Positions 1 through 64,000 of a stretch of 64,000 nt of DNA are shown in pieces; the stretch's first letter is position 1; each line of letters starts with the position of its first letter. The notes below the pieces were generated by a model, which searched no databases, had not been told where the DNA came from, and saw only the letters and a list, made by a program, of their open reading frames with translations. The stretch covers positions 2,480,001-2,544,000 of the forward strand of contig CAKKNE010000005.1 in NCBI GenBank assembly GCA_918797485.1, written 5' to 3'. The position numbers were made by a program, and so were the translations under genes. The DNA is from Pelagomonas calceolata. Lineage: Eukaryota; Sar; Pelagophyceae; Pelagomonadales; Pelagomonadaceae.

Positions 1-3000
1 TCTTGTCACCGCCCGCGAGCACGGAGGCGTCGACGTCTAAGATACGTGCCAGGTCCTTCTCGTCCCCGTCAGCCTCGACTAAAGCTCTGTCTACTGAGGC
101 CTTGTCGGCCGGCGACGGCGCGCAGACGCCAGCCGCAGCACCACCATCACATTCCAAGACCACCACAATGTTCTTGATGCGGCGGCGTGTTGTCGTGGGA
201 GGCAGGTAATTCGCGGTAAGATACAAGTCCTTTGGTAGGCCGCCGGGCGCGTCGACGACGCCCTTCTTGCGGGTCGCGGCGACGGGGCGGACTTCCGTCC
301 AGGGTCGAAAAACGCCGCCTTTCCAGGCCGGAGCGTCGAGGAGCGAGACCTCCCAGGGCGTCTCCCCCTCATGATCGCGGTCGTAATCTCCAGGTAGCGG
401 TTCCTCGACCTCCTGTTCCTGCTCTTGCTCCTGCTCTTGCTCCTGCTCCTGCTCTTGTTCCTGCTCTTGTTCTTGCTCCGCTTCTTCCTCTTTCTCGTCT
501 TCGAGCGCGGCCGCAGCGTCGTCGGCGCCGCCGCCGCCGTCGGCCTCGGCTCGGGCGATGGATAAAGCCACGACTTGGGCGGACCGCTCGTCCTGGAGCC
601 AGCGCGGGCGCCGCGACTCGACCAGCCTCTTTAATTCGTCAAGCTGGTCCGGCGGACCCTCCAACGAATTCGGCACCGACGTGTCGACCGCCTCGGAGAA
701 GATCTCGACGCAGGCCGGGTCCGGCGGCGAGCCGGCCTCGGCCAGAAGTTTCGCAAAGGCCTGCTTGCGCCACACCGAGTTGCACGTCTGTATGGTGAGC
801 AGTCGGCCCTGGGCGATCTCCGTACTGAATCCTTGGGCGTAGAGATAAGCGGCGATGTCGCCCAACGCTAGTTCGCTGCCCGCCGTCTTGATCTGGGCGC
901 GGACCTCCGGAATCAACGCGTAGCGGAGCGTTTGTCCGCGACCGACGCCTCTCATTCGATATGCCGCCTGGGCGAGGTCCCGAAATGACATATCCTTCGA
1001 GACGGACACTATAGCGACGCACACGGACGTCTGTTTGATGTCCATCCCCGTGCAGTGGGCCTGGTCATAGAAAGTAAAGCGCCGGGCCATGTCGACGCCA
1101 GCCGATGCCAACGGTAAGGGGCGGTCCACGCCTCGCTTCAGGACCATCTTCTTGCCCGCGCCGTCGAGGTAGACGACGGCCTGGTACGTCTCGGGCAGCA
1201 GCTTGAGGAGCTCCGTCGCGACCCCCAGGTTATTTAGACCCGTGATCAGCGCGCCGGCGTCGATCAATGCATGTGCACCAGATTTGGCCACCTGCTCGAG
1301 AAACGAATTGGGAGACCAGTTGTCGTCGAGCGGCCACACCTCGGCCACCGTCGGATCGGTCAGCGTCTCCAAAATTCGCGCGTCGTCACCCGCGGCGAAC
1401 GCCGCTTCGCCGAGCTCTTCCGGTAACAAATCGTTTGGCGTCCCGCTAAAGCCGAGTCGCTTCTCGAATAACAGCGACCCTCCGAGCGCTTGTCCCGACG
1501 CCGACAGCTTCGACGCGCGGACCACGAGAGCCGTCGGGAACGCGTGCTGGTCTAAATAACGGAACGCGGCCCGCGGGGCCTTGTGCAGGAGGCGAGCGAG
1601 TGCATCCACTTGAGCCGGGTCTCTCACGTCGAGAGAGTTCAGCGGCCAGAGCCGCTGCCAGATGTCGCGCTCGTCGTCATTTATAGGTTCCGCGAGGAGC
1701 GGCGACGCCGGGCTGGCGTCGCTGTCGCGGCGCGACAGCGAGTTGACGTCTCCGCGGACGCGGCCGCCCGCCGACTCTACTAATTCTTTGTACGCGAGCG
1801 CGGCCGGCCGTTTCGACGAAACGCCGTGCTGCTGAGCAAAGTCGTCCCGCAGACCGCGCAGCATCGCCGCAACCGCGTCGCGTCGCATGCCTTCGTGGCG
1901 GAGTGCGAGGATCGTTAGACCGATCGCTACCTCTGGTTGCGAGTACTCGGACGCTTCGGAGGGCACGTCCTTGCCGATGAAGGGTACGGCGAGCAGCTTC
2001 CGGCCGCGCGACTCGCGAGCCCGGAGCTCCTCGGGCGCTAGCGTACCGTACGAGACGCGGTTGACCTTCGACAAAACCCACGGCAAATAGGTCTGGAGCC
2101 ACTGCTGCGCGAGGTTCAGATACTTGCACTCGATGTCGCCCAGGCGCCCGACCGCGGAGCACGCTTGCGGCGAGGGCGAGGCCGATACGTAAGACGCCGC
2201 GTCCTGGGCTGAGAGCGACGAGCCCACCACTCCTTCGGTCCGCAGAAATGCGGCCGCCAGAGCCGTCAACGGCTCGAGCATCTCAGAAGCGTAGAAGTGC
2301 CTATCAACCACTACTAAATGAGGCGTCCGCTGGAGGGCCTTGGCCGCCGAGCCCTTCTGGACCGCGGCTTCTAGACGCGTGCGCGCCGCGGCGTCGTCGT
2401 CATCAGCATCAATGACGCCGGCCGGCGCGCCGGAAGCTCGCAGGCACGCGTCGATGAGGAACCACGGAAGGCGCCAACGCGCACCGGTCGTACTTATCTG
2501 ACAACCTGGAGAGGACGTCGTCATATCTAAGGGTTCTTCTCCTCCTAGCGGCCAATTCAGCTCGCTCTTCAGCGGATGCAATAACATATCAACCTCGTCT
2601 AGTAAAGCACACCCCTTCCTTAGCACGCCATAAGCCTCGACGAAGCGCTTGGCCTCGACCTCCCTGGCTTGAGCCTGGAGCGCGAGGCGCTTGGCCCGCT
2701 TACCTTCGGCGCCCGTGAGCGCGCCCGAGATTTGGCCCACGATGGACTTCTTTTCTTTTCCGGCGACGGTCTGCTTCTTCGCCGCGAGGTAGGTCTCGTG
2801 GTTGAGTTCGGCGAACTTTAAAACAAAAGCCTTGACGTCCGAGGGCGCGGCAACCACAACTCCTCCCGCGTCGCGACAAAAGCGGAGCCGCCGCACCAGC
2901 GCGTCGTCGACGGTCGACGTGCGCGCGAAAGAGAACGTAAACACCGGCTTCAGACACACCGGAGAGCTAAATGTCGACCGGTAGACGTCGCGCGTCATCT

Positions 3001-6000
3001 CCACCAAGGCGCGCGGCGCCACTGCCGTAACTAACGAATCGCCGTTGGCTAAGCAAAGCGCGAGCAAGGGAGCAACTACTGTAGTCTTGCCGGCGCCCAT
3101 TACCATTTGGTGCACGAGGCCGCTCTTGTCGGTGAGGGCCTGTCGGAACGTCCGCACGAGCTCTAATTGTTGGTCGCGCAGCACGACCGACGCCGTAAGC
3201 TCGAAGACCAAGTAGCGCGGGTCGACTGAAACCGCGGATGGCGACCGCTCTAGAGTCACGCGCTTAGATACGAGCGCTGCGACACAGGCCTCGGCCGCGA
3301 GCGCGATCTCCGACGGCGGCGCGCCGCGCTCGACGGCCTTGGCCAGCGCCGAGGCCTTGGCGGCTGCAAAGCGTCTCGCGACGAGCCGTCCAAAGAGTAC
3401 GGCGCAGCTCGCTGTGGCGTCGAGCACCGCCGGCGAGTCGCACGAGGCATTAAATGAGGACAGGTCCGCCTCGCCGCTCGTCGATAGCAACGCCCGCGCG
3501 CAGCGAGCGAAGTCGATGGACGGCGCCGTTCGCGCCAGCGACCGCCGCACGGCATCGCGCCGCTCGCCGGCATTGGCGAGCGCCTCGACGCTTTGAATCG
3601 CCGTCGTGACCTCCTTGACATCGGCCGCGGCCGCCGCGGACAGGTCGTTGACGAGCTGCCGCGTGGACGCGGCGTCGAGCGACGGCAGCGTCGGCTTCGT
3701 CTTCGTCGCGGCTCGTTCGTCGGCCGCGTACTTGATGTCTCGCGCGAGGCGCTCAAGCGTCTTGCGCGCGGTGAGCTTCGAGGTCAAGTCGGGCCGCGCC
3801 AGGTCGAAGGGCGCCGGCTTGGCGACGTAGGTCGGCGCCTTGACGTCGGCGACGTGCGAGTCCTTGAGGGCCTGACCGACGGCGACCTCGTTGAGCACGT
3901 CCGCGAAGCCGTCGCCGAAGGCGAACTTTTGCCGGTCGGCCGACGTCGCCGCCGCGGGCGCCGCCCGGGCGGTGATAGTCGTCGGCGCGCGGAACGGCGC
4001 AGCCGTGTCGGCCGCGCGCGGCGGCAGCGGAGGCGGAGCCGTCACATTGGCTTTGAGGAAGTCGTGGACTCGTTGTAGCACTAGAGCGTTCGCCGCGGCG
4101 ACGACATCGGGGGCGTCTCTTTTGGACTGTTTCGTCCCTTCAGCGACGGCCTGGCCCTGCTTCATAGCCGTACGTGCGGCACCCGATAATTTTCCGAAGA
4201 AGCCCTTGCCCTGTTCCCGCGTCGCCACGGCCTCCTGGAGCGCCATCTCGTAGGTGGGTAGCGTCTTCCCGAGGGCCGCTGCTTTTTCAGGGTTTCGTGC
4301 CAACAGCTGGAGGATCGACAACAGACCCTTATCGGTTGGGATGAGATAGTCCGAGTTGGCCAGTAAAAGTAGCGCCAGATGACGCGGCTCGCAGCCATCA
4401 GCGCCTCGGTGGCCGATTAATAACTCGAGTAGGAGTATGAAGTCGCCCTTGATCTTCACGCACGGAGCCTTCGCCGCGAAGCGTTTCAGCACGAACGCGA
4501 TGGACACCGGCGCGTTACCGGCGCCTGGTACTGATGGGCCTAAGTCCGCGAGCCAGTGGTGGCCGTCGGCGACGCCTAGAGCTTCCGTTGACCAGTCTCT
4601 GATGACCGTCGGCTTGTCCTTCGGGCCGCGTGGCTGCGACAGAGCGGTCACGTCGAGCGGGAAATCGTAGAACGTGTCCACGGTCGCCGGCGACGCCTTC
4701 AGGGGCCAGAGATCTAAGCGCCACGACGAGACGGCCGTGCCCAACGCGGCGGCGTTTGCTAAGGCCGCACGATTTACGAGAACAGCATCCGTGACAACGT
4801 CACAAAACGCTGCAACGGACGCCTCTTCGCCAGGCGACAATACGAGTCTCGCGTCCGCGGCGGAGGTCCGCAGCGCGTACGAGCGCCAGGCGCGCGTCAG
4901 CGACGCGTTAGCGCGGCGCGTCGGCGTGAACGACAGGGCAGCGGCGTCAGAGTGCGAAGCCCTCGTGGCGAGGGCTACTCTTAATCTCAGTACATCCGCG
5001 TCGACCGTGCGGTCGTCGGCCAAAACGTCCTCGAGCGCGCCAATCCACTGGGCCTCGTCGGGCAGGAGCGCGGCGTCGGACGCCATCGCTGGACAGGCCT
5101 CGCAGGCGCCGGCTAACGAGTCGAGGCCCCGCGCGGCGCGCCAGCCGACCAGAGCTAACGTGGCCGCGAGCGAGGGCGACGTGACCCATGACTGCGATAG
5201 GTGTACCGGGTACGCGTGGACTTTTCCACCCGCGACTCGTGAGAGCCACTTCGCATCGTTCCTTTCGGCGACGAGGCGCCCGCCGTTGAGACCTGGTTTC
5301 GCGAGCGCCGACGACACAATGACGAACTCGGACCGCTCGAACGCCGACTCGGCCGCGAGCGCCACGCCAGGCAGGGGCGCCGCGAGCTTCGCGACTTGCG
5401 TCGGAGTGGCGTCGAGTGTCAGATCGTAGCCGTGGAAGTCGCTGCTTGCCCAGCGCTGCGGCCCGCTCGCGTCGAAGGACAGCTCCAGTCGAGGCAGCTC
5501 GATGCGCGTGATAGTACCGGAGCCGTCGGCCCAGGCGAGCACGTGCGCGAGGGAGTCGAGCTTTATCAGCCGGCAGGCGAGCGCGGCCGTCGGCGAGCCT
5601 GGTTTGCCCGCGCGCAAATCAACGAGCCGCAGATCGCCTCGTTTGACGGTCGCCGCGCCGTTGGCATCGATGCTTACAGTAATCGATGGACCATTCTGGC
5701 GCGCCGCGCCCTCGAGGACCACACTTTCGGCAGCTCCCGTCTTCGCGCGGTACCAGAAGCGGTGCGATGCTAACAGCGCCGCGGGCAACAGACCGCGTAG
5801 CGCATAGGACGGCGCCAGCCGCTCGACGCCCTCAGGAGTCGACCGCGTGACAACGAGAGACGGCCCAGTCAAGCCAGCAAAGCCCGAGCGCCGGTCGAGC
5901 TCACCAGCCTCGGCGACAACTGGCGGAGCGGAAGGGTCCTCGTCTTCCTCGTCGTCGTCACCATCGACGTCGTCCGAGATGGGAAGACCGTCATCTAATG

Positions 6001-9000
6001 ACACCTCGGCGTCGCTCGCGAAGACCGACGTCCAGCCCTCTCTACGACCGTGAACGCATCGAGCAAAGACTTGCACCGACAAAGGCTCCCTCAGTACTAG
6101 ACCGCGGCACTCCCGACTATCAATGCGCCCAGACACGACGGCGGTGCCCGCGTCTTCTTGCAACACGCGTCCCCAGGACGCGCCCGAGCCGTCGCGTTTG
6201 AGCGCGGCGGACACCCACGACGAACTAAGTAATCCGGCGGCGCCCGACGTCGACGCCATGAGTGAGGCGCGCTCGGACTTGGAGATCGGCGGCGGCGCGG
6301 CCCACAGCGCGACGTCACATCTCAAGCCCACGCACCGACGGAGTTTCCGCATTTCCGAGGTTTGAATTTCGGCGCACTGGACCTCGCGCGACGCCTCGGC
6401 GCCAAAGCACTCGGCGAAGTCGGACCGCGCCGTGAAGTCGTCCTCGAGGATCTTCAGCTTCCTCGAGCGCACCACGAACTCACAAGTCATGAGGTTGATC
6501 TCGACGTCGCTCGCGGCCGCCAGGCCATCAATGCACCCGGCGAGCCATGCCGCGTAGCTGAGCTTGGCGTCGTCGGCCTTGGCCTCGCTCGGCGGCGGGA
6601 GCTTGGGCGTGAACCGGCCGGCGCACCGCTTCGTTGTGGCCCAGCCCTTGTGCGCACCTTCGAGCTCGACCCACTTTCGGGCCTCGGCGGGCGGCTTCAC
6701 ATTAGTCAACGCCGCGACGGCGTCCTCGAAGCAGGCGTCGGCCTTGCCGTCGCGCGCGAGCGCGAGGACAAAGGGCCGGAGCGTCGCGAAGCAGCCGAAG
6801 AGCTCGCTGTGCGTCGTCCCTAGTGAAGCCCGCTCCTTCACGACCGTCTTCTTCTTCGGGTTTTTGGACGGCGGCGCAAAATTCCAATTTTGAGAGAGGA
6901 ACAATTGCGCGCCGACAACGGAGGCGCATCGCGCATCGTCCTCGAGGCACGGCGGCCGCGCGATGCAGGCCAAGACCGCGCGCACGGCGCAGGACTCGGC
7001 TAATGAGTCCCGAGACTCCGCGGCCGAACGCCGGAGCCACCTATCTAACATGGGCGGCGCGTCGTCGCGCAGGATCCCACCTAGCACGCCGCGGAGCTCG
7101 GCCACGCCGGCGGCGCTCACCTCAGGTACGCGCGAGCCGCGGACGCGCGTTTCCTTGTCCTGTACGAGGGCAGCGTAGCCGTCCAGGCGGCTCAGTAAAC
7201 GCAGCGCGTAGAGAATGGCCGCCGCGTGGCCGCCCTCGGCGACGCCTCGAGACGTCCCCGGGTCGAGCTCGCTAATTCGCGTCCGGAAGCCCTTTGCAGC
7301 GGCAACCAACATGTCCGGCGACCGGTGGAGCTCGTTCACGAGGAGACCGAGCGTCGTCGATAGCTTCTCCTTGGGCGCCGGCGCCGTCGACGGGGCGTTG
7401 TGGCGCTTCTCCGGTGCCGGCGCGAACCAGGCGTCGGCGGGGTCAGGCGACGCGTAGGCGCCCGGCTCGAATAACGCCGCATCTAAAACTCTTTGCATCT
7501 CGATGCACCCTAGTGCCGCGAAGCGCGCCGGCGCCGAGAAGAACTGCAGGAGCAGAGGAATTCGTAGATACGGCGCCGTCAAGTAACTACAGACGAGCTC
7601 CGCGTCCGCGGCGCCCAGCGAGCCGTCGAACGTCGGCATCTTTTGCACGTAGAGCACGTCCGTCTCCGTCTCGATTTGCTCCCCACATAGTACGGACGGA
7701 TTGGCCGCGGACGGCGGCGCCTCGAGCTCCGAGGGCTTCCTGCGGAACATGTTGGCCGCCGAACCGAAGAAGCCCGCCGACGGCGACAGGTGCGCGGGAT
7801 CGACGTCCTGGCCGTTTCTCAGCTTCACCGAGAGCGCACCCTGTGTGGAAATCAAATAATTTCAGGCGCCACACGCCATCGAAGCGACACATCGTCCCAA
7901 AAAATTAATGAGCCATTGGTTGGTTTTCTACACAGGCCCTATACCTTCTTCGCAGTCCAAACTTGGCCGAGCTGCGCCGGCCGCCACAGTTTCTTCTTCG
8001 ACGGGGGCTTGACGGCGTCGCCCAGGTGCGGCGCAAGCATCAGTCTCCACGCCAGGTGGGCGTCGCGGAATGCCTCCAGCGCCGGCGCCGCGTCGACGAT
8101 TTCCGTCTCCGTGCCCGCGAGGTACGCGGCCAATACTTCGTCGTCCGCGGCGAAGCCTAGTTCATGCGCCACCTCTCCGACGAGAAGCTTATCAGTCGCG
8201 CCGAGGGCCGAGAGCGGCTCGGCCTCGCTCCAGGCGAAGATCTGCGGCTTGGCCTTGAGCGACCTCAGGTAGTCTAACGATGCCGCTCGCGCCGCGCAGG
8301 CCGCCGGGTCCAATAGCAGAGACGTCGCCGTGATCGCCTCGAGGACGCCGCCCGCGCTTGCGGCCCCCGCGGCGTAGCCCGCCGAAGGCCGATCCGCCTT
8401 GCCAGCATACCGTCGGCAGAACGCGTCGTCCTGCCCACTGCCGCTTTCGATTGTAGACATCCGTGCTGCGGCGTCGATGAGGCACAACATAGCACCAGCG
8501 CAGCACACTCTATTCGCGTCACCTTCTCTCGTCGGCGCCGCCCGGGGAGAGAGGCACGCCGAGGCGTACTGCCGCGCCACGAGGCCCGCCAGGCGCAAAA
8601 CCTCCACCCTATCAGCGTCTGTGGCGTCGCCGCTCGCCCACGCGCAGGCCTCGTGCGGCACGTCGACGGGAGCTGGGGCGGGCAGGCACCGGAACGCCGC
8701 GTGCTCGACGAGACTGATTCGCAGCCAGCGGCCCTTCTCGTCGTTGCGGTCGTTGGCTAATAAAGTGCCGGCATCGACCACGGCTCGCAAGCACGTCAAG
8801 ACTTCGCGCACGGTCTTGGCGGGCGATGGTGCGCCTAAATCCGCCGGCCGCACAATGGACACGGCCGCGGCACCGCCGGCGAGCGCGTCCTCGTCCACGA
8901 TTTCGTTGAATTTGTCGAAGAGCGGGAAGGCCGTGGGCACGGGCGCGTCTCCGGTAACAGCGGCTAGCGCTGGTGGTGGGTCGGCCGCGTCCCTCAACGC

Positions 9001-10378
9001 GACGGACGCCTTCTCAACGCTCGCCAAAACTTCGTCGGCGAGGGCTTCGGACGTCGCGAACGCTGCGAGGCCCCGCGACGCCGCGTGCAGGGCTCTTTTC
9101 AGGGCGCGGTCGTCCATATTTTCCTTCTGGGCCTCAGCCAGACCCCAGCGAGCGATGGTCACGCGCGTCTCGACGACTGCGGCGAAGGCTTCTGCCTCGC
9201 TCTTCGCCTCCAACGCGAAGCGCATCGCGGCTAACAACGCCGCGGCGCCGGAGCTGTCCTCATCATCATCGTCGTCGTCGTCCGCGACGGCGTCGTCGTC
9301 CTCTTTGTCTGCGCTAGTAGAGCCGCCGAACTGCGCCTGGAGTAGGGCGCCCGCGGCGCCGGCCGACGACAGCGCGCCGGCCGCAGCATTCTGGAGCGCG
9401 GCCGCCGCGGCGTCGACGGTGTTTGGAGGGGAAGCTTGCTTCACGGCGGCCTTGTTGGCTCGTTCCTGGCGCGCCGGAGCCAGCACCGGCGCGAAGCCGC
9501 CGCCGTGGGTAGGCCGCCGGCTTGATGCGAAGAACGGTAAAGCCGCGGCGTAGCACGCCCTCGCCGCAGCGACGTTATCGCTCTGGCCGCGTTTCGCGCC
9601 GGCAGGTGCGGCCGCGAGGTTGGCCCAGGCCGCCGGAGAAACGATCCGCTCGGCGTCGCAGTTCTCGACTACGGCCAGCGCGGCCCGCTCGACCGCCCCG
9701 TCTTGGCCCACGCGGTATTCGTGCCACGCGAGCGCTTCGGCGCCGACGCCACTCACTGCGACGTCGTAGGAGCCGTCCGACTTGCGGCGGGCTGCGCAGT
9801 AGCCCGCCGCGACCGGCGCGACGAAGCCGTCGCCAGGCTTGAGGTCTCTCGCCTTGGAGGCCAGCGAGGCGCCCAGCGCGCCGCTCGGGCGGCGCCAACC
9901 GGCCAGAGGTGCGACCTGTGAATTATTGATTGAGAGCGCGTGCGAGCTGTTTTTATTCAGACGCTGCCAAACGGACGAGTCGCTGCAGCGCGGCGCGCCT
10001 TGGCGCAGACGTGGACTCAATTCGAGCGCACGCCGCGACGACCATCGCGAGCCCTTCGGACCGCGCGCCGCCGGGTAGATCTGTGCGTTCTCTGTGCGCC
10101 GGGCACAACGCGTCGCGCCATGCTGAGCCGAGCGCGAGGGTTTTGGGAGGCGTAACCGCATCCGTGCTGCCAAATAACGTTGCGGCTGCGGAAGCTGCTC
10201 CAGTCTGAATGATGCTCTCCATGGCTGTAGGAGTGCTAGCGGTTGCTTGCGCTGCTGTCTGCGACGCAGCTGTCGCAGCGCTGCTCGCGAGGTCACTGGC
10301 TCCCGCTGCAGCGCTCGCTATGGCACTGTAGAGGCCGTCCATCTGTAGGGGAGCCAGAGCCTTTTCACAGCCACTCAT
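1..10378 (-). CDS. Giant DUF3638/DUF3645-type protein, 3' end beyond the window
   Basis: One minus-strand reading frame stays open from about 7840 to the left edge in every stretch I checked, and joins two upstream exons. My model is 10378-9977, 9915-7945 and 7840-<1, with introns 9916-9976 (61 bp) and 7841-7944, all in phase 0. It encodes more than 3,400 residues. Family signatures are a P-loop-like VMGAGKTTVV (near 3090), ALLDEVDMLLHPLKSELN (near 2580), ALIDAGALITGLNN (near 1240) and FYDQAHCTGMDIKQ (near 1060). The last of these lies in a region that resembles a nuclease/helicase-like end. This architecture is known from large fungal, oomycete and algal proteins of unknown function. A Glu/Gln-rich run is encoded at about 405-490. 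Start choice is uncertain: Met at 10378 or 10342. Confidence 0.85.
7841..7944 (-). mobile_element. Introner-type intron in the DUF3638 gene
   Basis: This 104-bp intron has a GTATAG donor and a CACAG acceptor and keeps the phase of both exons. Its 3' end, GATTTCCACACAG preceded by a GATGGCGTG/GGCGCC block, nearly matches the intron in the Maf gene at 29570-29747. An inverted copy of the end, CCTGTGTAGAAAACC, begins 8 nt inside the donor. A short DNA transposon that became an intron explains this. No clear target duplication remains, so it looks older than the Maf copy. Confidence 0.75.
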
Positions 10379-10592
10379 TCCTCTTTTGCAATTCGGGCTC
10401 GTATGAAACCGCCGCGCGCGCATCATGAATACATTCGCCACACGGACCCGTCCGGTCAAGATTTGGTCGGATAAAGGTACTGGGAGCCGAATTGGACGCG
10501 ACGCGCGACCGCGCTTGACGACGGCCAAAGGGGCTCTAGATACTATAAGTGCAGCGTTAAATAACATTGGGGATTTGTGGGGGCGAATTCGG

Positions 10593-11276
10593 TCAGTACA
10601 CGTCGGGCGGACGGTTGTCCGGGATGCCACCCGGCGACGCACGGTGGAGGTGCACGGAGAGCGCGTAATTCGTCCGCTCGGCGCGGCGCAGGCGCTCGGC
10701 CTGGGCGGACACCGTGCGCTCCAGCGCTGCCTTCTCGCAGTCCGTCGCCTCGAGTCGCCTAGCCTGTACGGCCACGGCCCGCTTCAGAACTTGATTCTCG
10801 CGTTCGAGGCGGTCCGCCCGCTGGTCGGCTTGGCGTGCGGAGCGCGCGCTCACAAAGGACTCGAAGGCGCGCAGGGCTCGCGCGGCCCGCTGGCGCGCGT
10901 CGGGAATGTCGCTCGACCGAGCCATCTCCGCCACGAAGGCGCCGACCCAGTCGTCGGGTGATCGCGCGGTCTCGATCGTGGCCGCGGGCTCCGGCTCGGG
11001 AGCTTTGGGCGGTGAGGGCGGGGCCGTGCGCGCCGCCGTGGAGGCGAGCGCGAGCGCGCTTAGTCTGGCGACCGCGCTGTCAATGTCGCCCTTGCAGGCG
11101 TCGAAGACCGTACGGATAGTTTGATCGTCTACCATGGGAAATAGGCCGCGGAGTCGGGCGTAGCCGTCGAATCGAGTTCGTTTCGTCGTCGGCGCCGCGA
11201 TCGGCGAGATGTCGGCACAAAAACCGCGTTTTCGTGAGACGGTGGACTGTGGGCTCGGGGCGACCAGGGACGCCAT
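10593..11276 (-). CDS. CUE-domain protein with coiled coil
   Basis: This 227-residue protein has an N-terminal CUE/UBA-like fold at about residues 42-75 (LRGLFPMVDDQTIRTVF followed by the GDIDSAVARL half). It then has a DDWVGAFVAEM segment and a C-terminal coiled coil containing ENQVLKRAVAVQ. That order matches plant CUE proteins of the At5g32440 type. CUE domains bind ubiquitin, so a ubiquitin-adaptor role is inferred. The gene is intronless and ends about 215 bp upstream of the giant DUF3638 gene on the same strand. A palindromic element at 11546-11570 lies 270 bp upstream of its start. Confidence 0.75.
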   Translation of the reverse strand: MASLVAPSPQSTVSRKRGFCADISPIAAPTTKRTRFDGYARLRGLFPMVDDQTIRTVFDACKGDIDSAVARLSALALASTAARTAPPSPPKAPEPEPAATIETARSPDDWVGAFVAEMARSSDIPDARQRAARALRAFESFVSARSARQADQRADRLERENQVLKRAVAVQARRLEATDCEKAALERTVSAQAERLRRAERTNYALSVHLHRASPGGIPDNRPPDVY

Positions 11277-11650
11277 CTACGTCCCGCGCCGTCCGCGAAC
11301 CGGCTCGTGTACCGCGGTGCTATTTAGGCCTCGCAAGAGGCGGGCGGGGCCGCGCGGGGCCGCGCGCTGCGAATATTCGCGTCCTTGACCTCTCCTCAGT
11401 TTCTCCTCGCCGCGCGGCCGTGGGGGGCGGCGCGGGCGGGACTGGGCGGCGCTGGGCCTTTGTAGAGCGAGGAGGCCTCGGCTGGGTCTCGCGCAGCCGC
11501 GCGGTGGGCTAGGACGGTGCGCGACTGCAAAGCCGCCTACGACTTCCTAGTGTCTTTAAAGGACGCTAGCAGAATTTTCCCTAACGCAAAAGGCGGAACG
11601 AAGAGGACTCCCCGAGGTCGTCGACGAGTCCAAGAGACAAGAAAACTGAT
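11277..11650. other. Intergenic region
   Basis: This GC-rich spacer lies between the 5' end of the CUE gene and the 3' end of the PDZ gene. A small plus-strand frame at 11234-11512 is Arg/Gly-rich and unconvincing. The only clear feature is the palindrome at 11546-11570. Confidence 0.6.
11546..11570 (-). promoter_or_regulatory. Palindromic upstream element, copy 1
   Basis: The arms are CCTAGTGTC and GGACGCTAGC around a TTTAAA core. It lies 270 bp upstream of the CUE gene and is oriented toward it, with AAGACACTAGG read on the minus strand. Confidence 0.6.
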
Positions 11651-13739
11651 TTACGCCGCCTTCGCGAAGAACCCGTGCGCCCCCGACGCCCGCGACGCGC
11701 TCTTCCGCATGGCCCTCAAGAACGACTTCGGCTTGTCCCGGAAGAGGTGCGGCCTCAGTAAAAACACGAAGGCGACGAGCTTCGTGTGGTGGTACGTGAA
11801 GCCCACCAGGCTGCCGACGTGCAGGCCGTCGTGGCCCCGGCACTCGCCCGCCGAGTCGATTTCTAGGATGGTTGATTTCTGAGCGTCCAACACAGACGAC
11901 CGCCCCTGGTCCGCGTAGCCCAGTAGACGGCCTTTTGAGTCTTCGATGCCGACGAGCGCCGCGTCCGTTTCATTCACAGAAACCTTCCCGACGAGCACGC
12001 CGCCGTCGTCCGTCGCCACGCCCAACGCCGCGTCGACGACGAGCAGCCGCGCGCCCTTGGCATCCTTGAGCGTCGCCCCGTCCTCGCAGATGTGGCCGCG
12101 GTACTGCGCGTCCCGATCCACTATCACTAACTGTGCATCTTTCGGAGCCGAGTAGATGTCGGCGCGCTTCTTCGTGGCGGGCGGCGCTTTCCGTGGTCGT
12201 GCTGAACCACTGCGCTGCGCCTCCTGCGCCGCGAACAACGTGTCGCGGTCCTCGCCTTCAATAAACGTGATGACGAGCGGCCGCGGCGCGTTCGCGATCG
12301 CCGACTTGAGCGTCTCGATGCTCTCCTCGTCGGGGTCCACGACGGCGGCGCCGTTCACAGCACACAACTCGTCGCCGGGCTTGACGCTCTCGAAGCACGC
12401 CGAGCCCCGCTCCGTCGAGTCTACCACCACGAAGCGCCGCCCGCTCTCGCCATATTTCGCGAGCGCCACCCTCAACCCGAGGCTCCGCTCCGGAAACTCG
12501 ACGTCAAACACCAGACCCCGGCTCCGCATCGCCGCGACGTGGTCCTGGACCGCGGCCCGCCTGCGTTGGTACGCCGTCGACGCGACGACGGCGTCGAGGC
12601 GGACGCGTCCCATCGGCACGCTGTCGAGGCAGACATGTACAGTCAGCACGCCGTCGAAGCGACGACGGCGGACACGCACAGTCACCACGCAGTCGACGCG
12701 ACGACGGCGGACAAGTGTCGACACAGGGGAAAAAAAAACAAAGACGCAGCAAAAAATACAGCGCGTCGCGCCGCTCCTTCGCGTCGTCGACCTCGGCCTC
12801 GACGCGCTGCGCGTGCTTATCCAATGGATCGTAGCCGCGCGCGTGCCGCGTCCGCGCGTCGTTTTCGTCGTTCTCGTAGAACTCGCCGACGTGCGTCGCG
12901 TGGCGCGCGGCGTCGGCCTTGGGCAGGGGCTTCCTTCCTACGGGATTGGCCTTGGCGGGCGGCTCCTTCGTCTCCTCCGGCTTTGGTGGCTCCGGGGACG
13001 GCGCCGCGGCGACCGCGGGCGCGGCGACCGGCGGCGTCGTCGCCGCGTCGTCGTCGTCCCATTCTCCATCCTCCTCCTCGTCATCCTCATCATCGTCGGG
13101 CGGCCGGCCGACGGCCGTGCGCAGCTCCGCCGCCTTGTCGAGCAGCGTGCGCCGCGCCTTTTGGGCTTCGGCGCGCTTCTCCCGCTTCGCGCTCGTTCTC
13201 ATATGAACGAGCTCGGCGATAGATATGGAGACGACCCACCTCGTTAATACCGCGGGCGCGTCGTCGATTGCAACGTCGCCGAGCGTCGCCGCCTTCTCGA
13301 TCCACTCACTTAACTCGTCAGCTCTTGAATCCTCGCCCTCCCATAAATCGTCGTAGTGCTCGAAGCGCTCGAACTGGGTCAGTGACGGCGACGCGTCCCG
13401 GAACTTGGGCCGCTGTGCCAGTGCAATTGTGTCCGCGAGGTCGTCGCTCGACCCGAAGACGTCGAGCAGCACGCCGGCGGCCCACCTTCGGAACTTCGCG
13501 GCCGCTTCCACGGAAAAGGCCGCCTCGATGCGGGCATCGACGCCGACCATGACCTCCTTGACCCTCGCGATCTCGTCGCCCTCGGACCACGTCCGCACCC
13601 AGGCCGCTACACTTTGCCGGTCCGGTAAACTTGCGTCGTCCCACGACGCCGCGGCTTCATCCTTTTCCTTAAGCCAGGGTGGTTGGGTGGCGTCGATGAG
13701 CAGCGCTTGCAGGGGCTGGGGGGTGGTGAAGTCGGCCAT
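11651..13739 (-). CDS. PDZ-domain protein, two exons
   Basis: Exons 13739-12760 and 12560-11651 sum to 1,890 nt (629 residues) with matching phases across a 199-bp intron. The N-terminal half is helical and ends in a long acidic stretch, then a Pro/Ala/Glu linker. Exon 2 carries a PDZ-like domain: RSLGLRV stands in the GLGF position, followed by SVKPGDELCAVNG and a LVITFI strand. After it comes a beta-rich tail of about 150 residues with repeated RGHxxEDG/GRLLGYxD patterns that I cannot assign. The start was chosen at MADFTTPQ. Upstream in-frame Met codons lie in what looks like 5' leader. PDZ domains bind C-terminal peptides, so a scaffold role is plausible but no partner is indicated. Confidence 0.7.
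12561..12759 (-). repeat. Intron of the PDZ gene built of about 39-bp tandem repeats
   Basis: The intron runs from a GTATTT donor to an AACGCAG acceptor. About 120 bp of it (12605-12722) is tandemly repeated: 39-bp units at 12644-12682 and 12683-12722 share the plus-strand block GTCGA(A/C)GCGACGACGGCGG, with a shorter diverged unit before them. The same DNA is open in other frames, so genome-only gene callers may wrongly extend exons into it. Confidence 0.65.
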
Positions 13740-14247
13740 TTCTTTTAGCTCTTGCGTCGCGTTGCAGCGTCGTGCGAATGAAGCGCTGCAGCTGCAATGT
13801 GTCTTAGGGCTCTGTCGTGAAGGTCGTGAGCGCTTCGGCTGGGTCTGACGACTGCGTTCTATACGCAGGCCGTAGTAATGGCCTCTCGACGCTTGCGAAG
13901 CGCTGCTGGCCGGTTTTGGCCGATTGGACCGAGCTAGCGTCTTGTAAGACACTAGCAATCTCGGTGTTTTGCCCAGCCGCCCGTAGACGCTGGCATCGAT
14001 CCTTCGGTGATCGTAAAACCGCGCCAAGGAACACCACGCATAGTGCGCCGAGTCTTGGCAGCATTTCTTGCGCGTTCGAAGTCAGGCTTCGCTACTGACT
14101 CAATCGGCCTTATCCTCGCATACCTCGACAACTCTGCGGAGGGCATCGAGACTGACAACTAAGCACTGACGCAAGTCGGCCATAGCTCGTACTGCGTGGA
14201 GGGTATCGAAACTGACAACCATTGCACCGCTACGCCTCCTCGCGACG
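13740..14247. other. Divergent intergenic region with 60-bp tandem repeat
   Basis: This spacer separates the 5' ends of the PDZ gene and the methyltransferase gene. It holds a palindromic element (13933-13956) and a diverged 60-bp tandem repeat (14101-14160 and 14161-14220). The repeat shares a GGAGGG(C/T)ATCGA(G/A)ACTGACAAC block ending just upstream of the methyltransferase start. Confidence 0.65.
13933..13956. promoter_or_regulatory. Palindromic upstream element, copy 2 (near perfect)
   Basis: The arms GCTAGCGTCTT and AAGACACTAGC are almost exact inverted repeats around GT. It lies 194 bp upstream of the PDZ gene and 292 bp upstream of the methyltransferase gene. Confidence 0.7.
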
Positions 14248-15066
14248 ATGGCAACGATCAGCCTCGGCGACGCTCTGAGGGCCGGCGCCGAGATCACGAT
14301 GACCGTGGAGCCGCGCCCGCCGACGCCGCCGCCGCCCGAGCCCGAGCCCGCGTGCCGCTGGGAGGCCATGTGGAAGCGCGGCCTGGAGCCGGGCGACGCG
14401 TTTGATGTTGGCGGCGTGTCCGGCGCGCTCGCGTCCTACCTCAAGCGCGCCCCGCGGCCGCCGGAGGGCAGCGCGGCCCTCGTGCCGGGCTGCGGCCGCG
14501 CCTACGACGCGCTGGCCCTGGCGCGGCACGGCTTCGACCGCGTAGTGGCCGTGGACATCGCGCCGACGGCCGTGCGGGCGGCCATGAGCTTCCTCGAGGA
14601 CGAGGCCGACGGCTACGACGAGGACCTGGGCATTTATTACATACAGATCAAGGGGACGCGCTTCACGAAGATCGAGGTGTACGAGGTCGACTTCTTCGAC
14701 GTTCCAGATAAGTTCGACTTCATCTGGGACTGCACGTTCCTCTGCGCGCTCGACCCGTCGCTACGGGAGAAGTGGGCAACGAAGCAGAAGGCGCTCCTCG
14801 ACGAGAACGGCACGCTGCTTTCCTGTATTTTCCCCATTTGCGAGAAGGTCGGCGGGCCGCCCTACGCGCTCTCGGTGCCGCTCGTGACGGAATTATTGAA
14901 GCCGGAGGGCTTCGAGGCCGTCGAGACGCGCGTCTGTGAGGGCGCCGAGCGGCACGTGCCCGGGGCGATGGCCGGCGACGATTGCCCCGGGACGGCGCTC
15001 GTCGCGTGGAGGCTGGGCAAGCCCGACGCCGTCGAGGCGACCAGGGAGATAAGGAGTTCACACTAA
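14248..15066 (+). CDS. TPMT-family SAM-dependent methyltransferase
   Basis: This 272-residue protein has the thiopurine/thiol methyltransferase layout. A Trp-containing N-terminal segment ([21 protein letters not shown]) is followed by SAM motif [17 protein letters not shown] at about residues 75-90, the acidic motif [16 protein letters not shown], and the post-motif [11 protein letters not shown]. Plant and algal members (HOL/HMT type) methylate halides and bisulfide, and relatives act on thiols. The substrate cannot be told from sequence. The gene is intronless and cytosolic by appearance. Its TAA stop overlaps the TAG stop of DRG1 on the other strand. Confidence 0.8.
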
Positions 15067-16175
15067 ACCTTCTTAACGACCTGGATCACGTCCTCGTCCG
15101 CGAGGACGTGGTCCTTGCCGACCTTCTGCGGCTGGTGGCGACACGACGACCCCCAGACCCAGGCGTACTTGAACTGCTCCATGATGCTCTTGTGGATGCG
15201 GTTGCAGAACTGCTCGACTGTGGGGCCATCCGCATGGAGCACGACGGGCTCGTCGTAGTCGGGGACCTGGCCCTTCGGTTTCGTGTAGACCCGTAACATG
15301 TTGCACTTCTGCCAGATCGTCTCCATGAGCTCGTCGATGTTCCACTCGTCCCTCGAACTGATAGGGACATAATTTGGAATCTCGTCGATAATATCTAATT
15401 CTTCTATTGTTAACTGATCAATTTTGTTCATCACATATAAGCCTGGAATATAAGTCCGTTTCCCATCACACACGTCGATGAACTGGTCATGTGTCACATC
15501 TTCTCGAAACGTGACGGTCGCGCAGTTGATGCGATACTCCTTGAGAATACGAGTCGCGATGTCTTGATTCATACCTTTAGTCTGGGGACACAGCCACTGA
15601 AAATCAATGCCGCCCCGCTCCTTCTTCTTGATCTTCACGTCCGGCGGCTTCTGGTTCAACCGGATCCCGAAATTGTCCAGCTCCCTTTCAATCAAGAATT
15701 TATGAGTAACGGGCTTCCCGGCATCCAGCACGATCATGATCATGTCGCAGGTGCGAGCCGCCGATATTACTTGCCTTCCGCGCCCCTTGCCCGTGGCCGC
15801 CCCTTCGATGATCCCTGGTAGGTCCAAAATTTGAATTCGCGCGCCGCGGTACTTCATCGTACCGGGTATGGCGGTCAACGTCGTGAACTCGTAGGCCGCC
15901 GCTTCACTCTTGGTCCCCGTCAGCGTTGTTAATAAAGTAGACTTGCCGACCGAGGGGAAGCCCACCAACCCGACGCGCGTGTCGCCGACCTTCTTCACAT
16001 CAAAACCGCGCTCGCCGCCGCCGCCGCCCGATTTCGAACCTTGGTCCTCGAGTTCTCTCCTCAACTTCGCGAGCTTGGCCTTGATCAAACCGAGATGGCC
16101 TTCCGTCTGCTTGTTTTTTTGCGTGCGCGCGTACTCCGCCTCGAGCTCCTTGATCTTGTCCTCGGTCGTGGGCAT
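15063..16175 (-). CDS. DRG1: Developmentally regulated GTP-binding protein DRG1/Rbg1
   Basis: This 370-residue protein is full length for the DRG family of Obg-like GTPases. It has an N-terminal helical region, a Gly-rich linker, G1 [10 protein letters not shown]3 DLPGIIEG followed by the GKGRGRQVI signature, G4 NKID, and a C-terminal TGS domain ending in [13 protein letters not shown]1 works with its partner DFRP1 on ribosomes to ease stalled translation. The sequence is closest to DRG1 rather than DRG2, shown by the family-specific [20 protein letters not shown]. The 3' end overlaps the TPMT-like gene by four bases. Confidence 0.95.
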
Positions 16176-16711
16176 GGTTTATGCTCTCTGCAGCTATGTG
16201 GCGTGTCGCAGCGACAGCGATGGCTCTCTGTGGCCTGTTCGCAGCTCTTTGTTGGGTGCGCGCCGCAAGCGATGGCGTCGGCTACTGGGTAGCGATGGCT
16301 CTCCTTGCTTGTCGTGCGGCTTTCTGCCTTGCGTAAATGCGTGCCACAGCGACTGTGTCGAGCTATGCGCTTGCAGTATGGGATCCGTTGCTCAGCTTAA
16401 GGCGCTTCACGACCAGCGACAGACCAAGGCCAAAAATCGGGCTAGCGGCTGTAAGACACTAGGCATTCCCGTCGTCTAGCCCTAGCTACGGCCTGCGGGG
16501 AGCATCTGTGCCGCCAGCGCGTTTGGAGGTCCTGGGACATCGTCCGCGCCTGGCGTAAAGAGCTAGCGTCGAAAGCTAGCCGGCTCGGCGGTCTGCGAGT
16601 GCCCAAAAGCTGCTGCTCTGCGCGAGGCCCTAAATCGGCGCGCGACCGCGAACGGATTCCCAAATTGCTGGTAGAGAAGCATCTAAGGACGACTCTCACT
16701 GTGCACGCAAA
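16176..16711. other. Divergent intergenic region
   Basis: The spacer lies between DRG1 and the SGNH hydrolase. It contains a palindromic element at 16441-16464, a second weaker GCTAGCG/GCTAGC pair at 16562-16580, and short repeats of AGCGATGGCTCTC near 16218 and 16289. I see no gene in it. Confidence 0.6.
16441..16464 (+). promoter_or_regulatory. Palindromic upstream element, copy 3
   Basis: The arms are GCTAGCGG and AGACACTAGG around CTGTA. It lies 248 bp upstream of the SGNH gene and 266 bp from DRG1. Confidence 0.65.
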
Positions 16712-17662
16712 ATGAAGCACTCCACGCATAACGCGCTAGCACTTTTGGCCTCGCTCCTCGCCGTCTCGTTGATTGTCAGCGCTCTCCGCCAGCGTCGGCT
16801 CAGCGCGGGGCCGCCGCGCCGCGCGCCACCGATACGCGTCGGCTTCGTCGGGAATTCCTTCACCTACTACAACGACCTGCCGGGCGTACTCTCGCGCGCG
16901 ACCGGCGTCGCCGTCGACGCCTGCACGCGCGGCGGGGCAAGTCTCGCATCCCTGCTTCGCGATGGCGGCGACGGCACCGGTCTCGCGGCCGTGCGCTTCG
17001 CCAAGGCCGCCCTCGCGCGGGCCCGTGGCGCGGACGCCTCGAAGAAGCGAGCGGCGGAGGCGGAGGCCACCGAGGCACAGCGCATCGCGGACGCCACCAA
17101 CAAAGTGGACGTGCCGGCCGCCGCGCGGGATCTCAGGGCGTTCCTGGGAGACGTCCAGCGAGACGTGGTCGTGGTCCAGGACTTTTCGCGCGGACCGATC
17201 AAGAATCGCGACGAGGGCGTCTCAGCGCTCCGAACGCTGGCGCCGCTGCTGCGCGAGGCGCGCGTCGTGGTATTGTATTCGACGTGGGCGTACGACAACG
17301 CCTTGACGCGCGCCGACGACGACCTACGCGACACGACGGCGATGGCGCGGGGGTTACAAGAGGGCTACGAGGAGTACGCGAGGGCGTTGCAAGCCGCCGG
17401 GGTTGAAACTATAGCGATCGCGCCCGTGGGCGCCGCTTTCGAGCTCGTGCGCGAGGCAGACGAGGCGCGATGGCGGTCCTTGTTCGCCCGTGACGGGTAC
17501 CACCCGTCGCCCGCGGGGACGTACCTCGCGGCCCGCGTCATCCACCTTACTATATCGACCGCGCTTCGCGACAAAGGCGGTGCCGAGATCGCGTGGCATG
17601 AGGACGACGGTCCAGCGGACCTCGCCGACGCGGCGCGCAGAGCGTGCGAGGCCCGCGTCTAG
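16712..17662 (+). CDS. SGNH-type hydrolase, secreted or membrane-anchored
   Basis: This 316-residue protein begins with a hydrophobic segment (about residues 8-25), which could be a signal peptide or anchor. The catalytic fold follows. Block I is VGFVGNSFTYYNDLP with the presumed nucleophile Ser49. A QDFSRGP segment sits where block III residues occur. The C-terminal block V is RDGYHPSPAGTYLAA, supplying Asp and His. SGNH enzymes cleave acyl or acetyl esters, and the substrate cannot be inferred. The gene is intronless and convergent with the S1-domain gene 64 bp away. Confidence 0.75.
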   Translation: MKHSTHNALALLASLLAVSLIVSALRQRRLSAGPPRRAPPIRVGFVGNSFTYYNDLPGVLSRATGVAVDACTRGGASLASLLRDGGDGTGLAAVRFAKAALARARGADASKKRAAEAEATEAQRIADATNKVDVPAAARDLRAFLGDVQRDVVVVQDFSRGPIKNRDEGVSALRTLAPLLREARVVVLYSTWAYDNALTRADDDLRDTTAMARGLQEGYEEYARALQAAGVETIAIAPVGAAFELVREADEARWRSLFARDGYHPSPAGTYLAARVIHLTISTALRDKGGAEIAWHEDDGPADLADAARRACEARV

Positions 17663-17726
17663 CATGGGGATGTTGTGAGAATGTATTTTGTTACAGCTCG
17701 AAACTTATGAACACCCCTCCTCATGA

Positions 17727-18641
17727 TCAGTCCGTCCACCGCGCCGGCGCCGCCCCGTCGTCCTCGGCGTCGTCCAGCGGAGAGGTTCTCCGCCCGTATA
17801 GTGTAGGATCGTCGCGTTCGGGCCCCGGCGGCACGAGCGTCAGCCGCAGCCGGTCGCGTCCCACGTCGACGGCCTTGACCCAGCACTCCTGAATACTCTG
17901 CCCCGGCGCCTCGAGCTTGAGCCGCGGCACGCGCGCGGCGCCGACCTTGCGCCGCGGCAGGAGCCCGATGTCCGCGACGTGCAAATAGGCGGGCACGCGG
18001 GCGCCGACGTCCACGAAGGCCGCGTGCGGCGTCACGCGCGTCACGGCCACATCTTCTAAACGCTCGTCGACGCTGTAAGTTGATACGGCTCTCCTACTTT
18101 CGTCGACGGGCTCGACCTGCAACATTGATAGAGACAGCACGCGCTTCGCCGCGTCGGCGCCCTTGACGCACACATCAATCTCGTCGCCCAATCGCAAAAC
18201 CTCGCGCGAATCAGATACAAAGTCCGTGTCGGACATGTCCCGGCAGTGCACGAACCCGTCGACCTCGGCGCCGATCGACACCCAGGCGCCGTGGGGCTTG
18301 AGGTTGCGCACGACGCCGCTGAACCACTGGCCCGCCGTCGCGTTTTCCAGAGACGCCTCGGGCTTGAGCGGGAGGTAGGCCGGCCGCTGGCGCTGGCGCT
18401 CCTTCATCTGCCGCTGCGCGTCCAGCATCAAGCGCCGCGCCGCGCCGGCCTTGTCGAGCGGGCTGAAGCGCTCCTGGCGCTTCCTCGCCTTAATCCGGTT
18501 CTCCTCGAACTCGGGCGGCTCCCACTTTTCTTCCCTTTCTGCTAGCATGGGGGTTGCCACGGTGGGCTTTTTGTGGGGCGAGGGCCCTAAGAAGGCCGCC
18601 GCGCGGGTGAGGGCCAGCATCGCCGTCAGGGGGCGCGCCAT
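17727..18641 (-). CDS. S1 RNA-binding domain protein, probably plastid-targeted
   Basis: This protein has about 304 residues from the Met at 18641. The N-terminus MARPLTAMLALTRAAAFLGP has a hydrophobic core ending in AAA before Phe, like the stramenopile plastid signal-peptide site with Phe at +1. A basic helical stretch follows. The first S1 domain runs GQWFSGVVRNLKPHGAWVSI through EVDGFVHCRDM. A second diverged S1-like domain has VTRVTPHAAFVDVGARVPAY. Proteins with two S1 modules act in plastid translation or RNA binding. An upstream in-frame Met exists, but its leader lacks a good signal peptide. Confidence 0.75.
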   Translation of the reverse strand: MARPLTAMLALTRAAAFLGPSPHKKPTVATPMLAEREEKWEPPEFEENRIKARKRQERFSPLDKAGAARRLMLDAQRQMKERQRQRPAYLPLKPEASLENATAGQWFSGVVRNLKPHGAWVSIGAEVDGFVHCRDMSDTDFVSDSREVLRLGDEIDVCVKGADAAKRVLSLSMLQVEPVDESRRAVSTYSVDERLEDVAVTRVTPHAAFVDVGARVPAYLHVADIGLLPRRKVGAARVPRLKLEAPGQSIQECWVKAVDVGRDRLRLTLVPPGPERDDPTLYGRRTSPLDDAEDDGAAPARWTD

Positions 18642-18782
18642 CGCTCCCTTCCCAATTCGCCGGGGCTGTGCTGCGTGTCGCTGATGCCACAAACGCACGC
18701 TCTGCTGCGTGTGTCACTGTGGTCTTTTGGGACAGTGGTTCGCCGGGACACTCTGAAGTGCAAGCGAAGCGCTGCGGAGCGA

Positions 18783-18804
18783 GCTAGCGTACAAGGCCAC
18801 TAGC
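18783..18804 (+). promoter_or_regulatory. Palindromic upstream element, copy 4
   Basis: The arms GCTAGCG and CACTAGC surround TACAAGGC. It lies 67 bp upstream of the OTU gene and 142 bp from the S1 gene, in their shared divergent promoter. Confidence 0.6.
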
Positions 18805-18870
18805 ATCTCGTCCTTGCCGCGGTTTTTGCTGATTTTGGCCGTGCTGCGCGCTTGATTGCAGTAAGGAGCA

Positions 18871-20031
18871 ATGCGCGCAGTCCTCCTACTGCTCGCGGGC
18901 ACCGCTGCGCGCCGCCGCGGCGGCCCGCCACCGCTGCGCCACAAAAACAAGGGTACCGGCCTCACAGGCGGCGGGCCCGCGCGGCGCCGCGGCGGAGCGC
19001 ATCCGCTGCGCCACAAAAGCAACGGGCGCGCGCGACCGCTGCGCCACCAAAGCCGGGGCGGAATCGACCTCACCGGCGGCGGGCCGCTCATCGATGGCGA
19101 CGGCTTCCTTAGAGATCTGCTCCCAGTGCTGGACTACGACGAGTCGCAGGAGAACGTGACGACGAAGACGCCGACGCGCGGCCGCGCGCGGGGCTACCTG
19201 CGCGCGCGCCAGGTGCCCGGCGACGGCGCGTGCCTCTTCCACACGCTAAGCGCGGGCTTGTGGGAGTCGGTGAACGGCACGCACCACCCGATGGACCGCA
19301 AGGTCCTGAGGAGCCAGTCCCTGCGCCTGCGCGCGCGGGCCATCGACGTGCTCGAAGATAGGAGAGACCCGAAGCTCTACATGGGCGACAACGAGTACAT
19401 GAAGGCCTCGCAATTACTCGAGATGGCGGCGGAGCAGGCCGCCTGCGCCAAGGACGAGTACTGCGCCAAGCTGCGCGACCCGCGCGCCTGGGGCGGCGGG
19501 CCCGAGATTGTGGCCTTGTCGAACGCGTTGTCCCGGCCGATCCACATCTACGAGCTCGTCTGGGCCTCGGCCGACGCGCCCTGCGCGCGCAAGAACCTTA
19601 GAGGAGGCGCCGCAGACAGCGCGCCGAACGCGCCGCGGTGGTGCGTCCAGTGCATTGCGGAGTTTGGAACCCCAAAATGGAGCCGGCGCTACCCGCCCAT
19701 CCACGTGCTTTCTTGTGATTCCCGCTTTCCCCACCTCCAGCCGGAGCAGCAGCTCGAGCAGGGCAACCACTTCCTGCTCTTGTTTGAATGCGACCCGCAG
19801 GAGGCGCGCGAGGCCGCGCTCGAGGCCGGGGCCGACGACAGGGCCGCCGATCTCGTGTTCGCCGAATGCGCGAGGCGGCGAGTGCAGAAGGCCAAGGCCG
19901 TGACGGCGGATAGAGACGTTACCTGGGCGCCGTATTATGATCCATCGAAACCGCCGCGCCGGCGCTTCGGCGTGTCTCCTTTATTAGTGGGGGCGCTTGG
20001 GGTGGTGGCGAAGCTGCGGTTTGGTTTATAA
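18871..20031 (+). CDS. OTU-family cysteine protease with signal peptide
   Basis: This 386-residue protein starts with MRAVLLLLAG, a short signal-like segment. Three imperfect Arg/Gly-rich repeats carrying PLRHK/PLRHQ follow. The OTU domain has VPGDGACLFHTLSAGLW (catalytic Asp-Gly-x-Cys), WGGGPEIVALSNALSRPIHIYE, and GNHFLLLFE supplying the His. OTU proteases remove ubiquitin, but the secretory or plastid-type leader suggests this one may act outside the cytosol. The C-terminus is hydrophobic (about residues 366-386). The gene is convergent with the triple-fusion gene 11 bp away. Confidence 0.85.
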   Translation: MRAVLLLLAGTAARRRGGPPPLRHKNKGTGLTGGGPARRRGGAHPLRHKSNGRARPLRHQSRGGIDLTGGGPLIDGDGFLRDLLPVLDYDESQENVTTKTPTRGRARGYLRARQVPGDGACLFHTLSAGLWESVNGTHHPMDRKVLRSQSLRLRARAIDVLEDRRDPKLYMGDNEYMKASQLLEMAAEQAACAKDEYCAKLRDPRAWGGGPEIVALSNALSRPIHIYELVWASADAPCARKNLRGGAADSAPNAPRWCVQCIAEFGTPKWSRRYPPIHVLSCDSRFPHLQPEQQLEQGNHFLLLFECDPQEAREAALEAGADDRAADLVFAECARRRVQKAKAVTADRDVTWAPYYDPSKPPRRRFGVSPLLVGALGVVAKLRFGL

Positions 20032-20041
20032 GTATGACAAG

Positions 20042-22276
20042 TTAAACAAACGGCCGCCCCGCCTCGAACGTCACGCGCTCGCTAGTCTCCGGATGCGGCA
20101 GCGCGAGCGACGCCGCGTGCAGACATAAACCGCCGCCCGGTGTCGCGTAGAGCGGGTCGCCGACGATGGCGTGCCCCGCCGCGAGGCAGTGGACGCGGAG
20201 CTGGTGTGACCGGCCCGTGAGCGGCTCGAGCCGGAGCAGCGACGTCTCGTCGCCGCTCTCCAGGGCCTCCCAGCGCGTGCGGGCGCCCTTCGCGCCCTCT
20301 TCACTTTCTTCCGCCGCGCGGTACCGCGGCTTGCCGTCCTTTTGCCGTGCTACAGCGTCCGCCGTGATGGCGGCCGTCCACTCGCCGCTGCCACTTAGCC
20401 GCCCGGCCACGCGCGCGACGTACGTCTTCCGCGTGTCGCCGGCGTCGCCGTCCGTCGACTTGCGGAAGGCGGCGCACAGCGCTGATGCGGCGGCGGTGGT
20501 GCGCGCGAAGACCAGGACGCCGCTAGTCTCATAATCAAGACGATGAACGGGCCGCAGGTCGCGGTCGCCCGCCGCGGCGCGCGCGAGGGCCAGCGCGTTC
20601 GGCGCCTCTTCATCGTTGTCGGGCGCCGCCAGCGCCTTGGCCGCGTCGTCGAGCTCGCGCCACAGCGTCCCGACGGCCGCGTCGTCGACGGCGCCGACGC
20701 GGCCCCGCGCCCGCTGCACGTGGGCCCGGAACTTGTCCTCGCGCCGCGGGATCGACGCCAGCGAGCCCACGCCGTTCAAGAGGCGGCCCGCGAGCGACTC
20801 GGCAGAAGCTTCGTCGCGCGCCCGCGCCAGCGCCTCCTCCCAGTACTCGCCGGCGCGCTTCCGCTTTTTCGTCGGCGCCGGCGCGTCGGGGTGGCGGCCC
20901 GGCACGGACAAGAGGTCCCGCGGCTTATTCACGACGACGAGCGACGCGTCGACGTGGAGCAGCTCGATCGTGTGCCTTATCTTCTCCACCACGCCGAGAA
21001 TCAGCTCGTTCGGCACCGGCAGCGACAGATTGTATTGAGCCAGCTTCCCGCCAATTATGACGCCCGTGCTCCGGCACCGGCCGAGATTCGCGTTGTTCAG
21101 CACCTCGTCGAACGCGACCACGCCGTCGCTCACTTCGTCGCAGCGCCGCGCGACGACGGTGTAGGCCCACGTGTTCCCCGTGGCGAATCTCTGACGCGCG
21201 TACTGGAGGAAGGCGTCGCGCGCCCACCGCTCCTCGGCCGCCGTGCCGAAGAAGACGAACGCGTCCGCCGCGAGGGCCTCGAGCGCGTCGCCGTCGCCGC
21301 GCGCGCAGGCCGCGTGCCACGCGTCGAGGGCGTCGGCGGCGGCTCTAGTACTACGAGCGCCGTCGACGGCGGGTGTTTCGTCGACGCGGACCTCCACGTA
21401 TGCCACGGCCGACGAGCCAAGGTCCACGAAGTCGTGACCGCTCATAGGGCTTCGCATCCGCACGACGTGTCGCGTGCCGGAGCGCGCCAGCGGGAACGAC
21501 AAGGTAGCTACCCGCGAACATTCGTCCGGCGTCGGCGTCGTCGCGGCGCCGAAGCGCATCGAGGCGCCGTCGCGCGTGAGCTTGTCGAGCGCCGCCGCCG
21601 GGAAGGGCCGGATGCCGCTCGGCCGGTGGCCCAGCCACACGTTGACGAGGAACGTGTAGCGCTTGCCTCCTCCGCTCGTAGTGAGAGCCCGCGGCGCCGC
21701 GTGCAAACAACGCCCGTCGAAGACGAGGTGGCGGCCGACGCGCGGCGCGCACGCCGCCGCGGCGTCGACGGGGCCGTCGGCGATGGCGCCCGTGAACGAG
21801 TCCGGTCGCTTGTCGAGGACCACCGTCGGCGCGCCCCCCTCAGAAAGGTACGTCACCGTCGCGAGCTGCGGGAAGACGTACATGCCGTGCAGCGTGTGCG
21901 CCTGCTCGTCCTTGTCCCAGTGGAAGCAAACCTCCCGTGCCGCTTCTTGGTTTGCCGTCGGGTCCTTGACCTGGGCCCACCACTCGACGCCGGACTTGGG
22001 GTCCGCGGCATGCGGCGACGCTGCGGCGTGCTTTCTAAAAATCTCCAGGGCCACGGCTTCGAGCGCGCAGCGCGGGCTCTCGCCCGCGCCGAGCCAGAAG
22101 GTGTCCTGCGGGACAAGCGGGCTCGCGACGAACTCTAGATCACGTTTCAGCTCCTCCAGGCGCTCGCACTGCAGCGCTTCGTCGTAGCACCGCGTTTTTA
22201 AGTCGAGGTGTTCTGTCGTCCCTTCGATCGTGCCGTTGTGCGCGATGGCGACGCAGAAGTCGTCGTCGAGGCTCAT
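20042..22276 (-). CDS. 2OG-oxygenase / NTF2-like / RluA pseudouridine synthase fusion
   Basis: One intronless frame of 744 residues holds three modules. Residues 95-220 look like a 2OG-Fe(II) dioxygenase core: iron ligands His119, Asp121 and His192, with Arg206 two strands later in GGKRYTFLVNVW. Residues 313-435 match an NTF2/SnoaL-like fold (LDAWHAACARGDGDALEALA through TGVIIGGKLAQYNLSL). Residues 440-744 are an RluA-type pseudouridine synthase with VVVNKPRDLLSVPG, catalytic Asp581 in HRLDYETSG, and LTGRSHQLRVHC. The start was taken at MSLDDDFC because upstream Met codons lack conserved sequence. RNA modification is the likely job of the last module. The oxygenase substrate is unknown. Confidence 0.85.
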   Translation of the reverse strand: MSLDDDFCVAIAHNGTIEGTTEHLDLKTRCYDEALQCERLEELKRDLEFVASPLVPQDTFWLGAGESPRCALEAVALEIFRKHAAASPHAADPKSGVEWWAQVKDPTANQEAAREVCFHWDKDEQAHTLHGMYVFPQLATVTYLSEGGAPTVVLDKRPDSFTGAIADGPVDAAAACAPRVGRHLVFDGRCLHAAPRALTTSGGGKRYTFLVNVWLGHRPSGIRPFPAAALDKLTRDGASMRFGAATTPTPDECSRVATLSFPLARSGTRHVVRMRSPMSGHDFVDLGSSAVAYVEVRVDETPAVDGARSTRAAADALDAWHAACARGDGDALEALAADAFVFFGTAAEERWARDAFLQYARQRFATGNTWAYTVVARRCDEVSDGVVAFDEVLNNANLGRCRSTGVIIGGKLAQYNLSLPVPNELILGVVEKIRHTIELLHVDASLVVVNKPRDLLSVPGRHPDAPAPTKKRKRAGEYWEEALARARDEASAESLAGRLLNGVGSLASIPRREDKFRAHVQRARGRVGAVDDAAVGTLWRELDDAAKALAAPDNDEEAPNALALARAAAGDRDLRPVHRLDYETSGVLVFARTTAAASALCAAFRKSTDGDAGDTRKTYVARVAGRLSGSGEWTAAITADAVARQKDGKPRYRAAEESEEGAKGARTRWEALESGDETSLLRLEPLTGRSHQLRVHCLAAGHAIVGDPLYATPGGGLCLHAASLALPHPETSERVTFEAGRPFV

Positions 22277-22638
22277 CGTCGTGCTGTGTTGGTTGAGAGC
22301 AGCCCAGGTGCGCAAGTGCTGTGCTTGGAGCGCTTTTTTTGGCACCAGCTGTGCCGCAGGAATGAATAATGATACTAGACGGTGCCTGTGGACGCTTCTG
22401 CTGGCGATCAACCGTCAACTAGCCCGGTTGCAGGCAATAAGCTGGCTTGGTACTTGCCTGCTTGCTAGTGTCTTACATGCGCTAGCGAAGATCCACGCGT
22501 GGGAGCCCTAGAAACCGCGCCCCGGGGACGGTATCTCGGCGCTTGGATGGACGGGGAAACCCGTACGCAGGATCGCGTCGAAAAAAATACTGAAAAAGTC
22601 ATTTACACGATGATACTAATAATTGCGAGCCCCGACAA
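22277..22638. other. Intergenic region
   Basis: The 362-bp spacer lies between the triple-fusion start and the receptor-kinase stop. It holds one palindromic element and an AT-richer patch near 22583-22625. I see no gene in it. Confidence 0.6.
22464..22486 (-). promoter_or_regulatory. Palindromic upstream element, copy 5
   Basis: The arms are GCTAGTGTCTTA and GCGCTAGC. It lies 188 bp upstream of the triple-fusion gene and reads in the gene's direction on the minus strand. Confidence 0.65.
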
Positions 22639-25600
22639 TCAGAGCTCCTCCGACACGAGGTCGGGCGGCGGCGGCGACGGCGGCCGCGGCACAAGCGGCG
22701 CTTCACTTTTTTTAACGACGTCGCCGGACGGCGCGCGCGGCGTCGGCACGGGGTCCGGCCGCTTCGTCTCGGCCACTGTTTCTCCCCTAGGCGGCGCTGA
22801 AAACGAGAAGTCCTTCCACGCGTTGTTCGACCGCAGTCTCCTGATTTCCTCGTCGTCGCCCGCCAAGGACGCCGTTTGCCTTGATATCCGAGCCTCACGA
22901 GAGGTCTGCGGCTGCGCGGCCGCGTCCGAATCGTGGAACTCGTCGGCGATGGACGCGGCCCGGCGATCCGTGACCCGCCGAGGTACATAAGCGATATCCG
23001 CCGCATGCTCGAGCGCGGGCACCCAGGGCGGCGGCAGGCGCCGCTGCTCCAGAGCTTCCCAATCGATAGCTTCGAAGTACTTTTGGTGCTTGATCTCATC
23101 TTCGCCCCGATGCATATCTGAAGAATCGCGGTCCACGCCGACGGTCGTCGTATCGGAATTAGTCTTGCCCATCATCCTGCCTAGTAGTCCAGTTCGCTGT
23201 GGAGGTGTTTCGTCGGAAGGCGGCTCTTCGACCGTCGTCAGTCGTTTGACGCCGAACCTTCGCTCCGGCCGCTTCTCCAGCAGGTTCGTCAGCAACTCAA
23301 TCAACTCGTTCGAAAAGTCCAACGGAAACGGCGGCGGCAGATGTAATATCGCGTAGAACATGCGCCGTCGATTCTGGTCCTCGAACGGAGGTCGGCCGGA
23401 AGCCATCTCGAAGATGAGTGCGCCGAGCGCCCACCAGTCCACCGACGTGCCGTAGGCGTGGCCTACGAGTAATTCGGGAGCCATGTACGTCACCGTGCCA
23501 CAAAACGATCGGAGGGGCGCGCCGTCCTCGTGGACACCCAAGGCGCACAAACCAAAATCCGTCAGGGCGACGTCGCCTCTGGAGTCGAGCAAGACGTTGC
23601 CCGGTTTTAAGTCGCGGTGGACGACACCGGCGGCGTGGCAGTGGCGTAGAGCGCACACTAATTCTGCGCCGTAGTATAGCGTTCTTGGATCTCCTAATCC
23701 GGTAGGATGGGCGTCGTCCAGGTGCCGCTCTAGGGAGCCACCGGCGTAGAAATCAGTAACCAAGTACAATCGAGCTCGAGACTGGAACGCGTAGCGCAGT
23801 CGCACGACAAATGGATGCCTTAGTGAGGCGAGAGTTTGTCGCTCGGCTCTGGTATGGGCCGCCTGTCCCGTGTTCCGCACGACCTCCTTATCCAACACTT
23901 TCACGGCGAAGGCCCGCCCGTGCTCCGTTCCCGCGGTCTTCGTCGCCAGTAAAACTCGACCGAAAGCCCCCTTGCCGATGACGTGAGTGACTTCGAAGTC
24001 CCCGACTTTGGTAGAAGCTCGCCTTTTAGCCGTCGAGGGCGGCCGACTATTGGTCGAGGAGGGCGTGTCCGGCGGCGGGCCGGGCGGCGGCGGCGGCGGC
24101 GGCGGCGGCGGGCCGCGCGGCGTCGCCCGCGCGCCCCGTAGTTGATTATCATACACCTCCCAGTCGTCGGGAGACTTCGGCGGGGTCCGCAGTCGTCCCC
24201 TATCGCTCTGCGACTGCGCGTCCTTCCGGATCTGATCAATCTCGGACCCGCGCCGCGCAAATGCTAAAACATCGGCCGGCCAGCCGCTCGCGTCGTCCAA
24301 GACGCCGCCCAACGAATCCTGGGGGTCGTCCAGTAGTAATTCAGCGTCGCCGTCGACGCCCCAGGCCGTATCTAACCTGCCTAACTCGACGTCGGCCTCC
24401 TTCGTGTCCTCTGAATCTAAATTGGCGCGCTTCACTTGTGTCCGTGGCCGTCTCCACATAAATGCGACGCAGCAGCAGATCAGCGCCGCGGCGGCGACGC
24501 ACACGATGATGATGATGTACAGCAAGCTGTTGTTCGAGGAGGACTTCTTGCTGCTCTTCAGCGACGTCGGCGCCGCCGTCGGCGCTGGCGAAGGTTTTGG
24601 TGAAGGCGCTGGCGACGTCGTCGGCGAGGCCGTCGACGGCATCGGCGTCGTCGGCTCGGGGCTTATGGACGGCGCCGGCGACGGCGGGATGAAGGTCGTC
24701 GGCGCGAACGTGGGCGGCACGGACGGGAACTCCGTCGGGTTTGACGAGGGTTTTGGTGTCACCGTCGGCGCGGCCGTCGGGTGGAAGTCGAACATCCGTA
24801 TGGAGTCGAGCGCGAAGTCCGAGAGGGCGCCGGAGCCGGTCGTCGCGACGAAGGAGACGTATGACGTACCGGGAGGCAGGTGGACGACGGCCTCCTCCCA
24901 GACTCTGGCAGGATTATCTCCGGAGACGGACCATAATTCAACTTCAGTGTAGTCGTTCTCATCGACGCAGTCGTAGGTCCAGCACCCCGTGACCGTGACC
25001 TGTAAGGTACCTAGGTCGGCGCCGTACATCATGTAGGCGAAGCCCAGGGCCACTTCGCACGACGGCGGCCAGAGCCAATCACCCAGACTAGAAGGGTACG
25101 TCGGCGAGTCCAGCCGGAACACTTTCGAGGGATAGGCGTTGTCCGCCATCTGATTCGAGCGGAACGTCCCCGAATTGTCGCACCGCACGAACGCCCACGG
25201 CTGGTCGGGGCCCTCTGAACTCTCGAGCGCGCCCGTTTCAAGACCATCGGCCTTCGACGTGTCCGACCGCGACCAGCACCGCTCAAAGCCGCCGAGGCAC
25301 ACGAAGTCGTCCTCCACAATATCGTAGAACTCGCCGCCCTTCCAATCTCCCCACCCTTCACCGCCGTCGCTCACCTCGAAGCTCACGGCGAGGGGCCACT
25401 GCGCTTCTAGATCGGCGACTCTACAATATAATGTAGGCGCGGCCGTCGTCGGCACGGCCGTCGTCGGCTTTGGTGTGGGCATGCCTGTCGGTACGTTCGT
25501 GGGCACCTCGCTCGGCGCTGCGGTGGGTTCCGCGGTCGTGGGCCTGGCCGTCGTCGGCTTTGCTGTAGTCGGCGCGGCCGTCGTGGGCCGCGCCGTCGAA

Positions 25601-25761
25601 GGCGCCGCCGTCGTGGGTTGTGGAGTCGTGGGCCGCGCCGTCGACGGCGCGGCCGTCGTCGGCCGCGCGGTCGTCGGCGCCGGCGTGGGCCGCGGCGTCG
25701 GATCTTGGGCGACGGCTAGGCCGACCAGGGCGACCAGCGCCAGCTGGCGCGCCCTCGCCAT
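22639..25761 (-). CDS. Receptor-like AGC-type protein kinase with MAM-like ectodomain
   Basis: This is a 1040-residue single-exon protein. Residues 1-19 are a signal peptide. Residues 20-110 form a Pro/Thr repeat stalk. About 113-325 form a Cys-containing MAM-like domain (EVALGFAYMMYGADLGTLQV, ending SDFALDSIRMFD). A second Pro/Thr stalk follows, then one membrane helix at 412-436. The cytosolic side has an acidic linker, a poly-Pro run and a kinase domain at about 588-898 with glycine loop GKGAFGRVLLAT, Lys621, HRDLKPGNVLLD (Asp717), DFG at Asp735 and MAPELL. A low-complexity insert occupies 841-888. An AGC-type hydrophobic motif, WKDFSFS, lies near 982-988. All catalytic residues are present. 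It probably senses an extracellular ligand and signals as a Ser/Thr kinase. Confidence 0.9.
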   Translation of the reverse strand: MARARQLALVALVGLAVAQDPTPRPTPAPTTARPTTAAPSTARPTTPQPTTAAPSTARPTTAAPTTAKPTTARPTTAEPTAAPSEVPTNVPTGMPTPKPTTAVPTTAAPTLYCRVADLEAQWPLAVSFEVSDGGEGWGDWKGGEFYDIVEDDFVCLGGFERCWSRSDTSKADGLETGALESSEGPDQPWAFVRCDNSGTFRSNQMADNAYPSKVFRLDSPTYPSSLGDWLWPPSCEVALGFAYMMYGADLGTLQVTVTGCWTYDCVDENDYTEVELWSVSGDNPARVWEEAVVHLPPGTSYVSFVATTGSGALSDFALDSIRMFDFHPTAAPTVTPKPSSNPTEFPSVPPTFAPTTFIPPSPAPSISPEPTTPMPSTASPTTSPAPSPKPSPAPTAAPTSLKSSKKSSSNNSLLYIIIIVCVAAAALICCCVAFMWRRPRTQVKRANLDSEDTKEADVELGRLDTAWGVDGDAELLLDDPQDSLGGVLDDASGWPADVLAFARRGSEIDQIRKDAQSQSDRGRLRTPPKSPDDWEVYDNQLRGARATPRGPPPPPPPPPPGPPPDTPSSTNSRPPSTAKRRASTKVGDFEVTHVIGKGAFGRVLLATKTAGTEHGRAFAVKVLDKEVVRNTGQAAHTRAERQTLASLRHPFVVRLRYAFQSRARLYLVTDFYAGGSLERHLDDAHPTGLGDPRTLYYGAELVCALRHCHAAGVVHRDLKPGNVLLDSRGDVALTDFGLCALGVHEDGAPLRSFCGTVTYMAPELLVGHAYGTSVDWWALGALIFEMASGRPPFEDQNRRRMFYAILHLPPPFPLDFSNELIELLTNLLEKRPERRFGVKRLTTVEEPPSDETPPQRTGLLGRMMGKTNSDTTTVGVDRDSSDMHRGEDEIKHQKYFEAIDWEALEQRRLPPPWVPALEHAADIAYVPRRVTDRRAASIADEFHDSDAAAQPQTSREARISRQTASLAGDDEEIRRLRSNNAWKDFSFSAPPRGETVAETKRPDPVPTPRAPSGDVVKKSEAPLVPRPPSPPPPDLVSEEL

Positions 25762-26371
25762 CGCCTCGTCCTCACGCCAGAGGCGAAGACAATTGACCTC
25801 TCCAAGGGCCGCGGACCTAGGCAGCGAACCAAGCCTGGCTTCTTTTTCCGAGCGCTAAATTATGAATCCATTTTTGGGCTCGCAGGAGCAGCGCAACACG
25901 CCTCGCGGCTGCGGCTTTGCCGGTGCCTGCCAAAAACTCTCTTTGCTGCCTCGAAAGCAATCGAAATTAAATCAGCGCTCTCGGCCAGGCCGGCCGACGC
26001 GCTGGCGAAGACGGATCCGGAGCTCTCGCGGGCGAAACCGGAAATGGGTTGAAAAACGGGTTCAGAGTGGTTGCGGACTCGCGGCGCTGTAGAGCTCATA
26101 CAGCTCCCATCGCTGCCCGTAGTAGCACAGGAATCGTCTCTGTGCTCCGCTTCAGCCACCTGGCACGACTGCTGCGCGAGCGCCGCCGCCGCGGGCCAGC
26201 CAAAGCAGCACTCGCTGCTGCCGCCGCGCGCGACCACCGCGCCAGCGACCTCCGCCGCGAGGCGCTCGCACAAAAGCCGCACTCGCTGCCGCCAGCAATT
26301 GCACGTGCGCATACTGCCGCGCTCGCGTGCACCAACCGCCTCCGCCGGCGCTCGCTGCACATACCGCACCC
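25762..26371. other. Divergent intergenic region
   Basis: This 610-bp promoter region lies between the receptor kinase and CPSF30. A minus-strand frame at 25860-26408 encodes Ala/Arg/Ser-rich sequence without recognisable features and is probably not a gene. There is no copy of the palindromic element here. Confidence 0.5.
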
Positions 26372-26962
26372 ATGGCCGCCACGTCAAAGCGCTGGGGCGC
26401 GGGCCCACCTTCTGTTGATGACTTTGATGAATTAGTGTTCGACTTCGAGCCGTTTATCGCCGACATCCTGCCGCCGATGTCGATCACGGGGCATCACCAG
26501 TCGGAAAAAGCCCGACGCGAAGCGATCGAGCGCGCCGCGGTCTCGGCCCCGGCGGGCATGTCGCACCAGAAACTGGCGGAAAAGTACCGCACCGTCGTCT
26601 GCCGCCACTGGCTCCGGGGTTTGTGTATGAAAGGAGACAATTGCGAATTTTTGCACCAGATGGACATGGACCGCATGCCGGTGTGTCGGTGGGGCGAGAA
26701 CTGTCGCATCAAGGACTGCCCCTACAAGCACGAGGCCGAGGCCGACAAGCCGCAGTGCGTGTTTTATCAACAGGGGTTCTGCTACCACGGGCCCGAGTGC
26801 CGCTACCGCCACTGGAAGCAGGCGGCGGACAAGCGGCCGGCCATCGCCGACTTTAGCCTGGGCATCGCGCAGGGTCGGGACTTCAAACAAGCGGCCGCGG
26901 AGCGGCGGCGGCCGAGCGAGGCGCGGCCCGTGGGGATGCCGTCTTACGCTCTGCGGGGCTAA
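26372..26962 (+). CDS. CPSF4: CPSF30/Yth1-type CCCH zinc-finger protein with three fingers
   Basis: This protein of about 196 residues matches the central part of the 30-kDa cleavage and polyadenylation factor. An N-terminal VDDFDELVFDFE segment resembles the family N-terminus. Three CCCH fingers follow: CRHWLRGLCMKGDNCEFLH, CRWGENCRIKDCPYKH and CVFYQQGFCYHGPECRYRH. These align with fingers 2, 3 and 4 of animal CPSF4, and fingers 1 and 5 are absent. In mammals fingers 2 and 3 read AAUAAA, so RNA-signal recognition may be kept while other contacts are lost. The start was taken at MAATSKRW, and an in-frame Met at 26327 is also possible. Confidence 0.88.
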   Translation: MAATSKRWGAGPPSVDDFDELVFDFEPFIADILPPMSITGHHQSEKARREAIERAAVSAPAGMSHQKLAEKYRTVVCRHWLRGLCMKGDNCEFLHQMDMDRMPVCRWGENCRIKDCPYKHEAEADKPQCVFYQQGFCYHGPECRYRHWKQAADKRPAIADFSLGIAQGRDFKQAAAERRRPSEARPVGMPSYALRG

Positions 26963-27716
26963 GTCGTCTTGTGTGTAGTTCTTTCTCCTTCTCCTGGTCG
27001 CGGCCCAATGTGTAGCGTTCCTGGGCGCGCCAGCTATCGAGGGCAAGAGGCCGAGGGCAAGGCCGAGCTGTGGCTGTGGAAACACGTCGAATTCAGCCTA
27101 TATAACCCCCCTAGATTAGCCCAGGTCCACCCCCGCGTCGTTATCATATCTTCAGTAGTACTTCTTGCTATTGCGAGCGCGCGCGCGGCCGCGCGCGCGC
27201 TACACTGGTCAGAGATATGAAGCCAAGTTGATTTTTTGCCTTGGCCGCGCGCCGCGCGGACGCGCCGGGTCCAAGCTACCCACACGCGGCTCTCTGAAGG
27301 CCTCGTCGGCCGCGCCACGCACTCCTCGTTCCCCCGCCCGGTGGAGCTCGCGGTTCGCCCGCCTTCAATATCCGGCCGCGGCGAAACCGCCCCAGAGTTC
27401 GCCATCGCCGTCAAGGGTTCGCGTCGCAACTGAAAATTACCGCTCTCGTCCAAGTTGTCGCTCGAACGCAGGTGCTCGCGACCTGAAGACGAAGAAGACC
27501 AAGCGCTCGACCCCCGCCAGCCACAGCGCGTCGCCGCGAAGAAAGCACTGGTCTCCTCGCGCCCCCGCGGTCCGCGCGCGCTCCGCGCCGTCGCCGCGAG
27601 CGAGCCCGCGGCGACGCCTTCGCGAACACACACCTCCCACCGGCACGCAGTCGCCGCAAGCACGCTTCCGCGCCGCGGACGCGCCCCAGGGGCTCATGTT
27701 TTGCGACGCAGGCATC
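26963..27716. other. Intergenic region with TATA-like box and alternating CG tract
   Basis: The spacer precedes the lectin gene. CCTATATAACC near 27098-27108 resembles a TATA box, although it is about 600 bp from the likely start. A self-complementary alternating purine/pyrimidine tract, (GC)n around CGGCCG, spans about 27174-27202. The plus-strand frame stays open upstream of the lectin start but reads as Arg/Ser/Pro-rich sequence without a signal peptide. Confidence 0.5.
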
Positions 27717-28676
27717 ATGTACATGCGCGCCGCCCTTCTGGCGCTCGCCCTCGGGCAGGCCTCGGCCCTGCTCAGTTCGCCTCCGAGCGACGACAAGCAC
27801 GCGTCGGCCCTGACTTCGCCTCCGAACGACGACAAGCACGCGTCGGCCCTGAGTTCGCCTCCGAGCGACGACAAGTTCGCCGTCCTTCGTGGGCTCGACG
27901 ACGCGCAGGTGATGGCCGAGGTTGCGCGGCGGAACCTGAACGCGTGCGACGGCGCGCCCCCTCAAGAACATCGCGCGCTGGCTGAGCTGCACTACTCTTT
28001 CAAGTACGAGTGCGAGTGCGACCCGACGCCGGAGCCGACGCCGGCGCCGTCGCCCTCTCCGACGGTCTCTCCCACGATTACGACTACGACGTCGACGAAG
28101 TGCGAGACGCACTTCCACTTTTCTGGCGAACACAAGGACTACCATGCGTGCCGGAATTATTGCGAGCATAAACATCCAATTGGGGACTGGCAGCTCCCGT
28201 GCCTCTACGACGAGCACGTGGACCTGGCGCTCGAAGCTGAGATGAGCGCCTACCCGTGCGGAATCATTTTCAAGGCCACAATTCTCACTCACTAGTCGAT
28301 GTACCACACAGAGTCGAGGGAGTTGAAGGGCGTCTGGCTCCCTTTCACTCGATATTATTATAATAAGTACTGGTCGTATCACAAGCACAAGTGGATTACA
28401 AAAACGAAGTGGAAGTGGGAAGGTTGCAAAGATATGCACGGACACGCGTACTGCGTGAAAGAAGGAAGCCACGTGCATGAGTGCGTGCCTAAGGAAAACA
28501 GCCACGGGGAAGGCCCACCGTACTTCCGCTGGGAGCCCGGTGAGCCTAACACTTCGGGCGGGTACGTCCGGAAGTCGTTCGCATCTGGCCACGACTGGGA
28601 GCATAACGGTGGGATGGCCGACATCAAGGGCGATTGTGTGGACTTCGAGTGTGTCTGCCAGAAGAAATGCCATTAG
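27717..28676 (+). CDS. Secreted C-type lectin-like protein, two exons
   Basis: Exons 27717-28255 and 28319-28676 join in phase 2 to give 298 residues. The 63-bp intron has an unusual GTGCGG donor. The N-terminus is a signal peptide (MRAALLALALGQASA). Three tandem repeats of SPPSDDKHASAL type follow, then a short Pro/Thr stalk. The C-type lectin domain runs from CETHFHFSGEHKDYHACRNYC through the splice junction (AEMSAYP to ELKGVWLPF) to RWEPGEPNTS, DCVDFECVC and a final Cys pair. The EPN motif is that of mannose-type calcium sites. A glycan-binding surface or secreted role is likely. The splice model is my inference. Confidence 0.75.
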
Positions 28677-28688
28677 AGTATGCAAGAC

Positions 28689-28725
28689 CGCCGCCGCCGG
28701 CCGCTCCGTGCGGCCGGCGGCGGCG
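28689..28725 (+). terminator. Perfect GC hairpin just after the lectin stop
   Basis: Two 16-bp arms (28689-28704 and 28710-28725) pair perfectly around the loop TCCGT. The hairpin starts 13 bp after the lectin stop codon. A role in 3'-end formation or transcript stability is possible. Rho-independent termination does not apply to nuclear genes, so the label is only positional. Confidence 0.45.
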
Positions 28726-28750
28726 CCAAGACCCGGTCGGCGTTGAGGAC

Positions 28751-28918
28751 GCCGGCGTGGTGGATTAAAGAGCCCGGCGCGGCGGTGCCGCCGGGAGACG
28801 CCCAAGACCCTTGCCCGTCGACGTTCTCGACGAGGCAACCACGCCGTCGGCGGTCGCTTCGCGCGGCCGCCGGCGTGGTGGATTAAGAGCCCGGCGCGGC
28901 GGTGCCGCCGGGAGACGC
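28751..28918. repeat. Pair of 50-bp direct repeats
   Basis: Copies at 28751-28801 and 28869-28918 differ by a single A indel and start 118 bp apart. Each contains GTGGTGGATTAA and an internal inverted repeat, CCCGGCGCGGC against GCCGCCGGG. Together with the hairpin before them they fill the 3' flank of the lectin gene. Confidence 0.8.
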
Positions 28919-29059
28919 TGACCACGGTCCCGTCCGGAAGGGCGCGCGAACCGTCACCGCGCTTGCCGTGGTGCTACATATCCCTTTGTCATCCCGCGGC
29001 GTCCGGGCGAGTCGCTCCCCCCTGACTGTAAAAAAAAAAATAATAATAATCGTCCACCA

Positions 29060-30386
29060 TTAGCTCCTCGGCGGCCACTCGTCCACCAGCACGCACCCCC
29101 GCTGGACGACGACGCCGCGGCGCCGGCACGCCGCGAGCACGGCCTCCCCGTCCGCGCCCGGCTGCGCGAAGATGAAGCGGACGCCCCGGTCGGCCAGCAC
29201 GTCCACCTCGCGCGCCCCGATGCGGGGCGACACGCACAGGTCGACGGCGTCGAGGGCGCCGCGCACGTCGGCGACCGTCGTGAGGCCGTCCTTGACGTAC
29301 GGCGAAACGCCCGCGCAGGACGCCGCCTCAGCCGAGACCCTCGCGAGGACGCGACTCGCGGGCTTGGCGGCGTTGAAGACGTCGCCGACGACGGCCCACC
29401 TACCGCGCGCCACGGCCGGCCGCCCCAGCACGGGCCCGAGTCGGGGGTAGACCAGCGGATAGCGTTCAGCAAACGCGCGCCGCGCCTCGACGACGTCGCG
29501 CAGCTGCGCCGCCAGCGTCGTCGTCGAAAGCCCCATGATGCTGTCGACGCCGCCCTCCACGCCGCGCACCTGTGTGGAAATCAAATTTCGGGCGCCCCAC
29601 GCCATCGACGCGACTTTGTCCTTGTGACTGCATCTGCTCAATGGTGTGGAGATTCTACGCCATTGACGCGTCCCCGTGAGTGCGTCTGCTCAATGGTGTG
29701 GAGATTTGAACCTAACTCACTGGTTCGGTTTCCACGCAGCCGCGCACGTGGGGCTGCAGGAGCGGGTGCTCGACCATGAGCCCGCCGGCGCACTGCAACA
29801 CCACGGGACCGTCGTCCGACGCCAGGATGTCGTCGACGAGCGTCGGGGGGAACTCGCCGAAGGCCACCGTCGCCTCGTGCACGTCGACGCGGCGCGTGCC
29901 GTGGAGGATGTCGTGCGTGATGACGCACCCCACGGTGCTGCAGCTACTACCTGAATAGCTCCGGGCGAAGCGCCGCGCCTCATCCAAATCCGCCGGCTTC
30001 TCGCGCACCCGCCCCTCGAACGTCACGACCTGGTCGCCGCAGACGAGCACGGCGTCGTCGTCGCCCTCGGTCGCGAAGTGCCGCTCGAGCAGCGCGTCGC
30101 ACTTGGCTCCGGCGATCGCGCGCACGAGGGTCCCGGGGTCGCCGGCGCGGTCGCCGATCGCGTCCTCGTCGACGTCCGCGACGCGCGTCTCGAAGCCCGC
30201 GCCGCCCATGGCCTCGAGCAGCGCGCGGCGCGACGCGGACTTCGAGCCCACGATTATGCGCGGCGTGTCCGCTGGCATGGGTGCGGCGCATTTGCGCGCC
30301 GCGTCCAGCGTGATCTCCGGCGGCGGCGCGAGCGCGCCGGCGCTGCGCGTCGAGAGAGCAGCCATCAGTGCGAGGCGCCGGCGCAT
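29060..30386 (-). CDS. Maf-type nucleotide pyrophosphatase fused to a CoA-binding domain
   Basis: Exons 30386-29748 and 29569-29060 (phase 0) give 382 residues. After a possible targeting leader (MRRRLALMAALSTRSAGALAP), the Maf/HAM1-like domain shows IIVGSKSASRRALLEAMG, VLVCGDQVVTFEGRVREKP, and CAGGLMVEHPLLQPHV. It continues across the intron as RGVEGGVDSIMGLS, the conserved Maf end. Maf proteins hydrolyse modified or canonical NTPs. The C-terminal 120 residues match the CoA-binding-2 family: VVGDVFNAAKPASRV, VDLCVSPRIGA, FIFAQPGADGE and RGCVLVDEW. Removing the intron restores the uninterrupted Maf motif, which strongly supports the splice sites. Confidence 0.88.
29562..29747 (-). mobile_element. 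Introner DNA transposon with 8-bp target duplication, acting as an intron
   Basis: The element spans 29570-29739. Its minus-strand ends are CTGCGTGGAAACC and GATTTCCACACAG, imperfect terminal inverted repeats. It is flanked by exact 8-bp copies of GTGCGCGG (29740-29747 and 29562-29569). The intron uses GT from the upstream duplication as donor and AG from the element's own end as acceptor, so splicing removes one duplication plus the element. Inside are two tandem units starting ATCTCCACACCATTGAGCAG. The element is short and non-autonomous, with no transposase. Confidence 0.9.
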
Positions 30387-30732
30387 GAATCGATGGCCGT
30401 GCCCGCTGCTTAATAGAGGCACGCAGATGCACACAACTGCACACGGAGACCGCGAGCAGAGGTGATGCTGTGGCCGGCGTGAGTCTAGGGCTAGAAGGCG
30501 ACAGCGATGGATTTGCTGGCGTATTAAGCGAATCAATGCGGGACTGCGAGGTCTTACCTTGCCTCCCAGCCTGCAAACTCAGTCTCCGCGGCAGCAGCGC
30601 TAGCTAGCGGCTGTAAGACACTAGCATTTGCAAAAACCGCACGCTGTAGCGTCGCTTGCGGGGAAGTCGTGTGGCAACTCGATCGGTCCGGACGTACGAG
30701 ACAGGACCTCTTAGGACGGGGAGCATAGGAGC
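30387..30732. other. Intergenic region
   Basis: This spacer is upstream of the Maf fusion and downstream of the plastid PDZ gene. Its one recognisable feature is the palindromic element at 30603-30625. Confidence 0.55.
30603..30625 (+). promoter_or_regulatory. Palindromic upstream element, copy 6
   Basis: The arms GCTAGCGGCTG and AGACACTAGC match copy 3 closely. It lies 217 bp upstream of the Maf fusion but in the opposite orientation to most other copies. Confidence 0.65.
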
Positions 30733-31317
30733 CTAGAAGATCCCGAACCAGCCCTTGGCCGCCTCCTTGCGCTCGGCCTTGACCTCGGCCTCGAGGACCT
30801 CGCGCTTCGTCTGCGCGTCGACGATGCGCTGCTGCTGGACCTTCTTCTGCTGGCCGAACATGTCCGCCAAGAAATTTTTTTGTTCGGCTTTGGATTGGAG
30901 CACGAGACTGCACGTCGGGCCCGCCCGGACCTCGATCGCGCGCATGACCCGATCGAGACCCGCGCCCCGCGTCGACCACATCTGGTTCCCGAAGGTCGCC
31001 GAGCACATCTGGATCGTGTCGCCCACTTTAACGTTGCCCACCGCTTCCGCATTACCGCCGGGCGTCACCTCCTTGACGTAGACGTCGCCGCCGGGCCGCG
31101 CGTCCAAGACGAGACCGAGCGGTTTCCGGATCGTGACCTTGCGCTCGCCCGCGCCGGCGTCGCGCGCGGCCCGCTCAAAGTCCGTGAGCCGGTTCTCCTG
31201 CTCGCCGTTGAAATTCGTGTTCGGCTGCCAGCTGTGTAGGGCTGTCCTTGGTTGGGTCGCGGTCGGCGGCACGAGGGCCAGCGCACCCGGCAGGGCCAGG
31301 GCGAGGAGGACACGCAT
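30733..31317 (-). CDS. PDZ-like protein with plastid-type leader
   Basis: This 194-residue protein was started at MRVLLALALPGALALVPP, a signal peptide followed by Ser/Thr/Gln-rich sequence. Residues 75-150 form a PDZ-like fold: KPLGLVLDARPGGDVYVKEV, TPGGNAEAVGNVKVGDTI and CSLVLQSK. A charged C-terminal helix follows (QKKVQQQRIVDAQTKREVLEAEV), ending in GWFGIF. Such small lumenal or stromal PDZ proteins are common in diatoms and relatives, usually uncharacterised. A longer in-frame Met upstream lacks targeting character. The gene is intronless. Confidence 0.7.
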   Translation of the reverse strand: MRVLLALALPGALALVPPTATQPRTALHSWQPNTNFNGEQENRLTDFERAARDAGAGERKVTIRKPLGLVLDARPGGDVYVKEVTPGGNAEAVGNVKVGDTIQMCSATFGNQMWSTRGAGLDRVMRAIEVRAGPTCSLVLQSKAEQKNFLADMFGQQKKVQQQRIVDAQTKREVLEAEVKAERKEAAKGWFGIF

Positions 31318-31501
31318 TTTTGTGCTTGGCTTTATGTGCTTGCAAAGCGCTTGGCTTCGCGGCAGGAGCGACGAGCGATGCGGTTGAACCAAGTTATGTG
31401 CAGAGCGTTCACCCTGGTCACGTTCACTCAGTCTCAGCTGTAGGAGGATGGTCGTGAAGGGGCTCGTGCGGTGGCTTGGCTCTGCATCAGAGCTTGACAT
31501 G

Positions 31502-31523
31502 GCTAGTGTCTAAGCTACGCTAG
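31502..31523 (-). promoter_or_regulatory. Palindromic upstream element, copy 7
   Basis: The arms GCTAGTGTCTA and TACGCTAG lie 185 bp upstream of the plastid PDZ gene, in the gene's direction. Confidence 0.6.
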
Positions 31524-31612
31524 AATAACCAAGCGTCGCTACCCGAGTGGTCTGTCGCAATTTCACAAACACGTCACCTTACTCTCACTCACTCGCCACC
31601 AGTCCCCGAGGG

Positions 31613-31966
31613 TCACTCGTGCACGCCGTACGCGTCGCCGCCGGGCCGGTACGCCTCGGGCACGCGGTACGCGGCCGGCTGCGGGCGCGCGCGCTCGTGC
31701 CACGCCAGGCACTTGCGGTACGCGGCGAGCGGCGCCGCGCAATCCGCGAGGCCTCGCGCGCCGGCGGCGGCGTCCTGCGTCGCGCGAAAAGCGTGACGCG
31801 TTCACACGCCTTATGTTTTTGGACGCTGCGACCGCACTGCGACGTCCTTTTGCATGCCTGCTGCCGTAAAACAGTCAAAGAACTTCTGCGAGGGCTTCTC
31901 GCAGCCCTTGGGGGCCAGGGGGAAGCCGTCTGGCAGCGTCAGCTCCGCATCGCTGCTCGAAGCCAT
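31613..31966 (-). CDS. Small twin-CX9C (CHCH-type) protein, two exons
   Basis: Exons 31966-31844 and 31774-31613 join in phase 0 to give 94 residues. It has two Cys-x9-Cys pairs: CEKPSQKFFDC in exon 1 and CAAPLAAYRKC in exon 2. This is the twin-CX9C signature of proteins imported into the mitochondrial intermembrane space by Mia40. Aromatic residues sit between the cysteines as usual. The family member is not identified; assembly factors for respiratory complexes are the commonest. The 69-bp intron has a GTCGCA donor and GACGCAG acceptor. Each exon alone is short, so the gene is easily missed. Confidence 0.7.
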
Positions 31967-32425
31967 CTAAATCAATCGAGCGCTTGTGGATGGCAGTATG
32001 ACGACGTAAGCACAGATAGATGCACAGTCACACCACTAGCTCAGTACAGAGAGCAGCTCTCTGCCTCAGCCGCAGCTGGCGCGGGTGCTAAATCACCTTT
32101 GCTTGGAGCAGGTGTGCATTCCCTCCCAGGCATCTTGTTTAGCAGGAGCCCTCTTCTTCGGCGCTAGGTCGGCTCGCGGCTGAAGCTAAGTTCGAGACTC
32201 AAAGTTCGCACTCGACGTGTCTCTCCGTGGCTGCGCAGTGACAGCGCGCATGCTGGGCAGCCGAAAAGCGAGATAATTCGTCGCGCCAGTCGCCACAGAC
32301 AGCAGCCCAGGGTTTCACGTGTAACCGGAAGACACTCTCTGTGGCAGACCCCAGCCACAACCGGCAGCACCCACACCACCTTTCTCTGGCAGAGCCAGCT
32401 AACCGGTAGCACCCGCCTCAAGAAT
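31967..32425. other. Divergent intergenic region
   Basis: This spacer lies between the CX9C gene and a doubtful small plus-strand gene. It contains a lone CCACTAGC half-site near 32033 and the inverted pair AGAGAGCAGCTCTCT at 32050-32064. I see no gene in it. Confidence 0.5.
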
Positions 32426-32731
32426 ATGGCCGCCTGCGAGCAGCCCTGCCTCGCCTGGAGCCTCATCTGCGCGCCGCCGCCCGAGAGCCCGCGGCAGCGG
32501 CGGCGCCGCGACGACGACGACGCCCGCCAGGCGGCGCAGGTCGCCCAGGCGCGGCGGTCCGCGAACGCGCGTCAGTGCGCGCCCTTCGCGCGCGACGCGG
32601 CCTTCGAGGCCTTCGACGCCCAGGCGCGGTTCGCGGCGACCACGCCCGCGACGCCGCCGTCGCTGCGGCCCCTCGACGCGTCGCCGTCGCCGTCGACGAG
32701 CCCGCCGCCGGTCGGCCGTCGACGAGAATAA
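32426..32731 (+). CDS. Small hypothetical protein
   Basis: The 101-residue frame begins MAACEQPCLAWSL and continues as Arg/Ala/Pro-rich, low-complexity sequence. Support is only the clean start after a non-coding spacer, an open frame, and the fact that it ends 7 bp before the convergent LRR gene, a spacing typical here. No domain is recognised. It could be a chance frame in GC-rich DNA or the last exon of something larger. Confidence 0.4.
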   Translation: MAACEQPCLAWSLICAPPPESPRQRRRRDDDDARQAAQVAQARRSANARQCAPFARDAAFEAFDAQARFAATTPATPPSLRPLDASPSPSTSPPPVGRRRE

Positions 32732-32738
32732 TTAAACT

Positions 32739-34389
32739 CTATTTGTTAAGGAGGTCCTCGCGCCGCCGCGCGGCGTCCTTGGCGGACATGGGCCGGACCT
32801 CGGCGTCGCGCGGCCGCGCCCACGTCGTCACCTCGGTGACGTGGTTGAAGTAGTAGACGTGCTTGTGGTTCGGATCCCAGCCCTCGATCCAGTCCGGCCC
32901 GTCCTCGGAGTACTCGCTGCCCGACTCGTCCGACGACTCCTCCTCGCTCGATTCCGACGCGGGCGTTTGCGGTTTGCGGGGCAGCGTGTCGACGGCGCCC
33001 TTGGCGATGAGGCGGTCGCGGAGCGACTGGGCGGCCGCCGGCGCGGGCGCGGGCGCGGCGAAGGCGCTCGCCGCGAAGGGGTCCGCGAAGGTCGACGCGG
33101 CGGCGGCGAAGGGGTCCGCCGCGCCGAAGGACGACGCGGTCGCGGCGAAGGGGTCCGCGGCGGCCGGCGGCGTCGGCGCGCCGAACGCGGATGACGCGGC
33201 CGGCGGCGTCGGCGCGCCGAAGGCCGACGCGGCCGGGTCCACCGGCGCGCCGAAGGCCGACGCCGCGGACGAGAACGGGTCCGCCGCCGCGGGCGCGGGC
33301 GCGGGCGCGCGCGCCGCGGGGGCCGCGGGCGCGCCGAAGGCCGACGCGCCGAAGGCCGACGCCGCGAAGGCCGACGCCGGCGTCGCGTCGCGCGGCAGCA
33401 GCGAGGGCGGCGCGGGCGCCGGCGCCGGCCGCGCGCCGCTCGCGTCGCCGCGGCGGCGCGCCGCGGCGGCGGCGGGCGCCGCCCAGGCCCGCCGCGGCGC
33501 GGCGGGCGGCGCCTTCGTCGTCGAGAGCGCGTTGCGCACGTGCGAGGGCACGGCGTGGCCGTGGCGCCGGTCGGCGCAGAGCGGGTTGCGGCCGACCTTG
33601 ACCTTCGCGAGCTTTTTCAGCGGCGCGAGGTGCTTCAACCTGCGTGGACACAACGTCGCGTCGACGGCGTAGAAGCTCCGCGCCGTCGAGCAGGCGCGAT
33701 TTCGACACCGACACAAACTGGTCCGCCGCGAGGCGGTTGCCCCGCAGATCGAGCTCCTCGAGGTTCGGCGCCTTGGCGATGTCGGGAGCGACGAAGCGCA
33801 CGACGTTGTGCGCCACGACCAGCCGCTTGAGGCACGGCGCGCCCGCCGCGCCCAGACTGAGTTTTTGCACGCGGTTGAAGGCCGCGAGCAGCACCTCGAG
33901 GCGCGGCGGGAAGCCCCCCTTCACACCAGCCGCGCGCGCGCCCGGGTGAGCGGCGAGCACCTTCGCGTGGTCGCCTGGTATGGTAACGGCGCCCGTCGGG
34001 CCGAGGCGCTCGAGCTCATTTCTGGAGACGTCGAGCTTGACCAGCGCGATGAGTGGCGCGAGCGTCCGCGCGTCGAGGTGCTGCAGGCGGTTGTTTCTCA
34101 GCACAAGGGTGTGGATGGTCCGTGTTGCGAGGGTCCTTTCCACGGCCGCTGGTACCGTGAATACTTTCAGTTCTTTGCCCCGCAGGTCGAGCACGCCGTC
34201 CTCGCAAACGTCGTTTTCCTCCGTTACTGTGTGGGCGTGCGCGCTTTCCAGTTCCGCGTAGAGGCGCTCGGCGCGCTCGCAGCGCTGCTGCTGTTGTGTA
34301 GAGAGGAGCCGCGTGTCCCGCTCGATCTCGTCTCGCTTTCTTGCGCAGAGCCGCTCCCAGGCGTGCTCGTCTCGATCTGGGCGGACCAT
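32739..34389 (-). CDS. LRR / DPF-repeat / WW-domain protein, two exons
   Basis: Exons 34389-33713 and 33639-32739 join in phase 2 across a 73-bp intron (GTCGGT donor, CCACGCAG acceptor) to give 525 residues. The N-terminal helical region leads into leucine-rich repeats (LVLRNNRLQHLDARTLAPL, LVKLDVSRNELERL, LEELDLRGNRL). The splice gives ADQFV followed by LKHLAPLKKLAKVKVG, a good LRR end. The middle is Ala/Pro-rich with many SAFG units and several DPF triplets. The C-terminus has a WW domain with GWDPNHKHVYYFNHVTEVTTW. DPF triplets bind the AP-2 appendage in endocytic adaptors, so a trafficking role is suggested but unproven. Confidence 0.78.
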
Positions 34390-34814
34390 CGTTTGCCTTC
34401 GTTTTGCAGGGAAGCCGCAGGGGGCAGCCGCGACGACGGCGTCCGGTGGAGGTGCGTGCCCTGTGGCCGCTTGGCTTATGCGTGCGTCGTCCGAACGCCA
34501 ATATTTGTAGGCGCGCCGGTTGCTCGAGCCCCGGCGCCCGAACGGTTTGTTGGAGCTAGTATGTCACTATACGCTAGGATCGGCGCCGAGACCTTTCACG
34601 GGGCATATTGATCCTATTATCACTCTTCAGCGGCTGAGAGTCTATAGAAGTGCCGCAAACAGCGAGCGCTGGCCGCAGAAGCGAGCGCTAGGCCGCAGAA
34701 TCGAGAATCCACTGGTTGAGAAGGACACCCAGCTTGCGTGTGCTCCTTAACACCTGCCAAACCAAACGCACGCCGCCGGCCGTAGACAGCAGCGCCGGCC
34801 GGCCGCCCAGCACC
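34390..34814. other. Divergent intergenic region
   Basis: The 425-bp spacer lies between the LRR/WW gene and CENP-S. It contains the palindromic element at 34555-34577 and a short direct repeat, AGCGAGCGCT/AAGCGAGCGCTAGGCCGCAG, near 34660-34700. I see no gene in it. Confidence 0.55.
34555..34577 (-). promoter_or_regulatory. Palindromic upstream element, copy 8 (diverged core)
   Basis: The arms GCTAG and CGCTAGG surround TATGTCACTATA. It lies 166 bp upstream of the LRR/WW gene and 238 bp upstream of CENP-S. Confidence 0.5.
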
Positions 34815-35183
34815 ATGTTCGACGGCGAGGACGGCGACCAGGACGACGCGCTGCGCTCCGCGCTGCGCCACGCCGTCGGGACGATCTGCGACGCGGGCAA
34901 GGGGCGCCACGGCCTCGAGGCGGACCCGGAGTTCGTCTCGACGCTGGCTTATGTGGTCGAGAAGTACGCGAAGCGCCTCGCGACGGACCTTCCCGCCTTC
35001 GCGAAGCACGGGAAGCGGTCCGTGGCGGGCGCCGAGGACGTGCTGCTCGTGGCGCGCGACAACCCGGACCTGTTGCGGCGGCTGACGGAGTTCGTCGACT
35101 TCCACGACCACCGCGGCAAGCCGGCGGGGCGCAAGAAGAAGAAGGATATCGATCCGGCGGACGCCATGCCGGGGCTGCGGTAA
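34815..35183 (+). CDS. CENPS: CENP-S / MHF1 histone-fold protein
   Basis: This 122-residue single histone-fold protein has the CENP-S/MHF1 order: LRSALRHAVGTICDAG, then a helix VSTLAYVVEKYAKRLATDL, then PAFAKHGKRSVAGAEDVLLVAR, which matches the family FAKHAKR signature. A Lys-rich tail follows. CENP-S pairs with CENP-X at kinetochores and with FANCM in DNA crosslink repair. Its length is usual for the family. The start was taken at MFDGEDGDQDD, because the longer in-frame leader from 34716 is not histone-like. Confidence 0.9.
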   Translation: MFDGEDGDQDDALRSALRHAVGTICDAGKGRHGLEADPEFVSTLAYVVEKYAKRLATDLPAFAKHGKRSVAGAEDVLLVARDNPDLLRRLTEFVDFHDHRGKPAGRKKKKDIDPADAMPGLR

Positions 35184-35256
35184 GGAGCGTGTGTGTGTGT
35201 GCATCGCTTTTGTCGGACTCCTCTCGCGTCGATGGCGTAGAGGTTTTGCGCAAGAA

Positions 35257-35280
35257 GCTAGCGGCCCGTAAGGCACTAGC
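35257..35280 (+). promoter_or_regulatory. Palindromic upstream element, copy 9
   Basis: The arms GCTAGCGGC and GGCACTAGC surround CCGTAA. It lies 134 bp upstream of the glycosyltransferase-like gene. Just before it, GCGTCGATGGCGTAGA resembles a block inside the Maf introner. Confidence 0.65.
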
Positions 35281-35413
35281 AGCGAGCATGTGCAATTTTG
35301 CTGCTGCGGCATGTCCACGGCCCTAAGGGTGGGCGGTGTTGCCGCCTTGGCGCTCGTTCCGGTGGCTGTAGTGCTGACGGTGTGGCTTCTGAGAGTCTGA
35401 GGCAGCCCCACCG

Positions 35414-36589
35414 ATGAGGTGCTGGCTTGGGCTGCTAGCAGCAGCCAACGCGAGCCTGTTCCAATACTTCCGGAGGCACAGGGAGCCCGTCAAAGACGCC
35501 ATCCCCGCGGCGATCGCCTCAACGACTGTCCGCGCGAACGCGAGCGGCCACTTCCCGTTCGACTGGAAACGGCTCACGCTCTGCGAGGTCCTGCGGAAGC
35601 GGGGAAGGCAGCAAAAGACGCCGGGCGGCCACGCGCTGCTCGTCTACGCGACCGACCAAAGGTACCTGGACGGCGTGCAGACGAAGGCGCACCGTGCTCT
35701 TAGTTTACGCTATGCCTTCAGCAAGAAGCTCCGCTACTGCACAAAAAAAAAGCTGCGCCTCTTCGCGCTGCTGGGCCGCTTTAACGAGGAGAAGACCTGC
35801 CCGTTGTCCCAAAACTTCTGCCACCAGATGTTAAGGGTGGCCGGCCTCGCGGCGTTGCTGGATCGACGGGGACCAGAGGGCCAGAAATTCGAGAGCGTGA
35901 CCTACGCCGACCTGGACACCGTACCTGTAGATTTCACAGTGACACCGGCGCACTACCTCGCCATGGCGTCGTCCGCGGACTTGATCGGCAGCGCGAACGC
36001 CGCGGGCATGCCGATCCTGATGAACTCCGGTTTGCTCATCGTGCGGAACACGGCCTGGAGCCGCTCGGTCCTACTGGAGGCCTGGTGGCGGCGCCGCGCG
36101 CAGACGCCCGACCAGCTGTCGCTCTGGGAGGCGCTCTTCGAGGGCTGGGGCGACGCGTACACCTTCGCGAACTACGCCGCGGGCCACCGCGAGGCGCTAC
36201 TAAGGCTCCTGCAGCAACGGTTGGGAGGCCCCTGTGCGGCGTCGGAAACGTGCCAAAACATCTTGGAACGGACGGGCTGCCTCGCGGCGCCCCTGCAAGT
36301 GGGTCGGGTGCTGCTGCTGCCGGCGCGGTTTGCTATTGGTGCTTTACCGCCGCTCCAGGCGGACCACGTCCACGCGCGGCCCTGGTTCTGCCACAAGAAG
36401 TGCGGCCGTAGCACAAGGAGGCGCCTCGGCGGCCACTCCTGGGGCCGCCACGGCCGGCGCGCGAACGACACGTCCTTCGCGCGCTGCCGCGACGCCGCGG
36501 CGGGCTTCGTCTGCCGCTGCGCCGACGTCGTCGACACGCACTGCTCGGCCGTCGGCTCGGGCGACGGCGTCCTGTGTCCCCGTGAGTAG
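35414..36589 (+). CDS. Glycosyltransferase-like secretory protein
   Basis: This 391-residue protein has a hydrophobic N-terminus (MRCWLGLLAAANASLF), suggesting entry to the secretory route. The core carries YADLDTVPVDF, a DxD-type nucleotide-sugar site, then ILMNSGLLIVRNTAWSRSVL and the acidic DQLSLWEALF. This is the pattern of nucleotide-diphospho-sugar transferases of the GT34/GT77 kind. The C-terminus is Cys/Arg/His-rich (CHKKCGRS, CRDAAAGFVCRCADVV) and unassigned. Sugar donor and acceptor cannot be inferred. The gene is intronless. Confidence 0.65.
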   Translation: MRCWLGLLAAANASLFQYFRRHREPVKDAIPAAIASTTVRANASGHFPFDWKRLTLCEVLRKRGRQQKTPGGHALLVYATDQRYLDGVQTKAHRALSLRYAFSKKLRYCTKKKLRLFALLGRFNEEKTCPLSQNFCHQMLRVAGLAALLDRRGPEGQKFESVTYADLDTVPVDFTVTPAHYLAMASSADLIGSANAAGMPILMNSGLLIVRNTAWSRSVLLEAWWRRRAQTPDQLSLWEALFEGWGDAYTFANYAAGHREALLRLLQQRLGGPCAASETCQNILERTGCLAAPLQVGRVLLLPARFAIGALPPLQADHVHARPWFCHKKCGRSTRRRLGGHSWGRHGRRANDTSFARCRDAAAGFVCRCADVVDTHCSAVGSGDGVLCPRE

Positions 36590-36645
36590 TTTTTGTGATT
36601 TTTTCTCTCTCTGGTCTTTCTATAGAGCTACTACGATAGACCGCA

Positions 36646-36667
36646 GCTAGCGGTGTAAGACACTAGC
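36646..36667 (+). promoter_or_regulatory. Palindromic upstream element, copy 10
   Basis: The arms GCTAGCGG and AGACACTAGC surround TGTA. It lies 116 bp upstream of the CPBP protease gene and in its direction. Confidence 0.65.
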
Positions 36668-36782
36668 AATCAGGGAGCTTTTGCAGGGCACAAATCATAC
36701 GCGCCCTGTGCAATCGCTGCGTAAACGTCCTCATCATTCATTCCACCGGCACGTCGAGCTCGCAAGCTATAAATCGGCCACC

Positions 36783-37700
36783 ATGCGTCGCACCGCATTG
36801 ATCTCCCTAATAGCCGCCTGGCAGTGCGCCGCCCTCGCGCCGGCGAACCGCCCGCTCGCCGCCCCGGGCAAGCATGTGCACGCGCAGCGGGCGCCCGCGC
36901 GCGCCCTGCCGCCGCAGGCGGAGCCCGCGCCGGACCTCGAGGCCGCGGTGCCCGACGGGCTGCCCGCGACGCCGTCCTTTAAACTCGTGGCCTTCCTCTG
37001 GGCCAATACGTTGTTATTAGCACCGGTAGCTTTGGCGGGCGCGGCCATGGGCGCGAACGTGCTCGGGCCGAACTGGGCCTGGTCCGCGAAGGCCGCGCGC
37101 CAGGGCGTCCTCTTCGCGCTCCCGTGGATCGCGCTGTCCTTCGCGCCGCTGGACAAGTGGGTGCCGGCCATGGCTGATGTGACTGCTCATACCGAACTCC
37201 TCACGGCGACGGCCCTGGGCGTCGAGTTCGGCGGCTACCGGCGGTGGGGCCAGGTCGCCGGCGCGACGGCTCTGGTCTCGGCGTCGGCCGGAGCGCTCGA
37301 GGAAGCCGCCTTTAGAGGAGTGGCGCAGCGGGGCGTCGCCGCGGCCGTCGCGTGGCTGCTGCGCCTTGGCCGCGCGGCAACGGCCGGCCCCGTCGACCGC
37401 GTCGCGACGGCCGTGGCCGTCGGCGTCGTCGCGGGCGGCTTCGGCGCGCTGCACGACTACTGCCGGGGCTACGCGCTGCTGGCGGCGCTCGCGGGCGCGT
37501 ACTTTGGCGTCGTCTACGCGTGCACGGGGAACCTGCTCGTCGCGGCGGTGGCGCACGCGGCCGTCGACGCTGTGGCCTTCGTCACGTGCTACTGGTCGCT
37601 CTGCCGCCGGTCGGCGGCAGACAAGGCCAAGCTCGCCGCGCGGTCGTTCAAGGTCACGGACGCGCTCCGCGCGACGCGGGCGCGGCTCGAGGCGGCGTAA
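36783..37700 (+). CDS. CPBP (CAAX-type) intramembrane protease, probably plastidial
   Basis: This 305-residue protein starts MRRTALISLIAAWQCAALAP, a signal peptide with basic Pro/Ala-rich sequence after it, as in plastid presequences. Several membrane helices follow. The three CPBP/ABI active-site motifs are present: EEAAFR (EExxxR), FGALH (FxxxH) and HAAVD (HxxxD/N). Family members process prenylated proteins or act as plastid membrane proteases. The start was chosen to give the signal peptide; an in-frame Met lies 102 bp upstream. The gene is convergent with the PhyH gene 17 bp away. Confidence 0.82.
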   Translation: MRRTALISLIAAWQCAALAPANRPLAAPGKHVHAQRAPARALPPQAEPAPDLEAAVPDGLPATPSFKLVAFLWANTLLLAPVALAGAAMGANVLGPNWAWSAKAARQGVLFALPWIALSFAPLDKWVPAMADVTAHTELLTATALGVEFGGYRRWGQVAGATALVSASAGALEEAAFRGVAQRGVAAAVAWLLRLGRAATAGPVDRVATAVAVGVVAGGFGALHDYCRGYALLAALAGAYFGVVYACTGNLLVAAVAHAAVDAVAFVTCYWSLCRRSAADKAKLAARSFKVTDALRATRARLEAA

Positions 37701-37717
37701 TATTTTATCGACAACAT

Positions 37718-38791
37718 TTAGCCCCCCCCCGCCTTCCGCAGGAACGTCAGCCACTGGTATCGGTCCGACACCTTGCGCCGGAACGCCTCCGTGAAGTAGT
37801 GCTGGCGCGCCTTGAAGACTCGATGGAAGAGCGCCAGGTCGTGCTTGCGCCGCTTGCTGTCGTTCCGCGCGTAGACTACCTGCTGCGCCGCGGCCAGTGC
37901 GACTCTTGCGTCGAGCGGCGGCCGGCGCGCCATCGCCGCGTCGACGAAGAGGCACGGCTCGAGCGCGGGATCCGCGAACCCGAAGGACAGCGCGACGCGC
38001 GGCGGCTCGCGGTGGTCCGGCGCCGCCGCCGCGCCCCAGTGCACGACTCGATGAGAGAGGAGCAGGAACCCACCCGCGTCGAGTGGCAACGCGCGCACCC
38101 TCTGATAGCACGCTTTCGCGCCCGACGCCTCGTCGGCGCCGAGCGCCGCGGCGACCGGGTCCGCCACTGCACCGTCGCCGCCCTCGGCATACGCCCTGTC
38201 GCCGCGCCGTGGAACGACGTACATGCAGCCGTTCGCCGGCGTCGCTCGCGACAAAGCGACCCAGGCGACGTTCGACCGTGGCGCGTCGTCCTCCCGAAAC
38301 GTCGTCGCTGCGTCCTCGGGTTGCCGGTCGCGGTGTGGCCCGAAGCCGCTCGCGCCGGGCTCGACGCGGAACGCGATGGCGTCGCCGGTCGCGACGTTGC
38401 CGCCCGTCGCCGTGGAGATTACCGTCGCGAGTTGCGCCTGGAGCCGCCACGACGCCTCGTAGGCCAATAGGAAGCCTGGCGGGAAGCCGTGCGCCGCCAA
38501 GGAAGCTGCGGCTCGCGCTAGCCGCGACACGTCGACGCACCACGGCGGCGGTCGCTCGACGGCGACGAAGCCGTCAGCCGCGAGTGCAGCACGGAGTTTT
38601 TCACCATCGCCCGCCGCGACCTCGAACGGTGCCGCGTCGGCGTCGGCGCCGTCCAGACCCGGCGCCAGCGCCGACCACAGCTCGGGCGCGAAGAGCTCGT
38701 CCAGCGTCTGCGAGTCCAAGTGCAGTTCTGGACGTTTTGTGACTGGCGGCGCGTCGGCTACGGAGAGTGGCGTGAGATCGATGGCCACCAT
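37718..38791 (-). CDS. Phytanoyl-CoA dioxygenase-like 2OG-Fe(II) oxygenase
   Basis: This 357-residue intronless protein has the PhyH layout. The first iron motif is FGPHRDRQPED (His-x-Asp), then NVAWVALSRATPANGCMYVVPR, the second His in LLLSHRVVHWG, and an Arg in PPRVALSFGF that would hold 2-oxoglutarate. The region before it (KLRAALAADGFVAVE) is typical of the family N-terminus. The C-terminal helix is Arg/Lys-rich. It hydroxylates an unknown substrate, perhaps a lipid or small molecule. It is likely cytosolic. Confidence 0.82.
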   Translation of the reverse strand: MVAIDLTPLSVADAPPVTKRPELHLDSQTLDELFAPELWSALAPGLDGADADAAPFEVAAGDGEKLRAALAADGFVAVERPPPWCVDVSRLARAAASLAAHGFPPGFLLAYEASWRLQAQLATVISTATGGNVATGDAIAFRVEPGASGFGPHRDRQPEDAATTFREDDAPRSNVAWVALSRATPANGCMYVVPRRGDRAYAEGGDGAVADPVAAALGADEASGAKACYQRVRALPLDAGGFLLLSHRVVHWGAAAAPDHREPPRVALSFGFADPALEPCLFVDAAMARRPPLDARVALAAAQQVVYARNDSKRRKHDLALFHRVFKARQHYFTEAFRRKVSDRYQWLTFLRKAGGG

Positions 38792-39167
38792 AGTTTTGGA
38801 GACTGGTTTGCAGTGAGTCTGGGTCGTGCAGTGACACTACTACAGCTGCCCCTTGGAGGTTGCAATGTCGACGTCGAGCGACTATAGAGTGCGTCTCAGC
38901 CAACTCAGATCGATCTTAAACTCAACTTCCGAGCAGTTTGATGCACGCAGTGCTTCGCCAAGGGAGCCTCGCAAATCGAGTCTCTCTAGCAAGCTAGTGC
39001 CTCTATACACCGCTAGGGTATTATTATTGCCAAAAAGCGCTGCCGTAGGTCACAGGGGACCTCGCACGGCACGGATAGACGAGAAATAAGAAGCAGCCAT
39101 AACACGCAAAAAGAGCTCCGCAAAAGCAGCGGCGAGCGGCCATCAGCGGTAGGCCAAGACAGCAGCA
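38792..39167. other. Divergent intergenic region
   Basis: The spacer lies between the PhyH gene and an acidic orphan gene. It contains the palindromic element at 38993-39016. A 78-residue plus frame at 38853-39089 overlaps the element and has no recognisable features, so it is not called. Confidence 0.55.
38993..39016 (-). promoter_or_regulatory. Palindromic upstream element, copy 11 (diverged)
   Basis: The arms GCTAGTGC and CGCTAGG surround CTCTATACAC. It lies 202 bp upstream of the PhyH gene and 152 bp upstream of the acidic orphan. Confidence 0.5.
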
Positions 39168-40403
39168 GTGACCATGGCGCTAGACGCCGCGGATCACGCG
39201 GACATCATGAAGCTCAGCCTCGAGGAGCGCGTCGCGCAGCGCGTCAAAGACGTAAAAACCATGACGAAGCGGCCCTACGCGCCGGCCGCGGACCCGCTCC
39301 CTCCAAAAAGTTCGGAGAACCGCTTCGCGGCGCCCACAAATAGCTTCGCGCTCGGGAGCGCGGAGCGGCCAAGGAGAAGGAAGCCCCGGGGGCGCGCGAC
39401 GAATGATCTGAATGACGTCTGGGCCTCGCTGGACAAGCTCAACGAGGCGGACGAGGCCGACGCGCTCGACGGCGTCACGTTGGATGAGGACTTGTGTGCC
39501 GCGTTCGACGCGGCGGCGAAGATTGCTGACGACGACGAGTACGACTGGAGCGCCGGAGCGACGAGCTTCGCGGAGCTGGCCGTCGAGAAGCTCGAATTTG
39601 GCGTCTCGCTGCTGCCGGAGGCGTCCCTCGAAAATGATGCGGGGCCCTACCGCGACCAGGAGCCTCTACTAGAATCGTCGGACGACGAGTCGTCGGAGGA
39701 CGACGCGCCGCCGGAGATCGACGAGGTCCTCGAGCAAGAAAGAGAAGAGGCCGAGGCCTTCCGGAACCGGAGATTGGGAGAGGCGCCTCCAGTCGTGGCG
39801 AGGGGCAAAGGCAAGCTCAAACCCAAGGCCTCGCCGACGTGCGTCGCGGACTTCGCCGATTTGCAATCGGGCGAGACGTTGGATATCACAAAACTCGAGG
39901 AGGCCTGCGAAAAGGAAATCGTCTACCCCAGAAATCCTAACCGCATGAAGGATGAGGAAGCTACAAAGCGGGGCGAGGCCATCGCGAAGCATTACCGGGC
40001 GCAGATGGAGCGCAAGGAGGCTAAAGAACAGCGACGTCGGACGCGTGCGATGCGCGGCCGCGTGCTCGGCGAGGACGAGGCGGACACGTCGTCGTCTGAG
40101 GATGACGACGGCGCCTTGCGCGAGCCCATCCCGCCGGGCGCCTTCGACCACGGCGGCGCGTCTACAACCGCGGAGCCGCGGCCGTCGCCGTTCCCGGCCT
40201 GGGACGACAGTAAGAACGTGGCGGAGAACCTCGACGCGTGCCTCGCGCGGCTGCGCGTGGGTGCGCCCCTGGCCGACGCGGACGTCGCGGGCACCGCCGG
40301 CGCCGCCCTGGTGAACGAGCTGCCGCCCGACTTGGATGGAGAGGGCGCGTTCAACCCGGCGCTCGGGGCGCTCGCGGACGACGGCGGGGCGTTCGCGGAC
40401 TAA
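39168..40403 (+). CDS. Acidic hypothetical protein
   Basis: I do not recognise this 411-residue protein. It has a basic segment (RPRRRKPRGRATNDLNDVW) near residues 67-85 and acidic clusters with Ser/Asp/Glu runs (SSDDESSEDD at about 171-180). A charged helical stretch follows (RGEAIAKHYRAQMERKEAKEQRRRTRAMRGR), then another acidic SSSEDDD run, and the end is Ala/Asp-rich. This composition resembles nuclear or nucleolar factors. There is no signal peptide or membrane segment. The gene is intronless with a clear start, and codon use resembles its neighbours, so it is probably real. Confidence 0.7.
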   Translation: MTMALDAADHADIMKLSLEERVAQRVKDVKTMTKRPYAPAADPLPPKSSENRFAAPTNSFALGSAERPRRRKPRGRATNDLNDVWASLDKLNEADEADALDGVTLDEDLCAAFDAAAKIADDDEYDWSAGATSFAELAVEKLEFGVSLLPEASLENDAGPYRDQEPLLESSDDESSEDDAPPEIDEVLEQEREEAEAFRNRRLGEAPPVVARGKGKLKPKASPTCVADFADLQSGETLDITKLEEACEKEIVYPRNPNRMKDEEATKRGEAIAKHYRAQMERKEAKEQRRRTRAMRGRVLGEDEADTSSSEDDDGALREPIPPGAFDHGGASTTAEPRPSPFPAWDDSKNVAENLDACLARLRVGAPLADADVAGTAGAALVNELPPDLDGEGAFNPALGALADDGGAFAD

Positions 40404-40978
40404 CGTGTGGTTTTGAGACCCGGGTGCCGCCTCTACGTGCCGCCTGGTGGACTCCTGGTGGATTCGTCCCGTCCACGCGAGTTTCCTGTTACGGTGGAGG
40501 CCTCCCTGGGGGCGATTTGTTACGGTGCTAGGACTAGTGGGCGGGGCCACTGGGGCAAAGACACCGCACGTCGCCGATCCCTGGAGGGGAGAGACCGCGC
40601 GTCGCGCGGTCCACGCGACACTCCCCTTCGGTCGCCCCGATCATCGCCGCTCCCAGACGTCCGCTCGACGCGCTCCATTCGCAGCTTCGAGGGCAGTCCC
40701 GGGAGCCGCGCGCCGATTTCGCTTCGCGCGGGTGCGGCGCGAGGCGCCGTGCTTTTTGCGGCCGCCGATCTGTTATTTCAGCGGCAAAGGGCTGCCGTGT
40801 GCGCTGTCACACGCCTCGGACAGCACCGCGGCCCATTGTTACGCCACGATTGCGGCCCGCCGACACATTGGTACCGAGCCCAAACCATGAACAGCCTGGT
40901 GGCATAGTAACAGCAAAGTACTGAGCGTCCGCGGGCATAAGGAAGGAGCCAACGCCGGGCACGCACAACAACGACCGG
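40404..40978. other. Intergenic region
   Basis: The 575-bp spacer lies upstream of the Sfi1-like gene. It is GC-rich with short open frames in several phases but no recognisable protein. It has GCTAGGACTAG near 40525 but no proper palindromic element. Confidence 0.5.
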
Positions 40979-43900
40979 ATGCCGTCGCCGAGCATGAGCG
41001 CGTCGCGCACGCCGTCGCGCGCCGTCGGCCGCCTCTTTGGTCTGGACGCCTCGCAGCCGCGGCACCAGGCTCCTCCTGTTGATGACGACTGGGACGACGA
41101 CCACGACGAAGACGCCTTCTACGAGAGTACACGAAGGCGGAGCGACGCGTCGCGGTCGGCGTCGCGGTCGCGCACGCCGCGCCGGTCCCTCAGTCGACGA
41201 AGGAGGTCGTCGGCCACGCAGTCGCCCAACGTCCTGAGGGAGCCACATAAAGCACACAGCAAGACGTGGCGGCCGCCCGGCGCCGCCCACGCTTCCCAGA
41301 GGACGCTGCCGCCCGCGCCATCTAGAACTGAGGGACGGCCCCTGACCTTCGACGTCGACGCGCTGCAGAAGGACCACGCCATCATTGTCGATCAAGTGAT
41401 TGAGCAATTAACGCGGGGCAACGCCCTGAGCGTGTCTTCCTTAACATTAGCGGAACCTCAAAAATTCGGCGCGGTCTACGACCGCCTCCAGGCGGAGCTC
41501 GAGCGGGTCCTCGATAGTAGGGAGGACAGCACGCCGGCGGACGCCGCGCGGTCGCGCGACGTGCAGCACATCGTCTCCATCCTCTTTTCTTTAGTGGAAC
41601 ACGAGCGGTCTTCATTTTTATTCTCGATGTCTTCATTAAGGGAGACGGTCAAGCGGCGCGAGGGCCGGCTGGCGGCTAGAGCATCGTCCGAACTGTCGCA
41701 GGGGCTCCAGCGGCGCCTGAACGCCGGCGCGGCGCTCCTCACGGCGTTGACGCGCGTCGCGTTGGAAGAAAGGCCGACGCGCCGGGCCTGGAGCAAGTGG
41801 CGCTTGTATACCGCACAAAGCATCAGCGCGTCACGGTGCGCTGCTTTAGAGACGGCATTGAGGTTCGCCGCGGGCCAGTCCGAGGAGGCCGCGCTGCGGG
41901 AGCAGGAAGCGCGCGAAAAACTTTTGAAGCGCGTCGCGAGTCGGTGGCTGAACATGGAGAAGCACGGCATCTTTGACCGGTGGAACGAGTGGCGCCGGGA
42001 ACGAGTCTACGTGAGGCAGCTGGCTAAAAGAGTTCTGGGGCGGATGATGCACGGGAAAGTGGCCTCAGCACTAGCGTCGTGGGTGAGGATGGTGCAGGTG
42101 TGCAAGGAGGAGGAATCGGAGAAGAAGCGCCAGGAGGTCATCCTCCAAAGAGTAAGGGCGAAGTGGCTCCTTGGCTCGTTATCAAGAGTCATGAACCGGT
42201 GGTGCGAGATGGTCTCCGAAAGGAAGCACATGCGTCGACTCGTGAAGAAGGTCATCGGCCAGCTCATGAACGGGTTGAGCGGGAGTGCCTTCCGGACGTG
42301 GACGTGCAACGTGACGGAAATGAAGGCCCAGGAGGAGGAGGCCAAGCGCCAGGCCGTCATTTTTGAGAGGATACGCAAGAGGTGGCTCAACCAGACGACG
42401 GGCGCGGCCTACCGGTCCTGGCTCGAGTTCGTGTATGAAAGGAAGCGCATCCGAGGTCTCGTGAACAAGGTGGTAGGGCAGCTCATGCACGGTTTGGAAA
42501 GTTCCGCGTTCCGAGCTTGGTTGGAGAACATGAAGGCCATGGACGAAGCAAAAGAGGAGGAGCAGCGCATGCAGCGGATCCTGGACAAGGTCCGGCGGAA
42601 CTGGCTGATGGCCGGCGTGAACAGCGCGTTCCGGCGGTGGAACGAGTATCGGGGCGAGCGGCGGCAACTGCGCAAACTGGCCACAAAAACGATCCAGCAG
42701 ATGTTGAATAATCGCGTGCTGCCAGCATTTAAAGAGTGGGTCAATAAGGTCGAATTGTTTAAGCGGGCGGATTATCTGATGCGCAAGGTGATGGGGCAGT
42801 TATTACATGGGCTGACCGGGTCCGGGTTCCGGTCGTGGTGTGGCGTCATTACTCAAATGAAGCAAGAGGAACACGAGGCGCAGCTTGAGAAGTGTCGCCG
42901 GCTCGAAGCCCAACTCCAAGAGAAAGAGGACGAAATGCAGGCCATCGAGCAGGCGAGGATCCAAAGTTTGATGAGCCGCGTCGCTCTACGCCTAAAGAAC
43001 GGCGGCTTACTGAAAGTATGGGCGCGCTGGGAGGAGCTCGTCTACGACCGTAAATTGATGAGGAAGGTCGTCGGTCAATTGCTACACGGGTTGACTGGTG
43101 TTGCCTTCCGGTCGTGGTTTGCGTTCGTCGAAGAGCAGGAGCGAGCAGAACAGGAAGCGGCGCGGCACGACGCGATCTGCGCCAAGTTCGTCGCGCGCAT
43201 GCGCCTCGTCTCCGCCTCGAAAGCCTTAAATTCCTGGCGCGAGAACGCGCACGAGCGGAAAAGATTAAGGCGCCTCATGCAGCACGTCCTGACGCGATTG
43301 ATGAAAGGCAGGCTCGTGCCCTCACTAAGTCAGTGGCGCGCCGCCGCGACGGCGCTGCGATTGGAGGCGCGCGAGAAGGAACGGCAACAAAAGCTCCTCG
43401 ACCGCATGCGCCGGCGCATGCAACACAAGTGCATCTTCTCGGCGCTCCTCGCCTGGGACCACTTCGTGGGCGAGCGGAAAAGATTAAGGGCCCTCGCGCT
43501 GCACGTCCTGAACCGCTTGTCGCGGGGCAAGGTCGTTTTGGCTGTAGATAGGTGGCGCGCGGTTTTACGAGAGGAGAAGCAAAACGAGCTGAAACACGAC
43601 CGAGTCGAAAAGTTGATGCGGCGCGTCGCGCTCCGTCTAAAAAACGCGGGCTTCGTCAAGGTCTGGGGCGCCTGGGAGGAGTTCGTCTGGCAGCGGCGGA
43701 CGCTGCGGGCGCTCACTCACAGATTTATCGACGGCAAGGTCGCGGCGGCGCTATTCACCTGGAGGGAGGAACGGCGCTGCGGGATCATTCTCGAGAGGTT
43801 CGGAAGGCGGCTGCGGTTCGCTTGTGTCTCCAAAGCATTAACGACGTGGATTCTTTATAGAAGAGAGCGGAAACGCGTGCGCGCGCTCATGACGCACATC

Positions 43901-46555
43901 CTGGTCACGCTCAAGCATGCCTTAGCGCACAAGGCCTTCGGGACCTGGCTCGCCTACGAACATGAGGAGCGGCGGCTCGAGAATGTGGGAAAGCGGGTCC
44001 TCGTCATGCTGACGCGCGGCTGCCTTTTAAGGTGCTTCCACGCCTTGCAGGCGGAGCGCGATGAAAGGAGGAGGTTGAGGGAAATTGTGAAGAGAGCCGT
44101 GCGCCAGATGCGCCAGGGCAAGCTGGGTTTGGGTTGGCGGTGCTGGCGCGAGGTTGTGGTCCAAGGTCGACTCCTGGGCGACGTCGGCGCGCGGCGCCTG
44201 GCGCTCATGCGCGTTTGTAGGTTTGTGCGCCATTCTCTAGTCGTGAGCTTTTCCACGTGGCGGCGGGGCAGCACGTTGCTCGTCTCGCACGCTTACGAGG
44301 ACTACAAAATGAGGGACGAGCACTGGCGCGAGAAGCGAGCTCTACAAATGTGGACGGACAACGTCGCGGGGCGGTGCTTCGATACTTGGAGGGAGGTAAT
44401 CCGGACGGAGAAGAGGGAGCGCGTGGCCCTCTACCGCCACTCACTAAGAGTGAACAAGCGCGTCCGCCTCGACATCTTCACGAAGTGGGATCGCATGCGA
44501 CGGGACCGGCGGCTCGCGCGGTCCGTGCTGAGTAGGATGATCCACGTCGCTGTTGATGGTACCACAAGAGCAGCAATAGATATCTGGCGGGACCAGGCCT
44601 TTGATATGCGGCGGCACGAGGCCGTGTTGGATAGAACCAGAAGGCGGTGGCTCCACCGGACGGCCACGAAGTCCTTTGAGCGGTGGCGCGAGTACGTTTT
44701 AGTGAGGAAGCACGTGAAGACCGTGGCGCTCCACGTCCTCCAGCGCCTCGCGCACAGCAACGCGGCGCCGGCGTTTATTCAGTGGCGCGACCAGACGCGG
44801 CGTTTGGCCCATTGCGACCACCTGGTCGGAAGTGCCTTGGCGCGCATGCGCCACGCCTGCGCAGCTAGAGCTTTCGTGGGGTGGGTGCACCGCTGGGAGG
44901 AATCGAAGAGGCGGACCGACCTCCTGACGCACATTGTGATGAAATTACTACATGCGAAGCTGGCGCCGGGCTTCCGGAAGCTCGTGGCTTGGGCCTTGGA
45001 TTACGATAGGCGCGCGCTCGCGCGGGAGCGCACAGATAGGTTACTGCGGCGCGTCGTCGCCGTCTTCGAGCACACGCGATTGAACGAAGGGCTCAACGGC
45101 TGGAAGCGGTTCACTTTCTTGAGGAGGGAGGCCGAGGAGAAACAGGTAAGGCAGGACGTCATCCTGGACAGATGTAGAAGGCGCCTGCGCCACTCGCTGC
45201 TCGGAAGGTCGTACAACCAGTGGGTCTTCTACAAGCGGGACCGGAAGCGCCTCCGGACGCTGGCGCGGAGGATAGTAAAACAGTTCTACAACAACGAGAC
45301 CTGGCCGGCCCTGAACACGTGGAAGGCCTTTGTCGTGCGGCAGCGGTCCTTAGAACGGCTCATGCATAAAGTAATCGGGCAGCTGCAGCACCGGCTCACG
45401 AGTACGAGCTGGAGGACCTGGACCACGACCGTACGAAGGGCGGTCCGCTACGAGACCATAATCGATAGATCCAGAAGGAAGTGGCTCTACCACGCGCAAG
45501 CCAAAGCTCTCACGGCGTGGTGCTTCATGGTCTCGGAGCGCCAGCGGCTGCGGAACCTCGTGAAGAAGGCCTTCTACCGCATGCGGGCGTCGAAGTTAGG
45601 TAGAGGCTTCCGGACGTGGGCGCGCATCGTCGAAGCGGGCCGCACGACTTTAGTGAGGGACGCGGCAGCATCAGCAAAGACGGCGGCGCGCTACTGGTTC
45701 GACGCGGCCGAATTAAGGAGCGAGCACGTGTTGCGGCGGAACGCGTTTGGGGCGTTCAAGCAGCTGAGGAGGCGGCGCGCGCAGAATCGATTGAGAGCCG
45801 CGCGGTGGGCGCGGGCGTTGAAGAGGCGGCGGACGCGGGGCGTCTTCGAGAACTGGAGAAGGTACGGTAAACTAAGGATGCTGCAGGTGCCGGGGAAGTT
45901 AAGGGCGGCCTTGAGGGTGGCGCACGACGAGTGCGCGCGGCAATTAAGGAGGGGCTTTTCCATCTGGTTGCACGGCGTGGACGTGGCGAAATTGGAGGAG
46001 GCGAGAAAAGCGGCGCAGGGCGCGTCGCGGCTGCAGCGCCTCGACAAGGCATTGGTGGCCATCGAATACACGCAGTATCAGTTGGTAAGGAAGGTCTTCG
46101 TGGCGTGGACCGACGTCTTCCTCCACCGGAAGCGGAGCGGGCGCCTGACGTCCTTCGTGGGGGTCGCGCTGGCCCGCGCGACGATGATCAAGGCGTACCA
46201 CGCCTGGGGCCGCTACGTCGAGAGCCACCGCCGCGTGCGCCGCACGCTCAAGACGCTCTCGACGCGCAAGCACGCGACGAACTGTTTTCGGGCCTTCGGC
46301 CGCTGGCACGCCTACTCGGCGTCGCTGCCGGCCGTCGGCGCGGACTTCGTCGCGGGCTTCGCCGTGCCGCCTCCGCCCTGCGACGACTCCGACGAGGACG
46401 TGACGCTCACGCCGCCGCCGCCGCCTTCTGGATTGTTCTCTTCCGGTCCATCCTACGCGTCGACGCCGACGGCCGCGCAGCCGTACTTCGACGACGATCC
46501 GGCAGCTGGCGCGACGCTCTACGAGAGCCCGGTCGGGCGCGCGGTGGAGTACTAG
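40979..46555 (+). CDS. SFI1: Sfi1-like centrin-binding repeat protein
   Basis: This is a 1858-residue single-exon protein. After a Ser/Arg-rich N-terminus (about 120 residues) and a helical linker, nearly the whole protein is a continuous helix of Trp-based repeats of the type AFRxWxxxVxERKxxRxLVxK. Sfi1 repeats bind centrins and build contractile or spacing fibres at centrosomes and basal bodies. Here many repeats pair into an unusually regular super-repeat: RAKWLLGS and RKRWLNQT occur exactly 73 residues apart, and the next unit, RRNWLMAG, is again 73 residues on. Each unit holds RW, a middle W, ERK, a KVIGQLM(N/H)GL block and a second W. The C-terminal 100 residues are acidic, Pro-rich and non-repetitive. 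Confidence 0.9.
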   Translation: MPSPSMSASRTPSRAVGRLFGLDASQPRHQAPPVDDDWDDDHDEDAFYESTRRRSDASRSASRSRTPRRSLSRRRRSSATQSPNVLREPHKAHSKTWRPPGAAHASQRTLPPAPSRTEGRPLTFDVDALQKDHAIIVDQVIEQLTRGNALSVSSLTLAEPQKFGAVYDRLQAELERVLDSREDSTPADAARSRDVQHIVSILFSLVEHERSSFLFSMSSLRETVKRREGRLAARASSELSQGLQRRLNAGAALLTALTRVALEERPTRRAWSKWRLYTAQSISASRCAALETALRFAAGQSEEAALREQEAREKLLKRVASRWLNMEKHGIFDRWNEWRRERVYVRQLAKRVLGRMMHGKVASALASWVRMVQVCKEEESEKKRQEVILQRVRAKWLLGSLSRVMNRWCEMVSERKHMRRLVKKVIGQLMNGLSGSAFRTWTCNVTEMKAQEEEAKRQAVIFERIRKRWLNQTTGAAYRSWLEFVYERKRIRGLVNKVVGQLMHGLESSAFRAWLENMKAMDEAKEEEQRMQRILDKVRRNWLMAGVNSAFRRWNEYRGERRQLRKLATKTIQQMLNNRVLPAFKEWVNKVELFKRADYLMRKVMGQLLHGLTGSGFRSWCGVITQMKQEEHEAQLEKCRRLEAQLQEKEDEMQAIEQARIQSLMSRVALRLKNGGLLKVWARWEELVYDRKLMRKVVGQLLHGLTGVAFRSWFAFVEEQERAEQEAARHDAICAKFVARMRLVSASKALNSWRENAHERKRLRRLMQHVLTRLMKGRLVPSLSQWRAAATALRLEAREKERQQKLLDRMRRRMQHKCIFSALLAWDHFVGERKRLRALALHVLNRLSRGKVVLAVDRWRAVLREEKQNELKHDRVEKLMRRVALRLKNAGFVKVWGAWEEFVWQRRTLRALTHRFIDGKVAAALFTWREERRCGIILERFGRRLRFACVSKALTTWILYRRERKRVRALMTHILVTLKHALAHKAFGTWLAYEHEERRLENVGKRVLVMLTRGCLLRCFHALQAERDERRRLREIVKRAVRQMRQGKLGLGWRCWREVVVQGRLLGDVGARRLALMRVCRFVRHSLVVSFSTWRRGSTLLVSHAYEDYKMRDEHWREKRALQMWTDNVAGRCFDTWREVIRTEKRERVALYRHSLRVNKRVRLDIFTKWDRMRRDRRLARSVLSRMIHVAVDGTTRAAIDIWRDQAFDMRRHEAVLDRTRRRWLHRTATKSFERWREYVLVRKHVKTVALHVLQRLAHSNAAPAFIQWRDQTRRLAHCDHLVGSALARMRHACAARAFVGWVHRWEESKRRTDLLTHIVMKLLHAKLAPGFRKLVAWALDYDRRALARERTDRLLRRVVAVFEHTRLNEGLNGWKRFTFLRREAEEKQVRQDVILDRCRRRLRHSLLGRSYNQWVFYKRDRKRLRTLARRIVKQFYNNETWPALNTWKAFVVRQRSLERLMHKVIGQLQHRLTSTSWRTWTTTVRRAVRYETIIDRSRRKWLYHAQAKALTAWCFMVSERQRLRNLVKKAFYRMRASKLGRGFRTWARIVEAGRTTLVRDAAASAKTAARYWFDAAELRSEHVLRRNAFGAFKQLRRRRAQNRLRAARWARALKRRRTRGVFENWRRYGKLRMLQVPGKLRAALRVAHDECARQLRRGFSIWLHGVDVAKLEEARKAAQGASRLQRLDKALVAIEYTQYQLVRKVFVAWTDVFLHRKRSGRLTSFVGVALARATMIKAYHAWGRYVESHRRVRRTLKTLSTRKHATNCFRAFGRWHAYSASLPAVGADFVAGFAVPPPPCDDSDEDVTLTPPPPPSGLFSSGPSYASTPTAAQPYFDDDPAAGATLYESPVGRAVEY

Positions 46556-46660
46556 AGACGCGTCGACGCCGACGGCCGCGCAGCCGTTCACTTCGACGAC
46601 GACCCGGCAGCTGGCGCGACGCTCTACGAGAGCCCGGTCGGGCGCGCGGTGGAGTACTAG
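46458..46660. repeat. About 101-bp tandem duplication spanning the Sfi1-like stop codon
   Basis: The last coding segment of the Sfi1-like gene plus its stop (46458-46557) is repeated at 46560-46660 with only a few differences. The shared text includes GGCAGCTGGCGCGACGCTCT and GTGGAGTACTAGAGA. The second copy lies after the stop and is not translated. Near-identity implies a recent slip or unequal exchange. Confidence 0.9.
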
Positions 46661-46685
46661 AGATGTAATACATGAATACTACAAC

Positions 46686-47141
46686 TTATGCCGGTGGTGT
46701 GTCTTGCCTCCTCGACTCGGAGAGCTTCCGGCGCTTCGCCAACGCAGCGGCTCGATTTCGTTCGATGCGCCGCTTTGCCTCGGGGGAGAGCGTCGTCGTC
46801 GACGACGCAGGGGCGGCTGGCGGCCGCGGGGGCGCCACCGGTAGCGCCGCCGCCATCTCCTCCTCCCAGCGCCGCGCCGCGTCCTCCTCCTCGGCTTCGA
46901 AGGCCGCAGCCGCTGCCTGGTCCTGGCGCTTTCGTTCGGCCGCCGCCTCCTCGTGCCGCCAGCGGTGGTCGGCGCGGTCCGCCGCCTTGGCCTCGCGGTT
47001 CCAGCGCTTCTGCGCCGTGTCCTCCTTGAACGATGGCGCTTTCAGGCCCACGCTGCCGACGCCGCAGCCGAAGCGCCGCTTCGGCGGCCAGGCGATTTGC
47101 TGGCGCCGCCGGTTTTGTGACGGGAACGCAGACCGCCTCAT
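46686..47141 (-). CDS. Small charged protein with an ERNRAAALAKRR motif
   Basis: This 151-residue intronless frame starts MRRSAFPSQNRRRQQ. It has a charged central helix (RADHRWRHEEAAAERKRQDQ), then a Pro/Ala linker, then SPEAKRRIERNRAAALAKRR near the C-terminus. The RIExNRxxALxxRR pattern occurs in DNA-repair and replication proteins such as the XPA N-terminus, but no zinc finger or other domain is present, so I do not name it. A nuclear role is a guess. It is convergent with the Sfi1-like gene. Confidence 0.55.
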   Translation of the reverse strand: MRRSAFPSQNRRRQQIAWPPKRRFGCGVGSVGLKAPSFKEDTAQKRWNREAKAADRADHRWRHEEAAAERKRQDQAAAAAFEAEEEDAARRWEEEMAAALPVAPPRPPAAPASSTTTLSPEAKRRIERNRAAALAKRRKLSESRRQDTPPA

Positions 47142-47495
47142 GGCTGGCCGAAATTACACGCGTACGAGTACGAGTATGCGCACGCGGGGCCGCCTCGAGC
47201 AGGTCTGTGATTCAGCACAGAGAGGACAGTGCCTTGATTCAGCAATTATACAATCGAATCGATCGTCCGCAGCGAATATTAGGCGAAGCGGCGACCTGTT
47301 CGATCCAAATTGTGACCTAGCGCTGCTCAGCCTCCCAGCACCCGCCGCGCGCTCACTTGCTTGCTAGTGTCAGTGCTTGCTAGTGTGTTACATGCCGCTA
47401 GCTGTCATTATTGCAAACCACCTCACTTCATCAACTCGTTAGTTTGGTGTTATCTTCAGAGCCAATTTTGCCAGAACTTAACCCAACTTAAAGGC
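47142..47495. other. Divergent intergenic region
   Basis: The 354-bp spacer lies between the small charged protein and the CIA30/PAN gene. It is AT-richer than average and contains the palindromic element plus an extra half-site at 47363-47370. Confidence 0.6.
47379..47402 (-). promoter_or_regulatory. Palindromic upstream element, copy 12, with extra half-site
   Basis: The arms GCTAGTGTGTTA and GCCGCTAGC lie 94 bp upstream of the CIA30/PAN gene. A further GCTAGTGT half-site sits 16 bp before it. Confidence 0.6.
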
Positions 47496-48947
47496 ATGGC
47501 CAAGCTCTTGCCGCTGACGCTGGCAATAGCGTGCAATGCAGAATTAATCCTCGATGGCGGCGACAACGGCTGGTCGCAATGGTACCGCTCCGTCGACGGC
47601 GTCATGGGCGGCCGCTCGTCGATAAGCGTGCAAAGAGACGGCAACGTCCTGGAGGCATCGGGCGAGATTGTCACCGCGGGCGGCGGCTTCGCCGGCATGT
47701 ACACTCGCCTCGACGACGTCGACGCGTCGAATTTCGCGGGCCTCCGCGTTACGTACGAGGCGCTGCCCGCCGGCCAGACGCCGCTCGCGTGGGAGGTTCG
47801 GCTCAAGGGGCGCGGCGACTCGAGTCGCTACATCGACTTTGGGGCGAGTTTTGCCGTGCCACCTTCATCGAACAACAACGGCGTCGGCTCGGCGTCGCTG
47901 CCGTTCGAGGAGTTCCTGCCGCGCTGGCGCGGCAATGACCGCACCGGGACGCTTGATCTGACTGCCCTCAACGAAGTGGGCTTCCAACTTTTGTTCCAGG
48001 ACGGCCCCTTTACTCTGCGCCTCCGGGAGATATCGCTGGTGGATAGCATCGCGCCCCCCGCTGATCCGGCGCCGGGGATGGACGCTACGCCGTCTGCCGT
48101 CCGCGACGCCATCGACGCCGCGACGCGCCGCGCGGACTACCTCGTGGGCAAGGGCTACGCCGCCCAAGCCGCAGCCGTCCTCGCATCCACTGCGCGCGCC
48201 GTCGCTACGACCCTCGACGGCGTTCCTGGTACTGCTCGTGCCCAAGAGGCCCTCGGCGCCGCTCTGGCCGAAGCCTCCGCCATCGTGGCGACCAGCGAGG
48301 AAGGACGCATAGGGGCTTTACGTGTCGGTCTCGATATCGCCCAGACCGAGGCCGCCGGGTCGGCGTGGACGAAGTCATACGCCGAGGTCGGCCGCGTGTG
48401 CCGCCCGAAGAACGACGATGGCTACGTGACGACTAAGGTTGAGGACGCGGCCGCCTGTCAGGCGCTGTGCGACGCCGACACGACGTGCGGGGCCTGGGAG
48501 TACGAGAACTATGCGGCGGACGACCGCGAGTGTGAGCTCCACGAAGCTAGTGTTGTCGATGCAAAGGCGACCGCGGCGCAAGGGCCGTGCCAGACGTCGG
48601 ATCCCGAGAACTACCGGTGCTGTCATATCGATGAAGCGTTGATTGAGACGCCCGCGGACGACCCAGACACGGAATCTGAGGAGGACGCGACCCAGTACGT
48701 CCCCCCTGCCAAGCCGGCCCCCGCGGACGACGCGACCGCCGGTGACCACGGCGGATCGAAAAAGAAGCAGAGCAAAGGCAGTGAATGGCCCGTTGTCGTT
48801 GGCGTCGTGCTGGCGCTCACGTTCCTGATGATCCTCGGCATCGGGTGCTCGCTCTGGGCGCGCGGCGCCCGCGTGGACCCCTCGGACTCCAAGGCCGCGG
48901 CGGCGGCGCCCGGCGAGGAAACGGAGGAGCCGCTCCAAGTCGTCTGA
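47496..48947 (+). CDS. CIA30 domain plus PAN/Apple domain membrane protein
   Basis: This is a 483-residue intronless protein. A signal peptide (MAKLLPLTLAIACNAEL) precedes a CIA30-type beta-sandwich at about 17-190, with WSQWYRSVDGVMGGRSS and the closing VGFQLLFQDGPFTLRLREI. A helical linker follows, then a Cys-rich PAN/Apple-like module with ACQALCDADTTCGAWEYE, CELHEAS and CCHIDEA. After an acidic Pro-rich stalk comes a membrane helix (PVVVGVVLALTFLMILGIGC) and a short cytosolic tail. CIA30 domains are best known from mitochondrial complex I assembly, but secreted carbohydrate-binding relatives exist. Here the topology is that of a cell-surface receptor or adhesin. Confidence 0.82.
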   Translation: MAKLLPLTLAIACNAELILDGGDNGWSQWYRSVDGVMGGRSSISVQRDGNVLEASGEIVTAGGGFAGMYTRLDDVDASNFAGLRVTYEALPAGQTPLAWEVRLKGRGDSSRYIDFGASFAVPPSSNNNGVGSASLPFEEFLPRWRGNDRTGTLDLTALNEVGFQLLFQDGPFTLRLREISLVDSIAPPADPAPGMDATPSAVRDAIDAATRRADYLVGKGYAAQAAAVLASTARAVATTLDGVPGTARAQEALGAALAEASAIVATSEEGRIGALRVGLDIAQTEAAGSAWTKSYAEVGRVCRPKNDDGYVTTKVEDAAACQALCDADTTCGAWEYENYAADDRECELHEASVVDAKATAAQGPCQTSDPENYRCCHIDEALIETPADDPDTESEEDATQYVPPAKPAPADDATAGDHGGSKKKQSKGSEWPVVVGVVLALTFLMILGIGCSLWARGARVDPSDSKAAAAAPGEETEEPLQVV

Positions 48948-49013
48948 GGGGTCGTCGCTTCGTCTCTCCCGGCCCCAATCCTGTAAAAATCATGTGCTTT
49001 GACTCGTTTGATG

Positions 49014-49043
49014 GACTGTAAGACACTAAGACACTCACTAGCA
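49014..49043 (+). promoter_or_regulatory. Palindromic upstream element, copy 13 (irregular)
   Basis: CTGTAAGACACTAAGACAC followed by TCACTAGC looks like a duplicated right half of the element. It lies 133 bp upstream of the OGFOD-like gene. Confidence 0.45.
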
Positions 49044-49175
49044 AGCCCATTGCCCAAACTTGTGAGCCCTTGCGAGCCACACACGGGCTCGTGGCGCTGC
49101 ACGGCTGGACACAAGCACCAGCTGCTACACAAGTACCAGCGGGAACAAAAAGGTTGCACCTCTAAGCCGCCGACC

Positions 49176-50111
49176 ATGCCAAAAAAGCAAAAGCACAAGA
49201 GAGCGCAAAGCAGCAGTGATGCGAAGAAGAGAGCCCAAAGCAGCGATGCGACGCCGGGCACCAGCATGTCGCGCCCAGCGCTCTTGGCTGCAGCCGTCTG
49301 CGCGGTGGCGGCGGTCGTGCTGCGCAGCGCGCGCCTCGCGCGACCAGAGGTTATGCCGCAGCGGCTCACGCGGACGATGCGCGTGCGGCACGCGCGGCGC
49401 ACGGTGCCGTGCGCCACGACGTCGGTTTGCGGCGCGCGGCCCTGCGACCGCGTCGTCATTGACGACTGGCTGCCGCCCGCGGAAATCGACGCGCTGCGGG
49501 ACATCGCGCGGCGCGGCGCAGCCGCGGCGGACGCGGCCGCGGCTGCAGGCGGTCCGACTATCATCGATATCAACTCTGGCTTCGTGATGGCGCCCGGCGC
49601 GCGCCTCGTGAACCTCTACCAGGCCAAGTCCAAGCGGAAGCCCTTCGGTGGCGAGGACTACGAGCTCTACCGGTCTGTGATAAGGCGCCTCAAGGCCGAG
49701 GTCGAGGCCGCGTTCCCGCGCGCGTCGGCGCTCTACTTCACGGCGCCGACATTCTTGACTCGGCTGAGCGGCGAGAACGCGACGTGGGAGGCGTCGGAGC
49801 CGCACGACGAGTATTATCAGTGGCACGTCGACCGCGAGAACACGCCGCACTACGAGTTCTCGGGGCTGCTCTACCTGTCGGACTACGACGAGGACTTCGA
49901 GGGTGGGCTCTTCACGTACGACGACGGGTCGGTCGTCGAACCGCGGCGGGGGCGCCTGAACATGTTCGCGTCGGGCGCCGAAAACAAGCATCGCGTGACG
50001 CAAGTGACGGCGGGCCAACGGCTCACGCTGAGCTTCTGGTTCGCCTGCGACCCGGCGTACGAGTTCCGAGATTTTCTTGATGGGCAGGCGCACGCGCGGT
50101 ACCGGAGCTAA
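49176..50111 (+). CDS. Prolyl-hydroxylase-like 2OG-Fe(II) oxygenase, type II membrane protein
   Basis: This 311-residue protein has a basic cytosolic tail (MPKKQKHKRAQ), one membrane helix near residues 32-52, then a lumenal catalytic domain. It carries CDRVVIDDWLPPAEIDALRD, the iron motif WHVDRENTPHYEF, GLLYLSDYDEDFEGGLFTYDD, the second His in ENKHRV and the 2OG-binding Arg in GQRLTLSFWF. This matches OGFOD3-like and P4H-like enzymes of the ER or Golgi. The substrate is unknown. The 3' end is 12 bp from the convergent Cys-rich gene. Confidence 0.85.
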   Translation: MPKKQKHKRAQSSSDAKKRAQSSDATPGTSMSRPALLAAAVCAVAAVVLRSARLARPEVMPQRLTRTMRVRHARRTVPCATTSVCGARPCDRVVIDDWLPPAEIDALRDIARRGAAAADAAAAAGGPTIIDINSGFVMAPGARLVNLYQAKSKRKPFGGEDYELYRSVIRRLKAEVEAAFPRASALYFTAPTFLTRLSGENATWEASEPHDEYYQWHVDRENTPHYEFSGLLYLSDYDEDFEGGLFTYDDGSVVEPRRGRLNMFASGAENKHRVTQVTAGQRLTLSFWFACDPAYEFRDFLDGQAHARYRS

Positions 50112-50123
50112 GCTAGATGTGTG

Positions 50124-51113
50124 TTACCTTAGTATTACCAGCGCGGCGAGCAGCAGCCACCACGGCCTCCTTGTGGCCGCGCCGTTCACGTTGCAGTACC
50201 CACCGTCCTTCGCCGTCGAATCCTTGTCGATCTTTTTGGTCGTGTCGTCGTCGAGGTATTTCTTTGGCTCCTGCACGTCCGTCTTGCCCTCCTTCGCGTA
50301 GACGCACGTCCACCCCGGGAAATCCTTCTCGCAGTCCTTCTTGCAATCTTTCGCGGGGTAGCCGCCGTCGACGTGGTGCCTGGCCTCCATCTCGGCGTCT
50401 CCCGGCCAAGACGTCTCGGGGTTCAGCTCGTCGGATGAGCCGCAGCAGCAGGCGCACGCGCTCTGGCCGAAGCAGCCCGTGTCGAGCGCGGCGTCGTAGC
50501 AGCAGAGGCACTGCGGGGTGTCCAGAAAATCGTCGGCCATCGTCGGCCGCGGCGAGGGCGCGCCCATCTGCAGCCCCAGGCGGCCGAACGGCTCGCCGTT
50601 GAGCACGTTCTCCCCTCGGAACCAGTTGCTCGCGGTCATCTCCGTGCCGGAATTGGCGAGCTCGCAGTCTTTCGCGAGGAAGCCGTCGAGCTGCGTCTGG
50701 TCGGCGCCGTCCCGGACGCCGAACGAGTCCCAGTTGCCCAGGTCCTCCTTGATGGCCCAGACGCACGCTGTTTTACAACTCGGCTCGGCGAGGTTCGTGC
50801 AGCGCGCGCCGGCCATGCCCCCCTCGGCCGTCGAGGGCCCGAGGCAGTCGCGGCACGCCTGCAGGAGGCAGTCGATCGCGTCGGCGGCGGCCGTGCTCGC
50901 GAGCGCGACGCACGTCGGCGCGGCCGTATTGGTCGGCCTGGCCGTCGTCGGCGCGGGCGTCGGTCGCAGCGACGGTGCGGGCGTCGTCGCGGGCGACGAC
51001 GCGCCGGCCACCGTCGGCCGCCACGTCGTGAACGTGGGCGCCTGCGTCGGCGACTGCGCCTCCGCCGCGTAGGCCCACAGCGCGGCCAGCGCGAGCCGCC
51101 CCATCCGGGGCAT
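50124..51113 (-). CDS. Cys-rich secreted protein, probably GPI-anchored
   Basis: This 329-residue protein starts MPRMGRLALAALWAYAAEAQ, a signal peptide. A Pro/Thr stalk follows (PTPAPTTARPTNTAAPT). A Cys-rich body follows, with AIDCLLQACRDCLGPS, CLCCYDAALDTGC and CACCCGSSDELNPE. The C-terminus is a short hydrophobic run (WWLLLAALVILR) with nothing after it, typical of a GPI signal. I do not recognise the Cys pattern. The paired Cys spacing suggests disulfide-rich extracellular modules. The frame extends far upstream of the chosen start, but that part is Arg/Ser-rich shadow sequence. Confidence 0.7.
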   Translation of the reverse strand: MPRMGRLALAALWAYAAEAQSPTQAPTFTTWRPTVAGASSPATTPAPSLRPTPAPTTARPTNTAAPTCVALASTAAADAIDCLLQACRDCLGPSTAEGGMAGARCTNLAEPSCKTACVWAIKEDLGNWDSFGVRDGADQTQLDGFLAKDCELANSGTEMTASNWFRGENVLNGEPFGRLGLQMGAPSPRPTMADDFLDTPQCLCCYDAALDTGCFGQSACACCCGSSDELNPETSWPGDAEMEARHHVDGGYPAKDCKKDCEKDFPGWTCVYAKEGKTDVQEPKKYLDDDTTKKIDKDSTAKDGGYCNVNGAATRRPWWLLLAALVILR

Positions 51114-51417
51114 GGCTCGGGCGCCTGCTAGGCGTGGTGCGCCGTCGAGGCAGCCGTATTTATTCTTCTCGTCGCACGGATGATGCGTGCTTACCAGGAG
51201 CCGTGCGATTCGGGGCAGCACGGCCGGTTTGTGTCCAGCGGCGCTGCCACCAAAAGCTGCCCCCGGCCGGCCGAAGACGGTGGTCCGCGAGTTGTCCGGA
51301 CGCCGCCCTAGGGGCTCTTGGGAAAAATAGACTCTATGGAATGGCCAGAGTGTGCGATCCTGGAGGCGCGGTAAATCCGCCCGCGACGCTCCGACACGAG
51401 ATAAACAAACAGCCCAC
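51114..51417. other. Intergenic region
   Basis: The spacer lies upstream of the Cys-rich surface gene and downstream of the aldo-keto reductase. TATTTATTC near 51157 is AT-rich and TATA-like, about 45 bp before the start. Nothing else is recognised. Confidence 0.5.
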
Positions 51418-52440
51418 TTATGTCGGGTCCCAGGCGTAGTCCGGCGACGCGATGATGCGCGCGTGGGCCGCCAGGGACGCCTCGACGCCGCGGCGCGGGT
51501 CGCGGAGCGCGTCGAGCCGCGCGACCTGGTCGGCCGTGAGCGCGACGTCGTCCAGGCAGCGCGCCGTCGCGCGGACGCGCTCCGGGTCGAGGCTCTTCGG
51601 GATCGGCGCGGCGCCCTTGGCCATGGCCCAGGCCACGCAGGCCTGCGCCGGCGTGCACCCGGCCTCGGCCGCGACGGCCGCGACCGTCGCGTCGTCGAGG
51701 ACGCTTGCTGCGGGCCAGGGCACGAAGGACGGAAAGTACTTTGCCAGCCAACAGGTCCCATATGGAGAATATCCCACGACGCGCACGCCCCGCGCCTCGC
51801 ACGCCGCCATTAGCTCCTCCTGGTAGCACCGGGGAGATACTTCGACCTCGTTGAGGACAGGCCGGTGCCGGGCGAGCGCGATGATCTCATCCATGAGCTC
51901 CACGTCAAAATTCGACAGCCCGAGGCAGCCGACAAGACCCTCGTCGACCATGGCCTCGAGCTCGCGCCACGCGTCGGCGCGCACTGACCGCGCGTCGTCT
52001 TCAGAAGCCGGCGCATCTAGGAGGAGTGGCCAATGCAGGGCGACAGCGTCGAGGCGCCCAAGCTTTCGCTTCGATTCCGTCACCTGGCGCCGCATGCGCC
52101 GCCGCGGGTCCTCCCGGCTCCGCGTGCAGAGGTCGACTTTGCATCTGTGCGAAAATCAACCAGTGAGTCGGGGGCTCGGCCGTGGAGGTCGTGATTCATG
52201 CACTGCCTCACACAACACAAAAACGTCGTCGCGGCCGCTCCGGCGCAGGCCGTCGCCGATGGCCGCCTCGCTGCCGTAGTTCTGCGCCGTGTCGATCATG
52301 AGCACGCCGCTGCGCACGGCCGCGTCGACCGCGCTCGCCATCGCCTCGTGCGGCGGGCCCTCGGCGCTGCCGAGACCCAGGCGCGGGATGGCGACTGCTG
52401 CCGCGGTTTGGGCCATGACTGCCAGCGTCGTCAGCCGCAT
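51418..52440 (-). CDS. Aldo-keto reductase, two exons
   Basis: Exons 52440-52214 and 52144-51418 join in phase 2 to give 317 residues, the usual AKR length. The catalytic tetrad can be read: Asp and Tyr in MIDTAQNYGSE, Lys at the splice junction (FVLCKVDL) and His in ALHWPL. GLSNFDVELMDE and SLDPERVRATARCLD match the later AKR motifs for cofactor binding. It reduces aldehydes or ketones with NADPH, and the substrate is not inferable. The N-terminus is mildly hydrophobic (MRLTTLAVMAQTAAAVAI). The 69-bp intron resembles an introner and is listed separately. Confidence 0.88.
52145..52213 (-). mobile_element. Introner-like intron in the aldo-keto reductase gene
   Basis: The intron starts GTGTGAGG and ends GGTTGATTTTCGCACAG. 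Eight nt inside the donor, CAGTGCATGAATCACG is a rough inverted match to the 3' end read backwards (CTGTGCGAAAATCAAC). The geometry is that of the Maf introner, and the block CCAGTGAGT also occurs near one end of both. No target duplication is visible, so it is an old or independent insertion. Confidence 0.5.
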
Positions 52441-52657
52441 GTGCAGCCGTCCGTAACCGCACAGAACTATCACTGCTCAACACAGCGGGCTTGTGCCGCG
52501 GTATTGGACAAGCTTTCTCAGAGATGATGATGAGCCAGCCAGCTTGCAAACCACATGATCACACAGATCGCTTGCGCGGCAGACACCTACACAGCAAAAG
52601 TGAGCCCGCCATATATCATTCCGAATACTTGAGAACTGCGGCGGAAACCGCGCCACG

Positions 52658-53941
52658 ATGCGAGCAGCCCTCGCCTGCACCCTGCTCCTATCAATAGCAA
52701 GCGCGCTCCGCCCGCCGCCGCGCAAGCGATGCATCAACCCATCACAGACGGCACTCCAGGCGCTACCGGTGCAACGCGTGGGCCTCGCCGCGGCGCGCGC
52801 GCGCTTCGCGGCGCAGTGGCCGCTCTACGCAACCATACCAATGTGCGCGGGCCTCTTCAACGCGCTCACGAACAAGCTGGCGGTGACGATGATGTTCTTC
52901 CCGATCCGGCGGCGCGGTTTTGGCTTGCTGGGCTGGCAGGGCGTCGTGCCCAAAGCCGCGCGGCGCATGGGCGGCGACGTCTCCGACCTGCTCACCAAGG
53001 ACCTGCTGAACGTGACCGAGGTCTTGCGGCGGGTCGACCCAGAGACACTTAGCCAGAGATTATGCACGCCGGCGCTCGTGGAACTCGGCAAACGGCTCGT
53101 GAAGGACGAGGTCGAACTAGCGTCGCCGCTGGTGACGCCGGCGCTGGTCCGGCGCGTTATACAGAGGTGCGTCGCGCGCGTCCAGGGCGACGTCGACTCG
53201 TTCGTGGACGTGCGCCACCTCTGCGTCGAGCGACTTACAAAAGATCCATATCGATTAGTGCGCCTCTTCAAGACGTGCGGCAAACGGGAGCTCGACCTCG
53301 TCGTGAGCGTCGGCGGCTGGGGCGGCTTGGGGCTGGGCCTGGCCCAGATGGGCGCCTGGGCGGCGTTCCCCTTCTCGTGGACGCTGGCCGCGGGGGGGGC
53401 TCTCGTGGGCCTCGTGACGGACTGGGTCGCACTACAATTACTTTTTAGACCCGTGGAGCCGCGGCGGTTTTTGGGAGTGATGTGGCACGGGTTCTTCCTG
53501 CGGCGGCAGGCCGAGGTGAGCCGCGACTTCGCGGCGTTCGTGGCCGCCGAGTTGGTCGCGCCGCGGCACCTCTGGCGCGCATTGTTGGAGGGGCCCCGTT
53601 CATCACGTTTCGTGGAGGCCCTCGCGGACGCGTTCGCCGAGGAGCTGCCGGGTGGGCTGGGGGCGGTCGGCGGCCCGCTGCGCGGCGCGCTCGAGGCCGC
53701 GGCGGCGCGGGGCGTCGCGGCGGTCGCGGCGGACCCCGCGGCCTACACGGACCCGTCGGCCGACTACGTGGCGGGCGCGCTCGACGTCGCGGGCGCCGTC
53801 GGCGCCGCGCTCGAGGCGCTGCCCGGGGCGCGCTTCGAGCGCGTGCTCCACCCCGTCTTCGAGCAGGACGAGGCGACGCTCATCGCCGTGGGTTGTTTGT
53901 TAGGGGGCCTCGTGGGGCTCGCGCAGGTGCCGCTCTATTAA
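52658..53941 (+). CDS. DUF445-family membrane protein, probably organellar
   Basis: This 427-residue protein begins MRAALACTLLLSIASALRPP, a signal peptide followed by basic residues, as in plastid presequences. The body matches DUF445: CAGLFNALTNKLAVTMMFFP near the N-terminus, a central membrane pair at about 225-265 (LGLGLAQMGAWAAFPFSW, ALVGLVTDWVALQLLFRPVEP), and a C-terminal membrane helix (LIAVGCLLGGLVGLAQVPLY). DUF445 proteins are bacterial and plastid-lineage membrane proteins of unknown function. The gene is intronless. Confidence 0.8.
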   Translation: MRAALACTLLLSIASALRPPPRKRCINPSQTALQALPVQRVGLAAARARFAAQWPLYATIPMCAGLFNALTNKLAVTMMFFPIRRRGFGLLGWQGVVPKAARRMGGDVSDLLTKDLLNVTEVLRRVDPETLSQRLCTPALVELGKRLVKDEVELASPLVTPALVRRVIQRCVARVQGDVDSFVDVRHLCVERLTKDPYRLVRLFKTCGKRELDLVVSVGGWGGLGLGLAQMGAWAAFPFSWTLAAGGALVGLVTDWVALQLLFRPVEPRRFLGVMWHGFFLRRQAEVSRDFAAFVAAELVAPRHLWRALLEGPRSSRFVEALADAFAEELPGGLGAVGGPLRGALEAAAARGVAAVAADPAAYTDPSADYVAGALDVAGAVGAALEALPGARFERVLHPVFEQDEATLIAVGCLLGGLVGLAQVPLY

Positions 53942-54066
53942 TTTATCCTTGAAGTCATGACGAGCACCCCCTCCACGCCATCGACGACGCCGCGGCGAGC
54001 TAGGACAAACCAAGTTCTTGAAAAACCGGCATTACAACGAGCGAGCGATAAGGGGAGGGTATGGGC

Positions 54067-55305
54067 TCAGTCGCCCATCTTCTTCTGCTGCGAGAAGACC
54101 CAGCGCTCCGTCACGTGCGGGTCCTCCGCGTACGAGGCGACCTCGTCGACCGCCGTGCCCAGCCACTTCGGTAACAAGGACCCCTTTTGTCGGTCGCTCG
54201 AGAAGCCCGCCTCGTCGACCTCGGCGGCCGCCGCGCCGCCCACGAACAGGCCGCGCTGCTGCGCCGTCAAGGTCGCGTCGACGGCGGGCGGCGCGTCGCA
54301 GACGTCCGCGCCGTTGCGCACGGCGCAGAATTCACTGGGAGACCAGCCCGCCTGTTTTGCGAGTGCATAGACATGTTGCTTGGCCCCAGCCGGCAGCGAC
54401 GGCTCGCGCGCGTAGACGAACGCGCCCTCGTACGTATTTTGGGACGTCTTGCCGCTGTAGTGCACGAACTTGAATTCCGGCTCGTCTTTACTATTCTCTC
54501 CAATAACAGACCAGTTCTCCCAGAAGGTCAGGCCGAACATGTGGCCTTCCGTTCTCGCGTGCCTTCTCTTCTGCGATAGGACACTATCAGGAGCTTGCTT
54601 GGAGTCGAACACAAGCTTCTCAGACAAACGTAAAGGGTAGGCCGACGCCTCGCCATTACGGCCGGGCCGGGGCATCTGGAACTCGACGTCGACGTCCAGC
54701 TTGTCCTTGCCCGCTTGCTTGAAGGAGTTCTTTTGGCAGTCGAAGCAGTCGTACCGGTTGTTGTAGCCCATGACCTTGTACCAGCTCCCTTCCAGGGACT
54801 TCGTGTCGAAGTTCGATACGGGAGTCAAGGGGGGCATCGGCGCGTCGGCGGCCTTGTCCGGCCCCGGCGGGAGTATGGCCACTTTGATGCACTCGTGCCT
54901 TTCGATCGAGCACTCGAGCAAGTCGTCCATGGGCGCGTTCCCGTACTTCGCGAAGCAGCCCGTGATGCAGGCGTTGTCCCCCAGACACTTCGCCGTGCAG
55001 GTCATGCCCCGCCGGCAGTCGTCGGTGCGCAAACACGACTGCGCGGCGGCGCCGCACGCGCCGTCGGGCTTGAAGCACGACGTGTCGATGAGCGACGCGT
55101 CGAGGCCGCCGCCGTACTTCGCCGCTAATTCATTATCCGCGAGGGCCGGCCCGGCCGCGCAGAGCGCGGCCGCGGCCGCGGCCGCGGCCGCCGCGCGCGC
55201 GAGGCCCGCCCAGGGCGCCGCGGCGGGCTTGATCGCGGGCTTGACCTGAGCGGGGCCGCGGAGGCCGTGGCTCGTCGCCGCGAGGAGCAGGAGCAGGCGC
55301 GCCAT
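54067..55305 (-). CDS. VDE: Violaxanthin de-epoxidase
   Basis: This 412-residue protein has a bipartite-plus-thylakoid leader. A signal peptide (MARLLLLLAATSHGL) is followed by a basic Ala/Pro transit region and a second hydrophobic run ending in AGPALAD, a lumenal-type cleavage site. The mature protein has the Cys-rich VDE N-domain (CLRTDDCRRGMTCTAKC, CITGCFAKYG) and the lipocalin core (GSWYKVMGYNNRYDCFDCQK, GLTFWENWSVIGEN). It ends in a charged tail. VDE de-epoxidises xanthophylls in the acidic lumen under strong light, using ascorbate. In stramenopiles the main cycle uses diadinoxanthin. A VDE-like paralogue function cannot be excluded. The gene is intronless. Confidence 0.92.
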   Translation of the reverse strand: MARLLLLLAATSHGLRGPAQVKPAIKPAAAPWAGLARAAAAAAAAAALCAAGPALADNELAAKYGGGLDASLIDTSCFKPDGACGAAAQSCLRTDDCRRGMTCTAKCLGDNACITGCFAKYGNAPMDDLLECSIERHECIKVAILPPGPDKAADAPMPPLTPVSNFDTKSLEGSWYKVMGYNNRYDCFDCQKNSFKQAGKDKLDVDVEFQMPRPGRNGEASAYPLRLSEKLVFDSKQAPDSVLSQKRRHARTEGHMFGLTFWENWSVIGENSKDEPEFKFVHYSGKTSQNTYEGAFVYAREPSLPAGAKQHVYALAKQAGWSPSEFCAVRNGADVCDAPPAVDATLTAQQRGLFVGGAAAAEVDEAGFSSDRQKGSLLPKWLGTAVDEVASYAEDPHVTERWVFSQQKKMGD

Positions 55306-55962
55306 CCAAGCCGGACTGGTTGCCGTCGAGAGCCTTGTTTGGGGCCGCTGGGGCGCGTGCGAGCACGACGCGCGCTGTGGGACGTTGCTGGGCTGAGCTT
55401 TGAAGCTTAACGAGCTCTGCTTGCAAGGAGATGCGTAGATGGCGTGTTTGGGCCAATTTTGCGGCTTGTCGCAGATATCCTGATTTTGACCCCGTACGGT
55501 TTCGTGCAACGTGGCATGCGCCCGACTTACGTCAAAGTTGCAAATCCGCCGCCCGTCCACCAGAGAGCCCGAAACGGCTCCGCTCCCGTCGCGGTTTGTC
55601 TTGGGTGGGCTTCTCTGATACAAGCTCGTATGCGAGTGAAGCCGCTCGAAAAGAAACAGCAGCCCCGGGGTTCGGAAACATCGTAGCGCGAGCTGAGGAG
55701 TTGGTTGGGACGCGGGCGGCGGAGGCGCGGAGAGGAGGCCCCGCATCCTGCAAAACACAGGCGGATTAAAACCCAATCGGCAGCGGTTAGAGACGCACCC
55801 GCAAGCTCGTGAGTTCTTCATTCATCACCCAAGCCCACCGGCAAGCCAAACCGTGCCGCACCGCGCTCACCAGCCAACTCTCAGTGCTCTGCCTGGACAC
55901 CTGCTGGCCCACGCGCGCGCCGAGTGCCGCGGTAGAGCGCAAACAAAAGAAAACCAAAAGCC
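55306..55962. other. Divergent promoter region of VDE and a signal peptidase
   Basis: The 657-bp spacer is shared by two thylakoid-related genes transcribed away from each other. Short frames in it look random. No palindromic element is present. Confidence 0.5.
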
Positions 55963-56799
55963 ATGCGACGAAACCGCCGCGTCGCGCTCGCGCTGGCCGC
56001 GGCGGCCGCGCGCGCGATCCGCCCGACGCCGCGCGCGCCGCGGCCGCCGCGGCCCCGCCCAGGGCCGCGCGCCGCGCCCCGGGCCGCGGGCGCGGAGAAG
56101 CCGAACCTCGCGGCGGCCGACGTCCGCGGCCGCCTCGAGGCCATGAGCCGCCGCTTCGACCGCGACGCGACGGACCTGTTGAAGACGTGGCTGCCCGAGG
56201 ACGTCGACGCGCGCGCCGTCGGGCGCAGCCTGCGCTTCTACCTGCGCATCGTCGCCGTGTCCTTTTTGGTGAGGTGGTTCGTCGCCGAGCCGCGCTACAT
56301 CGAGTCGTCGAGCATGGCGCCGACCTTCTTACCGGGCGACCAGATCGCCGTCGAGAAGGTGTCGACGCTCGCGCGCCTGCCCGCGCCCGGCGAGGTCGTC
56401 CTCTTCCGGCCGCCCCGGAGCGCGCTCGACGCCGAGCGCCAGTCGGAGCTCGACCGCGCGGCGCGCCGCGGCGCGCCGCCGCCGCGCGACCGCACCCAGC
56501 AGCGGCGGCGCGACGTCTTCGTGAAGCGCGTCGTCGCGGGCCCCGGCGACGTCGTCGAGGTCCGCGACCGCGTCGTCTACGTCAACGGCGCGGCGGCGGC
56601 CGGCGCCGCGGCCGCGACGGCGCCGGCGTACACGCTCGAGCCCCGGCGCGTGCCGCCGGGCAGCCTCTTCGTCCTGGGCGACAACCGCAACCGGAGCTTC
56701 GACTCGCACGTCTGGGGCGCGCTGCCGCGCGAGAACGTCGTCGGGCACGTCATCCTGCGCTACTGGCCCCCGGGCCGCTTCGGGCTCGTGGAGCACTAG
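55963..56799 (+). CDS. Type I signal peptidase, thylakoid processing peptidase-like
   Basis: This 278-residue protein has a basic Ala/Pro/Arg-rich N-terminus of about 60 residues, fitting a plastid leader. A membrane helix (FYLRIVAVSFLVRWFV) follows. Next is the S26 catalytic box ESSSMAPTFLPGD with the nucleophile Ser, the Lys box FVKRVVAGPGDVVEV, and LGDNRNRSFDSHVWG. In plants the thylakoidal enzyme removes lumenal targeting peptides such as that of VDE, its divergent neighbour here. A mitochondrial IMP-type enzyme is less likely because of the long SPase-I insert between the boxes. Confidence 0.88.
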   Translation: MRRNRRVALALAAAAARAIRPTPRAPRPPRPRPGPRAAPRAAGAEKPNLAAADVRGRLEAMSRRFDRDATDLLKTWLPEDVDARAVGRSLRFYLRIVAVSFLVRWFVAEPRYIESSSMAPTFLPGDQIAVEKVSTLARLPAPGEVVLFRPPRSALDAERQSELDRAARRGAPPPRDRTQQRRRDVFVKRVVAGPGDVVEVRDRVVYVNGAAAAGAAAATAPAYTLEPRRVPPGSLFVLGDNRNRSFDSHVWGALPRENVVGHVILRYWPPGRFGLVEH

Positions 56800-57047
56800 A
56801 TTTTTAAGGGGGGCCTTGTGTGACCCGTGCGTTCCCTAGTCGACGGGATATAGGCACTATGCTGGCGCGTGGGGCCCCCGTGCGGCGGTGGGGCGCCCGC
56901 CACCGAATACCGCGAACGTTGGGTTGGGCCGTCGCCCCGCGCACGAAGCTATCTCGCGGCCAGGCTTCGGCTAGTAGCTTTAGAGCTGGTTTATCTTAGC
57001 TTTGATCGATTCCAACATAGCCATCTTTAGCAGCCCCGGGAGGCGCT

Positions 57048-58541
57048 TTGAGGTTCAGGGCCAACAACAGCTTCGAGATGCGGGCCCCCCGGCGGCGGGG
57101 CGCAGCGGCGGCAATCCTGGCCGTGGGGTGCTGGTGCCACCAGGCGGCCGGCACGCCTACCTCTTCACCGAGCTCCTCGCCGAGCTCCTCGCCGACGTCG
57201 GCCCCGAGCGGCGCCGCGGCCGCCGCGGCCGCCGCGGGCGGCGGCGCGCGCGAGCTGCCGACCGGGCGGCGCCTGCAGGCACCGGACGTGCCGACGCCCT
57301 GGCCGACGGAATACGACCCGTTCAGGCCGACGGAATGGCCGACGACCGCGCCGACGCTCACGTCGAAGCCGACGGCGCACGAGTACCAGGACAACCTCGT
57401 GGCCTACTACCCGATGACGCGCGGCAAGCTGGACGACGCCCACGCGTCGGGATTCCACGGCAAAGCCAAGAAACCCGAGTACCCTGAGAGCGACATTATG
57501 GTTGCCGCGGATCTGCGGCAGACCGAGGCGCGCGACGGTCCCGAGGGCGACGCGGTGGCGCTCAACAACAGCAAGCACATCGAGCTGCCGGACAACGTGA
57601 CGAGGTCCATCTCCGGGGACCGGCCGAGGACGGTCTGTCTCTGGGCGCGGATCGACAAGTGGAAGAACAAAGCCCGGATCTTCGAGTACGGCAGGAAGGC
57701 GCCCCAGGGAGAGCTGTTCGGCCTGCGCACCTGGAACGTCCCGGGCGAGTTTGCGGTCGAAATGTCATGGAACGTTCGGAACCATTGGGACAATCGACAC
57801 GTCGTCCTGAGCACGAACGTCAGCATGGTGCCGGCGCCGACGCCGATGCCATTTGAGAGCCGCCGACTTGACGGCGCCGCCGGCGAGACGTCGTTCCCTA
57901 CGGCGGCCCCCACGCCGCAGAGCCCGTGGGTGAAGACGTGGCACCACTACTGCATGACGTACGCCGCGGAGCCGCACCCGAAGGAGAAAGATCGGTACCT
58001 CCCAGGGAACGTGACCCTCTACGTGGACGGCCGCAAGGAGGGGTTCTGGAAGAACGCGACCGTCAACACGAGCCTCGGCTCGCCGCTCTACATCGGCGCG
58101 GACATCCACGGCTCCGGAACGCTAGAGGGCGCCGTGGACGAGGTGTACGTCTACGACAAGGCTCTGGAGGCCTGGCAGGTCGAGGTGCTCCACGGCATCC
58201 TCAGTCCGCCGACGGTCGCGCCGTCCGCTGCGCCGACGCCGGTGCCGAGCCCAGCCCCGACCATGACACATGCCCCAAGCAACGCGCCGACCGAACTCTG
58301 CAGAGACTACCGGGTGAGCGGATTTTCGTGCCCCGATTCGGAAGGCGGGGATTTGAACGGCCACTACGAGTACGTCGCGATGACGAGCGACGGGCGGCCG
58401 ATCTACGCCTCCGCCAGCAGCACGCATTACCTCTTCTACGACGCGAGCTGCGGCGACGGCAGCGATGCGCCCTGGAGTAGCGGTTGGTTCGTTACACTGT
58501 CCCCCCGATCCCCGGCAATAAATTGCCTTTGCTTTGCTTAG
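57048..58541 (+). CDS. Secreted LamG/concanavalin-like lectin protein
   Basis: This 497-residue frame was taken from the first Met. MRAPRRRGAAAAILAVGCW is an alternative start with a better signal peptide. Ser/Pro and Pro/Thr stalks lead into a LamG-type jelly roll at about 115-385: NLVAYYPMTRGKLDDAHASG, RTVCLWARIDKW, TWHHYCMTYAAE, NVTLYVDGRKEGFW and EGAVDEVYVYDKALEAWQV. After another Pro-rich linker a short Cys module starts (CRDYRVSGFSCPDSEGGDLN, with YLFYDASCGDG). It stops soon after in sequence that no longer looks like it. The last module may be truncated or continue in an unrecognised exon. Confidence 0.75.
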   Translation: MRFRANNSFEMRAPRRRGAAAAILAVGCWCHQAAGTPTSSPSSSPSSSPTSAPSGAAAAAAAAGGGARELPTGRRLQAPDVPTPWPTEYDPFRPTEWPTTAPTLTSKPTAHEYQDNLVAYYPMTRGKLDDAHASGFHGKAKKPEYPESDIMVAADLRQTEARDGPEGDAVALNNSKHIELPDNVTRSISGDRPRTVCLWARIDKWKNKARIFEYGRKAPQGELFGLRTWNVPGEFAVEMSWNVRNHWDNRHVVLSTNVSMVPAPTPMPFESRRLDGAAGETSFPTAAPTPQSPWVKTWHHYCMTYAAEPHPKEKDRYLPGNVTLYVDGRKEGFWKNATVNTSLGSPLYIGADIHGSGTLEGAVDEVYVYDKALEAWQVEVLHGILSPPTVAPSAAPTPVPSPAPTMTHAPSNAPTELCRDYRVSGFSCPDSEGGDLNGHYEYVAMTSDGRPIYASASSTHYLFYDASCGDGSDAPWSSGWFVTLSPRSPAINCLCFA

Positions 58542-59283
58542 AGCTAGGGCGCCTAGCCCCACCGAGCCGTCCGTGACGAGTCGCGTCGACGGCGCGGGGT
58601 CTGCCTCCATAGGGGGGGGGACGCCAGGTCCTGAGCGAGTCTTAATCGATCCAAAATTACGTGCTTTTTCGCATGGAGCCTCCGAGAGGGGTCGGTAGCC
58701 CCGCCCTAGGTCAGGGGTCTGCACGGAGGTCGATGACGATGAGAGGGAGAGCTCCAAAGTCGTCAAAAACCCGTTTAGTAGGTTTAGCGGCGTGCCGGCT
58801 GCAGCTGCATGCGTTCAGCGCGGCGGATACAACGGTCTTTTAGGGTGCTGCAGCAAAGGTGATGACTTAGTGGCGGCTCTGGACGCCGTTCGGGCCGATG
58901 AAGGCAGCTTAGGAGCGAGCCGAATCACATCGTGCGGGTATTTTTTGCAGTCATCGGTCTGCCAAAACGCCAAATCCCGACGACCCCATCCCAAACTTTG
59001 TTAGGGGACGGGAATCGACCTGGTTAACCTTCGTTTTAGAAAATCCGGCGCATAGGACTGCGTTTATATTCGCTATGGAGCAATCCTAGTCTGGTGTCCC
59101 CCCCCATGCCTCCATACACCGACGGCGGCGATTCCCACACACGTGGTTTTTCAATCCTCTCTAGAGAAATTATGAGGGCGTACTGTCACGCGTCCCGTGG
59201 CCCAGGCAGCTCTAAGCAAAGCATCGCTACAAGGTCGCGTCGTCGCCAGGCGAAATGCCACCTCTCAAGGACGGACCCAGTGT
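58542..59283. other. Convergent intergenic region, AT-richer
   Basis: The 742-bp spacer between the LamG protein and the tRNA dihydrouridine synthase has clearly lower GC than its surroundings. It starts with a small palindrome, GCTAGGGCGCCTAGC, at 58546-58560. No gene, tRNA or known repeat is seen. The end of the LamG gene fades into it. Confidence 0.5.
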
Positions 59284-60579
59284 TCACACGAAAACAGGCC
59301 AGTTACTTCTTTTCCGCCGCTTCTTCCGCGACGCGTGGTTCCCGCAGTCGGCGCCGCCGTTCGCCGCGGCGCAGCACACCTGGCAGCACGACCGGACGCA
59401 GGCGTGCTTCGCCGGCTCGCCGCAGCCGCAGAGCCGCAGGTTCGCCCCCGCGACGGCGCGGCGCTGCCTCTCCGACGGCGGCCGCGGCTCGCGGCGCCGC
59501 GGCGCCGCCGGCGCGTTCGCGCGCATGGCCGCGTCCTTCGCCCGGCGGCGCTCGGCCCGGCCCCGCGCCAGGAGCGCCGCGTAGGCCGGCGCGTCCGGCG
59601 CGGCGCGGTCGCGCGCCCGCAGCGGGCCGGCGTCGTCCGGCAGGGCCGCCGCGAGCTCGGCCACGGTCCGCGCGGCCGCGACCGCCTCGCGCAGGTCGGC
59701 GTCGCGCGCCAGCGCGGCGTGGAGCATGGCGACGACGTGCGCGCGCGCCCACGAGACGGGCGCGGCCGCCGCGAGCGCGAGGTACGCGCGGCACGCCGCG
59801 GCCGCCGCGGGCCGCGGCGCCGGCGCCGCGGAGAAGAGCCAGGGGTCCGCGAGCAGCGCCTCGGCCGACATGACGGCCGCGCAGCCCGTCGCGCGCCGCA
59901 GCGCCGCGGCGTCCGCGGCGCGCCGCACGCCGCCGTTCGCCACGACCGGCACGGCCGCGCCGACCGCGGCGACGACCGCCCGCACGGCGGGCCAGCAGGC
60001 CTCCGCGAACGTCTTGCCCGCGCGCGTCCGCGCGTGCACGCAGACGGCGGCCGCGCCGGCGGCCACGAGCCGCTCCGCGAGCGCGACCGTCGCCGCGACG
60101 TCGACGTCGAGGCCCTCGGCGTCGCCGGCCGCGCGGCACCGGATCTTCGCCGTCGCCGGCAGGGGCGAGGCCTCGGCGACGGCGCGCACGGCGCGCGCGG
60201 CCCCGTCGTCGTCCAGGAACGCGCCGTAGCCCCCGCGCCGCGCGCAGGCCTGCGGGCAGCCCAGGTTCACGTCGATGGCGTCGCAGCCGCCCCGCGCCGC
60301 TATCTCCCGGGCCGCCGCCGCCAGCGTGGCGGGGTCGCCGCCGCCCAGCTGCGCGATCAGCGGCCGGTCCTCGGCGCACGCGTCGTCCGGCACGTGGTCC
60401 CGGCGGTACGCCGCGTCGCGGACGACGAGGTCCGCGTGGAGCATGGGCGTGTAGCACAGGTCGCAGCCGTGCCGCCTGACCAGCAGCCGGAAGGCGCGCT
60501 CCGACTGGTCGACCATCGGCGCGCAGACGGTGGCCGGGCTCCCGAGGGACCGCCACCAGGCCCACGGCTCGCGGGCCAT
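59284..60579 (-). CDS. DUS1: tRNA-dihydrouridine synthase, DUS1 type
   Basis: This 431-residue protein reduces uridine to dihydrouridine in tRNA using FMN and NADPH. Family motifs are APMVDQSERAFRLLVRRHG, CYTPMLHADLVV, IDVNLGCPQACARRGGYGAF with the catalytic Cys, TAKIRCR, VCVHARTRAGK and VVANGGVRRAADAAAL. The MVDQSE and CYTPMLHA forms are those of DUS1/DUS1L, which modifies positions 16/17. The C-terminus adds an Arg-rich linker and a Cys cluster (CGCGEPAKHACVRSCCQVCC) that may bind zinc. The start was taken at MAREPWAWW. Upstream in-frame sequence falls in a tandem repeat. Confidence 0.92.
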   Translation of the reverse strand: MAREPWAWWRSLGSPATVCAPMVDQSERAFRLLVRRHGCDLCYTPMLHADLVVRDAAYRRDHVPDDACAEDRPLIAQLGGGDPATLAAAAREIAARGGCDAIDVNLGCPQACARRGGYGAFLDDDGAARAVRAVAEASPLPATAKIRCRAAGDAEGLDVDVAATVALAERLVAAGAAAVCVHARTRAGKTFAEACWPAVRAVVAAVGAAVPVVANGGVRRAADAAALRRATGCAAVMSAEALLADPWLFSAAPAPRPAAAAACRAYLALAAAAPVSWARAHVVAMLHAALARDADLREAVAAARTVAELAAALPDDAGPLRARDRAAPDAPAYAALLARGRAERRRAKDAAMRANAPAAPRRREPRPPSERQRRAVAGANLRLCGCGEPAKHACVRSCCQVCCAAANGGADCGNHASRKKRRKRSNWPVFV

Positions 60580-60936
60580 GCCCCGCAGTGGATTGCTTTG
60601 GCTGCACGCTGTCGAGCCAAAAAGCTGTGTCGTCTGCTGCACGCTGTCGAGCCGTAAAAGCTGTGTCGTCGAGCCCTCCGCGCAGGAAGCTAGGCGACAG
60701 TAAGGTACTGTATAAGTTAAGTATAGTACTCTTATAACGGGTTTCTATGCCCGCACGATAAGAAAGCTCGGGTGGACCTCTCGGAGCCCGTCGTCGGACG
60801 AGCGATACGCGTGGTACTGGCCTTCCCGTCGCTGGACTCTGCTCTGAAATCCTGCGGACCGAGCAAAGCACATCGTGGAGGAGGGAAGTGCCGTAGTTCA
60901 TCCCAAATCGTGGAGGAGGGGGCTGCCGTCGTTCTC
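60580..60936. other. Divergent intergenic region
   Basis: The spacer lies between the DUS1-type gene and a Cys-rich gene. It contains a 35-bp tandem repeat, an AT-rich stretch near 60700-60735, and GCTAGGCGACAGTAAGG at 60690-60706, perhaps a decayed palindromic element. Confidence 0.5.
60601..60671. repeat. 35-36 bp tandem repeat upstream of DUS1
   Basis: Units at 60601-60635 and 60636-60671 share GCTGCACGCTGTCGAGCC and AAAAGCTGTGTCGTC, with one small difference in the middle. They lie 22-92 bp upstream of the DUS1 start. Confidence 0.85.
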
Positions 60937-63816
60937 ATGATCGCCTGGCGGTGGCGGTGCTTGTTCCTCAGCGCGGTGGTCGGGGGGCAGCGCCCCCCCC
61001 GCAGCGGGCCGAAGGCGCGGCGGTCCAAGGGGCGGCGCGACGGCGCGCGCCGGCTCGAGGACACGACCGTGCCGACGTCGAAGCCGACACTCTCGCCGTC
61101 GTTTGCCACGCACGTGCCGACGGCGGCGCCGACCTCGGTGCCGACGTCGCCGACGGCGGCGCCGACGGCCGTGCCGACGGCCAGGCCGACGTCGGAGCCG
61201 ACGCCCGAGCCGTCGAAGGTCCCGACGGGCGTTCCGACGGAGCAGGACCCGACGCCCGCGCCGACGTCACCGCCAAGCGCGGTGCCGACGTCGCCGACGA
61301 GCAATCCGACTCTCGTCCCGACGCCCGTCCCGACATCGACGCCGACGGCGGAGCCGACGCCGACGGCGTTTTCCCGCAAGCCGACCGGCGTCCCGACGAC
61401 GCCCCCTTCGGCCGAGCCGTCGTTCTCGCACCACCCGACATCCGTGCCGACGTCCCAACCTTCGCCCGTGCCCACGTTCACGCCGGCGTGCTGCGTCGAG
61501 CACCAATTTACCGAAACCGGGGAGGTGGAAGGCACGACGTGTAGCGGCGGCCGCTCGCCGTGGGACGCCGCCACCATGACCGAGCTGTGTACGGCGGGCT
61601 ATTCGGAGTACGGCGCGGCGGCGCCGCCCTTCCGCGATTGCAGGCAGGAGGCGATTGACTCGGGGAACTGCGGCGACACTGACTCGGGGAACTGGGGCCA
61701 ATCGTGCGAGGGTTGTTGGGATCACGACTACTGGGCGAACGTCGGCTACGAAGCGTGCCCCGACTGGGTGGTCGACGCCATGAACGCGGAGGGGGCCACC
61801 GGCGGCCAGTGCGCGGATTGGGTCCGCGACGGCTACTCGTATCCCTCCGGTTCGTGCGGGCACCACGCCTGGGGCGCCGATCGCGACGGATACTCCAAGT
61901 GCGCCTGGCTGGGTAGAGAGCCCTATCCCGAGGGCGACGCCGCCCTCCACGCGATGGGGGACGACGCCGGGTTGTGCTGCCCGGAGTATCCCTCCGGTTC
62001 GTGCGGGGACCACGCCTGGGGCGCCGATCGCGACGGATACTCCAAGTGCGCCTGGCTGGGTAGAGAGCCCTATCCCGAGGGCGACGCCGCCCTCCACGCG
62101 ATGGGGGACGACGCGGAGACGTGCTGCCCGGGCGAGGACTGGAGGTCGGCGAACGGCTGTCGCCAGGACTACTGCACGTCCACGGGCGACGACTGCTACG
62201 CCTCGATGGACTGGGGCGAGCCGGCGACCTGCTCAAACGGCTACACTCCGTCGCCGCCGAACCCGACTATGGACGACCCCGAGTACACGTGCTGCCCGAG
62301 CGCGACCAGCTGCGAGTACGTCGCCGGCCAGCCGTTCGTCCTCGTGGCGTTTGAGCCCGATCCAGCCACCCAGGCAATGTTGGGCCTGGCAGACGGGGAG
62401 TTCTCGGTGGGCCTGAATGATGCGGACAAAAACTACATCGCCGACGAGACTCCAAACGTCCACAGCAACACATTTGTCAGCACGCAAACGACGGAGGGCA
62501 CGAAGATGCTTCAGGTCTGTTCGAACCCGACGTGCTCCGACGGCAGCGCCGCGACGTGCTGCGACGTCGATGGAGACTGCGAGGACGGCGACGACGACTA
62601 CTGCTGCGGCGCAGACTACTACTGCTCGAACGACGGTGCCGAATACGCGGCGACCATGGGCGGCGTGCTCTGCTGCTCGCTCGGCCACGCGAACGGCGGC
62701 ATAACTTTCCCGGATATGCCGGACGAGTGGACGACGGACGCGACGCGGCCGCCGTCCATCGACGAGGACTTCCTCATCAACGTCGGTCTGCACGTTCACT
62801 GCCAAGAGTACGCGTCGGGGGTCAAGGCGATAGCGATCGGGAACGCGGGCTCCGCCGGGAGCTGGGTCGTCAACGGTGACGGGACAATTTCGCCGCATGA
62901 TGCCCCGCACCTCGTGCTCGTCTGGGGCGACTTCACCACGGCCTCGTGCTGGGAGTCCGCGACTGGGTACATGGACCCGCAACCGAACAACCTAGTCCTC
63001 ATGGACTCCGCGATGGCGCTCGGTTGCGAGGCCGCGAGAGAGGCCGATCCTGCTCAGATGTGCGCGCCGGTCTTCCGCGCGAGAGGCGTCGACTGCGATC
63101 ACGCCGGCCACGACCATGGCAGCGCCTGCGACGGCCTCCACCCCATGGCGGGCTGGACCGGTGAGGCTTGCAGCTGGGCGCACGGGGAGACGCACGGCTG
63201 CCCGGTCGCGAACGTGCCGCGGCACCGGTGGGAGTCCGACCTCTGGTCCTGCGACCAGCTGTGCGGGGAAATCGGCGGGCGGTGCAACCGCGCGGCGTAC
63301 ATGAGCAACAACCACTGCGGGTCGGACGTGACCGAGCAGTGGGAATTCTCGTGCTGGGACCACGTCAACGGAATGGGGGCATGGGTCGAGGACTTCGATC
63401 CGGAGCACGCGCTGTGCTGGTGCGAGGCCGACGACACGGACCACTGGTGGCACTACTACGACGAAGACGACGACGACGACGACGGGTTAGGCGGCGGCTC
63501 GGAGCTCGTCATGTCCGGCGGCCTCGTCGCGATTGGCCTCACGTTTACCGGAATCAGCATCGCTGCGATCGCAAATGCGGTCCAGGAACAATGCGCCTTG
63601 GGACCGACGATCGTCTACGAAGCTGGCACGACTCACCCCTACTACATCTCCCCAAATCTATGCTCCATCGGGACCAAGACCTACGCTTCGAAGACGACTG
63701 TCCGCGACGCGTCGCCGCGCAAGGTCTGCCGCAAGTTTTGCGAGGCAGCTTCAGAGAAGGGGAAACTTGCACTGAAGCACGTGCAGGGCCTCACTTGCTA
63801 CTGCAAAAGGAAGTAA
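60937..63816 (+). CDS. Large Cys-rich surface protein with Pro/Thr stalk and fresh internal duplication
   Basis: This is a 959-residue single-exon protein. The start MIAWRWRCLFLSAVVGG gives a signal peptide; an in-frame Met lies 165 bp upstream. A Pro/Thr/Ser stalk of about 130 residues follows. The extracellular body is Cys/Trp/Asp-rich, with many CC pairs. A 49-residue unit (YPSGSCG to DDAGLCCPE) is repeated once, almost identically. Toward the C-terminus an acidic Asp run precedes a membrane segment (LVMSGGLVAIGLTFTGISIAAI). A final Cys-containing tail has KVCRKFCEAASEKG and LTCYCKRK, loosely like a WSC end. It shares its stalk style with the receptor kinase and the LamG protein. The function is unknown; surface adhesion is plausible. 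Confidence 0.78.
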   Translation: MIAWRWRCLFLSAVVGGQRPPRSGPKARRSKGRRDGARRLEDTTVPTSKPTLSPSFATHVPTAAPTSVPTSPTAAPTAVPTARPTSEPTPEPSKVPTGVPTEQDPTPAPTSPPSAVPTSPTSNPTLVPTPVPTSTPTAEPTPTAFSRKPTGVPTTPPSAEPSFSHHPTSVPTSQPSPVPTFTPACCVEHQFTETGEVEGTTCSGGRSPWDAATMTELCTAGYSEYGAAAPPFRDCRQEAIDSGNCGDTDSGNWGQSCEGCWDHDYWANVGYEACPDWVVDAMNAEGATGGQCADWVRDGYSYPSGSCGHHAWGADRDGYSKCAWLGREPYPEGDAALHAMGDDAGLCCPEYPSGSCGDHAWGADRDGYSKCAWLGREPYPEGDAALHAMGDDAETCCPGEDWRSANGCRQDYCTSTGDDCYASMDWGEPATCSNGYTPSPPNPTMDDPEYTCCPSATSCEYVAGQPFVLVAFEPDPATQAMLGLADGEFSVGLNDADKNYIADETPNVHSNTFVSTQTTEGTKMLQVCSNPTCSDGSAATCCDVDGDCEDGDDDYCCGADYYCSNDGAEYAATMGGVLCCSLGHANGGITFPDMPDEWTTDATRPPSIDEDFLINVGLHVHCQEYASGVKAIAIGNAGSAGSWVVNGDGTISPHDAPHLVLVWGDFTTASCWESATGYMDPQPNNLVLMDSAMALGCEAAREADPAQMCAPVFRARGVDCDHAGHDHGSACDGLHPMAGWTGEACSWAHGETHGCPVANVPRHRWESDLWSCDQLCGEIGGRCNRAAYMSNNHCGSDVTEQWEFSCWDHVNGMGAWVEDFDPEHALCWCEADDTDHWWHYYDEDDDDDDGLGGGSELVMSGGLVAIGLTFTGISIAAIANAVQEQCALGPTIVYEAGTTHPYYISPNLCSIGTKTYASKTTVRDASPRKVCRKFCEAASEKGKLALKHVQGLTCYCKRK
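61840..62112 (+). repeat. 147-bp near-identical tandem duplication inside the Cys-rich gene
   Basis: The copy starting at 61840 is repeated from 61987. About 126 bp align with a single difference (C against G), changing one residue (GHH to GDH). The period of 147 bp keeps the frame and adds 49 residues. So little divergence points to a very recent duplication or gene conversion. Confidence 0.92.
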
Positions 63817-64000
63817 GCGACCCCTGTTCTCCCCCCTCCCTCTTCTTGACTGTTTGACAGTTTGCATCGGCAGCGCCGCCCTAGACGCCGCCCGTTCCGA
63901 AAGAAGCTTCCCCGCCCTACCTTCATCCAACCATTCGTAACTGCAGATTTCATGACCACTCCTAGTACTCCGCTGCATCAATAACTATGGGCCAGCGGAG
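63817..64000. other. 3' flank of the last gene
   Basis: A C/T-rich stretch (CCCCCCTCCCTCTTCTTGAC) follows the stop codon. No polyadenylation hexamer or further gene is seen before the window ends. Confidence 0.4.

Follow-up and report, generated by a model that had tools for sequence, protein, structure and literature searches.

Roughly half of the promoter regions sampled in the open-ocean Pelagomonas calceolata have one strong motif, an asymmetric element of about 29 bp, which lies between genes, one copy to a promoter region and in either orientation, and recurs thousands of times in the genome. It is best read as an undescribed bipartite, orientation-independent element at the promoter centre that may serve genes on both sides, and from its pattern of occurrence in the sequence we consider it likely, as a broad claim, that the element is bound and organises initiation. 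In our view, promoter grammar is little understood beyond animals, fungi and plants. A dominant motif would make transcription starts, bidirectional promoters and the regulatory factor directly searchable, would help gene annotation and could supply genetic tools with a minimal promoter.

The roughly 29 bp make up the whole element, with a consensus of about AGCTAGCGKCMTGTAAGACACTAGCAAGC, which the weight matrix divides into the modules AGCTAGCGT and TGTAAGACACTAGCAAGC. The left arm, GCTAGCG, stands at a flexible spacing from the right module, TGTAAGACACTAGCAAGC, and the distance from CTAGCG to CACTAG is usually 10 bp, with a range of 5–12. Besides the arms it has a conserved core, TGTAAGA, and a tail, AAGC; the arms and core are mostly invariant, the spacer length is variable, and extra AAGC units occur at least once in 20 of 58 strict sites and at least twice in 4 of 58. 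First described as a palindrome, the element is an approximate inverted repeat, but its arms differ at one fixed position (CTAGCG versus CTAGTG), making it an asymmetric pseudo-dyad and no true palindrome. CpG observed/expected is about 1.0–1.4, so the C/T difference between the arms is not accounted for by C-to-T decay. The information content is approximately 34 bits, and the scores of the left and right modules correlate at +0.19, so there is no trade-off (compensation) between them.

All 13 copies originally listed for the window, the whole 64-kb stretch of DNA that was analysed, are present, with coordinates read in the window, and a gapped weight matrix at a threshold of at least 9 bits returns exactly these. 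Twelve are complete, scoring 20.3–46.3 bits, and one, listed at 49014, is partial. Divergent regions contain copy 2 (13932..13960, plus strand, gap 10, 46.3 bits), the near-perfect inverted repeat it was said to be, with a TPMT-type methyltransferase gene on its right; copy 3 (16440..16467, plus, gap 9, 33.7 bits), whose left gene encodes a GTPase with MMR_HSR1, MMR_HSR1_Xtn and TGS domains; copy 4 (18782..18808, plus, gap 8, 21.7 bits), between an S1-domain gene on the minus strand and an OTU protease gene on the plus strand; copy 8 (34551..34579, minus, gap 10, 27.6 bits), between a minus-strand LRR gene and a plus-strand CENP-S gene; and copy 11 (38989..39018, minus, gap 11, 20.3 bits), with a PhyH gene on its left. 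Copy 1 (11542..11571, minus, gap 11, 36.6 bits) lies between tandem minus-strand genes, and copy 9 (35256..35284, plus, gap 10, 31.4 bits) between tandem plus-strand genes. Upstream of minus-strand genes are copy 5 (22460..22487, minus, gap 9, 37.9 bits), at a pseudouridine synthase gene, copy 7 (31498..31525, minus, gap 9, 25.5 bits) and copy 6 (30602..30629, plus, gap 9, 40.6 bits), the last oriented opposite to its downstream Maf-like gene. Plus-strand genes follow copy 10 (36645..36671, plus, gap 8, 42.4 bits; Rce1-like), copy 12 (47375..47403, minus, gap 10, 44.1 bits; CIA30) and the degenerate copy 13 (49009..49034, plus, 9.4 bits; 2OG-Fe(II) oxygenase). Copy 13 keeps TGTAAGACACTA, lacks the usual left arm and then has a second CACTAGCAAGC; we class it as partial because its right module scores 20.2 bits and its left module −10.8. 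These gene names are Pfam assignments, and 20 of 30 window proteins have a family above the curated cut-off. Ordinary enzymes occur among genes both with and without the element, so we claim no functional class.

The half-sites of the original prediction prove to be strongly enriched, both in the whole genome and in a sample of 264 kb that surrounds the window. Inverted and 3–13 bp apart (CTAGCG-N3-13-CACTAG), they occur 4113 times (2036 + 2077) in 32.4 Mb, compared with 45 (19 + 26) for the reversed pattern; in direct arrangement, the corresponding genome counts are 19 + 20 and 20 + 21. The patterns GCTAGCGG-N4-14-CACTAGC (1531 versus 3) and TGTAAGACACTAG (1599 versus 0) are similarly skewed genome-wide. 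Exact half-sites give 39 matches in the 264-kb sample, 0 in three shuffles and 1 when reversed, and one mismatch gives 62, against 3–11 in the shuffles and 21 reversed. With two mismatches, the 197 matches come near the shuffled level (116–138; 160 reversed), so that loose matching is swamped by chance.

Placement relative to genes was examined in the 264-kb sample, with strong sites defined by a weight-matrix score of at least 14 bits; there are 58 of these and none in three shuffles. On gene models from our own gene finder, whose starts may err and some of whose tandem gaps may be introns, 56 of the 58 fall between divergent or tandem genes, 1 between convergent genes and 1 at a sequence edge. 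The absence from coding regions noted in the window thus extends to predicted coding DNA in the larger sample (0 of 58), and density is near zero in both coding and convergent DNA (0 and 1 of 58), where an equal density would have spoken against a promoter role. Four contigs (C1–C4) add 20 further sites, 17 divergent or tandem and 3 at locus edges, with none coding or convergent. The estimate that about half the genes carry the element also holds: of the 126 ATG-started genes sampled, 66 have it. By region, 58 of 106 promoter-bearing regions have it, and among promoter 8-mers the words of the element are the most over-represented; a search of the other 48 for a replacement motif yielded weak words, none of them clear.

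A double copy occurs in only one region, 59 sites occupying 58 different regions, compared with a surplus averaging 16.7 and never below 7 in 5000 runs of random placement, and in 1.5 Mb of C1 neighbouring strict sites lie less than 1 kb apart in 4 cases, where 23.8 would be expected. The nearest ATG is 100–300 bp away for 51 of 56 sites (random placement: mean 30, maximum 42 in 2000) and is less than 80 bp away for none (14 under random placement), although random placement does not give a significantly wider spread of element–ATG distances (P 0.11).

Beyond this placement, the scarcity of upstream ATGs points to where transcription begins. Over 72 gene sides, sense-strand ATGs thin out at +20 bp, counted from the centre of the element, their density going from 12.4 to 3.8 per kb, and out-of-frame ATGs considered separately drop from 7.6 to 2.0 at +25. 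Anchoring the step on the element is better than anchoring it on the ATG by 11.3 log units and beats 200 of 200 jittered controls; the step comes mostly from divergent sides (52 of 72), and on the 20 tandem sides the element anchor leads by just 1.9 log units. The best breakpoints are −30 for same-oriented copies and +5 for opposite-oriented ones. Because upstream ATGs become scarce from about 20 bp on the gene side, this pattern suggests that transcription starts just outside the element, and the depletion would fit, as an indirect measure, a near-fixed distance between the two. The sign of the A/T skew flips at the element; in tandem sets the skew returns to −0.05 in one bin past it. T-runs are enriched 15–45 bp from the element on the gene side, but A-runs near it are likewise raised, so the T-runs may merely reflect AT-rich flanks. 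CpG periodicity was considered as a nucleosome footprint and set aside, as no element-aligned period from 120 to 260 bp rose above the level that 95% of 60 jittered controls stay below, although those of 120 and 160 bp nearly did; at 150 and 210 bp the ATG-aligned values, which have no control, exceeded the element-aligned ones.

A position near the putative starts, with no TATAWA found in bins 15–105 bp either side of the element (82 gene sides), is what would be expected of a directional core-promoter element such as TATA, Inr or the oomycete INR+FPR, but we regard this as very improbable in view of orientation. The copies had been described as mostly keeping one orientation toward their genes; this is true of 5 of 6 tandem cases in the window but of just 11 of 21 in the larger sample, and gene-oriented copies account for 35 of 72 gene sides, so that placement has no orientation bias. 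The oomycete INR+FPR and DPEP are likewise stramenopile promoter motifs found by overrepresentation, but they are orientation-biased, with forward:reverse ratios of 1.8–5.9 near the start codon, and unrelated in sequence, INR and FPR being AT-rich and DPEP reading SAASMMS, each in 7–18% of promoters (PMC3599244).

Orientation (11 of 21 tandem copies) also argues against a post-transcriptional role as an RNA hairpin within 5′ untranslated regions, which seems to us extremely unlikely. Three copies, on both strands, do fold at −6.8 to −15.3 kcal/mol with z-scores of −1.15 to −5.20. However, fully pairing, symmetric arms are found at 136 and 48 sites against the 4113 with the C/T arm pair; such rarity speaks against a hairpin, and these counts give no sign of compensatory arm changes that preserve pairing. 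Moreover, upstream-ATG depletion begins outside the element, and the window has no match to an Rfam family at the gathering score.

The second reading in the original prediction, of a miniature repeat established in promoters, fares less well. That the element is a MITE- or introner-like remnant, inserting into open promoter DNA without promoter function, is improbable, although the copies are highly identical (approximately 34 bits), some have extra AAGC units and the genome paper reports a peak of intron lengths near 210 bp, given there as the length typical of Aureococcus introner elements (PMC9481584). No target-site duplication stands clearly above shuffles at lengths of 2–6, 8 and 9 bp and four offsets; the most deviant of these 28 comparisons is 3 bp, with 5 against 1.6. 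Flank information is near zero beyond about 30 bp (25 bp each side), and neither internal sequence between terminal inverted repeats nor longer shared flanks were seen. Decayed copies show no excess (11 at 5–14 bits against 8–10 in shuffles), two copies share just one region of 58, and the upstream-ATG step is anchored on the element.

A bound promoter element thus remains the better fit than a mobile repeat, a hairpin or a directional core element, and the promoter-proximal factor-binding dyad first proposed is well supported by placement, except that it is an asymmetric pseudo-dyad with no preferred orientation (11 of 21). A sequence-specific DNA-binding protein or complex would recognise the right module, TGTAAGACACTAGCAAGC, together with the flexibly spaced left arm. 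The bound factor would keep the promoter open, perhaps by excluding nucleosomes, and, possibly by recruiting RNA polymerase II, would set its start sites some tens of bases beyond the element, to both sides where the gene pair is divergent and to one side where it is tandem. Several points count against this explanation: the upstream-ATG step is weak on tandem sides, the element–ATG distances are not significantly less spread than random, CpG content gives no nucleosome-phase signal, 48 of 106 promoter regions lack the element, and approximately 34 bits far exceed the need of one factor for about 7,000 sites. One possible answer, less likely than not, is that a single over-specified, asymmetric, bipartite 29-bp element has taken the place of the usual mix of core-promoter signals; in roughly half of all promoter regions it would be the sole element at the centre and set initiation on either side. 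It could be read by a multi-contact factor specific to this lineage or by a pair of factors sharing the site, which would explain some 34 bits where about 13 suffice. Such an all-or-nothing, over-specified site would offer a clean case for why some genomes adopt one dominant promoter element.

A narrower version of the bound-element explanation, nested within it so that the likelihoods of the two overlap, takes the element for a general regulatory factor site like those of yeast Abf1 and Reb1, clearing nucleosomes and insulating genes without placing transcription starts; we find this possible but rather doubtful. Yeast Abf1, Reb1 and Rap1 sites lie in promoters, and their factors shape promoter chromatin and directionality (PMC9481977). 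The single copy per intergenic region, lack of orientation bias, occurrence in tandem and divergent regions, bipartite form and adjoining T-runs of the Pelagomonas element all agree with such a site, but its upstream-ATG step, about 20 bp from the centre, is closer than the yeast promoter layout would lead one to expect. The yeast sites are common to many unrelated genes, that of Abf1 is bipartite, and they contain 12–15 bits. The element is like them in promoter location, in its many unrelated genes and in being bipartite, and unlike them in sequence, in its approximately 34 bits, in lying nearer the inferred start and in that one motif recurs in roughly half of the promoter regions sampled.

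Other known motifs are more distant. NRF1 sites, in animal bidirectional housekeeping promoters, are palindrome-like as the element is, but their motif, GCGCATGCGC, is symmetric and by eye unrelated to the element modules; a search for the NRF1 domain gave no match, the control being equally silent. The animal ZNF143/THAP11 motif (SBS/M4) is similarly long and promoter-proximal, but its sequence, given as ACTAYRNNNCCCR (PMC5006282), is by eye unrelated to the modules; no THAP family match was found, control genomes being equally silent. The early promoter motif of the Aureococcus virus AaV, a virus of a pelagophyte, is AAAAATGA (PMC5917014), likewise a promoter motif but viral, AT-rich and unrelated. 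Literature searches on Pelagomonas palindromes and promoter motifs and with four element strings found no such element, for the broader searches among the titles listed. Prokaryote genomes have 0 matches to a narrower element pattern. In a viral collection, where 18 fixed bases and seven spacings would, on a rough estimate, produce a few chance matches, the pattern matches twice, neither time with 3–13 bp spacing and both times on contigs whose listed frames we read as tailed-phage-like.

The element is real and genome-wide. It is an asymmetric pseudo-dyad of about 29 bp, with a left arm CTAGCG, a TGTAAGA core, a right arm CACTAG and an AAGC tail, and it is present at all 13 places in the window where the original prediction had located a copy, the one at 49014 being partial. 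The window occupies C5:2480001-2544000. The genome searched comprises 32,445,274 bp in 8 contigs, in line with the published Pelagomonas calceolata assembly of 32.4 Mb, which has six nuclear contigs in addition to those of the plastid and the mitochondrion (PMC9481584); patterns with complete listings match on contigs C1–C6 only. A genome-wide half-site scan of the kind that had been suggested, with CTAGCG-N3-13-CACTAG, returns 4113 sites against 45 for the reversed pattern, our control, while exact GCTAGCGG-N4-14-CACTAGC returns 1531 against 3 and TGTAAGACACTAG 1599 against 0. In direct order the same half-sites occur 39 times (control 41), and several of these 39 are inverted copies in which TG chances to follow the right arm. 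Our main sample was a contiguous 264 kb, the window and the preceding 200 kb, in which exact half-sites occur 39 times (three shuffles, 0; reversed, 1), 62 times with one mismatch (shuffles 11, 3 and 10; reversed 21) and 197 times with two (shuffles 138, 128 and 116; reversed 160), so that loose half-site matching is mostly chance. Scores with a gapped weight matrix are all-or-nothing: 58 sites reach at least 14 bits, with 0, 0 and 0 in three shuffles, and 11 fall between 5 and 14 bits, against 8–10 in the shuffles.

The anatomy was read from 58 strict sites with exact half-sites, a different set from the 58 sites of at least 14 bits: 39 came from the 264 kb and the rest from a second sample, to which five other contigs contributed 50 kb and contig C1 eight 3-kb loci that were retrieved via the motif itself. 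Information spans 2 bases left of CTAGCG to about 6 right of CACTAG and is near zero beyond. The refined matrix from the 264 kb has a left module AGCTAGCGT and a right module TGTAAGACACTAGCAAGC, holding 11.2 and 22.5 bits, respectively (62 sites of at least 9 bits), values somewhat inflated because the sites were selected by similarity. The gap between the half-sites is 10 bp in 32 of these 62 sites, 9 in 12, 8 in 6, 11 in 4, and 5–7 or 12 bp in the remaining 8. In most listed copies, TGTAAGA holds its position beside the right arm and the stretch 3′ of the left arm varies in length and sequence; its first base is G in 64% and T in 36% of 36 strict gap-10 sites. By extrapolation from 58 per 264 kb, the genome carries approximately 7,000 elements, for which we calculate that about 13 bits would suffice; the element has about 34. 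The AAGC tail is occasionally lengthened to (AAGC)2-3 in the right flank of strict copies, and the extended form CACTAGCAAGCAAGC occurs 81 times genome-wide (reversed pattern, 0). A compact second version with core TATCGACA also recurs genome-wide, for example as CTAGCGTATCGACATACTAG and CTAGTGTGTCGATACACTAG among the matches listed, and may represent a subtype recognised by a related factor; the pattern that includes it, CTAGCG-N3-13-ACATACTAG, gives 263 sites against 1 reversed.

The element had been called a palindrome, and its arms are indeed inverted, but exact symmetry does not hold. Read on opposite strands, the arms differ at a single position, one being CTAGCG and the other CTAGTG. 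Freely varying arms would cap this mixed C/T form at half of the sites; we find 4113 mixed sites versus 136 T/T (reversed control, 12) and 48 C/C (reversed control, 78). The true T/T count is lower still, since an unrelated repeat with core AGTTTTGCGC accounts for at least 9 of the 50 distinct T/T places listed. The rarity of both symmetric forms speaks against a hairpin maintained through base pairing, and also against a homodimer site, whose two arms would be the same. Deamination is not a likely cause of the C/T arms, given that the sample shows no CpG depletion. An unrelated short repeat, CTAGTGAGTTTTGCGCCACTAG, was seen at C1:1196660, 2231511, 2722326, 2884445, 2886250, 2905263, 2905618 and 3004753 and at C2:1724570, with 6 of the 9 copies at or near C1 2.7–3.0 Mb.

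Genes were placed with a self-trained finder, which yielded 169 coding segments covering 77% of the 264 kb; of 30 window proteins scanned, 22 match a Pfam family at an E-value of at most 0.001, and 20 exceed a curated cut-off on the predicted strand. A first set of 51 hand-filtered elements, from which 11 of 62 raw matches had been dropped as likely chance or overlapping, comprises 30 in divergent and 21 in tandem regions, with 0 coding and 0 convergent. Among the 58 sites of at least 14 bits, 56 lie in promoter-bearing regions, 1 at an edge, 1 in a convergent spacer and 0 in coding DNA, the low density outside promoters that the original prediction implied; coding DNA makes up 77% of the sequence and convergent spacers 3.5%. 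In the 5–14-bit band, 4 sites are coding and 1 is convergent; 5 lie in tandem or divergent regions and 1 lies at an edge. In the second sample, the 50 kb hold 12 sites (11 tandem or divergent, 1 edge) and the C1 loci 8 (6 and 2), with 0 coding and 0 convergent in both; of the five 10-kb pieces that make up the 50 kb, one has no element. Genes in this genome have 0.45 introns on average, whose lengths peak near 210 bp (PMC9481584). Some tandem gaps may be introns; most element-bearing ones exceed that peak. A shared orientation toward the target gene did not survive the larger sample, in which tandem pairs give 11 same and 10 opposite; the impression came from the window alone, with 5 and 1. 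Together with the arm asymmetry, these orientation data disfavour both an RNA hairpin and a directional core element.

Promoter regions carry nearly one copy each. Of the 106 promoter regions in the 264 kb that exceed 60 bp in length, 58 hold the 59 sites of at least 9 bits, a surplus of 1 where random placement gives a mean of 16.7 and a minimum of 7 in 5000 trials. Across C1:1-1,506,392, 196 strict sites show 4 gaps below 1 kb versus 23.8 expected; the only gaps below 800 bp are two pairs within 110 bp, C1:575888 with 575925 and C1:938485 with 938594. The nearest ATG lies 100–300 bp away for 51 of 56 sites (random mean 30, maximum 42 in 2000 placements) and closer than 80 bp for 0 of 56, versus 14 expected; the spread of distances is not significantly below random (P 0.11). 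Outside the element, the word GCTGCCCC is more weakly enriched in promoters, with 23 of 126 in the 264 kb versus 5.3 expected. Of the two readings first offered, a promoter factor-binding dyad fits the 56 of 58 sites in promoter-bearing regions. A miniature mobile repeat is unlikely: besides the near-single occupancy, copies lack shared flanks and a clear target-site duplication, and decayed copies are not in excess.

Selection disfavours ATGs in 5′ leaders, and we used upstream sense-ATG density around the element as a proxy for transcription starts. Over 72 gene sides, it steps down at +20 bp relative to the element centre, from 12.4 to 3.8 per kb; CAT, counted on the same strand, shows the opposite trend, and out-of-frame ATGs alone fall from 7.6 to 2.0 (step +25). 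Tied to the element, the step outperforms all 200 jittered versions and has an advantage of 11.3 log units over a step tied to the start codon. Most of this signal comes from divergent sides (52 of 72); the 20 tandem sides change in the same direction, 6.9 to 2.9 with a step at +25, the element anchor being preferred by only 1.9 log units. The step falls at −30 for same-oriented and +5 for opposite-oriented copies, leaving the exact start offset uncertain. The A/T skew flips sign at the element in the divergent and tandem sets, with a single bin of the tandem set returning to −0.05. TATAWA is absent from bins 15–105 bp on either side (counted on 82 gene sides, excluding the 30 bp that cover the element). 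TTTTT is enriched on the gene side, with 19 cases at 15–45 bp (7.7 per kb, versus 0–2.8 in other bins). Part of this reflects AT-rich flanks, because AAAAA is elevated both in that interval (3.3 per kb, 8 cases) and on the far side (5.3 per kb, 13 cases). From sequence composition, the gene-side flank looks like a transcribed leader.

With one copy per region, no orientation bias and a leader-like flank, the element behaves like a promoter centre, and on this basis we propose that a putative factor or complex binds it, would open the promoter and would position initiation just outside it, on one or both sides. We consider this family of readings quite probable; a narrower version within it, in which the factor only clears nucleosomes, is a tentative possibility. 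The closest working analogues come from yeast, in the form of general regulatory factor sites (PMC9481977), and from animals, in the form of the ZNF143/THAP11 motif; both are unrelated in sequence. In the literature searched, with most subscription papers outside its reach, we found no match to the element strings, nothing joining Pelagomonas with promoter, transcription factor and motif together, and nothing on palindromes in P. calceolata. The element would thus be a promoter factor site of a known sort, unusual in its dominance, information content and asymmetry.

The window also holds a 1858-codon open frame (40979–46555) with four 66-nt repeat copies at 42240–43121, which matches no Pfam family at E 0.001. 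GC-rich tandem repeats at 61051–61480, 25429–25701 and 33031–33420, many with 12- or 15-bp steps, are probably low-complexity protein stretches.
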